NCBI RefSeq assembly: GCF_000699445.3
Contig: NC_067202.1
Location: forward strand, 13,421,924-13,485,923
Length of the DNA: 64,000 bases
Reading direction: 5' to 3'
From: Schistosoma haematobium
Taxonomy: Eukaryota > Platyhelminthes > Trematoda > Strigeidida > Schistosomatidae
The position numbers and the translations under genes are program-made. Below the pieces are notes generated by a model. That model was not told the origin of the DNA. It worked only from the letters and a program-made list of their open reading frames with translations, and searched no databases. Below are positions 1-64,000 of this stretch, piece after piece (the stretch's first letter is position 1; each line of letters begins with the position of its first letter).

Positions 1-938
1 CTTGAAGTGACTAATGTTATCCATATGAGAATGATGCATTCCTCTGGTTTCCAGCATTAAACACTGGTCAAGTAATTGCAAATACTCCACCACTGTGGGT
101 GGATGGATGGATGGATGGATGAATACATAAGTGCCTATGTGCATGTGTATATTGAATCAATGTGAGATTCGGGAAGGAAGAGCTGTAGTGGACTGCTGAT
201 GCAACTGAAGTAAGTGAAGTGGCTTTCTCATTGCCAGTTACAGTTCGTCAACTCAGTGTTCACGTTCATGCATCAAGTGATTTGGTAAATAAGAATGACT
301 GACATGACAGAATTATAATTTGTAGCAATATAATTGGTGGATGAAATACGCAACCACACTCTGTAACTCGAAATGGTCGTGCATGAATGACGGTGTGACG
401 ATACGACTGACAGACACAAGTGTTTTATTCGTGGCGAGTCATGGAACAATGTCTGAGTACGGAAGATGCACTCCTTCACCATCAAGTGTACACATCAATG
501 AAACAACCTCAACCAACCATACATTATCCAGTTGCACTTGCAAACAACGCAGTATTCGAAAGTCAGTCAGATGAACGATTTGAAAATGCAAAAGGCAGTG
601 ACACTGTGATCTGACTGCAGTGATGTCGATGTCAATGTTTCAAGAGAACACTGAATGAATGTTGGTGAAATGTGAATGGAGTTGTGTCAGTGAAATATCT
701 GTGTGATTGATTGATTGATTTATTGATTGATTGCTTGATTGACTGATTGATGTTGGCAATGAAGTTGTTCTATGAAAATAGATGAGTTCGTTGTACTGAA
801 AGTGTTTACGTAGTTTGAGGTAGGTTTCACTTGCCATTCTGGTTTCATGGGAATGAGCTTGAACATGGAGGCATGTCACAACGGATCAACATCTTTATCA
901 TTTGTGAAATTCATCGTGTTTCCGTAATCAATACTCAC

Positions 939-3900
939 CTGAATCGACTGCGATTTGCTCAGAAGTGTGAGACGGTATTTCCGATGCTGTATAACAGAAA
1001 TAAATTGAAGAAGATGTGGTGAGGAAGGAGGTGAGTAAATGCCGTGAATATGCTAGTTTTGTGAATGAGTTGATTCGTTCACTCATCATGTGTACAAAAT
1101 TAGTATTGAGGTTAGTTAGTTGAAGTCAGTGCAACATAGTGAATCAGTTGGAAATTGCACGTCACTCCTAACGAATGACCATTACTAAGAGGTATGGAGG
1201 ACACGAGTCTCCGAGTGTTTTGACCATGTTCAGTGTAGCGATAATCGTGTGAAGCGGTTTCCGGTTGATGTTGTTGTTGTTTATGATGATATTGTTGTTG
1301 TTGTTGTTGTTGTTGAATCAGTGATATTTCCAGTATTGTCTGTCATCTGACGACACTGGCATGATATTGGTTTTCGCCAAACGGGCTTTTCACCTTGAAG
1401 TGACTAATGTTATCCATATGAGAATGATGCATTCCTCTGGTTTCCAGCATTAAACACTGGTCAAGTAATTGTAAATACTCCACCACTGTGGGTGGATGGA
1501 TGGATGGATGGATGAATACATAAGTGCCTATGTGCATGTGTATATTGAATCAATGTGAGATTCGGGAAGGAAGAGCTGTAGTGGACTGCTGATGCAACTG
1601 AAGTAAGTGAAGTGGCTTTCTCATTGCCAGTTACAGTTCGTCAACTCAGTGTTCACGTTCATGCATCAAGTGATTTGGTAAATAAGAATGACTGACATGA
1701 CAGAATTATAATTTGTAGCAATATAATTGGTGGATGAAATACGCAACCACACTCTGTAACTCGAAATGGTCGTGCATGAATGACGGTGTGACGATACGAC
1801 TGACAGACACAAGTGTTTTATTCGTGGCGAGTCATGGAACAATGTCTGAGGACGGGAGATGCACTCCTTCACCATCAAGTGTACACATCAATGAAACAAC
1901 CTCAACCAACCATACATTATCCAGTTGCACTTGCAAACAACGCAGTATTCGAAAATCAGTCAGATGAACGATTTGAAAATGCAAAAGACAGTGACACTGT
2001 GATCTGACTGCAGTGATGTCGATGTCAATGTTTCAAGAGAACACTGAATGAATGTTGGTGAAATGTGAATGGAGTTGTGTCAGTGAAATATCTGTGTGAT
2101 TGATTGATTGATTTATTGATTGATTGCTTGATTGACTGATTGATGTTGGCAATGAAGTTGTTCTATGAAAATAGATGAGTTCGTTGTACTGAAAGTGTTT
2201 ACGTAGTTTGAGGTAGGTTTCACTTGCCATTCTGGTTTCATGGGAATGAGCTTGAACATGGAGGCATGTCACAACGGATCAACATCTTTATCATTTGTGA
2301 AATTCATCGTGTTTCCGTAATCAATACTCACCTGAATCGACTGCGATTTGCTCAGAAGTGTGAGACGGTATTTCCGATGCTGTATAACAGAAATAAATTG
2401 AAGAAGATGTGGTGAGGAAGGAGGTGAGTAAATGCCGTGAATATGCTAGTTTTGTGAATGAGTTGATTCGTTCACTCATCATGTGTACAAAATTAGTATT
2501 GAGGTTAGTTAGTTGAAGTCAGTGCAACATAGTGAATCAGTTGGAAATTGCACGTCACTCCTAACGAATGACCATTACTAAGAGGTATGGAGGACACGAG
2601 TCTCCGAGTGTTTTGACCATGTTCAGTGTAGCGATAATCGTGTGAAGCGGTTTCCGGTTGATGTTGTTGTTGTTTATGATGATATTGTTGTTGTTGTTGT
2701 TGTTGTTGAATCAGTGATATTTCCAGTATTGTCTGTCATCTGACGACACTGGCATGATATTGGTTTTCGCCAAACGGGCTTTTCACCTTGAAGTGACTAA
2801 TGTTATCCATATGAGAATGATGCATTCCTCTGGTTTCCAGCATTAAACACTGGTCAAGTAATTGCAAATACTCCACCACTGTGGGTGGATGGATGGATGG
2901 ATGGATGAATACATAAGTGCCTATGTGCATGTGTATATTGAATCAATGTGAGATTCGGGAAGGAAGAGCTGTAGTGGACTGCTGATGCAACTGAAGTAAG
3001 TGAAGTGGCTTTCTCATTGCCAGTTACAGTTCGTCAACTCAGTGTTCACGTTCATGCATCAAGTGATTTGGTAAATAAGAATGACTGACATGACAGAATT
3101 ATAATTTGTAGCAATATAATTGGTGGATGAAATACGCAACCACACTCTGTAACTCGAAATGGTCGTGCATGAATGACGGTGTGACGATACGACTGACAGA
3201 CACAAGTGTTTTATTCGTGGCGAGTCATGGAACAATGTCTGAGGACGGGAGATGCACTCCTTCACCATCAAGTGTACACATCAATGAAACAACCTCAACC
3301 AACCATACATTATCCAGTTGCACTTGCAAACAACGCAGTATTCGAAAATCAGTCAGATGAACGATTTGAAAATGCAAAAGACAGTGACACTGTGATCTGA
3401 CTGCAGTGATGTCGATGTCAATGTTTCAAGAGAACACTGAATGAATGTTGGTGAAATGTGAATGGAGTTGTGTCAGTGAAATATCTGTGTGATTGATTGA
3501 TTGATTGATAGATTGCTTGATTGACTGATTGATGTTGGCAATGAAGTTGTTCTATGAAAATAGATGAGTTCGTTGTACTGAAAGTGTTTACGCAGTTTGA
3601 GGTAGGTTTCACTTGCCATTCTGGTTTCATGGGAATGAGCTTGAACATGGAGGCATGTCACAACGGATCAACATCTTTATCATTTGTGAAATTCATCGTG
3701 TTTCCGTAATCAATACTCACCTGAATCGACTGCGATTTGCTCAGAAGTGTGAGACGGTATTTCCGATGCTGTATAACAGAAATAAATTGAAGAAGATGTG
3801 GTGAGGAAGGAGGTGAGTAAATGCCGTGAATATGCTAGTTTTGTGAATGAGTTGATTCGTTCACTCATCATGTGTACAAAATTAGTATTGAGGTTAGTTA

Positions 3901-6839
3901 GTTGAAGTCAGTGCAACATAGTGAATCAGTTGGAAATTGCACGTCACTCCTAACGAATGACCATTACTAAGAGGTATGGAGGACACGAGTCTCCGAGTGT
4001 TTTGACCATGTTCAGTGTAGCGATAATCGTGTGAAGCGGTTTCCGGTTGTTGTTGATGATGATGTTGTTGTTTTTGTTGTTGTTGTTGTTGGATGCAGTG
4101 CTATTTCCAGTATTGTCTGTCATCTGACGACACTGGCATGATATTGGTTTTCGCCAAACGGGCTTTTCACCTTGAAGTGACTAATGTTATCCATATGAGA
4201 ATGATGCATTCCTCTGGTTTCCAGCATTAAACACTGGTCAAGTAATTGCAAATACTCCACCACTGTGGGTGGATGGATGGATGGATGGATGAATACATAA
4301 GTGCCTATGTGCATGTGTATATTGAATCAATGTGAGATTCGGGAAGGAAGAGCTGTAGTGGACTGCTGATGCAACTGAAGTAAGTGAAGTGGCTTTCTCA
4401 TTGCCAGTTACAGTTCGTCAACTCAGTGTTCACGTTCATGCATCAAGTGATTTGGTAAATAAGAATGACTGACATGACAGAATTATAATTTGTAGCAATA
4501 TAATTGGTGGATGAAATACGCAACCACACTCTGTAACTCGAAATGGTCGTGCATGAATGACGGTGTGACGATACGACTGACAGACACAAGTGTTTTATTC
4601 GTGGCGAGTCATGGAACAATGTCTGAGGACGGGAGATGCACTCCTTCACCATCAAGTGTACACATCAATGAAACAACCTCAACCAACCATACATTATCCA
4701 GTTGCACTTGCAAACAACGCAGTATTCGAAAGTCAGTCAGATGAACGATTTGAAAATGCAAAAGACAGTGACACTGTGATCTGACTGCAGTGATGTCGAT
4801 GTCAATGTTTCAAGAGAACACTGAATGAATGTTGGTGAAATGTGAATGGAGTTGTGTCAGTGAAATATCTGTGTGATTGATTGATTGATTTATTGATTGA
4901 TTGCTTGATTGACTGATTGATGTTGGCAATGAAGTTGTTCTATGAAAATAGATGAGTTCGTTGTACTGAAAGTGTTTACGTAGTTTGAGGTAGGTTTCAC
5001 TTGCCATTCTGGTTTCATGGGAATGAGCTTGAACATGGAGGCATGTCACAACGGATCAACATCTTTATCATTTGTGAAATTCATCGTGTTTCCGTAATCA
5101 ATACTCACCTGAATCGACTGCGATTTGCTCAGAAGTGTGAGACGGTATTTCCGATGCTGTATAACAGAAATAAATTGAAGAAGATGTGGTGAGGAAGGAG
5201 GTGAGTAAATGCCGTGAATATGCTAGTTTTGTGAATGAGTTGATTCGTTCACTCATCATGTGTACAAAATTAGTATTGAGGTTAGTTAGTTGAAGTCAGT
5301 GCAACATAGTGAATCAGTTGGAAATTGCACGTCACTCCTAACGAATGACCATTACTAAGAGGTATGGAGGACACGAGTCTCCGAGTGTTTTGACCATGTT
5401 CAGTGTAGCGATAATCGTGTGAAGCGGTTTCCGGTTGATGTTGTTGTTGTTTATGATGATATTGTTGTTGTTGTTGTTGTTGTTGAATCAGTGATATTTC
5501 CAGTATTGTCTGTCATCTGACGACACTGGCATGATATTGGTTTTCGCCAAACGGGCTTTTCACCTTGAAGTGACTAATGTTATCCATATGAGAATGATGC
5601 ATTCCTCTGGTTTCCAGCATTAAACACTGGTCAAGTAATTGCAAATACTCCACCACTGTGGGTGGATGGATGGATGGATGGATGAATACATAAGTGCCTA
5701 TGTGCATGTGTATATTGAATCAATGTGAGATTCGGGAAGGAAGAGCTGTAGTGGACTGCTGATGCAACTGAAGTAAGTGAAGTGGCTTTCTCATTGCCAG
5801 TTACAGTTCGTCAACTCAGTGTTCACGTTCATGCATCAAGTGATTTGGTAAATAAGAATGACTGACATGACAGAATTATAATTTGTAGCAATATAATTGG
5901 TGGATGAAATACGCAACCACACTCTGTAACTCGAAATGGTCGTGCATGAATGACGGTGTGACGATACGACTGACAGACACAAGTGTTTTATTCGTGGCGA
6001 GTCATGGAACAATGTCTGAGGACGGGAGATGCACTCCTTCACCATCAAGTGTACACATCAATGAAACAACCTCAACCAACCATACATTATCCAGTTGCAC
6101 TTGCAAACAACGCAGTATTCGAAAATCAGTCAGATGAACGATTTGAAAATGCAAAAGACAGTGACACTGTGATCTGACTGCAGTGATGTCGATGTCAATG
6201 TTTCAAGAGAACACTGAATGAATGTTGGTGAAATGTGAATGGAGTTGTGTCAGTGAAATATCTGTGTGATTGATTGATTGATTGATAGATTGCTTGATTG
6301 ACTGATTGATGTTGGCAATGAAGTTGTTCTATGAAAATAGATGAGTTCGTTGTACTGAAAGTGTTTACGCAGTTTGAGGTAGGTTTCACTTGCCATTCTG
6401 GTTTCATGGGAATGAGCTTGAACATGGAGGCATGTCACAACGGATCAACATCTTTATCATTTGTGAAATTCATCGTGTTTCCGTAATCAATACTCACCTG
6501 AATCGACTGCGATTTGCTCAGAAGTGTGAGACGGTATTTCCGATGCTGTATAACAGAAATAAATTGAAGAAGATGTGGTGAGGAAGGAGGTGAGTAAATG
6601 CCGTGAATATGCTAGTTTTGTGAATGAGTTGATTCGTTCACTCATCATGTGTACAAAATTAGTATTGAGGTTAGTTAGTTGAAGTCAGTGCAACATAGTG
6701 AATCAGTTGGAAATTGCACGTCACTCCTAACGAATGACCATTACTAAGAGGTATGGAGGACACGAGTCTCCGAGTGTTTTGACCATGTTCAGTGTAGCGA
6801 TAATCGTGTGAAGCGGGTTTCGGTTGTTGTTGTTGATGA

Positions 6840-6870
<31 letters not shown>

Positions 6871-9800
6871 GAATCAGTGCTATTTCCAGTATTGTCTGTC
6901 ATCTGACGACACTGGCATGATATTGGTTTTCGCCAAACAGGCTTTTCACCTTGAAGTGACTAATGTTATCCATATGAGAATGATGCATTCCTCTGGTTTC
7001 CAGCATTAAACACTGGTCGAGTAATTCCAACTACTCCACCACTGTCGGTGGATGGATGGATGGATTGATGAATGGGTGGATGGATGGATGGATGGATGGA
7101 TGGATTGATGGATGGATGGATGGAAACATAAGTGCCTATGTGCATGTGTATATTGAATCAATGTGAGATTCGGGAAGGAAGAGCTGTAGTGGACTGCTGA
7201 TGCAACTGAAGTAAGTGAAGTGGCTTTCTCATTGCCAGTTACAGTTCGTCAACTCAGTGTTCACGTTCATGCATCAAGTGATTTGGTAAATAAGAATGAC
7301 TGACATGACAGAATTATAATTTGTAGCAATATAATTGGTGGATGAAATACGCAACCACACTCTGTAACTCGAAATGGTCGTGCATGAATGACGGTGTGAC
7401 GATACGACTGACAGACACAAGTGTTTTATTCGTGGCGAGTCATGGAACAATGTCTGAGGACGGGAGATGCACTCCTTCACCATCAAGTGTACACATCAAT
7501 GAAACAACCTCAACCAACCATACATTATCCAGTTGCACTTGCAAACAACGCAGTATTCGAAAATCAGTCAGATGAACGATTTGAAAATGCAAAAGACAGT
7601 GACACTGTGATCTGACTGCAGTGATGTCGATGTCAATGTTTCAAGAGAACACTGAATGAATGTTGGTGAAATATGAATGGAGTTGTGTCAGTGAAATATC
7701 TGTGTGATTGATTGATTGATTTATTGATTGATTGCTTGATTGACTGATTGATGTTGGCAATGAAGTTGTTCTATGAAAATAGATGAGTTCGTTGTACTGA
7801 AAGTGTTTACGTAGTTTGAGGTAGGTTTCACTTGCCATTCTGGTTTCATGGGAATGAGCTTGAACATGGAGGCATGTCACAACGGATCAACATCTTTATC
7901 ATTTGTGAAATTCATCGTGTTTCCGTAATCAATACTCACCTGAATCGACTGCGATTTGCTCAGAAGTGTGAGACGGTATTTCCGATGCTGTATAACAGAA
8001 ATAAATTGAAGAAGATGTGGTGAGGAAGGAGGTGAGTAAATGCCGTGAATATGCTAGTTTTGTGAATGAGTTGATTCGTTCACTCATCATGTGTACAAAA
8101 TTAGTATTGAGGTTAGTTAGTTGAAGTCAGTGCAACATAGTGAATCAGTTGGAAATTGCACGTCACTCCTAACGAATGACCATTACTAAGAGGTATGGAG
8201 GACACGAGTCTCCGAGTGTTTTGACCATGTTCAGTGTAGCGATAATCGTGTGAAGCGGTTTCCGGTTGATGTTGTTGTTGTTTATGATGATATTGTTGTT
8301 GTTGTTGTTGTTGTTGAATCAGTGATATTTCCAGTATTGTCTGTCATCTGACGACACTGGCATGATATTGGTTTTCGCCAAACGGGCTTTTCACCTTGAA
8401 GTGACTAATGTTATCCATATAAGAATGATGCATTCCTCTGGTTTCCAGCATTAAACACTGGTCAAGTAATTGCAAATACTCCACCACTGTGGGTGGATGG
8501 ATGGATGGATGGATGAATACATAAGTGCCTATGTGCATGTGTATATTGAATCAATGTGAGATTCGGGAAGGAAGAGCTGTAGTGGACTGCTGATGCAACT
8601 GAAGTAAGTGAAGTGGCTTTCTCATTGCCAGTTACAGTTCGTCAACTCAGTGTTCACGTTCATGCATCAAGTGATTTGGTAAATAAGAATGACTGACATG
8701 ACAGAATTATAATTTGTAGCAATATAATTGGTGGATGAAATACGCAACCACACTCTGTAACTCGAAATGGTCGTGCATGAATGACGGTGTGACGATACGA
8801 CTGACAGACACAAGTGTTTTATTCGTGGCGAGTCATGGAACAATGTCTGAGGACGGGAGATGCACTCCTTCACCATCAAGTGTACACATCAATGAAACAA
8901 CCTCAACCAACCATACATTATCCAGTTGCACTTGCAAACAACGCAGTATTCGAAAATCAGTCAGATGAACGATTTGAAAATGCAAAAGACAGTGACACTG
9001 TGATCTGACTGCAGTGATGTCGATGTCAATGTTTCAAGAGAACACTGAATGAATGTTGGTGAAATGTGAATGGAGTTGTGTCAGTGAAATATCTGTGTGA
9101 TTGATTGATTGATTGATAGATTGCTTGATTGACTGATTGATGTTGGCAATGAAGTTGTTCTATGAAAATAGATGAGTTCGTTGTACTGAAAGTGTTTACG
9201 TAGTTTGAGGTAGGTTTCACTTGCCATTCTGGTTTCATGGGAATGAGCTTGAACATGGAGGCATGTCACAACGGATCAACATCTTTATCATTTGTGAAAT
9301 TCATCGTGTTTCCGTAATCAATACTCACCTGAATCGACTGCGATTTGCTCAGAAGTGTGAGACGGTATTTCCGATGCTGTATAACAGAAATAAATTGAAG
9401 AAGATGTGGTGAGGAAGGAGGTGAGTAAATGCCGTGAATATGCTAGTTTTGTGAATGAGTTGATTCGTTCACTCATCATGTGTACAAAATTAGTATTGAG
9501 GTTAGTTAGTTGAAGTCAGTGCAACATAGTGAATCAGTTGGAAATTGCACGTCACTCCTAACGAATGACCATTACTAAGAGGTATGGAGGACACGAGTCT
9601 CCGAGTGTTTTGACCATGTTCAGTGTAGCGATAATCGTGTGAAGCGGTTTCCGGTTGATGTTGTTGTTGTTTATGATGATATTGTTGTTGTTGTTGTTGT
9701 TGTTGAATCAGTGATATTTCCAGTATTGTCTGTCATCTGACGACACTGGCATGATATTGGTTTTCGCCAAACGGGCTTTTCACCTTGAAGTGACTAATGT

Positions 9801-12800
9801 TATCCATATAAGAATGATGCATTCCTCTGGTTTCCAGCATTAAACACTGGTCAAGTAATTGCAAATACTCCACCACTGTGGGTGGATGGATGGATGGATG
9901 GATGAATACATAAGTGCCTATGTGCATGTGTATATTGAATCAATGTGAGATTCGGGAAGGAAGAGCTGTAGTGGACTGCTGATGCAACTGAAGTAAGTGA
10001 AGTGGCTTTCTCATTGCCAGTTACAGTTCGTCAACTCAGTGTTCACGTTCATGCATCAAGTGATTTGGTAAATAAGAATGACTGACATGACAGAATTATA
10101 ATTTGTAGCAATATAATTGGTGGATGAAATACGCAACCACACTCTGTAACTCGAAATGGTCGTGCATGAATGACGGTGTGACGATACGACTGACAGACAC
10201 AAGTGTTTTATTCGTGGCGAGTCATGGAACAATGTCTGAGGACGGGAGATGCACTCCTTCACCATCAAGTGTACACATCAATGAAACAACCTCAACCAAC
10301 CATACATTATCCAGTTGCACTTGCAAACAACGCAGTATTCGAAAATCAGTCAGATGAACGATTTGAAAATGCAAAAGACAGTGACACTGTGATCTGACTG
10401 CAGTGATGTCGATGTCAATGTTTCAAGAGAACACTGAATGAATGTTGGTGAAATGTGAATGGAGTTGTGTCAGTGAAATATCTGTGTGATTGATTGATTG
10501 ATAGATTGCTTGATTGACTGATTGATGTTGGCAATGAAGTTGTTCTATGAAAATAGATGAGTTCGTTGTACTGAAAGTGTTTACGTAGTTTGAGGTAGGT
10601 TTCACTTGCCATTCTGGTTTCATGGGAATGAGCTTGAACATGGAGGCATGTCACAACGGATCAACATCTTTATCATTTGTGAAATTCATCGTGTTTCCGT
10701 AATCAATACTCACCTGAATCGACTGCGATTTGCTCAGAAGTGTGAGACGGTATTTCCGATGCTGTATAACAGAAATAAATTGAAGAAGATGTGGTGAGGA
10801 AGGAGGTGAGTAAATGCCGTGAATATGCTAGTTTTGTGAATGAGTTGATTCGTTCACTCATCATGTGTACAAAATTAGTATTGAGGTTAGTTAGTTGAAG
10901 TCAGTGCAACATAGTGAATCAGTTGGAAATTGCACGTCACTCCTAACGAATGACCATTACTAAGAGGTATGGAGGACACGAGTCTCCGAGTGTTTTGACC
11001 ATGTTCAGTGTAGCGATAATCGTGTGAAGCGGTTTCCGGTTGATGTTGTTGTTGTTTATGATGATATTGTTGTTGTTGTTGTTGTTGAATCAGTGCTATT
11101 TCCAGTATTGTCTGTCATCTGACGACACTGGCATGATATTGGTTTTCGCCAAACGGGCTTTTCACCTTGAAGTGACTAATGTTATCCATATGAGAATGAT
11201 GCATTCCTCTGGTTTCCAGCATTAAACACTGGTCAAGTAATTGCAAATACTCCACCACTGTGGGTGGATGGATGGATGGATGGATGAATACATAAGTGCC
11301 TATGTGCATGTGTATATTGAATCAATGTGAGATTCGGGAAGGAAGAGCTGTAGTGGACTGCTGATCCAACTGAAGTAAGTGAAGTGGCTTTCTCATTGCC
11401 AGTTACAGTTCGTCAACTCAGTGTTCACGTTCATGCATCAAGTGATTTGGTAAATAAGAATGACTGACATGACAGAATTATAATTTGTAGCAATATAATT
11501 GGTGGATGAAATACGCAACCACACTCTGTAACTCGAAATGGTCGTGCATGAATGACGGTGTGACGATACGACTGACAGACACAAGTGTTTTATTCGTGGC
11601 GAGTCATGGAACAATGTCTGAGGACGGGAGATGCACTCCTTCACCATCAAGTGTACACATCAATGAAACAACCTCAACCAACCATACATTATCCAGTTGC
11701 ACTTGCAAACAACGCAGTATTCGAAAATCAGTCAGATGAACGATTTGAAAATGCAAAAGACAGTGACACTGTGATCTAACTGCAGTGATGTCGATGTCAA
11801 TGTTTCAAGAGAACACTGAATGAATGTTGGTGAAATGTGAATGGAGTTGTGTCAGTGAAATATCTGTGTGATTGATTGATTGATAGATTGCTTGATTGAC
11901 TGATTGATGTTGGCAATGAAGTTGTTCTATGAAAATAGATGAGTTCGTTGTACTGAAAGTGTTTACGTAGTTTGAGGTAGGTTTCACTTGCCATTCTGGT
12001 TTCATGGGAATGAGCTTGAACATGGAGGCATGTCACAACGGATCAACATCTTTATCATTTGTGAAATTCATCGTGTTTCCGTAATCAATACTCACCTGAA
12101 TCGACTGCGATTTGCTCAGAAGTGTGAGACGGTATTTCCGATGCTGTATAACAGAAATAAATTGAAGAAGATGTGGTGAGGAAGGAGGTGAGTAAATGCC
12201 GTGAATATGCTAGTTTTGTGAATGAGTTGATTCGTTCACTCATCATGTGTACAAAATTAGTATTGAGGTTAGTTAGTTGAAGTCAGTGCAACATAGTGAA
12301 TCAGTTGGAAATTGCACGTCACTCCTAACGAATGACCATTACTAAGAGGTATGGAGGACACGAGTCTCCGAGTGTTTTGACCATGTTCAGTGTAGCGATA
12401 ATCGTGTGAAGCGGTTTCCGGTTGATGTTGTTGTTGTTTATGATGATATTGTTGTTGTTGTTGTTGTTGTTGTTGAATCAGTGATATTTCCAGTATTGTC
12501 TGTCATCTGACGACACTGGCATGATATTGGTTTTCGCCAAACGGGCTTTTCACCTTGAAGTGACTAATGTTATCCATATGAGAATGATGCATTCCTCTGG
12601 TTTCCAGCATTAAACACTGGTCAAGTAATTGCAAATACTCCACCACTGTGGGTGGATGGATGGATGGATGAATGAATACATAAGTGCCTATGTGCATGTG
12701 TATATTGAATCAATGTGAGATTCGGGAAGGAAGAGCTGTAGTGGACTGCTGATGCAACTGAAGTAAGTGAAGTGGATTTCTCATTTTCAGTTACAGTTCG

Positions 12801-14921
12801 TCAACTCAGTGTTCACGTTCATGCATCAAGTGATTTGGTAAATAAGAATGACTGACATGACAGAATTATAATTTGTAGCAATATAATTGGTGGATGAAAT
12901 ACGCAACCACACTCTGTAACTCGAAATGGTCGTGCATGAATGACGGTGTGACGATACGACTGACAGACACAAGTGTTTTATTCGTGGCGAGTCATGGAAC
13001 AATGTCTGAGGACGGGAGATGCACTCCTTCACCATCAAGTGTACACATCAATGAAACAACCTCAACCAACCATACATTATCCAGTTGCACTTGCAAACAA
13101 CGCAGTTCTCGAAAATCAGTCAGATGAACGATTTGAAAATGCAAAAGACAGTGACACTGTGATCTGACTGCAGTGATGTCGATGTCAATGTTTCAAGAGA
13201 ACACTGAATGAATGTTGGTGAAATATGAATGGAGTTGTGTCAGTGAAATATCTGTGTGATTGATTGATTGATAGATTGCTTGATTGACTGATTGATGTTG
13301 GCAATGAAGTTGTTCTATGAAAATAGATGAGTTCGTTGTACTGAAAGTGTTTACGTAGTTTGAGGTAGGTTTCACTTGCCATTCTGGTTTCATGGGAATG
13401 AGCTTGAACATGGAGGCATGTCACAACGGATCAACATCTTTATCATTTGTGAAATTCATCGTGTTTCCGTAATCAATACTCACCTGAATCGACTGCGATT
13501 TGCTCAGAAGTGTGAGACGGTATTTCCGATGCTGTATAACAGAAATAAATTGAAGAAGATGTGGTGAGGAAGGAGGTGAGTAAATGCCGTGAATATGCTA
13601 GTTTTGTGAATGAGTTGATTCATTCACTCATCATGTGTACAAAATTAGTATTGAGGTTAGTTAGTTGAAGTCAGTGCAACATAGTGAATCAGTTGGAAAT
13701 TGCACGTCGCTCCTAACGAATGACCATTACTAAGAGGTATGGAGGACACGAGTCTCCAAGTGTTTTGACCATGTTCAGTGTAGCGATAATCGTGTGAAGC
13801 GGTTTCCGGTTGATGTTGTTGTTGTTTATGATGATATTGTTGTTGTTGTTGTTGTTGTTGGATGCAGTGCTATTTCCAGTATTGTCTGTCATCTGACGAC
13901 ACTGGCATGATATTGGTTTTCGCCAAACGGGCTTTTCACCTTGAAGTGACTAATGTTATCCATATGAGAATGATGCATTCCTCTGGTTTCCAGCATTAAA
14001 CACTGGTCAAGTAATTGCAAATACTCCACCACTGTGGGTGGATGGATGGATGGATGAATGAATACATAAGTACTTATGCGCATGTGTATATTGAATCAAT
14101 GTGAGATTCGGGAAGGAAGAGCTGTAGTGGACTGCTGATGCAACTGAAGTAAGTGAAGTGGATTTCTCATTTTCAGTTACAGTTCGTCAACTCAGTGTTC
14201 ACGTTCATGCATCAAGTGATTTGGTAAATAAGAATGACTGACATGACAGAATTATAATTTGTAGCAATATAATTGGTGGATGAAATACGCAACCACACTC
14301 TGTAACTCGAAATGGTCGTGCATGAATGACGGTGTGACGATACGACTGACAGACACAAGTGTTTTATTCGTGGCGAGTCATGGAACAATGTCTGAGGACG
14401 GGAGATGCACTCCTTCACCATCAAGTGTACACATCAATGAAACAACCTCAACCAACCATACATTATCCAGTTGCACTTGCAAACAACGCAGTATTCGAAA
14501 ATCAGTCAGATGAACGATTTGAAAATGCAAAAGACAGTGACACTGTGATCTGACTGCAGTGATGTCGATGTCAATGTTTCAAGAGAACACTGAATGAATG
14601 TTGGTGAAATGTGAATGGAGTTGTGTCAGTGAAATATCTGTGTGATTGATTGATTGATTGATAGATTGCTTGATTGACTGATTGATGTTGGCAATGAAGT
14701 TGTTCTATGAAAATAGATGAGTTCGTTGTACTGAAAGTGTTTACGCAGTTTGAGGTAGGTTTCACTTGCCATTCTGGTTTCATGGGAATGAGCTTGAACA
14801 TGGAGGCATGTCACAACGGATCAACATCTTTATCATTTGTGAAATTCATCGTGTTTCCGTAATCAATACTCACCTGAATCGACTGCGATTTGCTCAGAAG
14901 TGTGAGACGGTATTTCCGATG
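939..14921 (-). CDS. Tail of eleven identical 48 nt exons (E8), one per 1.39 kb monomer
   Basis: Exons at 14874-14921, 13484-13531, 12096-12143, 10714-10761, 9329-9376, 7940-7987, 6498-6545, 5109-5156, 3721-3768, 2332-2379 and 939-986. Each follows a long pyrimidine-rich acceptor ending TTCTGTTATACAG and ends TTCAG|GTGAGTATTG, a near-perfect donor. In phase 1 it reads [16 protein letters not shown] (the first Ala spans the junction), with no stop. Being 48 nt and phase 1-1, any number of copies can be joined in frame. The peptide is rich in Ser, Thr, Glu and Gln, so an extended, possibly O-glycosylated stalk or mucin-like repeat is plausible. The 192 bp around the exon give the same translation on the opposite strand in all 14 monomers. 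The array continues past the left edge, so the copy number is a minimum. Confidence 0.68.
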
Positions 14922-17900
14922 CTGTATAACAGAAATAAATTGAAGAAGATGTGGTGAGGAAGGAGGTGAGTAAATGCCGTGAATATGCTAGTTTTGTGAA
15001 TGAGTTGATTCGTTCACTCATCATGTGTACAAAATTAGTATTGAGGTTAGTTAGTTGAAGTCAGTGCAACATAGTGAATCAGTTGGAAATTGCACGTCAC
15101 TCCTAACGAATGACCATTACTAAGAGGTATGGAGGACACGAGTCTCCGAGTGTTTTGACCATGTTCAGTGTAGCGATAATCGTGTGAAGCGGTTTCCGGT
15201 TGATGTTGTTGTTGTTTATGATGATATTGTTGTTGTTGTTGTTGTTGTTGTTGAATCAGTGATATTTCCAGTATTGTCTGTCATCTGACGACACTGGCAT
15301 GATATTGGTTTTCGCCAAACGGGCTTTTCACCTTGAAGTGACTAATGTTATCCATATGAGAATGATGCATTCCTCTGGTTTCCAGCATTAAACACTGGTC
15401 AAGTAATTGCAAATACTCCACCACTGTGGGTGGATTGGTGGATGGATGGATGAATACATAAGTGCCTATGTGCATGTGTATATTGAATCAATGTGAGATT
15501 CGGGAAGGAAGAGCTGTAGTGGACTGCTGATGCAACTGAAGTAAGTGAAGTGGCTTTCTCATTGCCAGTTACAGTTCGTCAACTCAGTGTTCACGTTCAT
15601 GCATCAAGTGATTTGGTAAATAAGAATGACTGACATGACAGAATTATAATTTGTAGCAATATAATTGGTGGATGAAATACGCAACCACACTCTGTAACTC
15701 GAAATGGTCGTGCATGAATGACGGTGTGACGATACGACTGACAGACACAATTCTATAGTTCGTGACGTTTCATTCAACTTATAATGCTTTCACTATTATT
15801 GCGTGAGATCTACATTTTGATAAATATTCGTTACCGGTCTTCTTTTAATTCATGTCGTTTTGACATTAACCCTTCTAGACTTTAATTTCGTTTTCTCACC
15901 TGTGCTTTGGACGTTCCTTCGTTCGTTGCTCTTATTCCACACTGAAGTTTTGTCTGGTAAACAATAAATAGAGACATACATTTTTAAAATCGGTTATGTG
16001 ACCTAATGCTTCAGATTGATATAATGAACATTTTAGTCTCACAGCAACTGTGACGTTTTCGTACCCAATATTTTAAGATTAGTCATGAATCAGTTTCAAC
16101 ATTAATCTCCTATATGTACTGAATCGTTTAATGAACTTACATTTGGCTTCATTTACTAAAAAACAATGAAAACAATATAGTGACTCGGTTTGTATTATGT
16201 TGAAAATTCGGTTGAACAGAAACACAATACACGGATGGGGATATTGATCATTCTCAAATCTTTTCAAATGTTTACCGATATTCACATGTTTCAATTGGGA
16301 GCTATTTCACCTAGACTCTGTACAACATCAAACAACTTCTGATTTCGTGATGTACCTACATTAAAACACAACTCATTGATCCACAGAACATACTTCAAAT
16401 GCATTGTCACCGTGTGTTTAGGTAGAATGAACTAGTTGTCTTGCAGTCATCAAACTTTCAGGAAGGTAGTAACTGAACAAAACATATTTTGTGCTTAAAA
16501 TATAATCAAGAAACTCACATTCATGGCATTTTCATTTGATACCAATGTGAAAAAGTTTCGAAAACAAACAGTTTATTAGATAGTTGACAATGGAATGTCG
16601 AATTCATAGACTTGAGCTCAACAGAGCCCAATGAAACAGTTTACTCGTGGGATCGATTTCAATCTGCCGTTCCTCCAGCTTAGACCCTATGTTCTCAGTA
16701 CGTGTAATTCATCACTGTCGCGTCCTGGCTGACTTTACGAACATCATGTGTTGAGATGAACAGAGTCAATGTGACATGTATGTGGACCAGTGGTTATCAT
16801 ATCTGCGAAAGTTTGCAATGATTCACGTCAGTCATTATTGCCATAATGTGGTCTTCGGTATAGATGAACAACAAATGACTCTAGTCATGACGTAGCAAAA
16901 ATTTGAGTATTGAGATAAGGCACATTCATATAGAGAAATGGTCAAAACTCATTTAAATTACTTCGCGACGCCAGAAGCATGAAGTCAATTGGAAGTAAGG
17001 GTTTGTCTAATGATTTCATCAAACAGCCATGATCACATTGCTTCATCACATGCGAAAACGCGAAGTCAGAAGAAATATCGAGATCTATCGGACCAGCACT
17101 TCTATTCTAGTTATACATTATAACTATGTCAACTATATCAACACCGCCAGTGAACTGTGACTACGCGATTATGCAAATGACTGTCAGTGAATAAGTTTGA
17201 TATCTCTGTAATGGCAGGCACTGTTAGCTGACGTTGGAACAATATTCTTCGAAACGTACGCGTGAATCACATTTGGCAAATCAGTAGTGAACATTGTTAA
17301 CCATCTTGATAGATATTCTTTTTAAATTTGTCGACTGATAAACATGAGCAATGTCATCGCATGTGTGCACATCTCTCAACTTCCACAACCTAGTTTGCTA
17401 GAAAAACCTTGCAATGCATAAGAAACATAAAGAAAATGTTACCCATCGTCGGTAGAGAGAAACGGTTCCCATGTCTGTTGAACAGAATGAAAACTTCTTC
17501 CATTCCTTCTTCTGTTTGGAAGTCGTTCATATAATACTCAACTTGATCGCCCGAGATGATATACATCTGTAGTTGTTGTGTCGAATATCCTCTGAATACA
17601 ATGGTCGAATCAGTTGTCTCACAGGCTGATCTTTCTCTTTTCCACCTCAGAAGTGGATTCACATTTTGCACCAACTGCATTTGAACATTCTCGATTCTCG
17701 GAACTAGGAAAAAATGAGACGAACAATGAGAGCACAAAATGAATGCACTGTGACATTGTCACTGTTGATGAACACAGATACTGGATAGTTAGCCTATCAA
17801 ACGCAGTAGTATTGTGGCTTTGTTACAACGTATCCAGAGGCTGACATTCATCACAAGAATATCAACGGAATTCTCCACAGCACTTATGATCTTCATAATG

Positions 17901-20900
17901 TCAATATATAACTCGAATGTTCCACAACTGTAATGAAAATGGAACAGATATTGAAAGTATGATTGTTTGGTAACAGTTCGGAAACAACTTACTTCTTTTG
18001 TACGTCATGTCATAGGTCTGGAACTTGGAATAAAAGAAGTTTGTGTTGTAGCCTTCTGCACGATGATTTGTAACTTCACATGGTTGGCCAATAGCTTCTA
18101 ATAAACCTATATTGCCTTCATAAACTCTCACCGTTTCATCGGGCCAAAAGTATACGTCTTGAACCAAACAGACATAATCGAAATTTTCGTGGGTCATTGG
18201 TTTCCATTCAAAAGCCATGGCTGTAGTCTGCTCCTGAATTACGCGAAACGTGTTCGTATTTGTATTGCCTGTTTGGAAACGGAAACACTTCAAATTTAGA
18301 GCTTTATCAAGGTGCAATCAATTTATTAGGAATGACTGCTTATCCGATGCGATGACATTCATAGCACTGAAACTTGAATTCCTGTATTCGATAAGCTGAT
18401 GGTCAGTTAACATCATATATGTTTTCTTTTGTGTAATTACCTGAGCATATTGATACAAGTCCGTTTTACAGAGTGTACTGTTTTGATTGGACAACATTAG
18501 GATAAACGTATGTTGGATCAGTTTCTGCAAGTTACGATGCACATCAGAAAATAATACTTCGATTATATGTATTTAAAAACACAAATAAGCGCAAAATTGC
18601 TCAGCTGGAGATCATTCTAATTTTTCTGATCACCTCAGTATAAACTACAGGCAGATGAGTGCACGCAGAGATCCGTTATAGCAGAAAAGTGAATAGTGAT
18701 ACATGTGATACAATGTCTCACGTATCATCCTCGATGTGGATTATCAATTGGGTTGAACATAGTCCCCTCAATTACCTATGATGTGCATTCAGATCAGGTT
18801 TGTTATACCTCGACGTTATTCAGTGTCTATCGAGTACTGGTTTACGTAGGCAACGAGTAACATAATCATGTGCACTCGAAAATGCACGCTGACCAGCATT
18901 CGAACACGTTTCTGAACGAATGGAATTAGGTGACATCATTAACTGTGGGAACAAATATGATGTCTCTAACTCTGTCGACAAGGTCACTTGCTCAATGTTG
19001 TGCTAAATATTTTGTGGTGCCAAGAAACTTTGTCCCTTACTTACTTGGTCTGATTTTAAATAGGTCTTCGTAATGCCCTGCCTTTATGTAGTCGAATATA
19101 CTTGTTATCTTAAGTTTGTCAGTGAGATTGAAAAATACTAACGGAAAAATGCAACACAGTTAGCGGATTTACCAATATTTGGTGAATTTCAGTCCAGCTT
19201 ACACGTGACTGTAGCGCTGATGATACTGGAATATCAAGTTACTTTAAGACAATGCACCAGAAATGCACACATGTGAATGGTGGTATCGGTTCTGAGGAAT
19301 GAACTGTTTTCTGTCCAGTTATACACATCGACAAACTTCAGAAAATGCTTTTATAAAACGTCTTCATTTGATTCACGGAGTAAGTGCGTCACTGAATACT
19401 ATCGATTTCTAGATGTAACTCTTGGTAGGAATCTGTGTCCATTTGCAATTGATTTACACACTATAGATGTCATTTGAACAGACTTTTTAACCGCTCGATG
19501 GTTTAGTCTGGTGATGTCACGAACAATGTACCTAGTGGTGAATTCTTCGTTTAACTAGTGAAATAAACTTCCGCTTGTGCAGCCCCAACCAACCTACAAT
19601 AATTTCTCTATTCTTCGTTATCATGGGATTAACAAAAATTAATTATGATACGAATAGAGATCGAACGTTCGATAAACGTGGTTGTTTAGAGAGAACAAAA
19701 GCGAATGCTGATACTGAGAAGATTATAACTCAATAGTTATTCATAATCATACTGATCATACTCACTTCCGACCATATTAGTTTCCAGGTATGCAGGTTCA
19801 TACTGTCCATTCACCATGTATTGTGAGGCGAATACTGATGGCATTAGCAAAAGAAAAACAGAAACAGCAAACAATTATGGGAATAAAATAAATAAACAAA
19901 TCAGCGTTCTTCGTAAACTCGTGAAAGAAAAATTTATTTTTCGTAAGTAAATACATTCAAAGATAGGACTAACAGACAAAAGTGTTTTATTCGTGGAGAG
20001 TCATGGAACAATGTCTGAGGACGGGAGATGCACTACTTCACCATCAAGTGTACACATCAATGAAACAACCTCAACCAACCATACATTATCCAGTTGCACT
20101 TGCAAACAACGCAGTTCTCGAAAATCAGTCAGATGAACGATTTGAAAATGCAAAAGACAGTGACACTGTGATCTGACTGCAGTGATGTCGATATCAATGT
20201 TTCAAGAGAACACTGAATGAATGTTGGTGAAATGTGAATGGAGTTGTGTCAGTGAAATATCTGTGTGATTGATTGATTGATTGATAGATTGCTTGATTGA
20301 CTGATTGATGTTGGCAATGAAGTTGTTCTATGAAAATAGATGAGTTCGTTGTACTGAAAGTGTTTACGTAGTTTGAGGTAGGTTTCACTTGCCATTCTGG
20401 TTTCATGGGAATGAGCTTGAACATGGAGGCATGTCACAACGGATCAACATCTTTATCATTTGTGAAATTCATCGTGTTTCCGTAATCAATACTCACCTGA
20501 ATCGACTGCGATTTGCTCAGAAGTGTGAGACGGTATTTCCGATGCTGTATAACAGAAATAAATTGAAGAAGATGTGGTGAGGAAGGAGGTGAGTAAATGC
20601 CGTGAATATGCTAGTTTTGTGAATGAGTTGATTCGTTCACTCATCATGTGTACAAAATTAGTATTGAGGTTAGTTAGTTGAAGTCAGTGCAACATAGTGA
20701 ATCAGTTGGAAATTGCACGTCACTCCTAACGAATGACCATTACTAAGAGGTATGGAGGACACGAGTCTCCGAGTGTTTTGACCATGTTCAGTGTAGCGAT
20801 AATCGTGTGAAGCGGTTTCCGGTTGATGTTGTTGTTGTTTTTGATGATGTTGTTGTTTTTGTTGTTGTTGTTGGATGCAGTGCTATTTTCAGTATTGTCT

Positions 20901-23900
20901 GTCATCTGACGACACTGGCATGATATTGGTTTTCGCCAAACGGGCTTTTCACCTTGAAGTGACTAATGTTATCCATATGAGAATGATGCATTCCTCTGGT
21001 TTCCAGCATTAAACACTGGTCAAGTAATTCCAACTACTCCACCACTGTATGTGGATGGATGGATGGATTGATGGATGGATGGATGGATGGATGAATACAT
21101 AAGTGCCTATGTGCATGTGTATATTGAATCAATGTGAGATTCGGGAAGGAAGAGCTGTAGTGGACTGCTGATGCAACTGAAGTAAGTGAAGTGGCTTTCT
21201 CATTGCCAGTTACAGTTCGTCAACTCAGTGTTCACGTTCATGCATCAAGTGATTTGGTAAATAATAATGACTGACATGACAGAATTATAATTTGTAGCAA
21301 TATAATTGGTGGATGAAATACGCAACCACACTCTGTAACTCGAAATGGTCGTGCATGAATGACGGTGTGACGATACGACTGACAGACACAATTCTATAGT
21401 TCGTGACGTTTCATTCAACTTATAATGCTTTCACTATTATTGCGTGAGATCTACATTTTGATAAATATTCGTTACCGGTCTTCTTTTAATTCATGTCGTT
21501 TTGACATTAACCCTTCTAGACTTTAATTTCGTTTTCTCACCTGTGCTTTGGACGTTCCTTCGTTCGTTGCTCTTATTCCACACTGAAGTTTTGTCTGGTA
21601 AACAATAAATAGAGACATACATTTTTAAAATCGGTTATGTGACCTAATGCTTCAGATTGATATAATGAACATTTTAGTCTCACAGCAACTGTGACGTTTT
21701 CGTACCCAATATTTTAAGATTAGTCATGAATCAGTTTCAACATTAATCTCCTATATGTACTGAATCGTTTAATGAACTTACATTTGGCTTCATTTACTAA
21801 AAACAATGAAAACAATATAGTGACTCGGTTTGTATTATGTTGAAAATTCGGTTGAACAGAAACACAATACACGGATGGGGATATTGATCATTCTCAAATC
21901 TTTTCAAATGTTTACCGATATTCACATGTTTCAATTGGGAGCTATTTCACCTAGACTCTGTACAACATCAAACAACTTCTGATTTCGTGATGTACCTACA
22001 TTAAAACACAACTCATTGATCCACAGAACATACTTCAAATGCATTGTCACCGTGTGTTTAGGTAGAATGAACTAGTTGTCTTGCAGTCATCAAACTTTCA
22101 GGAAGGTAGTAACTGAACAAAACATATTTTGTGCTTAAAATATAATCAAGAAACTCACATTCATGGCATTTTCATTTGATACCAATGTGAAAAAGTTTCG
22201 AAAACAAACAGTTTATTAGATAGTTGACAATGGAATGTCGAATTCATAGACTTGAGCTCAACAGAGCCCAATGAAACAGTTTACTCGTGGGATCGATTTC
22301 AATCTGCCGTTCCTCCAGCTTAGACCCTATGTTCTCAGTACGTGTAATTCATCACTGTCGCGTCCTGGCTGACTTTACGAACATCATGTGTTGAGATGAA
22401 CAGAGTCAATGTGACATGTATGTGGACCAGTGGTTATCATATCTGCGAAAGTTTGCAATGATTCACGTCAGTCATTATTGCCATAATGTGGTCTTCGGTA
22501 TAGATGAACAACAAATGACTCTAGTCATGACGTAGCAAAAATTTGAGTATTGAGATAAGGCACATTCATATAGAGAAATGGTCAAAACTCATTTAAATTA
22601 CTTCGCGACGCCAGAAGCATGAAGTCAATTGGAAGTAAGGGTTTGTCTAATGATTTCATCAAACAGCCATGATCACATTGCTTCATCACATGCGAAAACG
22701 CGAAGTCAGAAGAAATATCGAGATCTATCGGACCAGCACTTCTATTCTAGTTATACATTATAACTATGTCAACTATATCAACACCGCCAGTGAACTGTGA
22801 CTACGCGATTATGCAAATGACTGTCAGTGAATAAGTTTGATATCTCTGTAATGGCAGGCACTGTTAGCTGACGTTGGAACAATATTCTTCGAAACGTACG
22901 CGTGAATCACATTTGGCAAATCAGTAGTGAACATTGTTAACCATCTTGATAGATATTCTTTTTAAATTTGTCGACTGATAAACATGAGCAATGTCATCGC
23001 ATGTGTGCACATCTCTCAACTTCCACAACCTAGTTTGCTAGAAAAACCTTGCAATGCATAAGAAACATAAAGAAAATGTTACCCATCGTCGGTAGAGAGA
23101 AACGGTTCCCATGTCTGTTGAACAGAATGAAAACTTCTTCCATTCCTTCTTCTGTTTGGAAGTCGTTCATATAATACTCAACTTGATCGCCCGAGATGAT
23201 ATACATCTGTAGTTGTTGTGTCGAATATCCTCTGAATACAATGGTCGAATCAGTTGTCTCACAGGCTGATCTTTCTCTTTTCCACCTCAGAAGTGGATTC
23301 ACATTTTGCACCAACTGCATTTGAACATTCTCGATTCTCGGAACTAGGAAAAAATGAGACGAACAATGAGAGCACAAAATGAATGCACTGTGACATTGTC
23401 ACTGTTGATGAACACAGATACTGGATAGTTAGCCTATCAAACGCAGTAGTATTGTGGCTTTGTTACAACGTATCCAGAGGCTGACATTCATCACAAGAAT
23501 ATCAACGGAATTCTCCACAGCACTTATGATCTTCATAATGTCAATATATAACTCGAATGTTCCACAACTGTAATGAAAATGGAACAGATATTGAAAGTAT
23601 GATTGTTTGGTAACAGTTCGGAAACAACTTACTTCTTTTGTACGTCATGTCATAGGTCTGGAACTTGGAATAAAAGAAGTTTGTGTTGTAGCCTTCTGCA
23701 CGATGATTTGTAACTTCACATGGTTGGCCAATAGCTTCTAATAAACCTATATTGCCTTCATAAACTCTCACCGTTTCATCGGGCCAAAAGTATACGTCTT
23801 GAACCAAACAGACATAATCGAAATTTTCGTGGGTCATTGGTTTCCATTCAAAAGCCATGGCTGTAGTCTGCTCCTGAATTACGCGAAACGTGTTCGTATT

Positions 23901-26900
23901 TGTATTGCCTGTTTGGAAACGGAAACACTTCAAATTTAGAGCTTTATCAAGGTGCAATCAATTTATTAGGAATGACTGCTTATCCGATGCGATGACATTC
24001 ATAGCACTGAAACTTGAATTCCTGTATTCGATAAGCTGATGGTCAGTTAACATCATATATGTTTTCTTTTGTGTAATTACCTGAGCATATTGATACAAGT
24101 CCGTTTTACAGAGTGTACTGTTTTGATTGGACAACATTAGGATAAACGTATGTTGGATCAGTTTCTGCAAGTTACGATGCACATCAGAAAATAATACTTC
24201 GATTATATGTATTTAAAAACACAAATAAGCGCAAAATTGCTCAGCTGGAGATCATTCTAATTTTTCTGATCACCTCAGTATAAACTACAGGCAGATGAGT
24301 GCACGCAGAGATCCGTTATAGCAGAAAAGTGAATAGTGATACATGTGATACAATGTCTCACGTATCATCCTCGATGTGGATTATCAATTGGGTTGAACAT
24401 AGTCCCCTCAATTACCTATGATGTGCATTCAGATCAGGTTTGTTATACCTCGACGTTATTCAGTGTCTATCGAGTACTGGTTTACGTAGGCAACGAGTAA
24501 CATAATCATGTGCACTCGAAAATGCACGCTGACCAGCATTCGAACACGTTTCTGAACGAATGGAATTAGGTGACATCATTAACTGTGGGAACAAATATGA
24601 TGTCTCTAACTCTGTCGACAGGGTCACTTGCTCAATGTTGTGCTAAATATTTTGTGGTGCCAAGAAACTTTGTCCCTTACTTACTTGGTCTGATTTTAAA
24701 TAGGTCTTCGTAATGCCCTGCCTTTATGTAGTCGAATATACTTGTTATCTTAAGTTTGTCAGTGAGATTGAAAAATACTAACGGAAAAATGCAACACAGT
24801 TAGCGGATTTACCAATATTTGGTGAATTTCAGTCCAGCTTACACGTGACTGTAGCGCTGATGATACTGGAATATCAAGTTACTTTAAGACAATGCACCAG
24901 AAATGCACACATGTGAATGGTGGTATCGGTTCTGAGGAATGAACTGTTTTCTGTCCAGTTATACACATCGACAAACTTCAGAAAATGCTTTTATAAAACG
25001 TCTTCATTTGATTCACGGAGTAAGTGCGTCACTGAATACTATCGATTTCTAGATGTAACTCTTGGTAGGAATCTGTGTCCATTTGCAATTGATTTACACA
25101 CTATAGATGTCATTTGAACAGACTTTTTAACCGCTCGATGGTTTAGTCTGGTGATGTCACGAACAATGTACCTAGTGGTGAATTCTTCGTTTAACTAGTG
25201 AAATAAACTTCCGCTTGTGCAGCCCCAACCAACCTACAATAATTTCTCTATTCTTCGTTATCATGGGATTAACAAAAATTAATTATGATACGAATAGAGA
25301 TCGAACGTTCGATAAACGTGGTTGTTTAGAGAGAACAAAAGCGAATGCTGATACTGAGAAGATTATAACTCAATAGTTATTCATAATCATACTGATCATA
25401 CTCACTTCCGACCATATTAGTTTCCAGGTATGCAGGTTCATACTGTCCATTCACCATGTATTGTGAGGCGAATACCGATGGCATTAGCAAAAGAAAAACA
25501 GAAACAGCAAACAATTATGGGAATAAAATAAATAACCAAATCAGCGTTCTTCGTAAACTCGTGAAAGAAAAATTTATTTTTCGTAAGTAAATACATTCAA
25601 AGATAGGACTAACAGACAAAAGTGTTTTATTCGTGGAGAGTCATGGAACAATGTCTGAGGACGGGAGATGCACTCCTTCACCATCAAGTGTACACATCAA
25701 TGAAACAACCTCAACCAACCATACATTATCCAGTTGCACTTGCAAACAACGCAGTATTCGAAAATCAGTCAGATGAACGATTTGAAAATGCAAAAGACAG
25801 TGACACTGTGATCTGACTGCAGTGATGTCGATGTCAATGTTTCAAGAGAACACTGAATGAATGTTGGTGAAATGTGAATGGAGTTGTGTCAGTGAAATAT
25901 CTGTGTGATTGATTGATTGATTTATTGATAGATTGCTTGATTGACTGATTGATGTTGGCAATGAAGTTGTTCTATGAAAATAGATGAGTTCGTTGTACTG
26001 AAAGTGTTTACGTAGTTTGAGGTAGGTTTCACTTGCCATTCTGGTTTCATGGGAATGAGCTTGAACATGGAGGCATGTCACAACGGATCAACATCTTTAT
26101 CATTTGTGAAATTCATCGTGTTTCCGTAATCAATACTCACCTGAATCGACTGCGATTTGCTCAGAAGTGTGAGACGGTATTTCCGATGCTGTATAACAGA
26201 AATAAATTGAAGAAGATGTGGTGAGGAAGGAGGTGAGTAAATGCCGTGAATATGCTAGTTTTGTGAATGAGTTGATTCGTTCACTCATCATGTGTACAAA
26301 ATTAGTATTGAGGTTAGTTAGTTGAAGTCAGTGCAACATAGTGAATCAGTTGGAAATTGCACGTCACTCCTAACGAATGACCATTACTAAGAGGTATGGA
26401 GGACACGAGTCTCCGAGTGTTTTGACCATGTTCAGTGTAGCGATAATCGTGTGAAGCGGTTTCCGGTTGATGTTGTTGTTGTTTTTGATGATGTTGTTGT
26501 TTTTGTTGTTGTTGTTGGATGCAGTGCTATTTTCAGTATTGTCTGTCATCTGACGACACTGGCATGATATTGGTTTTCGCCAAACGGGCTTTTCACCTTG
26601 AAGTGACTAATGTTATCCATATGAGAATGATGCATTCCTCTGGTTTCCAGCATTAAACACTGGTCAAGTAATTCCAACTACTCCACCACTGTATGTGGAT
26701 GGATGGATGGATTGATGGATGGATGGATGGATGGATGAATACATAAGTGCCTATGTGCATGTGTATATTGAATCAATGTGAGATTCGGGAAGGAAGAGCT
26801 GTAGTGGACTGCTGATGCAACTGAAGTAAGTGAAGTGGCTTTCTCATTGCCAGTTACAGTTCGTCAACTCAGTGTTCACGTTCATGCATCAAGTGATTTG

Positions 26901-29900
26901 GTAAATAATAATGACTGACATGACAGAATTATAATTTGTAGCAATATAATTGGTGGATGAAATACGCAACCACACTCTGTAACTCGAAATGGTCGTGCAT
27001 GAATGACGGTGTGACGATACGACTGACAGACACAATTCTATAGTTCGTGACGTTTCATTCAACTTATAATGCTTTCACTATTATTGCGTGAGATCTACAT
27101 TTTGATAAATATTCGTTACCGGTCTTCTTTTAATTCATGTCGTTTTGACATTAACCCTTCTAGACTTTAATTTCGTTTTCTCACCTGTGCTTTGGACGTT
27201 CCTTCGTTCGTTGCTCTTATTCCACACTGAAGTTTTGTCTGGTAAACAATAAATAGAGACATACATTTTTAAAATCGGTTATGTGACCTAATGCTTCAGA
27301 TTGATATAATGAACATTTTAGTCTCACAGCAACTGTGACGTTTTCGTACCCAATATTTTAAGATTAGTCATGAATCAGTTTCAACATTAATCTCCTATAT
27401 GTACTGAATCGTTTAATGAACTTACATTTGGCTTCATTTACTAAAAACAATGAAAACAATATAGTGACTCGGTTTGTATTATGTTGAAAATTCGGTTGAA
27501 CAGAAACACAATACACGGATGGGGATATTGATCATTCTCAAATCTTTTCAAATGTTTACCGATATTCACATGTTTCAATTGGGAGCTATTTCACCTAGAC
27601 TCTGTACAACATCAAACAACTTCTGATTTCGTGATGTACCTACATTAAAACACAACTCATTGATCCACAGAACATACTTCAAATGCATTGTCACCGTGTG
27701 TTTAGGTAGAATGAACTAGTTGTCTTGCAGTCATCAAACTTTCAGGAAGGTAGTAACTGAACAAAACATATTTTGTGCTTAAAATATAATCAAGAAACTC
27801 ACATTCATGGCATTTTCATTTGATACCAATGTGAAAAAGTTTCGAAAACAAACAGTTTATTAGATAGTTGACAATGGAATGTCGAATTCATAAACTTGAG
27901 CTCAACAGAGCCCAATGAAACAGTTTACTCGTGGGATCGATTTCAATCTGCCGTTCCTCCAGCTTAGACCCTATGTTCTCAGTACGTGTAATTCATCACT
28001 GTCGCGTCCTGGCTGACTTTACGAACATCATGTGTTGAGATGAACAGAGTCAATGTGACATGTATGTGGACCAGTGGTTATCATATCTGCGAAAGTTTGC
28101 AATGATTCACGTCAGTCATTATTGCCATAATGTGGTCTTCGGTATAGATGAACAACAAATGACTCTAGTCATGACGTAGCAAAAATTTGAGTATTGAGAT
28201 AAGGCACATTCATATAGAGAAATGGTCAAAACTCATTTAAATTACTTCGCGACGCCAGAAGCATGAAGTCAATTGGAAGTAAGGGTTTGTCTAATGATTT
28301 CATCAAACAGCCATGATCACATTGCTTCATCACATGCGAAAACGCGAAGTCAGAAGAAATATCGAGATCTATCGGACCAGCACTTCTATTCTAGTTATAC
28401 ATTATAACTATGTCAACTATATCAACACCGCCAGTGAACTGTGACTACGCGATTATGCAAATGACTGTCAGTGAATAAGTTTGATATCTCTGTAATGGCA
28501 GGCACTGTTAGCTGACGTTGGAACAATATTCTTCGAAACGTACGCGTGAATCACATTTGGCAAATCAGTAGTGAACATTGTTAACCATCTTGATAGATAT
28601 TCTTTTTAAATTTGTCGACTGATAAACATGAGCAATGTCATCGCATGTGTGCACATCTCTCAACTTCCACAACCTAGTTTGCTAGAAAAACCTTGCAATG
28701 CATAAGAAACATAAAGAAAATGTTACCCATCGTCGGTAGAGAGAAACGGTTCCCATGTCTGTTGAACAGAATGAAAACTTCTTCCATTCCTTCTTCTGTT
28801 TGGAAGTCGTTCATATAATACTCAACTTGATCGCCCGAGATGATATACATCTGTAGTTGTTGTGTCGAATATCCTCTGAATACAATGGTCGAATCAGTTG
28901 TCTCACAAGCTGATCTTTCTCTTTTCCACCTCAGAAGTGGATTCACATTTTGCACCAACTGCATTTGAACATTCTCGATTCTCGGAACTAGGAAAAATGA
29001 GACGAACAATGAGAGCACAAAATGAATGCACTGTGACATTGTCACTGTTGATGAACACAGATACTGGATAGTTAGCCTATCAAACGCAGTAGTATTGTGG
29101 CTTTGTTACAACGTATCCAGAGGCTGACATTCATCACAAGAATATCAACGGAATTCTCCACAGCACTTATGATCTTCATAATGTCAATATATAACTCGAA
29201 TGTTCCACAACTGTAATGAAAATGGAACAGATATTGAAAGTATGATTGTTTGGTAACAGTTCGGAAACAACTTACTTCTTTTGTACGTCATGTCATAGGT
29301 CTGGAACTTGGAATAAAAGAAGTTTGTGTTGTAGCCTTCTGCACGATGATTTGTAACTTCACATGGTTGGCCAATAGCTTCTAATAAACCTATATTGCCT
29401 TCATAAACTCTCACCGTTTCATCGGGCCAAAAGTATACGTCTTGAACCAAACAGACATAATCGAAATTTTCGTGGGTCATTGGTTTCCATTCAAAAGCCA
29501 TGGCTGTAGTCTGCTCCTGAATTACGCGAAACGTGTTCGTATTTGTATTGCCTGTTTGGAAACGGAAACACTTCAAATTTAGAGCTTTATCAAGGTGCAA
29601 TCAATTTATTAGGAATGACTGCTTATCCGATGCGATGACATTCATAGCACTGAAACTTGAATTCCTGTATTCGATAAGCTGATGGTCAGTTAACATCATA
29701 TATGTTTTCTTTTGTGTAATTACCTGAGCATATTGATACAAGTCCGTTTTACAGAGTGTACTGTTTTGATTGGACAACATTAGGATAAACGTATGTTGGA
29801 TCAGTTTCTGCAAGTTACGATGCACATCAGAAAATAATACTTCGATTATATGTATTTAAAAACACAAATAAGCGCAAAATTGCTCAGCTGGAGATCATTC

Positions 29901-32900
29901 TAATTTTTCTGATCACCTCAGTATAAACTACAGGCAGATGAGTGCACGCAGAGATCCGTTATAGCAGAAAAGTGAATAGTGATACATGTGATACAATGTC
30001 TCACGTATCATCCTCGATGTGGATTATCAATTGGGTTGAACATAGTCCCCTCAATTACCTATGATGTGCATTCAGATCAGGTTTGTTATACCTCGACGTT
30101 ATTCAGTGTCTATCGAGTACTGGTTTACGTAGGCAACGAGTAACATAATCATGTGCACTCGAAAATGCACGCTGACCAGCATTCGAACACGTTTCTGAAC
30201 GAATGGAATTAGGTGACATCATTAACTGTGGGAACAAATATGATGTCTCTAACTCTGTCGACAAGGTCACTTGCTCAATGTTGTGCTAAATATTTTGTGG
30301 TGCCAAGAAACTTTGTCCCTTACTTACTTGGTCTGATTTTAAATAGGTCTTCGTAATGCCCTGCCTTTATGTAGTCGAATATACTTGTTATCTTAAGTTT
30401 GTCAGTGAGATTGAAAAATACTAACGGAAAAATGCAACACAGTTAGCGGATTTACCAATATTTGGTGAATTTCAGTCCAGCTTACACGTGACTGTAGCGC
30501 TGATGATACTGGAATATCAAGTTACTTTAAGACAATGCACCAGAAATGCACACATGTGAATGGTGGTATCGGTTCTGAGGAATGAACTGTTTTCTGTCCA
30601 GTTATACACATCAACAAACTTCAGAAAATGCTTTTATAAAACGTCTTCATTTGATTCACGGAGTAAGTGCGTCACCGAATACTATCGATTTCTAGATGTA
30701 ACTCTTGGTAGGAATCTGTGTCCATTTGCAATTGATTTACACACTATAGATGTCATTTGAACAGACTTTTTAACCGCTCGATGGTTTAGTCTGGTGATGT
30801 CACGAACAATGTACCTAGTGGTGAATTCTTCGTTTAACTAGTGAAATAAACTTCCGCTTGTGCAGCCCCAACCAACCTACAATAATTTCTCTATTCTTCG
30901 TTATCATGGGATTAACAAAAATTAATTATGATACGAATAGAGATCGAACGTTCGATAAACGTGGTTGTTTAGAGAGAACAAAAGCGAATGCTGATACTGA
31001 GAAGATTATAACTCAATAGTTATTCATAATCATACTGATCATACTCACTTCCGACCATATTAGTTTCCAGGTATGCAGGTTCATACTGTCCATTCACCAT
31101 GTATTGTGAGGCGAATACCGATGGCATTAGCAAAAGAAAAACAGAAACAGCAAACAATTATGGGAATAAAATAAATAACCAAATCAGCGTTCTTCGTAAA
31201 CTCGTGAAAGAAAAATTTATTTTTCGTAAGTAAATACATTCAAAGATAGGACTAACAGACAAAAGTGTTTTATTCGTGGAGAGTCATGGAACAATGTCTG
31301 AGGACGGGAGATGCACTCCTTCACCATCAAGTGTACACATCAATGAAACAACCTCAACCAACCATACATTATCCAGTTGCACTTGCAAACAACGCAGTAT
31401 TCGAAAATCAGTCAGATGAACGATTTGAAAATGCAAAAGACAGTGACACTGTGATCTGACTGCAGTGATGTCGATGTCAATGTTTCAAGAGAACACTGAA
31501 TGAATGTTGGTGAAATATGAATGGAGTTGTGTCAGTGAAATATCTGTGTGATTGATTGATTGATTTATTGATAGATTGCTTGATTGACTGATTGATGTTG
31601 GCAATGAAGTTGTTCTATGAAAATAGATGAGTTCGTTGTACTGAAAGTGTTTACGTAGTTTGAGGTAGGTTTCACTTGCCATTCTGGTTTCATGGGAATG
31701 AGCTTGAACATGGAGGCATGTCACAACGGATCAACATCTTTATCATTTGTGAAATTCATCGTGTTTCCGTAATCAATACTCACCTGAATCGACTGCGATT
31801 TGCTCAGAAGTGTGAGACGGTATTTCCGATGCTGTATAACAGAAATAAATTGAAGAAGATGTGGTGAGGAAGGAGGTGAGTAAATGCCGTGAATATGCTA
31901 GTTTTGTGAATGAGTTGATTCGTTCACTCATCATGTGTACAAAATTAGTATTGAGGTTAGTTAGTTGAAGTCAGTGCAACATAGTGAATCAGTTGGAAAT
32001 TGCACGTCACTCCTAACGAATGACCATTACTAAGAGGTATGGAGGACACGAGTCTCCGAGTGTTTTGACCATGTTCAGTGTAGCGATAATCGTGTGAAGC
32101 GGTTTCCGGTTGATGTTGTTGTTGTTTTTGATGATGTTGTTGTTTTTGTTGTTGTTGTTGGATGCAGTGCTATTTTCAGTATTGTCTGTCATCTGACGAC
32201 ACTGGCATGATATTGGTTTTCGCCAAACGGGCTTTTCACCTTGAAGTGACTAATGTTATCCATATGAGAATGATGCATTCCTCTGGTTTCCAGCATTAAA
32301 CACTGGTCAAGTAATTCCAACTACTCCACCACTGTATGTGGATGGATGGATGGATTGATGGATGGATGGATGGATGGATGAATACATAAGTGCCTATGTG
32401 CATGTGTATATTGAATCAATGTGAGATTCGGGAAGGAAGAGCTGTAGTGGACTGCTGATGCAACTGAAGTAAGTGAAGTGGCTTTCTCATTGCCAGTTAC
32501 AGTTCGTCAACTCAGTGTTCACGTTCATGCATCAAGTGATTTGGTAAATAAGAATGACTGACATGACAGAATTATAATTTGTAGCAATATAATTGGTGGA
32601 TGAAATACGCAACCACACTCTGTAACTCGAAATGGTCGTGCATGAATGACGGTGTGACGATACGACTGACAGACACAATTCTATAGTTCGTGACGTTTCA
32701 TTCAACTTATAATGCTTTCACTATTATTGCGTGAGATCTACATTTTGATAAATATTCGTTACCGGTCTTCTTTTAATTCATGTCGTTTTGACATTAACCC
32801 TTCTAGACTTTAATTTCGTTTTCTCACCTGTGCTTTGGACGTTCCTTCGTTCGTTGCTCTTATTCCACACTGAAGTTTTGTCTGGTAAACAATAAATAGA

Positions 32901-35900
32901 GACATACATTTTTAAAATCGGTTATGTGACCTAATGCTTCAGATTGATATAATGAACATTTTAGTCTCACAGCAACTGTGACGTTTTCGTACCCAATATT
33001 TTAAGATTAGTCATGAATCAGTTTCAACATTAATCTCCTATATGTACTGAATCGTTTAATGAACTTACATTTGGCTTCATTTACTAAAAACAATGAAAAC
33101 AATATAGTGACTCGGTTTGTATTATGTTGAAAATTCGGTTGAACAGAAACACAATACACGGATGGGGATATTGATCATTCTCAAATCTTTTCAAATGTTT
33201 ACCGATATTCACATGTTTCAATTGGGAGCTATTTCACCTAGACTCTGTACAACATCAAACAACTTCTGATTTCGTGATGTACCTACATTAAAACACAACT
33301 CATTGATCCACAGAACATACTTCAAATGCATTGTCACCGTGTGTTTAGGTAGAATGAACTAGTTGTCTTGCAGTCATCAAACTTTCAGGAAGGTAGTAAC
33401 TGAACAAAACATATTTTGTGCTTAAAATATAATCAAGAAACTCACATTCATGGCATTTTCATTTGATACCAATGTGAAAAAGTTTCGAAAACAAACAGTT
33501 TATTAGATAGTTGACAATGGAATGTCGAATTCATAAACTTGAGCTCAACAGAGCCCAATGAAACAGTTTACTCGTGGGATCGATTTCAATCTGCCGTTCC
33601 TCCAGCTTAGACCCTATGTTCTCAGTACGTGTAATTCATCACTGTCGCGTCCTGGCTGACTTTACGAACATCATGTGTTGAGATGAACAGAGTCAATGTG
33701 ACATGTATGTGGACCAGTGGTTATCATATCTGCGAAAGTTTGCAATGATTCACGTCAGTCATTATTGCCATAATGTGGTCTTCGGTATAGATGAACAACA
33801 AATGACTCTAGTCATGACGTAGCAAAAATTTGAGTATTGAGATAAGGCACATTCATATAGAGAAATGGTCAAAACTCATTTAAATTACTTCGCGACGCCA
33901 GAAGCATGAAGTCAATTGGAAGTAAGGGTTTGTCTAATGATTTCATCAAACAGCCATGATCACATTGCTTCATCACATGCGAAAACGCGAAGTCAGAAGA
34001 AATATCGAGATCTATCGGACCAGCACTTCTATTCTAGTTATACATTATAACTATGTCAACTATATCAACACCGCCAGTGAACTGTGACTACGCGATTATG
34101 CAAATGACTGTCAGTGAATAAGTTTGATATCTCTGTAATGGCAGGCACTGTTAGCTGACGTTGGAACAATATTCTTCGAAACGTACGCGTGAATCACATT
34201 TGGCAAATCAGTAGTGAACATTGTTAACCATCTTGATAGATATTCTTTTTAAATTTGTCGACTGATAAACATGAGCAATGTCATCGCATGTGTGCACATC
34301 TCTCAACTTCCACAACCTAGTTTGCTAGAAAAACCTTGCAATGCATAAGAAACATAAAGAAAATGTTACCCATCGTCGGTAGAGAGAAACGGTTCCCATG
34401 TCTGTTGAACAGAATGAAAACTTCTTCCATTCCTTCTTCTGTTTGGAAGTCGTTCATATAATACTCAACTTGATCGCCCGAGATGATATACATCTGTAGT
34501 TGTTGTGTCGAATATCCTCTGAATACAATGGTCGAATCAGTTGTCTCACAGGCTGATCTTTCTCTTTTCCACCTCAGAAGTGGATTCACATTTTGCACCA
34601 ACTGCATTTGAACATTCTCGATTCTCGGAACTAGGAAAAAATGAGACGAACAATGAGAGCACAAAATGAATGCACTGTGACATTGTCACTGTTGATGAAC
34701 ACAGATACTGGATAGTTAGCCTATCAAACGCAGTAGTATTGTGGCTTTGTTACAACGTATCCAGAGGCTGACATTCATCACAAGAATATCAACGGAATTC
34801 TCCACAGCACTTATGATCTTCATAATGTCAATATATAACTCGAATGTTCCACAACTGTAATGAAAATGGAACAGATATTGAAAGTATGATTGTTTGGTAA
34901 CAGTTCGGAAACAACTTACTTCTTTTGTACGTCATGTCATAGGTCTGGAACTTGGAATAAAAGAAGTTTGTGTTGTAGCCTTCTGCACGATGATTTGTAA
35001 CTTCACATGGTTGGCCAATAGCTTCTAATAAACCTATATTGCCTTCATAAACTCTCACCGTTTCATCGGGCCAAAAGTATACGTCTTGAACCAAACAGAC
35101 ATAATCGAAATTTCCGTGGGTCATTGGTTTCCATTCAAAAGCCATGGCTGTAGTCTGCTCCTGAATTACGCGAAACGTGTTCGTATTTGTATTGCCTGTT
35201 TGGAAACGGAAACACTTCAAATTTAGAGCTTTATCAAGGTGCAATCAATTTATTAGGAATGACTGCTTATCCGATGCGATGACATTCATAGCACTGAAAC
35301 TTGAATTCCTGTATTCGATAAGCTGATGGTCAGTTAACATCATATATGTTTTCTTTTGTGTAATTACCTGAGCATATTGATACAAGTCCGTTTTACAGAG
35401 TGTACTGTTTTGATTGGACAACATTAGGATAAACGTATGTTGGATCAGTTTCTGCAAGTTACGATGCACATCAGAAAATAATACTTCGATTATATGTATT
35501 TAAAAACACAAATAAGCGCAAAATTGCTCAGCTGGAGATCATTCTAATTTTTCTGATCACCTCAGTATAAACTACAGGCAGATGAGTGCACGCAGAGATC
35601 CGTTATAGCAGAAAAGTGAATAGTGATACATGTGATACAATGTCTCACGTATCATCCTCGATGTGGATTATCAATTGGGTTGAACATAGTCCCCCTCAAT
35701 TACCTATGATGTGCATTCAGATCAGGTTTGTTATACCTCGACGTTATTCAGTGTCTATCGAGTACTGGTTTACGTAGGCAACGAGTAACATAATCATGTG
35801 CACTCGAAAATGCACGCTGACCAGCATTCGAACACGTTTCTGAACGAATGGAATTAGGTGACATCATTAACTGTGGGAACAAATATGATGTCTCTAACTC

Positions 35901-37386
35901 TGTCGACAAGGTCACTTGCTCAATGTTGTGCTAAATATTTTGTGGTGCCAAGAAACTTTGTCCCTTACTTACTTGGTCTGATTTTAAATAGGTCTTCGTA
36001 ATGCCCTGCCTTTATGTAGTCGAATATACTTGTTATCTTAAGTTTGTCAGTGAGATTGAAAAATACTAACGGAAAAATGCAACACAGTTAGCGGATTTAC
36101 CAATATTTGGTGAATTTCAGTCCAGCTTACACGTGACTGTAGCGCTGATGATACTGGAATATCAAGTTACTTTAAGACAATGCACCAGAAATGCACACAT
36201 GTGAATGGTGGTATCGGTTCTGAGGAATGAACTGTTTTCTGTCCAGTTATACACATCGACAAACTTCAGAAAATGCTTTTATAAAACGTCTTCATTTGAT
36301 TCACGGAGTAAGTGCGTCACTGAATACTATCGATTTCTAGATGTAACTCTTGGTAGGAATCTGTGTCCATTTGCAATTGATTTACACACTATAGATGTCA
36401 TTTGAACAGACTTTTTAACCGCTCGATGGTTTAGTCTGGTGATGTCACGAACAATGTACCTAGTGGTGAATTCTTCGTTTAACTAGTGAAATAAACTTCC
36501 GCTTGTGCAGCCCCAACCAACCTACAATAATTTCTCTATTCTTCGTTATCATGGGATTAACAAAAATTAATTATGATACGAATAGAGATCGAACGTTCGA
36601 TAAACGTGGTTGTTTAGAGAGAACAAAAGCGAATGCTGATACTGAGAAGATTATAACTCAATAGTTATTCATAATCATACTGATCATACTCACTTCCGAC
36701 CATATTAGTTTCCAGGTATGCAGGTTCATACTGTCCATTCACCATGTATTGTGAGGCGAATGCTGATGGTTTTGGCAAAAGAGCAAGAGAAATATGAAAC
36801 ACTTTTTGGAAGGGAACAAGAAGTAACTGGGATTTTGGTATTTCTGTGCCTAATTTTTGCGGTGTTTTGTTATAATACTTGCAACTACCTCTTTCGTTCT
36901 TTAATAATTTTTATTTTAGCATCGTTGCTTTGCAATTCCTTGAGCTGACTCTGCTTCTCTACTGCTGTTAATTTGTTGACTTACATAAAAGTATCTACTT
37001 CATAAATCGTATGAAAGTCGAGGGATTTTATATTGACGTTACTCACAGTGTTGTTACAAATGACAGTCGTCTGGTTTTAAATTGCTCACATTTATACAGG
37101 GTGTGGGTCAATGGTTCAAATTAAAAAACTTTGGTGATTTGTTGGACAAATGAATCGGTGTCCATCGATTAACTTCATATATCTCAACATCGCAGGCAGA
37201 CAATGCAGAAATGCATTAGTACGCTTAGTTCGAGCATTTTTTCTGGGTGACTTCATTCAATTATCATATTGTTTTCCCTTATGTTTTTTATTTTTCACCA
37301 TCAATGTTCAGATAAAATTCTATAGAATATAACTCACCCATCACCACTGCAAATAAAATGGAAATGTGTTCGTTGGATCGTATCAT
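939..37386 (-). CDS. Giant modular secreted-protein gene, all exons phase 1-1, 3' end beyond window
   Basis: The proposed gene reads right to left: signal-peptide exon 37338-37386, then four blocks of seven exons (69, 93, 66, 276, 261, 15, 54 nt), each followed by a 48 nt exon, then ten further 48 nt exons out to 939. I derived it from splice motifs. Each internal exon is a multiple of three, enters and leaves in phase 1 and is open in that phase; several (69, 276 and 261 nt) are open in no other phase. In-window coding totals 4057 nt, about 1352 codons plus one base, with no stop. Each module has five cysteines and NLT and NKS sequons. The 276+261 nt exons encode a compact region containing [23 protein letters not shown] and [11 protein letters not shown]. 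From memory this recalls the Schistosoma egg protein CP391S-like (plexin/nidogen-like) family, which is unverified. Alternative: the blocks are separate or pseudogenised copies rather than one transcript. Confidence 0.7.
7049..7125. repeat. Expanded GGAT microsatellite in one monomer
   Basis: Every monomer carries three simple repeats inside what would be intron: a GGAT run (for example near 1490-1516), a GATT run (near 700-755) and a TTG run (near 1270-1316). In the copy spanning 5983-7420 the GGAT run is expanded and interrupted (GGATT, GGGT variants), which accounts for that copy's 1438 bp length. A related longer GGAT/GATT run occurs in the single monomers at about 21052-21095, 26695-26738 and 32338-32381. 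Confidence 0.9.
15900..19834 (-). CDS. Module 1 (3'-most): exons E1-E7, feeding the E8 tail
   Basis: Exons: E1 19766-19834 (acceptor CATCAG intact), E2 19045-19137, E3 18846-18911, E4 17993-18268, E5 17443-17703, E6 16141-16155, E7 15900-15953. E7 (54 nt) encodes a basic polar stretch, [18 protein letters not shown], and leaves one G, which with CA of the next 48 nt exon at 14921 makes Ala. E4 joins E3 as CL|R|NTNTNTF, and E5 follows E4 as YKR|I|PRIENVQ. If the E5 donor (ATGG|GTAACA) were ignored, the frame would run into a hydrophobic stretch and a TAG at 17390, an alternative short end. Further 3' exons must lie in or beyond the monomer array to the left. Confidence 0.66.
18441..18524 (-). 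other. Candidate 84 nt cassette exon with a stop in the gene's phase
   Basis: Between E3 and E4 lies an 84 nt segment bounded by an acceptor-like CTTGCAG and a donor-like CTCAG|GTAATT. Its length is a multiple of three, but in phase 1 it hits TAA after about 18 codons; it is open only in phase 0, which does not fit E3 or E4. It recurs in all blocks (24081-24164, 29724-29807 and 35368-35451). It may be a decayed exon, a stop-containing alternative exon, or chance. Confidence 0.25.
20497..25474 (-). CDS. Module 2: exons E1-E8, E1 acceptor broken
   Basis: Exons: E1 25406-25474 (probably skipped), E2 24685-24777, E3 24486-24551, E4 23633-23908, E5 23083-23343, E6 21782-21796, E7 21541-21594, E8 20497-20544. 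As in module 3, the base change at the E1 acceptor gives CATCGG, removing the AG. All other splice sites match module 4. The acceptor tract of the 15 nt micro-exon E6 has one T fewer than in module 1. I noticed no amino-acid difference from modules 1 and 3 in the two large exons E4 and E5. Confidence 0.65.
26141..31117 (-). CDS. Module 3: exons E1-E8, E1 acceptor broken
   Basis: Exons: E1 31049-31117 (probably skipped), E2 30328-30420, E3 30129-30194, E4 29276-29551, E5 28727-28987, E6 27426-27440, E7 27185-27238, E8 26141-26188. The coding sequence is almost identical to the other modules; one synonymous change (GCC to GCT, Ala) lies in E5. The acceptor before E1 reads CATCGG instead of CATCAG, so E1 has no AG. 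Skipping it joins E8 of module 4 to E2 in the same phase, because E1 is 69 nt and symmetric. The intron pyrimidine tract before E5 is one base shorter than in the other copies, which lengthens a chance upstream open frame but does not touch the exon. Confidence 0.65.
31784..36762 (-). CDS. Module 4 (5'-most): exons E1-E8
   Basis: Exons: E1 36694-36762, E2 35973-36065, E3 35774-35839, E4 34920-35195, E5 34370-34630, E6 33069-33083, E7 32828-32881, E8 31784-31831. Most donors are GTAAGT, GTGAGT or GTGAGA (E3 GTAAAC, E5 GTAACA); acceptors follow pyrimidine tracts, several with a CTAAC/CTAAT branch-like motif. E1 gives [20 protein letters not shown]2 contains the NLT sequon and [18 protein letters not shown]3 has TCSNAG and DYVTRCL; E6 is a 15 nt micro-exon giving VNEAK with its flanking bases. 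Its E1 acceptor is intact (CAG) and is preceded by unique intron leading to the signal exon. This copy carries one missense change in E4 (Glu to Gly in the MTHENF segment). Module length is 278 residues plus the 16-residue E8 peptide. Confidence 0.68.
37338..37386 (-). CDS. First coding exon: start codon and signal-peptide core
   Basis: The ATG (37384-37386 on the minus strand) has A at -3 and opens [16 protein letters not shown], then one base G before a strong donor (GATGG|GTGAGTT). Splicing to the first repeated exon at 36762 (acceptor CATCAG) completes GCA and reads AFAS then QYMVNG. The result is a short polar n-region, a hydrophobic core of about 12 residues and a small-residue cleavage site near FAS|Q. 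This exon lies just outside the repeated DNA and occurs once, which fits a single promoter driving all downstream modules. In the leftmost three blocks the base pair after the acceptor is TA instead of CA, which would give Val. Confidence 0.72.
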
Positions 37387-40300
37387 TTTTACAGCAACTT
37401 GAAAGTGATAACTGATAATTGCATTATATATACATAGAGATTGAGAGTTACGTTAATGAGCAACGGCATTCCAAAGTCATATTGATGGGGTAAGTAAAAA
37501 GTAAGAGATTACTAGACGACTGTTTTTCAGTAAGGTCATTTCAATTAAAAAATTGAAAATTTTATTTTATTTTAGACTTCATAGCTTGATCTGTCGTAAG
37601 ATAAAGGTAAACTTACCTTAAGATATTATGAAAGGAACAGATTTTTTACTACAATAGTAGCAGCAAAATATGCCACTTGAATTATTTCTCGTTTGTTGGA
37701 TTATCGGATGTTTGCTCAAAATATTCTGATTCAAATCATACAAACTCTAGTTGAATTAAACCTTCCTGTTTCTATTATACTCTGTGATTAATGTTTTTCG
37801 TTTGAATTTCATCGAATAAAAGAGCCGTAGCAGAACGCGATTGTCGAGGTGCATTCAGAGGAGACGAAACTCGAATTACTGGCTTCAGTCGTCTGTATCT
37901 CGTTGTCAGATAGGCTGGATGGTTCAATGAACTAAGCGAAATCATGTCGTTTGGATCACTACTTCCAATGAAATACGTTTGCTGAGAATATTTGTTTCAC
38001 ATACCATTTGCTTATGTATTGGGAAAAGTAATCATACATCGTATTGAGTTTTTATACAGGTAGATCAATATGAGAAAGTGACCTGCAAAATTTGATGATG
38101 CTGACAAAAAACAGTAGCCGACAGACAACCATTTCTCGAAACATCCTTAACTTTACCTATTCCTATGAATCTACAAAATATATCAACTACATCCTCATCA
38201 AGGATTACCAATTCTGTTTGCAGAGTATTATTTTTCAATTAGAAGGAACCATCTCACTAATATTGCTAATATATCATCGAGTAAAATAACTTTAACTAGC
38301 TACGTAAGCTGAAACATTATACAATTAGGTTACCTTCTTGAATCTTCCTATAATTGTAAACAAATATCGCCTTCTTTCATGGCCCTATGACCCTTCTTTG
38401 ATCTCCAGCTTAACTGACCAATCCTGAGTGCATTCTACTTACAGAATCTGTCTGATAATCTGATAATTCTCATTGAACAATCCGTGTAATGCTCACATAA
38501 AATACCGTTAATATCAAAATTGTAGATAAGATGAAGACGGTATCGCTTATTTGTGGTTCGGGATTCTGTCAACTACCATCTTGTTAGCAATTTGTGTATT
38601 GCGGTAATTCGTTCAACAGTAGTGTGTGGTGGGATGTAGTTTCAAATCTAAAAGTAATTCAAACACAAGGTATACGCATTTGAATCAGATATTCAAATAC
38701 TTTTGATCACTATTCATGGCTAAAGTATAAAGTCGCAACTACACTTAACCGTCATTTAGCTGTACTTCATTACACTGTCCATCACGTAATAAAGCATTCT
38801 CTGAATTATTGGGAACAAACCGGTGGAAATAGATAGTGAGTAAAACCAGCACAAAACCTTTCCAAATGTGCTTAGTTTTTCTACACAATACCACTCATAT
38901 ACCGGATAAAAAAGTCTAGAATTTTTATTCAGTTATAAAACGTACTTGATTTATTTTACGTAGTCTTATATTTCTAACTCCGTTTTCCAAATTATCAACT
39001 TTTTGATGTCTTTTTAGTTTCTTTCAACAACAACATGCCTCAGCAACATGCTGCAAATACATGCTACAACGTGCTGCCTAAGTATTCATGGCATCGATCA
39101 CGTGAGGCTTCAATGCTGCGAGTCAATAAAACAAATGCAACCCTAGGCCACTCGAGTGGAAGATATGAAAAGCACGGAAGTTATCATTAAAAAACAATCA
39201 ACTATAACAAAATGTGAGTCCGTTCTAATTAAATTTTTTTCAGCCTTCCCATTTTACTGTATATCTACGCATGTTGTCTAGATTGTCAAGTGTGGAGGCA
39301 TGAGAGTAGAGAAAAAGTAAGATTCTGAATTCGTGTGGCAAGCGCTTTCAATTTCTGATTTACATTTATTTCGTTATTGATGTTTAGGCAGTTGAAACTG
39401 TCACAGTGACAGTACTGTCTCACCAGTTATTGAAGTTGCTGTAATCGCGTAAAAATGTATTTCCGAAGCATTTTTCGTTTACTATCTATCGCATGGTAGC
39501 TTTGAATTTTCAACCATACTCCTTATCCTATATTGATGTCGAATTAATAATCTCCACTACATGTACAAAGCATATTTTCTCCTCACTGATTTGTCTGGAT
39601 TGACAACATTCTACTGATTCGTTTTAATTGTCACATACTACGTTATAAATCGGTCTGAAATATAGATGTTGGTACGATGCAGAGCACCTGCTTTACAAAC
39701 TACATTCCCTGAGTCATACTGCTGATGCTTTGGAAATATCCCGTCAATTTGCCTAACAGTCGTTCGTGCCACAGATAATGCATTGAGGTCCAACAAGCTG
39801 TTCATTCTTTAGTCAACCGCAAGACGGAAACGTGGTCTTTTATACCGAAACGTTAGTTAACTAATATGTCAAAGAACAAATTGTAACTTACAGGGATACC
39901 AAATTTATATATAATCGATAAAGATGAGCCCGAATCGAACATAGAAATAGGCAAAACACGTAGCTTTGAGCTTACTTGGTGAATAATAATGATGCACCAC
40001 TTAAAACCATCGCTCTAAGCGTCGTTAGTCATGAATTCATGGCGCACCCACGATATACATTCCTGAAAGTAACAACTATGTTTTAGCATTATTTATCGAC
40101 GTCCCGATGTCTTCATCTCAATTTTTAAGGACTGTTTTCGAAACGTTTGCAGTTATCTGAGTTTTGCCAGCATTATTATTCTTATTGTGCCTGCAGAGTG
40201 GCTTGTTATTAGGACATTATACACATATCTGAACAGCTCAACAGACACTGTGTTATGACGATCTAAATTGTGCATCATACTTCGGTGACTCGTTGCCGAA

Positions 40301-41974
40301 TTTATGCACTTGAAAGCTGCTACCTCTCCGAAAAGCGGGTGCGTCTGCTGCATCCGAATTCGTGTTTAAAAACGTTCACTCAAAGTAGACTTACTCCTAT
40401 CAGCTGGCACTTTATCTCGTAATATCAGAGACAATAGGATCGTGTTTATTTAAAATGAATGACACCTGATAGATCTACATTGCATTAAAGTTGGCGCCAC
40501 CATGAAAAAAGTAGATAGTGAACATATTTGTCAATCACAACTTTGGGAAACCTGTAGCGAGATAGTGCAACCATAAATATATCTTTAACAATAGAAACAC
40601 AATCGCTGTCACATGACATCCAGCATTAAGTAACCTTGATTACATAAAACTCTGTATTACCTTACTTGAATTCTGAAAATTATAAGAACTAGTACACAAA
40701 CGTTACAATACAAATGTCTCTCTTGTGAATACACTCAGGCAATTTGCTACTTTAAACTTAAAACGTAAAACTTCCCGAATCATTCACTGCAGGGATTGAA
40801 TGGCCAACAGCACATACAAAAACTACAAATTTTGGTTGTTTTAAAATGACGATCAATACTTTTACGAGTCAAGCTTATTTACACAACTATTTGACTGACC
40901 TTTTTCGACACACCACCTCATCAGTTTTTAACTCTCTCATTCTCGACACTGTCGCTATCCATTCGTCAGCTGTTGAGAGCATCAACCCCGCTCTTTTCCA
41001 GCATTCCCTTATATGCTATATATATAATTGAGGAGGCAAAACAATCTTTTCTTTAGGTATGACCATCTCAAATCTTGAAAGCTTTATGAGAAACACTTTC
41101 AAACCTACTATTTATCCATCCAATCCACTCTGCTAAACTTGTTATTCCGAATGATGTTTTGTTCGGCAAACGATCGTTTGACCACCTTTCCCACGTTAGT
41201 CACGTTGGTAAGAAATAAAATGAATATAAGCATAATCTGTTGTGTCGCTGAACTCTTAAGCCACTTACGTAAGTGAGATAACTCGTCTCGATCTGGAGTA
41301 GGGCTTTAATATGATAGGTTGACAGGCTCAACTGAGGATAGAATTGCGTAAGTTCGAAGTGAGCCCTACTGTCGTTGGTAAATAGGCGAAACACTTTCCA
41401 TTAACTGAATGTTTTACAATATTAATCAGTGAGATTAAAATTTATGGACGACCTTTGGGTGACACTAAAGCGATTTTGAGGGTGTCCACCTATTAACTTG
41501 GTCTAATTGAGCGTTATAAAGCAGATTGAAATTGGGGATCATCATTTTCGGTTGATCGTTAGGGTTAGGAATTAGATTTAGTGTTTTAATCACAAATTCA
41601 CATGGGCTGTAATGCGAAGACTCTATTAATCCAAATGGTTGACTGAATTTCGCACTAAAGTCTAAGATCTAATTGGCTCGTTCGTAAATTTTAGTTTCAC
41701 CGATGAATCAACTAAAAAACCACTCAATTTATTCCCAATTTTGGTTCCAAGTCTTATCCAGATTAGTATAAAAGAATAGGTGAATAATATTGACGAATAA
41801 CATGAACACAGTTATGGCTGAATACGAGGTAAATTGCAGTAAATACAGAACAAAACGTTAATTTTTATTTGCAATAGACTCGAACAGAAAACGCTATATC
41901 ATTGAGCCATACATACAACAAAAGTGAAGGCGAATTGTAGCTCAGGTGGATGACTAGGATGTGATTATGTTCTC
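37387..41974. other. Unique non-coding stretch 5' of the modular gene
   Basis: This AT-rich stretch holds the presumed promoter of the minus-strand gene at its left end. Beyond that I see no open frame with convincing splice context, no RNA gene and no clear repeat. The open frames of 60-66 codons at 38092-38289, 40153-40353, 40846-41031 and 41200-41394 have no supporting features. Confidence 0.6.
37423..37432 (-). promoter_or_regulatory. TATA-like box upstream of the modular gene
   Basis: On the minus strand TATATATAAT lies 37-46 nt upstream of the proposed ATG at 37386. With usual TATA spacing, transcription would start around 37395-37400, giving a very short 5' leader. An ATG overlapping the box would start only an 11-codon frame and should not be transcribed. 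No pyrimidine-rich trans-splice acceptor was seen between box and ATG. Confidence 0.4.
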
Positions 41975-44305
41975 TGAAATGTATGGTTTGGTAGTAAAGC
42001 CTTCATTTTTCGTCTGAATAACATCATCAGCACAACGTTTTAGTAGAGGTGAGGTATTCTCATTTCTCCACATATGGTTCACGGCTCGTCCTGTAGCCCG
42101 TAATGATGACGGGTTCTTGTTGACATTGAAGCTGTCATTGTTTACTTCCTTGTTTGACTTTATCTCCCTATGGTTTGATTTTTGGTCCTAGGTTTGTCAA
42201 CAATTTTATTGATTGATTGATAAATTGTGTCGATTTTAATATAGTTGTCGGTTGCTGATTGAATGTTTAATGACGCTTCTGTTGCCATTACACCGGTTCT
42301 TGTGTATAGAATAGATTGTAGTGATTTTTATGGTTTATGTGCGACACCCATTCTTAAATGTATCAAGAATCTCGTTGTAGTTTCTGATATGCCCTGTAAG
42401 ATCCATTTTGAATGATTTGTGTGTTTGTGAAAATCCCTCTATGTATATACTTGCACTTTGTTCCTATTGATCCCCTTAGTTGTACATTGTTGTATTTTGA
42501 TTACATTTGAATTGTTAATATTTGTATTTTATTACAGTTTTTATTCTTATTACGCCTTTACTAACGTCTTGTGTTTCTTCCCGAACTGCATCTGTGTTGT
42601 TTTACTTGATACTTATTCTTGGCTGTAGCCATATTGATTTGCTCCTCCTTTTGTGTGTGTTCTATCCAGTCAGGATAGAATAGCGTTCATTTGTTGTGAC
42701 TGGTAATTTTCCCTCATCTTTTATCAACTTCTTTATTTATTGTAATCTAGATTTGATCGATTGAACAATTATTGGTTGAATAGCCGGGTGGTAATATTTG
42801 TTTAGGTAACGATTTACATTTAAATTTATGATGAATTATAGAACCTCTATTTACCCGATTACTTGTTTTGATTTTGATGGTCATAGGCGCGTGTCTAATC
42901 CAATTGTCAGGCTATTCTTTAACAAACAAACCGTAGTTTGGATTCTACATGCCCTGTTTATATGGTTGAGTGACCGTTTGTCGATTTCTCTACTTGACTT
43001 TGTTTCGGTATCTTTTTGGTGAAGAAGATTGGGTAGCCATTCTATTAGAAGAATGTCTTCAAGTATTTTTCTTCATTTATTCATGTTGCAAGTGTGTAGA
43101 AACCTTGAATAGGCTGTTGACACTGGGGTCAATCATCAACCGACAAACACATTGAAATCGATACAGTTTATCAATCAATCAATAAAATTGTTGACAAACC
43201 TAGGACCAAAAATCAAACCATGGGGAGATAAAGTCAATCAAGGAGGTAAACAATGACAGGTTTAATGTCAACAAGAACCGGTCATCATTACGGGCTACAG
43301 GACGAGCCGTGAACCATATGTAGAGAAATGAGAACTCCTTATAGCGACCCACGTGCAATTGAGTTTATTCTCATTTAACTCATTTAAGCTCTTTCGCTAA
43401 CTTATTTAGGGGACAAAGTCATCCGCACTATAGCAGTTTATTGTACCCTTATTATTATTGTGCTCGTATAAAATACGTATGCTTGTATATTGCTTACTGC
43501 CTACTCAATTATTCACTCTGCTAGCCTCACTAATAACCGTTTATTTGATTCGATGACCCATTCACTTCACTATATATATATCTCCATATTATTCATATTG
43601 ATCGCTTGCTCTGCTTTCTCGCCTGCTTGATTGTACTCGATTACTTAAATTCGCTCATTCGCTCGCTCGCTCGCTTGCCTGTTTGCCTTTCGGCACAAAT
43701 CCTAATGCTCGTTTAATGCATCCGTAATTTTGAACATCTGTGTGTGTGTTGGGTCGGCTTCCGGAGAACTTCAACGGAGCCTCCAGAGGCCCAAAGAGGA
43801 ACCGAAGGGTCCCAGCCAATCAGAGTATGATGGAACGTTCGAGAATTCCAGCGTGGCGTGCTACCATTGGTCGGTAGCATAACATGACGTTAACGGATTG
43901 GCTGAAATATGCTGTTGATTTAACAGACGCCAACACCTATAAATACCCTTGATTTTCTGTACTAAAATGAACCTTGGATAAAGTGTTTTCTCTCATACTT
44001 GTGTCTTCTCTCTGGAGTTCAAGTCGCTGTGTAGTTCTAGTCTGCGGGTTACGGGAACAGCTTAGGAATCGTATATAGCGTACAACCTACACGACTTATC
44101 AGTGTGTCTCGAAATAAAGATAATCAACGCTTCGCCTTCTGATTAATATACCGTTGGGGAGTTATATAGAACGGTTATCAAGACGAACTGCATACGAAGT
44201 TTAGGGTTAGATTGAATATCGACCACCATAACCTCACTTCTACTAAAAGTTTGTGCCGATGATGTTATTCAGACGAAAAATGAAGGCTTCACTACCAAAC
44301 CTTCC
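41975..44305. mobile_element. Inverted-repeat element with a nested insertion
   Basis: A left arm at about 41975-42262 is matched in reverse complement by 43110-43335 and, after a gap, by 44229-44305. The match includes the stretch with CCTAGGTTTGTCAACAATTT and a GATTGATTGATT run. The two right pieces abut when the intervening ~0.9 kb is removed, so that segment is a later insertion into the right arm. The loop (42263-43109) has short open frames but no domain I recognise. Arm identity looks around 90% by eye. It could be a fold-back element or the inverted terminal arrangement sometimes seen in Penelope-like elements; the class is not settled. Confidence 0.6.
43336..44228 (+). mobile_element. 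LTR-like insertion with TATA box and polyadenylation signal
   Basis: This segment interrupts the right arm of the surrounding inverted repeat. It contains TATAAATA at 43938-43945 in a GC-richer context than its surroundings, a pyrimidine-rich leader-like stretch after it (about 43985-44030) and AATAAA at 44113-44118. That order is typical of an LTR (U3-R-U5). I could not define TG...CA ends, a primer-binding site or a clean target-site duplication, and there is no gag or pol. A solo LTR is the best guess; a stand-alone promoter of an unrelated transcript is the alternative. Confidence 0.4.
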
Positions 44306-46884
44306 AGCTCAGAGGACAACATGCCACCAAATTATTACGGAAGTTCGTGGTTTGAAAAATGAACTAGTGATAAATATAAATATTGGCGCTCTACGCGCTT
44401 TGAAGTAAATGAAGTAACGTCATTAAAAGTATCTGCCTTCGTTTGTTATAGCTTTTTTCTCGTTCGCATGATAAATCCAGTAAACCCATTTCTTCTTCCT
44501 CTCTTTTCTATAAATCAAAAAACCCAAATACTAACTAGATTCACATCATGCATTTATGTTAGACGAATACTCACTGTACCTGAAAACAATGTTAATCGAT
44601 TCTTGGTCTTTAAATAATATTAATATACCCATTGTTATTATTGGCTTACTAAATGTTGTATTTTTGATAAAATATAGAATTCTTGGCGCAAAGTATTTCA
44701 AGAAGCTTCTGATTCTTCTTTCGTGATTGATCTTGATGATAGACAATGAGTGATCGCTAATTAGATGTTCGCAGTTTACGAATGGATATTTAAATATTGT
44801 ATATTCTTTTCCATGTACATTGCCATCAGCCACATGATATCTGGGTGTGCTCTTTACCAACTTGTACGTCGAAAGCCCGTTAACTTTTCACAAACACACA
44901 TGATCATGTTTTGCAATTAGTTGACATAACGATCTGTTGAGACAAACAAAGGACAGACAACTTGTCGAAATATCGGAATGGCAGGAACAGTTAACCCAGA
45001 TATTCCAGATGGTTTTCACATGCATTATGGTGCTTTTAAGCAATTCTTCAGTTGTTTCGATAGCGAAAAGTTGGTTGTCCTCCAATGTCGTAGACGCATA
45101 CCTTCAAGTAGATACCTATGAACTCTCCCGCCGATGGAATCTGTAAAATGTATGATGGTTGTCTTATATGTACATCCGAAGGCAAAGCTGTCCTCAGCGA
45201 ATCAACTGAGTTTAAATGGCTTACTGTGTACGTTCATGAATGTAAATACATAGCGAATATTCATGCTGCACGTTATTCACTCTTACTTGAATTGACACTG
45301 CTGCAAGTGAGCTATTTGCTAAGAACACACACTTGTGCATATTCTTACTAGAAAACCTTTCGTTTACTAAATTAGCGCTCCGGCTGCGGCAAACTCTTTA
45401 CCAGTGATTAGCCTTCAGAAGCATCAGAAAAGTTTAATAATTCCACGAACTCCACATTATATACTACAATATCCTCCTAATGGAGTTCGAGACGACGACT
45501 TCATATCAATTCAAAAACGGACGTCCAGCACATTCAGATGTTTCATTGCGGTCCAGTATTAACTGAATCATGAATCCAACTATTAAACAGTGTCAATCAT
45601 AACATTCGTTTCTTACTGTACGATAATGTGATGACGTGTGATCAAACTGTCATTCATGAACTACTGAATGGATGATTTTCCCACAATTAGAATGAATCTT
45701 ATGATCCGAACATTGGTACCTATTGCATCAGTGAATTGGTCTTTAAGGCCGATTGCAAATGCTATTTCAGATTAATTGCTATCAAATCTGTACAAAATGG
45801 CAGGGCCAGAAATGCGATCGTTATTACTGAAAATGTTCACAGTAGCTTTAGAGGTAGATACATATCACATTTTTATTATGCATTGTAGAAAATATATGAC
45901 AAGACCAATTTTATTATCGCCTACTTCAAGAAGGCCTTCTTGACCAGTTGAAATGGCTTCTTTGGAACAGAGTACTGCTCTCCATGCCTGGCAGACTGCT
46001 CCAACCAAATTGCTCTCATACATAACTGAAACCAACTAGTGATTGAGTTATATATTTTGATATTGTGAAACCTGTGTTAAACTAATCTTCACGTACAGCC
46101 ATTCTAGGGTTACTGTCGACCCCAAGCTCCCCTAACGGTGAAGAGTCTTGGCGGGTTTAAGCAGCATCACACCATGGAAAATAACGCTGCCAGAAAACGC
46201 TTTCCGAGATAATGAATTGTAGATATTTAAATTGCGCTCTGAGAGTTGATAGAAAAATGATGAGGCCCTATGATGATGCCGAGAATCTTCGAAAGTCATA
46301 AGGCCGTCACGTGTTCGAACAATCAAAGCAACGACTGTTATGGTTAAACGGAACATTCCGACCACGCTAGAGATCGGGAGGACCAGTCAGTTAGCAATGA
46401 AAATAGAGGGAGACACCTTGGCGTTAGTCAAGTTTGGTGTACAATATTGGACCCAAGCTGGATGAAAATAATTTTTACAGGAGAGATGCCGCTGTGATGT
46501 TGTCGCGAAGATAAAAACGCCGTAAAATGTAAGAAACATGGTCTACTTCGATATTAGTACTGCTCTAATAATAGATTTGGTCCAGAATCTGTATTGTTGT
46601 TGTGGTGTAACAGGCCTATCTATAAGATCTCACGTGGATATCACATCATTGCCTACCTTAAAAAACATCAATATATGAAGAAGAGCACATTTAGGCTAGA
46701 GATAGAACAATTTACTTGATATAAATAATAGGCTGTTACATAAGTAGGACCATGCCTGCAAGGCCGAGCCACGTCATTCGACCAAATCGAACTAATCGAA
46801 TTAATTCGTCCCGCCTTCCTTATACTTGGTTTTACTCCGCGTTAAATTTTGTGTTGTGTTCAGCTTTGAGGGTTTTGTGTTTAG
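44306..46884. other. Unannotated stretch, no recognisable gene
   Basis: Several open frames of 60-104 codons occur (for example minus 44546-44860 and minus 46132-46365), but none has a recognisable domain, a signal peptide or flanking splice sites that I trust. The segment near 46080-46500 has fewer AT runs and resembles degraded repetitive DNA, without an assignable family. Confidence 0.5.
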
Positions 46885-47820
46885 GGCAGAATGCCATCAC
46901 ACATCCTTCGAAACAAAGAAGAAGGGTTTTACAATGAATTACATCCAATATCATACATTCAAAAACGATTGCAATGACGACGATAATTCTCAATCTTTCG
47001 AGAGGCGGCAATCGATCAAAGCAAAGCTCCTGTGAAATGACCTCATCATCATGAAGGGAGATAATAACGCAAATGTCAACATGGACAACAACCGTTTGGA
47101 AGATATCGTGAGACGAAATGTACTGGGAGGAAATAACGTAAATGGCGAGATATAAGCAAATCTATGTGGACGATTTAAATGGGATCAAAGTGTCAACAAC
47201 TTCAACGTGTCAGTATGTCCGGGGACTCAAAAGGCTTTTTTATAAAGAATTGATTTCTATCTAAACCCTGGAAGAGATTCAAGAAAGGAAGAACAGGATG
47301 AATGCAATTGACATCAATAAAATTCAAGGCGAGCAGACAGGCAACTGAAGTAAATAATTAGGGCTGACAAGTAGAAATGCGTACAAGACCAATCGACGAC
47401 AGCTGAAAAAGCTACAAGCGAAGGAAATATCAAAAAACTATATGACACGATGAAGAAACTAGCAGGAAAATGTAGTAAGCCAGATAGACTGATCATAGAC
47501 AGAGAAGGCAAATAAATCACTTGATAAATACATCAACATCTCTGATAACGAGAAAGCGCTTAACAGTCTGGATAAGAGAACATTATGAAAAGTACTTCGA
47601 CACTATGGAGTACCTGATAATATCGTCAAAACCATTCGGAATTCATATGGTGAACCACACAGCAATGTCATGCATGTGGCTATGGGGAATTGGAAGCAGA
47701 CATGAAGTGGATGAACAGCAGTTGTGAAGAAATGGTGAGAAATGTTCAGCAAAGTGTTGGATGGAGAATGCTGGTGGACGGCCCATGCTTCTCAAACATG
47801 GAAAACAGCAGTAAATAACT
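46885..47820 (+). mobile_element. Degraded RTE-clade (SR2-like) non-LTR retrotransposon fragment
   Basis: Translating the plus strand gives, in pieces, motifs in the order of an RTE polyprotein. First comes an endonuclease stretch (KKGFTMNYIQ, then NDLIIMKGDNNANV and MDNNRLEDIVRRNVLGGNN). Next is a linker with KKLAGK. Then a reverse-transcriptase piece resembles KALNSLDKRTLW and RHYGVPDNIVKTIRNSYG. Last is a C-terminal end with ADMKWMNSSCEE and VGWRMLVDGPC. In-frame stops, frameshifts and large deletions (most of the RT core is missing) show it is dead. The match rests on memory of schistosome RTE proteins. Confidence 0.72.
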
Positions 47821-48094
47821 GGCTTAGTAAATAACAGACTAACTAAACAAGTGAATAACTTACATATCCGATGTTTCCACAATAAATCCTTTCAACAGTT
47901 CACAGTTTCTTCCCTCATTTGTCCACATTTTGATGAACTGAATGTTAACTGATATTCAGCGAATTAACACTAATCATCTTCATCATTTAAACTCATACTT
48001 ATTCACATTTTAATGAAAGAACAAACTCACTTTGCTCAAAGTTTGATTCTATTTTTGAAAAAATACTGACAAATACCTTAAATTATTAGCCATA

Positions 48095-48600
48095 TTTGTT
48101 AGTGAATTCCATTAGTAAAACCACCCACTTGCTGTCAATATGTTAACACCGCCCCTAGCAATTTTAACTAATTTGAATAACATAAACAGTATATCACTGT
48201 GTCACATGACACACGCATTTAGGTAGACCTGATTGATATATTTTGGTAATTACTTTTTTGTTGTTCCGTGCTCTCTCTGTTTTCGTTTTAATTTCTCTAC
48301 TTGTAGATAATTATCATTATTTCGATCTGGCACACGAATTGACCTTAATTACACCGTTCATAAATCAACAGGCTGTCCATTAAGGAAATATTAAAAATTC
48401 CCGGCTGATGACTTGGATCGCTGTAATATATGTACTACTTAAAAAACTACTAAACTAGTATACTTAAAACTTTCTTTCATCACATGTTTCTTCTGCACGT
48501 CTAACATTATTATTTATATCAAATTGATCATTAATGTTAACTGGCGTGAGTTCTGTAATTATTATCTTTCAGAATATAAAATTATTATATTATAATATAT
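48095..48600 (+). repeat. Dispersed ~500 bp repeat, copy 1
   Basis: This copy aligns over about 500 bp, in the same orientation, with 62272-62785. Shared stretches include GTAAAACCACC, TTGTTGTTCCGTGCTCTCTC and AAATCAACAGGCTGTC. Substitutions and short indels are frequent, so the pair is old. No coding frame is conserved between the copies. It is probably an interspersed element of unknown class. Confidence 0.7.
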
Positions 48601-48694
48601 TATAACAAAAATCTTCAAAACACGATTTGTGATGATATAATGTTCATTTGCACATGCCGAAAAAGTAGTTGCAAATTTTGCATCAGTTTATTGA

Positions 48695-49077
48695 ACTGTC
48701 ATTTGTCGTGCTAAATCACACCTGTCCAGACCAACTTTTCAACACTCACCTGATATTTTATCCAATGGAGTCCATTGACAAAATGAATACTTTCATTTTC
48801 TCGCAATCACCAAAATGTCGGTACCATTGAAATGTCTTAATAGACTAAGTAGAAAAAACACAATATTACAAACAATTATTTGAGCACTCTTGAATGACTC
48901 GTTCTTCAAACCGTGATTCAGCTTTCTGTGTTTGTTCGATTTGTGTAGCATCTGTGGATGTAGAGGTGAAGAATGAAGACACGACAACGCTCATCACACG
49001 TGAGTCTCCCAACAAACTCGTATTTCTCAATGCATTATTCCCAGTCTCTACTTCATTGATATGACTCTTCTGAAATC
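48695..49077. repeat. 380 bp direct duplication, copy A
   Basis: This copy is nearly identical to 50235-50617, 1.54 kb to the right in the same orientation. Differences are few for the first ~330 bp and cluster at the right end. Between the copies lie a CAGT microsatellite, a SINE and an RTE fragment, so the spacer has accumulated repeats. Confidence 0.9.
48866..49069 (-). CDS. Possible terminal exon of unknown protein (copy A)
   Basis: After an acceptor-like GCGATTTCAG preceded by CTAAT, the minus strand is open for 67 codons to TAA. It contains ALRNTSLLGDSRVMSVVVSS and ends FEERVIQECSNNCL. The same frame is preserved in the duplicated copy at 50406-50609, with changes concentrated in the first 15 residues. 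A second segment further along (acceptor TTTTTTCTACTTAG, donor ATATCAG|GTGAGTG, about 48749-48842) also has good splice signals, but its phase does not join cleanly. I do not recognise the protein. It could be a real exon fragment carried by the duplication, or chance. Confidence 0.28.
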   Translation of the reverse strand, partial: KSHINEVETGNNALRNTSLLGDSRVMSVVVSSFFTSTSTDATQIEQTQKAESRFEERVIQECSNNCL

Positions 49078-49419
49078 GCTTAATTAGTGTGTATTTTGCG
49101 TGATATATCAATGGCCTAGTATATGCATTGTTCATTTCAAACTGTTATTTCGAGATATGTGAAATCAACAGAAATCGTAATAGCGACAATTGCTTTATGT
49201 GTATGAGTTGGATATTGTGCGAATCCATGTTTTTGGAGTATCGTGTGCCTCGTGAAGTGTCTCATTGTGCCAGATTTTTCGTCAAGTGATCATTTCCACA
49301 TGACATCTAATTTGCACCACTTAGCATGCAAATGTATTTCTATGATGATGATCAGTGAACACAAGCCTCAAAATACAATGCCGAATATCTGTTTCTGTTG
49401 TGGCCTCTGTATTATTACG

Positions 49420-49507
49420 TCAGTCAGTCAGTCAGTCAGTCAGACAGTCAGTCAGTCAGTCAGTCAGTTAGTCAGTCATTCAGTCAGTCATTCAGTCAGT
49501 CAGTCAG
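49420..49507. repeat. CAGT tetranucleotide microsatellite
   Basis: About 20 tandem copies of CAGT, with interruptions (CAGA, CATT, TAGT). It opens a chance plus-strand frame of repeating Val-Ser-Gln, which should not be read as protein. Confidence 0.95.
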
Positions 49508-49539
49508 ATGTATAAGTATATTAAAATAACTGTAATCTA

Positions 49540-49712
49540 TAAATGGTGGCTAGTAATGGAATGGTAGACACGTGTTTCGTCGTGGTTGTGACTCGTCAGC
49601 TGTATGCACCTGCATCCCACAGTTGATGTGTCACTCCGAGACCCGAACTCAATGCTGTTCGCTTCAAACGCCATCACGTTAGCCACTTCGCTACTGAGAA
49701 CTGCACTGCGCG
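49540..49712 (-). mobile_element. tRNA-derived SINE with hammerhead-ribozyme core
   Basis: Reading the minus strand from 49712, there is an A-box-like TAGCGAAGTGG and a B-box-like GAGTTCGGGTCTC, then a hammerhead core at 49593-49599 (CTGACGA). A GTC...GAC stem II follows, then GAAA (49575-49578), the 8 nt palindrome ACACGTGT (49568-49575) and a GTC cleavage triplet. This is the order of the SM-alpha type I hammerhead of schistosomes, whose stem III is also a tiny palindrome. The bases that should form stem I (before CTGACGA and after GTC) do not pair well, so activity is doubtful. Confidence 0.65.
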
Positions 49713-49879
49713 ATCGATGAACAAGAGGATCCAATGCAGACGGGAAGGCGAGCATCGACAAAGTAACGACCGCATTCATACAATTCAACAACATATGCAA
49801 CTCAAAACAACTCTCGACCAATATCAATGTGACAATCTTCAATACGAATGTCTGGACAGTGACACTGCACGGAGCTCAA

Positions 49880-50225
49880 AAGTCCACAACCACCACAACC
49901 ATCATCAAAGTGTACAGGTATTTATGAGTAGTTGTCTACACAAGATACTCAATGTTTGTTGGTCGGATACCATCAGCAACAACCTACTGTGAGAGGAAAT
50001 GAACCAACCTCCAGTTGAAGAGGAAATTAGGGAAAGACGTTGAAAGTGGATAGAACATTCATAAGGGAAATCGCCAAACTGCATCACGAGTCGAGCACTA
50101 ATTTGCAATGGTGAAGTGGATCGGAAAACGTGGAAGACCGAACCACAGACCGCATCAGGAATTGTAGGTAGACAAGAAATGGATGAACAGAAACTGTGAA
50201 GAACTGGAGAGAAATGATCAGTGCA
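49880..50225 (+). mobile_element. Degraded C-terminal fragment of an RTE (SR2-like) element
   Basis: Plus-strand translation shows VQVFMSSCLHKILNVCWSD, then ISNNLL, then VEEEIRERR with stops, then NCIT and GKRGRPN, ending near KKWMNRNCEELER. This is the order at the C terminus of schistosome RTE polyproteins. A one-base shift at about 49908 and several stops make it non-functional. It lies between the two copies of a 380 bp direct duplication. Confidence 0.7.
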
Positions 50226-50234
50226 GTTTCTTCC

Positions 50235-50617
50235 ACTGTTATTTGTCGTGCTAAATCACACCTGTCCAGACCAACTTTTCAACACTCACCTGATATTTTA
50301 TCCAATGGAGTCCATTGACAAAATGAATACTTTCATTTTCTCGCAATCACCAAAATGTCGGTACCATTGAAATGTCTTAATAGACTAAGTAGAAAAAACA
50401 CAATATTACAAACAATTATTTGAGCACTCTTGAATGACTCGTTCTTCAAACCGTGATTCAGCTTTCTGTGTTTGTTCGATTTGTGTAGCATCTGTGGATG
50501 TAGCGGTGAAGAATGAAGACACGACAACGCTCATCACACGTGAGTCTCCCAACAAACTCGTGTTTCTCAATGCATCATTCCAAATCTCTAATTCATTGAT
50601 ACTACTCTTCTGAAATT
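50235..50617. repeat. 380 bp direct duplication, copy B
   Basis: Second copy of the 48695-49077 duplication. Its right end diverges after the acceptor-like TTTCAG on the minus strand. A single-base change converts one Ser codon to Ala in the minus-strand frame discussed for copy A. Confidence 0.9.
50406..50609 (-). CDS. Possible terminal exon of unknown protein (copy B)
   Basis: Counterpart of the 48866-49069 frame inside the second copy of the direct duplication. It is open to the same TAA, with a TTTCAG acceptor kept although the upstream intron-like sequence differs. Substitutions against copy A include Val/Leu, Gly/Trp and Asn/Asp near the start and Ser/Ala later. The protein is not recognised, and it may not be expressed. 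Confidence 0.25.
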   Translation of the reverse strand, partial: KSSINELEIWNDALRNTSLLGDSRVMSVVVSSFFTATSTDATQIEQTQKAESRFEERVIQECSNNCL

Positions 50618-53600
50618 GTTAATTTTGTTTCATTTCAACTGGAATTTCAGCAACATTTTTTTAATATCCAAGTTAGCATTATTTTCTTACTGGGAAATTT
50701 ATTGGAATTTGAAGAAAATTACTTGGACGGATGCAATACATATTCACTCACATTTCATCAACAATCGCTGTGTTTTTTTAGAAATTTGTGCATAAACAAC
50801 ATTACAGTGATTTCTTTTCAGTATCGTCGTCACTTGTAAGATTCTTTTTTGAACGCCTCGACCGTTAGCAACACTGCCTTTCCTCATCATATTTTTCATA
50901 TGTTTCCATTTGTACGGACGGTTCCCTTGTTTCACAGGTCATCAGGTTCATGAGGTCTCGGTCTTATCAATTCTGCTTATTGAGGTTCTTCAACTCTCGA
51001 TAGTTCAGGTCTTTTCTCTAAGAAATGGCTGTTAGCAGCTGATAAAAAAGGACAAAATTTAATGACTTCATCCATGTGTTCTGTGGTTTCATTCAAACTT
51101 GTAAAAGGAACGAAGTGTATGAAAATTAATTGTACTGAGTGAATGTGAACATAATTGCTGGTTATACTGCTATTTGTCAAGTGGTCCAGTTTGTTGACAT
51201 TTCAGCTGTCTCCATCGTTCACAAGGTGTAATTTGAGGTGAACGAATTGGTGCTTCAAGCAACATCTCACAGCTCACTTCCAACACATTTAATTTCGTTC
51301 TAGCCAATATTGTCGTGGTTTTTTTATTTTCATGTTTTCATTGAAACATTTTTTCATCATGTTTTGACCAATAATTTCGTCGTTTTTTGAATAACATAAA
51401 GGGACCTAATGTGTTTTTCATTAGTCATCTTCCACGTTATCTTTTTGTGTTTCAGTTGCGGTGTCGAAATTTTTCAATTCGGCATTATTGGAAAATACCG
51501 GTATGGCATGTGAGTGTGCTTTCCAATCGCTTCGACTGATTTATTTTAACCATCGATTTTGTACTACATATGTTCTTTAAAATGTTTTTAATGAATCTGT
51601 CCCTTTAAATTCCTCTCTCGAACAGTCGGACTACCTTCTGACTCACAACTTCCTATCTTGCATTTTATGTTTATGCTTTCCTCCATAACATACACTTTAC
51701 CAAACAAAAATATCTCTTAGAGGACAGACGTGGTTTTTCCGCGCCTTTGTACTTAGATCGTTCTAACAACATTTTGGCAGATACATATTCCGATTCAGTT
51801 TGTCATTCGAACTTCAGGTGATTAAAGGTTGTCAACTTATATCACATCATATGCATCCGCCATGTACTTTTCAGTTATCAACATACGTGTAAGCAAATAA
51901 ACGGGAGGGAGGGATAGACGAGCAAGCAATTATTTTCAATAACTCTACCTTTAGGCCCCGTTACTGGATAATCAATTTTTTCTTGCTACTCACCTAACGG
52001 CAGATCAGGGTATAATGGCGAATTAGACAGGTTCAAGTGTTAAATCTGTTGAATTTTACATCTGGTACAGCATGTTTACGCAAAATAAGAGTTACCAGTA
52101 AACTGGTTTGGATATTTTATAATGGTCAGATAGATTAAGCGTAGATTATGAAAATATATTCAAAATAACAGTAATCAGATGAATCGTGTAAATGGAATGA
52201 ATGGTCAAATATTTCAGACTCGTTAATGAAGATAATACTGAAAAACCAACAGTATATCAGTTTGGATGACTTTCCTGGTCTCTCACATTTTATGAGCATT
52301 CCATGTGCCCCAATAAATGTTGCCCTGATTGTCAGCAAAAGTGTCAGCCTCGTGACTACCGAAGAGACTAGAGTGAGACGATTAGATACGAACTGGTGAA
52401 ATGAAAAATATGAAAGTAAATTAGTGTCAATGTTCTAGACAGTCACACGTTAGTCCTCATCATTATCGTACATTGCATAATACGCGCCAACGAGTAATAC
52501 ATTGTTACAAATATGACAACGAAAAAAAGGCATAGTTGGGATATAGTTTCCGAATAAAAATTAACTACTAGAAATACTGGACGTCCACCGAGATTTGTGC
52601 CTTGATTAGGTTGGTTTGGCGAGTCTCAATTCCTTCTCGCAACAGTATGTTGATTTCACACAAACAATGTTAAACAAATTACTACTTGATTATATACTTT
52701 GAATGCTATTACTTTGAATGTATCCAGCCTTGTTAAGTAGTCTGTGATAAATTATATACCGGTAAATATTATGCGACTTTTCGAATTTTAAATAGATCCG
52801 CATACTTACTTGTCAGTTCCTTTCAAAGTGTTTAGGAAAAGAGAATAATCGTAGCCATTTCTGAAACACGTAAAGCAAATGACAATTCACTCAGTTGTTA
52901 GTTTCCTGTGAATTTGTTAGTCACTTTAGTACACTCCGATGCAATCGATAATTAGTGTCACTCCAAGGCTTGATACTATTCGATCCGATTACAAACTATC
53001 TTGTGCTCATATTCGATTATAAATCATATGATAGGTCTGTTAATCAGTTCAAGACGACAGGTTTCTCTTGTTTCACAAATGTACTGCATGAAATATGGTA
53101 TACCAGGAAAGTATTTAAAAGTACAGTTTACAAATTGAATTCCTCGTGTAACCAATCCACCGATTAGATTTTTCGTGCGTTGTTCGTAAGCATATGCGTT
53201 TTTGAATTTCGCGTTTCATGGAGCACACGGAACAATATTCCACCATCAATATCATAGCTTTACTGAAAAGTAGATGGTCACAAGTAACCAATACATGGTT
53301 TAATATATTTGCATCTTCATAATTCTCAATAAATTCATGTGTTAAGCTATTTGGCGATAGACTGTTCTGTTATATACAAGTGTGAAAATATTTCGACTCA
53401 CGACATTCAGGTATTACCGTTGTTTCGCTTAGTGAATCATATCAAATTAAATACTCGATTGTCTATCAGAAAGACTGCTTTCTGGTGGGCGAAATCATTA
53501 TTCATTTAAAGTTCGTCAACAATCATCCACGACATTTAGTTATAAGTTTCAACACAAAATATGAAACAGCCTTAGATGTTGTAGTTTTGTGCACTATAGC

Positions 53601-56600
53601 TCTTGATCAAGACGTAACGTTTTCTTAAACCAACATGCGCTTACCAAACGTTTAGTGAATTGATGTAAGTACTGGCTTAAATTACAACCCAAGTGTAGAC
53701 TAATACTGTCCCCTCCAATGTCACTAGATGCTTCTGTGATGGATACGGCTAATACAAGTTTATGGATAAGTTTCTGGGTTACTTTGTGATTTATCGACCG
53801 ATTTTAGTATTTCTCTTCAAAAGCCTTCTGGTCATAACTTCTGGTAATTCTTTTACTGAAGAGTGAGTTATCAATGCTTATATAAGGAAGTCTTAATGTG
53901 TTGTTTTCCGCTCTTGCCGACACCAAATATATGTGCCGCGAAAATGAATAATGCATATCGTAGTCTGTGTTTCAAATATTGCTCTTAAAATATGTTTAAC
54001 TATGCAAAAAATCGTTGCCTGTTAACTGCATCTTGCCTTATCGTGAGACTTATGTGATAAATCAGCCTAATCGCCAATGTTATCGTTGACTTAAAACTCA
54101 AATTTAAAACACATCTTGCTTCCACAGCCAACGCACTATCGAATGAAATACTGATATTGGACAATCACTGGCGTGTACAGTCTGAACAAAGAGAGTGTGA
54201 ATGAGTCATAGCGAATTCATCCGATAGGTGAATGACCGACTGTCAACTACTCTGCCATACTTGCCAAACACATCAATAAATTGAACGCCACAGAAAGGTG
54301 CATGCGAGAGTTGTTCCGCTTCACACCTTGTAACAAATTCACAAAAATGCATGTCGTTGCCTGCCGACAGCACTAAATCCAACCAGTCAATTAAGAAAAT
54401 GATTCATTATGTCCCAGGAGAACTGAAGATATTTGACTGATGAAAACCTTTGTATTGAATATTACTAACTTCACTATGTTATTGGATGTATTTGTTGTAC
54501 TCAGCCTCTGAACGTGTTTGTTTCCATCTATATTTTCGGACATTTTGGTTTCTCTTTGTCTTTTGTTTGGTATTTGAGATAACGAGAAAGAGCGAAAACG
54601 TGAACGTAACACACGTGCTTGTCTCAATACCCTAAGTGACGTGACGTAATGATGCGATATGTGTTTTTAACGTTGGCCTTCAGATCACACAATTTAATAC
54701 GAACTGCAATAAACTCCGACCAACAAAATTATCACGAATATTGGTGATCTACACTGAGAAACAAGGCAAGAAATAATGCAACTTGTTACAAGGATTGTCT
54801 TTTTTGATTTATTATACGCATTTTTCATTTGTATCGTTAGTGCATGCACTTTTTGATAACCGAGAACCTTTTCTGCTAAACACTATCTGTCTAAACATCA
54901 ATTGACCAAAGTAATTTCTTATTTCTATTATTCACTGTTTTTATCAATCTGAATTATAAGGTAACATTTATACTCAGTAATCATGAAAATGAACGGTCAA
55001 TAGCATACAATGCAGGTGTCTTCAAGTTTATAAAAATAGCAAACATTTACGGTTGATCTAGGATATCGTGTTGCTGGTCATCTGGTGGATACGATAACAA
55101 GCTTTTTTGTTGAAAAAACGTCATTGCAAGTTTAATGTATGGAGTACTTCGGAGTCATGTACTGGATAGGTTATTCAGATGCTGTATCATGACAATTTAT
55201 TAAACGTTGATAAACGTTACAATCTGAGTATTGTATATTTTGAGTCAAATATATGTGATAAATGCCGCAATGTGGTCCGGGGTTGTGTGGATTACCGTTA
55301 ATACTAATGTATACTATTTGTTGCAAAACAGCAAGTACTCTGATCTACTCGATCTGCACTCACTGTAATCTTATGGTGATCAGTAACCATGCGAGAGAGA
55401 ACAACATGAGCACAGTTTGAACTATTGTATTTAGGATTCAAAGGAAACATGGAATGAATTACGTAGGATTCATTCCAGAAAACGTGTTAACGAGATGGAC
55501 ACTATCAGAACAAATGCTTATTCCACAGTAAACGAGACCAAACAAACATAACCTTCAAAAGTTGACCAAGTATTTGAAGTTGTCACAAGACATCTGTAAA
55601 ACTTAAATACTTCGTAAAGCTCTCAGATCGATAGTTGTATCTCCGTTGGTTCCACTTGAACAGTGAAATGAAAACAATTGGGTGAAGGGAAAATCCAAAT
55701 TCATATGCGAGGATTTATTCGGTGGGTGCTCCATCAGTCAGCTCTAACAGATTCAGCCTCGAAATCACTGGTTTGCATAATGCAGTTGTCAAACATAATT
55801 GTAAAGGATGAACGTTGATGAAATTTTTGTGTACGTAATTGATCTAACAACTTTTGTTAATCACTCACATTCAACGTCAGAAGATTTAATTTTTCTACTC
55901 AATCGATATTGCAAATATATTAATTTATTTATTATTTTCAATATCAATATTGAAAAAAAACAAATAGATTGGTTTGTTGACAAATGACCTCAGTTGGATC
56001 CTTATGTCTAAAGAAATAAGTTTCATGCATTTCCTATAGTCACAAAATCTCAGCCTAAATTCTCATAAGCTACTTGTGTTATGACTGCGCCTCTATGTTA
56101 AAAAAAATCACTCCGACCAACCAACACTGTATGTTATTATTGTTTATTCTGCTAACGTGAAGGTGATGAGTGTTTCATAATCATATTGGCAAGTTTTGTG
56201 ATGTGTTCAAGAGGAAACAACTACACCCGTCAACAGTTTCATCCGTTATGTTATATGCAGTAGTAAAGGGATGATCAGCAATCTATTTATTGTAGTACAT
56301 GTGGACAAAATGTAAACATTCGTAAAGCGAAATGTGAGCTGTGTTTGAAAAATAATTTGTCAGATCTTTAAGCTGACTGATGTTAAGATAAATACACCCT
56401 GTACAAAAAGAATAGATTGGGAAAGAAGTTATACGTATGCCTTTTACACTATACCTCACCGGTGAAGTGAAATCCGACGTTCATAATTTGAGTTTGTTGA
56501 GTGATTGGACGTAATAATCAGCAAGTTGAGATTGTTTGAATCTGCTCGTAAACATCCTACAAGTCAAGGAATATCAACGCCATTCGCACACCACGCCGAT

Positions 56601-58289
56601 ATGCTAATATGAGACTGATCAATTTCATTACTGATCATCAGTCGAAGTAAACTAAACGAACTGAATTTAAACTTCACCTCATCGCAGAACTAAATGATTG
56701 TTGCACTGCGATCGATCAATCTCTTTTTAGCATATGTGCATACCGTGTGCACTGCTTCCATACTGCCCCAATTCACAAGCATTCTAAGCTAAGATGGATA
56801 ACGTGATGGTGTTAAATAAATTCTCTGATAGAATTTATCTATTACAGGCAGTAATTCAACTCAATTAAAATTTTAAACACAGCTCACAGGTCATTCATTA
56901 GCTGACTAACTAAATGTATAATATAAGTTCACAACAAGCACTCAGAATTTACCCATGAATTAATCGTCGCTAGGATATTACAAATACCAACAATGAACTT
57001 TACACTCATTCAATTCAAATGTTCTAATCCAAGGAAGAGCCGAACTATGGAGAGTTTACCAGAGTAGAATATAACACTTATAAAATCAAAATTAGTTGAG
57101 TGTGAACATTTGTCATAAGAAAACATTTGAGCAGTACACTAAAGAGGAAGAATATACTTGCGAACTATAGGTGAATAAATGTGAAATGAATTCAGCGATT
57201 CGCTCAGAAAATTGGTTCAAGCCTTGTCAACGAAACTATTTTATCCAGGCGAAAATTAATCAATTAGTAACCTCAAGGATCTTTCTGTGGAATACTTTTT
57301 TTACTAAAATTATACTCTGGTATGCATCGATCGACATGTTTTCACTAATAATATTTTGATTCATGACATTCTTATATTATTGTTGTTATTTGTGATATCC
57401 TATGGAAAATAAATAATAGATGAATTCTTAGAGCCAGTAGTGAACAAATATCGGAGATATATTCTTATTAAAGAACTATTTAGTAACCAGATTATCAATG
57501 TATTTATATTACTCTTATTATTAACTTTATTTTGACTTTAAGGCAGTTACCATACGTCTTTGTTTTTCCGGGTTTTACTCAGTTTACTAATAACATTCGC
57601 TCACAATCATAGCCACGTTTTGACTTGATCCTGTACAATTGGCATTTTTCATTTGCTTGTATGTAAACACAGCATTCTTGAAATGTACAATTCATACAGT
57701 GGAATATGACAATGGTGTTTTTTACTCAGCAGGCAGGACAAGACTGTGCCGCTTATACCTGGCACTATGTTATAGGTATCACAAAGTGTTAAGATTGTTC
57801 CAGTCGTTTTCTGATTGGCGACTAAGTCACTTGATAAAATTATCGTGAAAAATAACAACAGGATTTTTTAAATTTTTTTATTTCTGTCAAGTATTCCAGT
57901 ATGCTGAAAATTAAGTCTTCATGTTGTATTATTTGAGTTATCTGTATTCATATCTGAACATCGTTGTCCTCATTGTCATCATCATGAGCATAAACGCCCC
58001 TGAAGCCAATTATTCAGTTCTGAATTCGTTTATCTGATGCATTTTGGACAACCCCATTCTTCGCAAATGCAACGGAGTGATGAATATATCAGTTAAGGGG
58101 GTGTGTAGATTGTTAAGTTTTTGGTGAGATCATGTAATGATTGTTGTTAGACCAACGTTGAGAAAATTCTCCCAGCTTTTGTGAGGAGCCGTAACCAGTG
58201 GGTGTAATACGTGTAGAGTAGAAACACGTGTCCACCTCAGTACAATGGAATATGGTAGCGCGATTTCGTGGATTGGTTGATGTTAGACA
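50618..58289. other. Long AT-rich stretch without recognisable genes
   Basis: Open frames of 60-78 codons occur on both strands (minus 50744-50935, minus 50977-51180, minus 52135-52338, plus 52955-53167, minus 54391-54627, plus 57171-57359, both strands 57639-57858). None shows a domain, a signal peptide or convincing flanking splice sites. I identified no tRNA, rRNA or tandem repeat. Intron or intergenic DNA is the best description. Confidence 0.5.
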
Positions 58290-58500
58290 CTAACACCATT
58301 GGATGCCGGCTCCATGGTCCAGTAGGTTAAGCGTTGGCTCATGGGACTGAAGGCCTTTGGTTAGAATCCTGCGTGCGAGACCGTGGATGCGCACTGCCTA
58401 GGTGTCCCAGAATAGGCTGAAAAGGCAGTCCAGTGCCTCCAGGTTTTCAATGGTAGTCTAACATCAATCGGTTCATGCTCTCAATCGGAATGATGAATAA
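58290..58500 (+). mobile_element. SM-alpha-like SINE with decayed hammerhead
   Basis: A tRNA-like head with A-box-like TGGTCCAGTAGGTTAAGCG and B-box-like GGTTAGAATCC (58359-58369) is followed by a hammerhead remnant. Stem I GCACTG/CAGTGC (58391-58396 and 58431-58436) is perfect and GTC precedes the cleavage point. The catalytic box, however, is CCTAGGTG instead of CTGANGAG, and the GAAAC box is mutated. The 3' part with CCAGGTTTTCAATGGT and TCAATCGGTTCATG is the usual SM-alpha tail. The element is therefore recognisable but probably not self-cleaving. Confidence 0.72.
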
Positions 58501-59854
58501 TTAGTTAGATTTGCTTCGTGACTGTATACATTAGTCAGTTGAATAATGCATTTTATGTCTTTAAAAATTGACAAATCACTTTCTCATTAACGTGTATGTG
58601 TTTGTTGTTCATACTGTGGGACCATAACTTATGAACGACGTCAAACAATTGCAAAACGCCGTTGTGTGGTTCGAGATGATAAGAAACTGGAAAACATGGT
58701 TGTTTTCACGAACTGACACCGTACTATTAAACTGCACGGATGTATACATCTTTATTGCCAATATCTATGTTGAGCCTACGTAACTTATTCTGCTTCTGGA
58801 CAAGCCGATCTATTCATTCTTCTCCTGTTCCATTTTGATCTCATTTATTGTTCAACGATCAACCGCGACTGTTTTAATATATAAACGTACGTGCGCATAT
58901 CTTATCTTACTCATCACATAACTATTGCTAAATTTTGCTCGACTAAAAATCCATTAACACTTGCTTAAGTCTACTTGCTCATACATTCCGCAATGCACAT
59001 AATTCCGCTTCGCTCTCTTCTCTTCTCTTCGTCTACCCGGCTGTCTGTCCAGATCAGTGAGTGTATAATTTATAGGTATTCAAACATTCATTATCGTGTT
59101 TGACTTATTCCACTTTTGTAATCACTTGGGCGACTGAAGTCGATAATTACATGTTAAACTATTACGCGATAACGAACAAACAGCTTAATTTGTATCACGT
59201 AACCTTAGTGTATCAGTATGAGAAATACTTACTATCCCGCTAACAATAAATTTATTTTTTGTTATATCACAGTAGGTAGAAAGTTATATTTTTCACGTTT
59301 CGTGAACTAGTATTACACACTTTTCAGAGTGAATGAAATACAGTCATTATTCTGAATTTTATCAGGCTCCTATCTGACATTTTTGAAGATAACATTTTTT
59401 TATGGGCTATGACCATTCAATACAACATCGTGTCCTAAGATTATCAATCAAATTATCATTTATTTTAGGTGGTTACTTAAAAACGAATCGCACTGAAATC
59501 ACGAACACATTAGTCTAACACAATCATTCAAACCTAATACCACTGTAAAACCGTTTCGTCCTGTTATAGATTTATTCAGCAGTATGCATCCTTGATCCGG
59601 CACGCAGTGATCGAAGTCAGGACCGTCAGTTTCGCCCTCCAAATTTTGTTCTGTAGATCAATGAGCCGACATTTAACAGTGTTGTTGTTTAATCAATTGA
59701 TCGACAGTCCCATGTATTCGGTGTGTAAATGCCATAAACTCAACACCGTTGAACTTCACCAGTTATGTGTCCTCATCAAAAAAAGTTGTCAGAACATTAT
59801 GCCAGACGGATCATCCTGCAGTCCAGACTCACGAGCGAAATCATTTGTGTGCAA

Positions 59855-59950
59855 AGCCGAAATATCTTATTGTAGGCCAAAACGGCTATTCAGTGCTTTC
59901 AGGTTCACAGTGGTGGTCTAACAATGATCGGCTCATAATTTCGACTAAGT
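59855..59950 (+). mobile_element. 3' fragment of an SM-alpha-like SINE
   Basis: The stretch from about 59876 (CGGCTATTCAGTGCTTTCAGG, read in pieces) through GTGGTGGTCTAAC to ATCGGCTCATAAT matches the tail of the SINE at 58290-58500 with many changes. The tRNA-like head is not evident, so this is a truncated old copy. A shorter echo (GGGCAGTCCAGTGCTTTT) occurs at about 63241-63259. Confidence 0.5.
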
Positions 59951-61967
59951 TCAACGGTTTGCACAATCCCACATTGCGAATGAAGTAGTCAGTCAACAAA
60001 GTTTGCGTTTCCATTTCAGTTACAGCATCAGCTTCTCTTAAATCACCATCTGCCAGCAATCTGAGTACCTCAAGCGAGTGAAGTATCCGATGACTTACCT
60101 GTATCTGTTTGCATTGTATATTATTTTATTCTATGTTTCCTATTCCTCCAAGTGATATAGACGCGAGTGAAATTCTATGAACAAATACGTTGACTGCAAA
60201 TGTAATTAATCTAGTCTCATTCTATTTGAACGAATTCATGTTATCTATTTAAGCGACATCGACAATAAAAGGAGTCGTGTAACTTAAACATCAGCAAAGC
60301 CAAGACCAACATTTTCCTTAAGACATTTGAGAGAAATCTTTAGTTTTACCATAAAGAATGGAATAGAGTTAGTGTTTCCATTTGACAAACAATCACAATA
60401 AGCCGAATGATCATTTGATGGCATTTCTGACTCACAACAAATGTATTCCATTTAGTAATTTCCCAACTGATCAGTCATTCCTCTGACTTGTTCCGCACTG
60501 CTTGTTGCTGTGGTAGAAACTTGTTTTTTCCCAGTTCATCACTGTCAGACACAATGTATTGTGTACAGTTGTAAGAAAAAAATTAACTCCTTGTATAGAG
60601 ATACGCAGTGGAAATCACTACATTACTTATGTTTTCCACGCCCACTTGCAGGACCAAACTTTCTGAATTTATCATCATCAGTCTATGTCGAGCTATTTTT
60701 AAAATTTTGCTAACGAAATAAGCTTTCGCGCGTCAAACAAATAAGACTTTTCAAACATGCATATTTGTCAGTTGAATCGCGTGTTTTCATTTTATTGGCT
60801 TGCATTTGTGTTCTCATTAAAACAAGTTTCTACGGCTGCATAAATTTCTCCGTGATAATACACTGTTGTGATGTTCTATAATACGATGAAACTGCTCTTC
60901 TTCGCTTCATGGTTTACTGTGACTTCTTAAGCAACATACTTTCATAATGAAAACTATGAAAAATCCAATAATTTCCACAAATCAACTTTACTAATAAGCA
61001 TGAATCCCCGAAATTCGATTAGTATAATCAGACGACAATCATCAAATTAGTGAAGAAGTGAAGAAATTTTTCACTGATTCTATTTGAGAACAAAAATAGA
61101 GAAACGAATTATTTCAACGTAATCTCATGATCCACATGAACTAATAACTATCTAACAGATATCAGAATAATAAACAAACAGAAACAATATCGAAGAATAA
61201 CATAATTACATACAATGGTTTTATTCATTTATGTACAAGAAGACATTTTGTCACACATAAGTGGGAAACACTAATTTGATTTGTTTTTCGCTTTTAAAGT
61301 ATATACATGTACAAATACAGATAAAAATTGTAAGACAGATCACGGTAATCGCAAAATTGCATCAGCATAGAGTTTCACATTGTAGCATAGTGGTGCTCAA
61401 AACGGCAACCGCAGCTTAATACGGCTGGATGTGGATGGATATGCTTCGACGAAACACCGCTCAACCTAAACCTTACCATAAATGAAAAAGTGTTATCTAG
61501 GTTACATACAGTAGTAGATTTAGGAATGAGAAACTCCCGAGACTTGTCGTTTACAGAACAGATAATAAAACGGACCTCTTTTTCTCAACCTCTGGTAGGT
61601 TACATCACATGAAACCTTTTTAACAATGAGTCACGTAATTTAATGTACAAAGTTTGTGCTCGACAGCTTTTAGAATATTGACCCTTTATTTTCAGCACTG
61701 TGAGCATGAAGGATAATCAGTACAGAGACGATTTACTTTTCGTATTCATGGAGCTGATTGTACCTTAACTTATAGTTCTAGATGTAATAAACCTGAGTTC
61801 GACCCTTCATGGTAGATGAGACTCTGACATAATCTTATCGTTTTCTTCAAACTTCTTAATGAACTATCCTTTACATCCAATCACGTGATTCAATATGAAG
61901 AAACTTCCCATTATGACATCCGTAATTCATTGTCACTAGTGAAATCAACTTATTCTATTTATTTATT

Positions 61968-62012
61968 CTCTGAAGACTTGACCTACACTAAGTCACGAAA
62001 CGTCAGAAAATC
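61968..62012 (+). other. Hammerhead-like motif, degenerate
   Basis: CTCTGAAGA is followed by an imperfect stem (CTT...AAG) and then CACGAAACGTC. This reproduces a CTGANGA ... GAAAC ... GTC spacing, but four bases too many precede GAAA. It may be a relic of a ribozyme-bearing retroelement or a coincidence. Confidence 0.25.
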
Positions 62013-62271
62013 TAATTTTCCACTCATTGGGATATTACAAATATATTGTTTACTTAAAACTTATTCTAAATAATCTTTTTATAAGAACTGCTTCACCTGT
62101 AACTTTTCTAGACACTGGATTAATCTACCACATTCTGCAATAAAATCACCCCCATTATTTTTTCGCTGCATTGATACAAACTGCTCCCCTGAAAATGCAT
62201 TGAATGTTCTAGCACCTCTAAGTGTATTGCATTCCACAAGTGATATTACATGAACTTTGAATGTTTAGCCA

Positions 62272-62785
62272 TGTTTATTAGTGCATTCCCTAAGTAAAAC
62301 CACCTACTTGCTATCACTTTATGTTAACACCATCCCTAGCAACTTTAACTAATTTGAGTGATATCTTGCATTATTAGTATATCACTGTTTCACATGACAC
62401 ATGCATTTTGGTAGACCTGATTCACATATTTTGGTAATTATTGCTTTGTTGTTCCGTGCTCTCTCTGTTTTCGTTCCAATTTCTCTAGTCGTAGATAATT
62501 ATCACTAATTCGATCTAGCACAGTAAATGACCTTAATCACACTGTTCATAAATCAACAGGCTGTCTATTTAAGAAAAATTAAAAATTCCCAGCTGACGCA
62601 TTAGATCGCTGTAATACACGTCCTACCTAAATTATTACTGAACTAGTATACTCAAAACTTTCTGCTATCACATGTTTGTTCTGTAGATCTAATTCTACTA
62701 CTTATATCAAACTGATCATGCCTGTAAACTCGCGTGAATTGTGTAATTATTATTTTCAGAATTCAAATTATTATTATTAATTACT
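62272..62785 (+). repeat. Dispersed ~500 bp repeat, copy 2
   Basis: Second copy of the element at 48095-48600, about 14 kb away and in the same orientation. Both copies end in an AT-rich stretch just after TTTCAGAA. It has no open frame of note. Confidence 0.7.
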
Positions 62786-64000
62786 CTAAATACTGAAATG
62801 TAGATAGAAAGCCAGAAATGTTAAAAGTAACTTCAGCAATTTTTCAGTCATAATAATAATGATAGAATTAAAACTTAGTAGTGAAGTTATGTCGAATATT
62901 TTGCTATGAAAATGGTGTAAAGTATAAATAATCAAATTGAAACTTTCGTACTTTCAATATAGCTCTGATTTTATAATAAACGCCCTCTAGGCAACCTAAA
63001 TTTTGTGGTTTTGATCCTCATTGGTATATTGGATTCGCAATACCATTACAATGTCACCTAATTTAATTGAGTATTTGATGTAAACTATTAAAAGAAAATT
63101 GGTTTTCATGGATAGGCAATAAGTATCTTATTCAAGTGATAAATTAAGAAGAGTTGGACAATCCCTTTGAATGAAAAATCTGAAGTTACATTTACCCAAG
63201 AATAACAAAACAGAACCTTGAAATGATATCTTCGGAATTGCGGGCAGTCCAGTGCTTTTTTGATAATACTTTACGAAATAACTAAATTGAACATAACAGT
63301 TCTTCGATGTTCCTGTTCATTCATCCTTAAACCAAATTCAATGTTTCTTTATGCTGATTACTAAGACTTAACAACGGGCACAGAAATGTAACTGCACCGA
63401 TTTGCATTCACATCTCAATCAGAATTGTACCGTTTCGGGCACTTTTTCATTTCCAGATGACTTGTTTTCCTTCTCGATTTAGACCTGTTTGAAATGGACA
63501 CACAGTTTGTGTTACAACACAACTTAATGCAGGTAACTCACAAACGCTTTGCACCCTATAAAAGTAGAGTAGTCTGATCTATTTGAATAATTGGTGATTC
63601 GTTGGTCCTGCAATCAAACCGAATAGTGACATTTTGGTCGTTGAATTCCTCTTGATCAACTTATACTGTAACTAAAATAATATATGTGTGCACTTTGGGT
63701 AGGGACTGTAGATAATACTTATATTTGAAGTTTGACTACGCTCTAACCAGCAACATTTATAATCAGAATGTGCCAACTCAGTTTAGTTGAAAGACAGAAG
63801 TGAATAATTCCGAATGTATATTTGATGGGTTATCAATTTATCGAGAATTGATCAATCAAAGCTGGCTTGTAGTCACAGGGAAATGAGGACCCCAACATAA
63901 TCATTCGTGATCGTATGCGAATGAATGACTAATGGCCTTCGACTATTACAGTCAATTAAATCTAATGCGGTTAGTGACGAAGACCTACAGAGCTATTGTT

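Follow-up and report, generated by a model that had tools for sequence, protein, structure and literature searches.

Two nested tiers of tandemly repeated exons, most likely of one gene, in Schistosoma haematobium

The minus strand of the window, a stretch of 64,000 nucleotides from Schistosoma haematobium (NC_067202.1, positions 13,421,924 to 13,485,923), carries a single start exon (E1), followed by four tandem units of 5.64 kb and then by 10 extra copies of a 48 nt exon (E8). The start exon, the tandem six-exon modules and the E8 array are most likely repeated exons of one gene, a reading to which we assign a probability of roughly 0.62, and this gene most likely encodes a secreted or surface protein of a family found so far only in Schistosoma. 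The interpretation is backed by exon borders and exon order in related proteins, by the exon phases, by the near identity of the copies and by the existence of a second, separately homogenised tier; from the same sequence-level evidence we infer one transcript across the whole locus. The likely new element is the nesting of one tier within the other in a locus that is probably a single gene.

The 5.64 kb units span about 36.8-14.9 kb of the window and are followed, from ~14.9 kb toward the window start, by E8 units of 1,382-1,442 bp each. Each module contains E2 (69 nt), E4 (276 nt), E5 (261 nt), E6 (15 nt), E7 (54 nt) and E8 (48 nt), so that each of these is present four times, and the coding sum of one module is 723 nt, or 241 codons. 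An earlier note on this DNA had proposed a first exon with an ATG and a signal-like peptide, four multi-exon repeats each including a 48 nt exon, and a long run of that exon. All of these were located, the first at 37386-37338 and the last as ten more E8 copies in ~1.39 kb units reaching down to 986-939. Its exon count, module length and codon total were lowered because an extra exon between E2 and E4 is removed by the relatives, leaving 34 supported repeated exons after E1 in place of 42, 241 codons per module in place of 278 residues, and about 1,140 codons (3,421 nt for E1, the four modules and the E8 array) in place of about 1350. The tandem repeat begins at E2, the preceding sequence in module 1 (after E1) being unlike that in modules 2-4 (after E8). 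The gene continues past the window start, with its 3' end outside the window, and TGAT, GTT and TGGA microsatellites occur at the locus. The features are listed below, all on the minus strand (-).

37424..37430 (-): TATA-like run lying 38-44 nt before the ATG, seen by eye with no control
37338..37386 (-): E1, start exon present once, 49 nt, with the ATG and the opening part of the signal-like peptide
37338 (-): end of E1, phase 1, donor gtgagt; N-termini of relatives align
31118..36762 (-): module 1, 5.64 kb unit (E2, E4, E5, E6, E7, E8)
25475..31117 (-): module 2
19835..25474 (-): module 3
14874..19834 (-): module 4, its last part the first array-type E8 unit
36694..36762 (-): E2 of module 1 (69 nt) with AG acceptor; completes the signal-like peptide and adds a linker
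31049..31117 (-): E2 of module 2, acceptor GG
25406..25474 (-): E2 of module 3, acceptor GG
19766..19834 (-): E2 of module 4, acceptor AG
34920..35195 (-): E4 of module 1, 276 nt, predicted fibronectin-III-like domain
29276..29551 (-): E4 of module 2
23633..23908 (-): E4 of module 3
17993..18268 (-): E4 of module 4
34370..34630 (-): E5 of module 1, 261 nt, predicted second beta domain (fibronectin-III-like in one of two models)
28727..28987 (-): E5 of module 2
23083..23343 (-): E5 of module 3
17443..17703 (-): E5 of module 4
33069..33083 (-): E6 of module 1, a micro-exon of 15 nt and the least well supported exon
27426..27440 (-): E6 of module 2
21782..21796 (-): E6 of module 3
16141..16155 (-): E6 of module 4
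32828..32881 (-): E7 of module 1, 54 nt
27185..27238 (-): E7 of module 2
21541..21594 (-): E7 of module 3
15900..15953 (-): E7 of module 4
31784..31831 (-): E8 of module 1, 48 nt, 16-residue repeat
26141..26188 (-): E8 of module 2
20497..20544 (-): E8 of module 3
14874..14921 (-): E8 of module 4, array-type flanks
13484..13531 (-): E8 array copy 1
12096..12143 (-): E8 array copy 2
10714..10761 (-): E8 array copy 3
9329..9376 (-): E8 array copy 4
7940..7987 (-): E8 array copy 5
6498..6545 (-): E8 array copy 6
5109..5156 (-): E8 array copy 7
3721..3768 (-): E8 array copy 8
2332..2379 (-): E8 array copy 9
939..986 (-): E8 array copy 10
1..14921 (-): E8-unit array, ~1.39 kb units, running off the window start

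The exon-intron reading and its in-frame logic have found support in relatives from other species. A protein search confined to lengths of 159-505 aa recovered 21 relatives at E <= 0.01, which are 195-411 aa long, mostly comprise one module and are all labelled Schistosoma (S. mansoni, S. rodhaini, S. margrebowiei, S. haematobium, S. mattheei, S. bovis, S. intercalatum, S. spindalis and S. turkestanicum); the family includes Smp_166710 and Smp_166720. Identity is 58-69% to nine of the ten aligned relatives and 43% to P0018, with P0003 of S. margrebowiei the nearest at 69%. The exon order E1-E2-E4-E5-E7 and a set of conserved residues are common to the relatives, and E1 aligns with the N-termini of six of them (P0004, P0005, P0007, P0008, P0010 and P0015). 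The large exons E4 and E5 are settled by these proteins: in module 1, 14 of the 23 translated matches to E4 begin and 12 end at an exon border, as do 15 and 9, respectively, of the 20 matches to E5, the remainder falling short or overrunning into introns, through which some models read. The E2 motif has been detected in 16 relatives and is absent in the other five; in all 16 it is followed at once by E4, as established by pattern for 15 and by eye for P0005. The extra exon between E2 and E4, for which candidates of 93 nt and 66 nt pass the exon filter described below, was rejected, being skipped by all 16 relatives that carry the E2 motif. The place of E6 is taken by the two residues AK in three of the ten aligned relatives (P0004, P0006, P0008), and an E7-E8 join occurs in none of the models examined. 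Upstream of E1, a segment at 37781-37861 (-) shows a 67% match to residues 29-55 of Smp_166720 (P0020); it is perhaps a conserved upstream exon, or else promoter sequence read into the Smp_166720 model.

The order of the repeated exons also recurs in gene models. An E8-like peptide runs into E2 in P0003 (S. margrebowiei) and in P0006 and P0009 (both S. haematobium), the latter two sharing residues 1-218 without a difference and possibly deriving from one locus. A profile search with the E8 array, in which the 7,993 candidates sharing most words were scored, returned P0022 (S. margrebowiei, E 1.1e-8) with two different E8 peptides in succession, as well as P0006 (E 0.3) and P0023, a metagenome protein of 20% identity (E 0.044) which looks unrelated. 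P0003 and P0022 look like automatic predictions because they begin inside the intron before E8, and they would appear to be good evidence for genomic order and weaker evidence for splicing. Two E2-E4 stretches are present in each of two S. mansoni models with overlapping sequences, P0001 and P0002; this pair, like P0006 and P0009, is to be counted as fewer independent loci. The occurrence of the E8-E2 and E8-E8 orders in these models with diverged peptides indicates that the layout is older than the present copies. This argues against the view, improbable to us, that part of a single-module gene underwent a recent tandem duplication and that the extra modules and the E8 array are non-functional, remaining open because they are young or homogenised: such a history must contend with E8-E2 and E8-E8 in S. 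margrebowiei models, E8-E2 in S. haematobium models and the paired E2-E4 stretches of S. mansoni. The intron directly before E8 (1074-988 (-), in the same place in each unit) shares 26 of 29 residues with the S. margrebowiei models, and E4 is only about 73% alike to P0003; of the two, the intron is perhaps the better conserved. In P0017 (S. turkestanicum) a first-domain piece is repeated ahead of a full E2-E4-E5 module, from which it appears that domain duplication may recur in the Smp_166710-like family.

A different account accepts a real gene and holds that its mRNAs consist of E1, one or two modules and a few E8 exons, with most of the repeated exons left out, the array serving mainly as an optional splicing reservoir and not as the source of one giant protein. 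It is regarded here as rather unlikely, though it has several points in its favour. The relatives are short (195-411 aa within a search range of 159-505 aa), and with an 819-residue multi-module query no relative of 450-1,433 aa was recovered among the 7,996 scored candidates sharing most words; short typical length is weak evidence, since automatic models shorten repeat genes. Exons in phase 1-1 can be skipped without harm to the frame, AG is missing at the acceptor of two E2 copies, and at the SjCP1531 locus two of five tandem copies are used (PMC3434034). Against this, gene models run E8 into E2 (S. margrebowiei, S. haematobium) or E8 into E8 (S. margrebowiei), and no copy has lost a donor or any of the remaining acceptors. 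Donors start gtga or gtaa in every exon copy, and acceptors are AG in 32 of the 34 repeated exons, with GG at E2 of modules 2 and 3. All 34 repeated exons have lengths that are multiples of three, are in phase 1-1 and are open, as the earlier note had maintained, but its statement that every exon is flanked by splice consensus fails at these two acceptors. No alternative AG keeping the frame open was found near them when the flanks were read by eye, so that in modules 2 and 3 the simplest expectation is that E2 is skipped, with the frame unaffected. As E2 completes the signal-like peptide, it would presumably be dispensable in the internal copies.

Chance controls were based on a filter demanding AG, a pyrimidine tract, a donor pattern, an open phase 1-1 frame and a length of 9-300 nt, applied to 200 dinucleotide shuffles. 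In module 2 the filter passed 11 candidates on the minus strand and 5 on the plus strand. The minus-strand set comprised the five exons E4-E8, three segments nested in E4 or E5 and three unsupported ones; the bare count is not decisive, because shuffled module 2 gave 3.9 +/- 2.4 candidates (n=200) and reached up to 13. Large exons are rarer by chance: at least one candidate of 225 nt or longer turned up in 5 of 200 shuffles, and two in 1 of 200. For E8 by itself the filter gives no significance, a candidate being present in 51.5% of shuffled 1.39 kb units. Although the E8 sequence is identical in all 14 copies, this is no proof of constraint, because 42% of all 48-column windows are without substitution in the ten-unit alignment from E8 of module 4 on. 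Further candidates were rejected: a 55 nt exon guess at 35451-35397, whose length is not a multiple of three; an E6-like 15-mer at 43079-43065, which has no splice sites; and a second open 48 nt phase 1-1 segment starting 129 nt after the E8 start, which is accepted by the filter and backed by no relative. This last segment lies at 31655-31702, at 26059-26012 in module 2 and in one array unit among the three units scanned.

The copies have diverged little. Comparison of the modules, with gaps left out, gives 0-3 differences over 723 exon positions and 4-16 over 4,234-4,920 positions elsewhere. The differences are too few for selection among the copies to be shown, the exons varying about as much as the rest, which is compatible with the non-functional duplication considered above, as are the lost E2 acceptors in two copies and the 99.6-99.9% identity around E8 in modules 1-3. 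In the same region, likeness is 97.9-99.9% among array copies A1-A10 and 95.6-96.7% between the two groups. Between modules 1-3 and copies A1-A9 (A10 not used) 60 alignment columns are fixed. Upstream of E8 there are 24, of which a single indel accounts for 20; those downstream lie mostly beyond the join, in a part where array unit and module unit cease to share a sequence. The E8 flanks of module 4 show the array state at all 60. As likeness within the groups exceeds that between them, with fixed columns around E8, the two tiers have been homogenised separately. The join of the array unit matches, over some 15-20 bp, two imperfectly similar module stretches downstream and upstream of E8, a resemblance which suggests that the 1.39 kb unit was founded by one recombination between them. 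Given that just 7 of 5,643 aligned positions distinguish module 1 from module 2, the copy numbers might be thought an assembly artefact, the repeat having been collapsed or over-expanded. This is highly improbable, considering that ten aligned units carry 38 substitution columns and range from 1,382 to 1,442 bp in length, and that the tandem layout recurs in models of other species.

Concerning the encoded protein, a fibronectin-III-like domain is predicted for E4 (276 nt) and, less surely, for E5 (261 nt). The fibronectin-III matches are consistent, but the models are of low confidence, with the E5 domain found in one of the two. No Pfam fn3 match is listed at E <= 1; only sub-threshold Pfam matches were obtained, the best at E 0.028 and none in more than 2 of 11 members. 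No match was returned by a sequence search of the PDB or by Rfam at the gathering threshold. Names attached to UniRef entries (sortilin-related receptor, DOMON, Pur_ac_phosph_N and others) were set aside, being without Pfam support here. A S. mansoni subtelomeric family has been renamed plexin domain-containing and described with a CxWC motif (PMC10900676); assignment to this CP391S-like cluster was likewise rejected, the motif occurring in none of the 21 relatives, and the PSI family is absent from the Pfam matches at E <= 1 of the 11 members. A C-terminal membrane-type helix is present in P0004, P0008 and P0018, and no match to this tail was found in the parts of the window searched by translated comparison.

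If the elements do form one gene, transcription would start once, at E1, and introns would be removed throughout. With all repeated exons in phase 1-1, the frame would survive whatever number of modules or E8 units is kept, gained, lost or skipped. The product would comprise a signal peptide, up to four fibronectin-like domain pairs with short linkers and a run of 16-residue repeats, the E8 array giving a long chain that is probably a stalk; a membrane helix would probably follow outside the window, as in P0004, P0008 and P0018. The likely cause of changes in copy number is unequal recombination between near-identical introns, and the E8 unit seems to have been born from recombination at its 15-20 bp imperfect match. 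A bolder extension of the one-gene reading, offered tentatively, is that of a two-tier, recombination-driven length engine of a parasite surface protein, in which stalk reach (E8) and the number of binding domains, here the fibronectin-like pairs, might vary independently between worms. Modules and stalk micro-exons would then possibly be two nested, separately homogenised satellites in a single gene, and exon symmetry could conceivably keep the protein readable at any length and whichever exon is skipped.

Each tier taken singly resembles systems that have already been described, the nearest precedents being the SmPoMuc exon-2 arrays and the human LPA KIV-2 repeat. In the S. mansoni polymorphic mucin genes (SmPoMuc), a 27 nt exon 2 lies in tandem repeats of about 1 kb, up to 20 in number, which are more than 93% alike, a likeness ascribed to concerted evolution, and are separated by GA-rich tracts; transcripts carry 1 to 100 repeats (PMC2576457). 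A short exon and flanking intron in tandem within a schistosome gene is thus common to both, provided that the present locus is one gene as inferred, and amplification of a micro-exon in satellite-like repeats is already known. In SmPoMuc the 27 nt exon alone is repeated, whereas here a 48 nt exon in ~1.39 kb units is joined by the tandem 5.64 kb module, which contains it as well, and the microsatellites are of the types TGAT, GTT and TGGA; the likeness drawn here is one of repeat architecture, taken from the SmPoMuc description. For the module, the human LPA KIV-2 repeat already offers coding units in tandem with several exons and an almost equal length: its in-frame 5.6 kb units, highly alike and with two exons per domain, occur 1 to about 40 times and encode up to 70% of the protein (PMC11462820). 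Both loci have in-frame tandem exon-intron units with large introns, at the sequence level here. The module differs in having six exons compared with two per domain, the proteins are unrelated, and the LPA excerpt describes no nested single-exon array (PMC11462820); copy number varies among individuals in LPA, whereas one haplotype has been read here. The S. japonicum egg-protein locus SjCP1531 likewise has similar exons five times in tandem, with two copies in the mRNA and, in the excerpt consulted, no described nested second array (PMC3434034).

Micro-exon genes (MEGs) are described as having most of their coding region in tiny symmetric exons (PMC4350168). The present locus shares with them short exons of symmetric phase, long introns and a signal-like peptide (PMC10526429, PMC4350168), and all 34 repeated exons have symmetric phase (1-1). 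Membership was rejected, as 537 of the 723 coding nt per module lie in two large exons (276 and 261 nt). Another close system is the Smp_166710/Smp_166720 family, with the same exon order and signal-like N-terminus, its members having mostly one module versus four here. No mention of Smp_166700, Smp_166710, Smp_166720 or Smp_166730 was found in the literature searched, preprints and subscription papers aside. Within the same scope, among the search results inspected at the level of titles and the first part of abstracts, no nested two-tier exon array in a schistosome gene was found, so the earlier statement that the arrangement was not known to be described stands for both tiers nested in one gene; for single tiers, SmPoMuc and LPA are precedents.

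Should the locus be read as one gene, some schistosome satellites would be coding, the Smp_166710-like family would be a candidate length-polymorphic surface protein, and copy number would become a measurable population trait. Satellite-like arrays are easily masked, and annotation easily cuts their genes into fragments, as the partial models of the relatives suggest.

Other repeats have been detected in the window. Two direct repeats of 300 nt (48684-48983 and 50224-50523), 98% alike and 1,540 bases apart, flank a GTCA microsatellite at 49419-49507 and are possibly the ends of a mobile element. Copies of a dispersed repeat, 85-87% alike, lie about 14.2 kb apart at 48139-48480 and 62320-62668. 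An inverted repeat with arms of 211 nt (42052-42262 and 43129-43339), 92% complementary and 866 nt apart, is surrounded by an outer inverted pair at 41968-42055 and 44231-44318.
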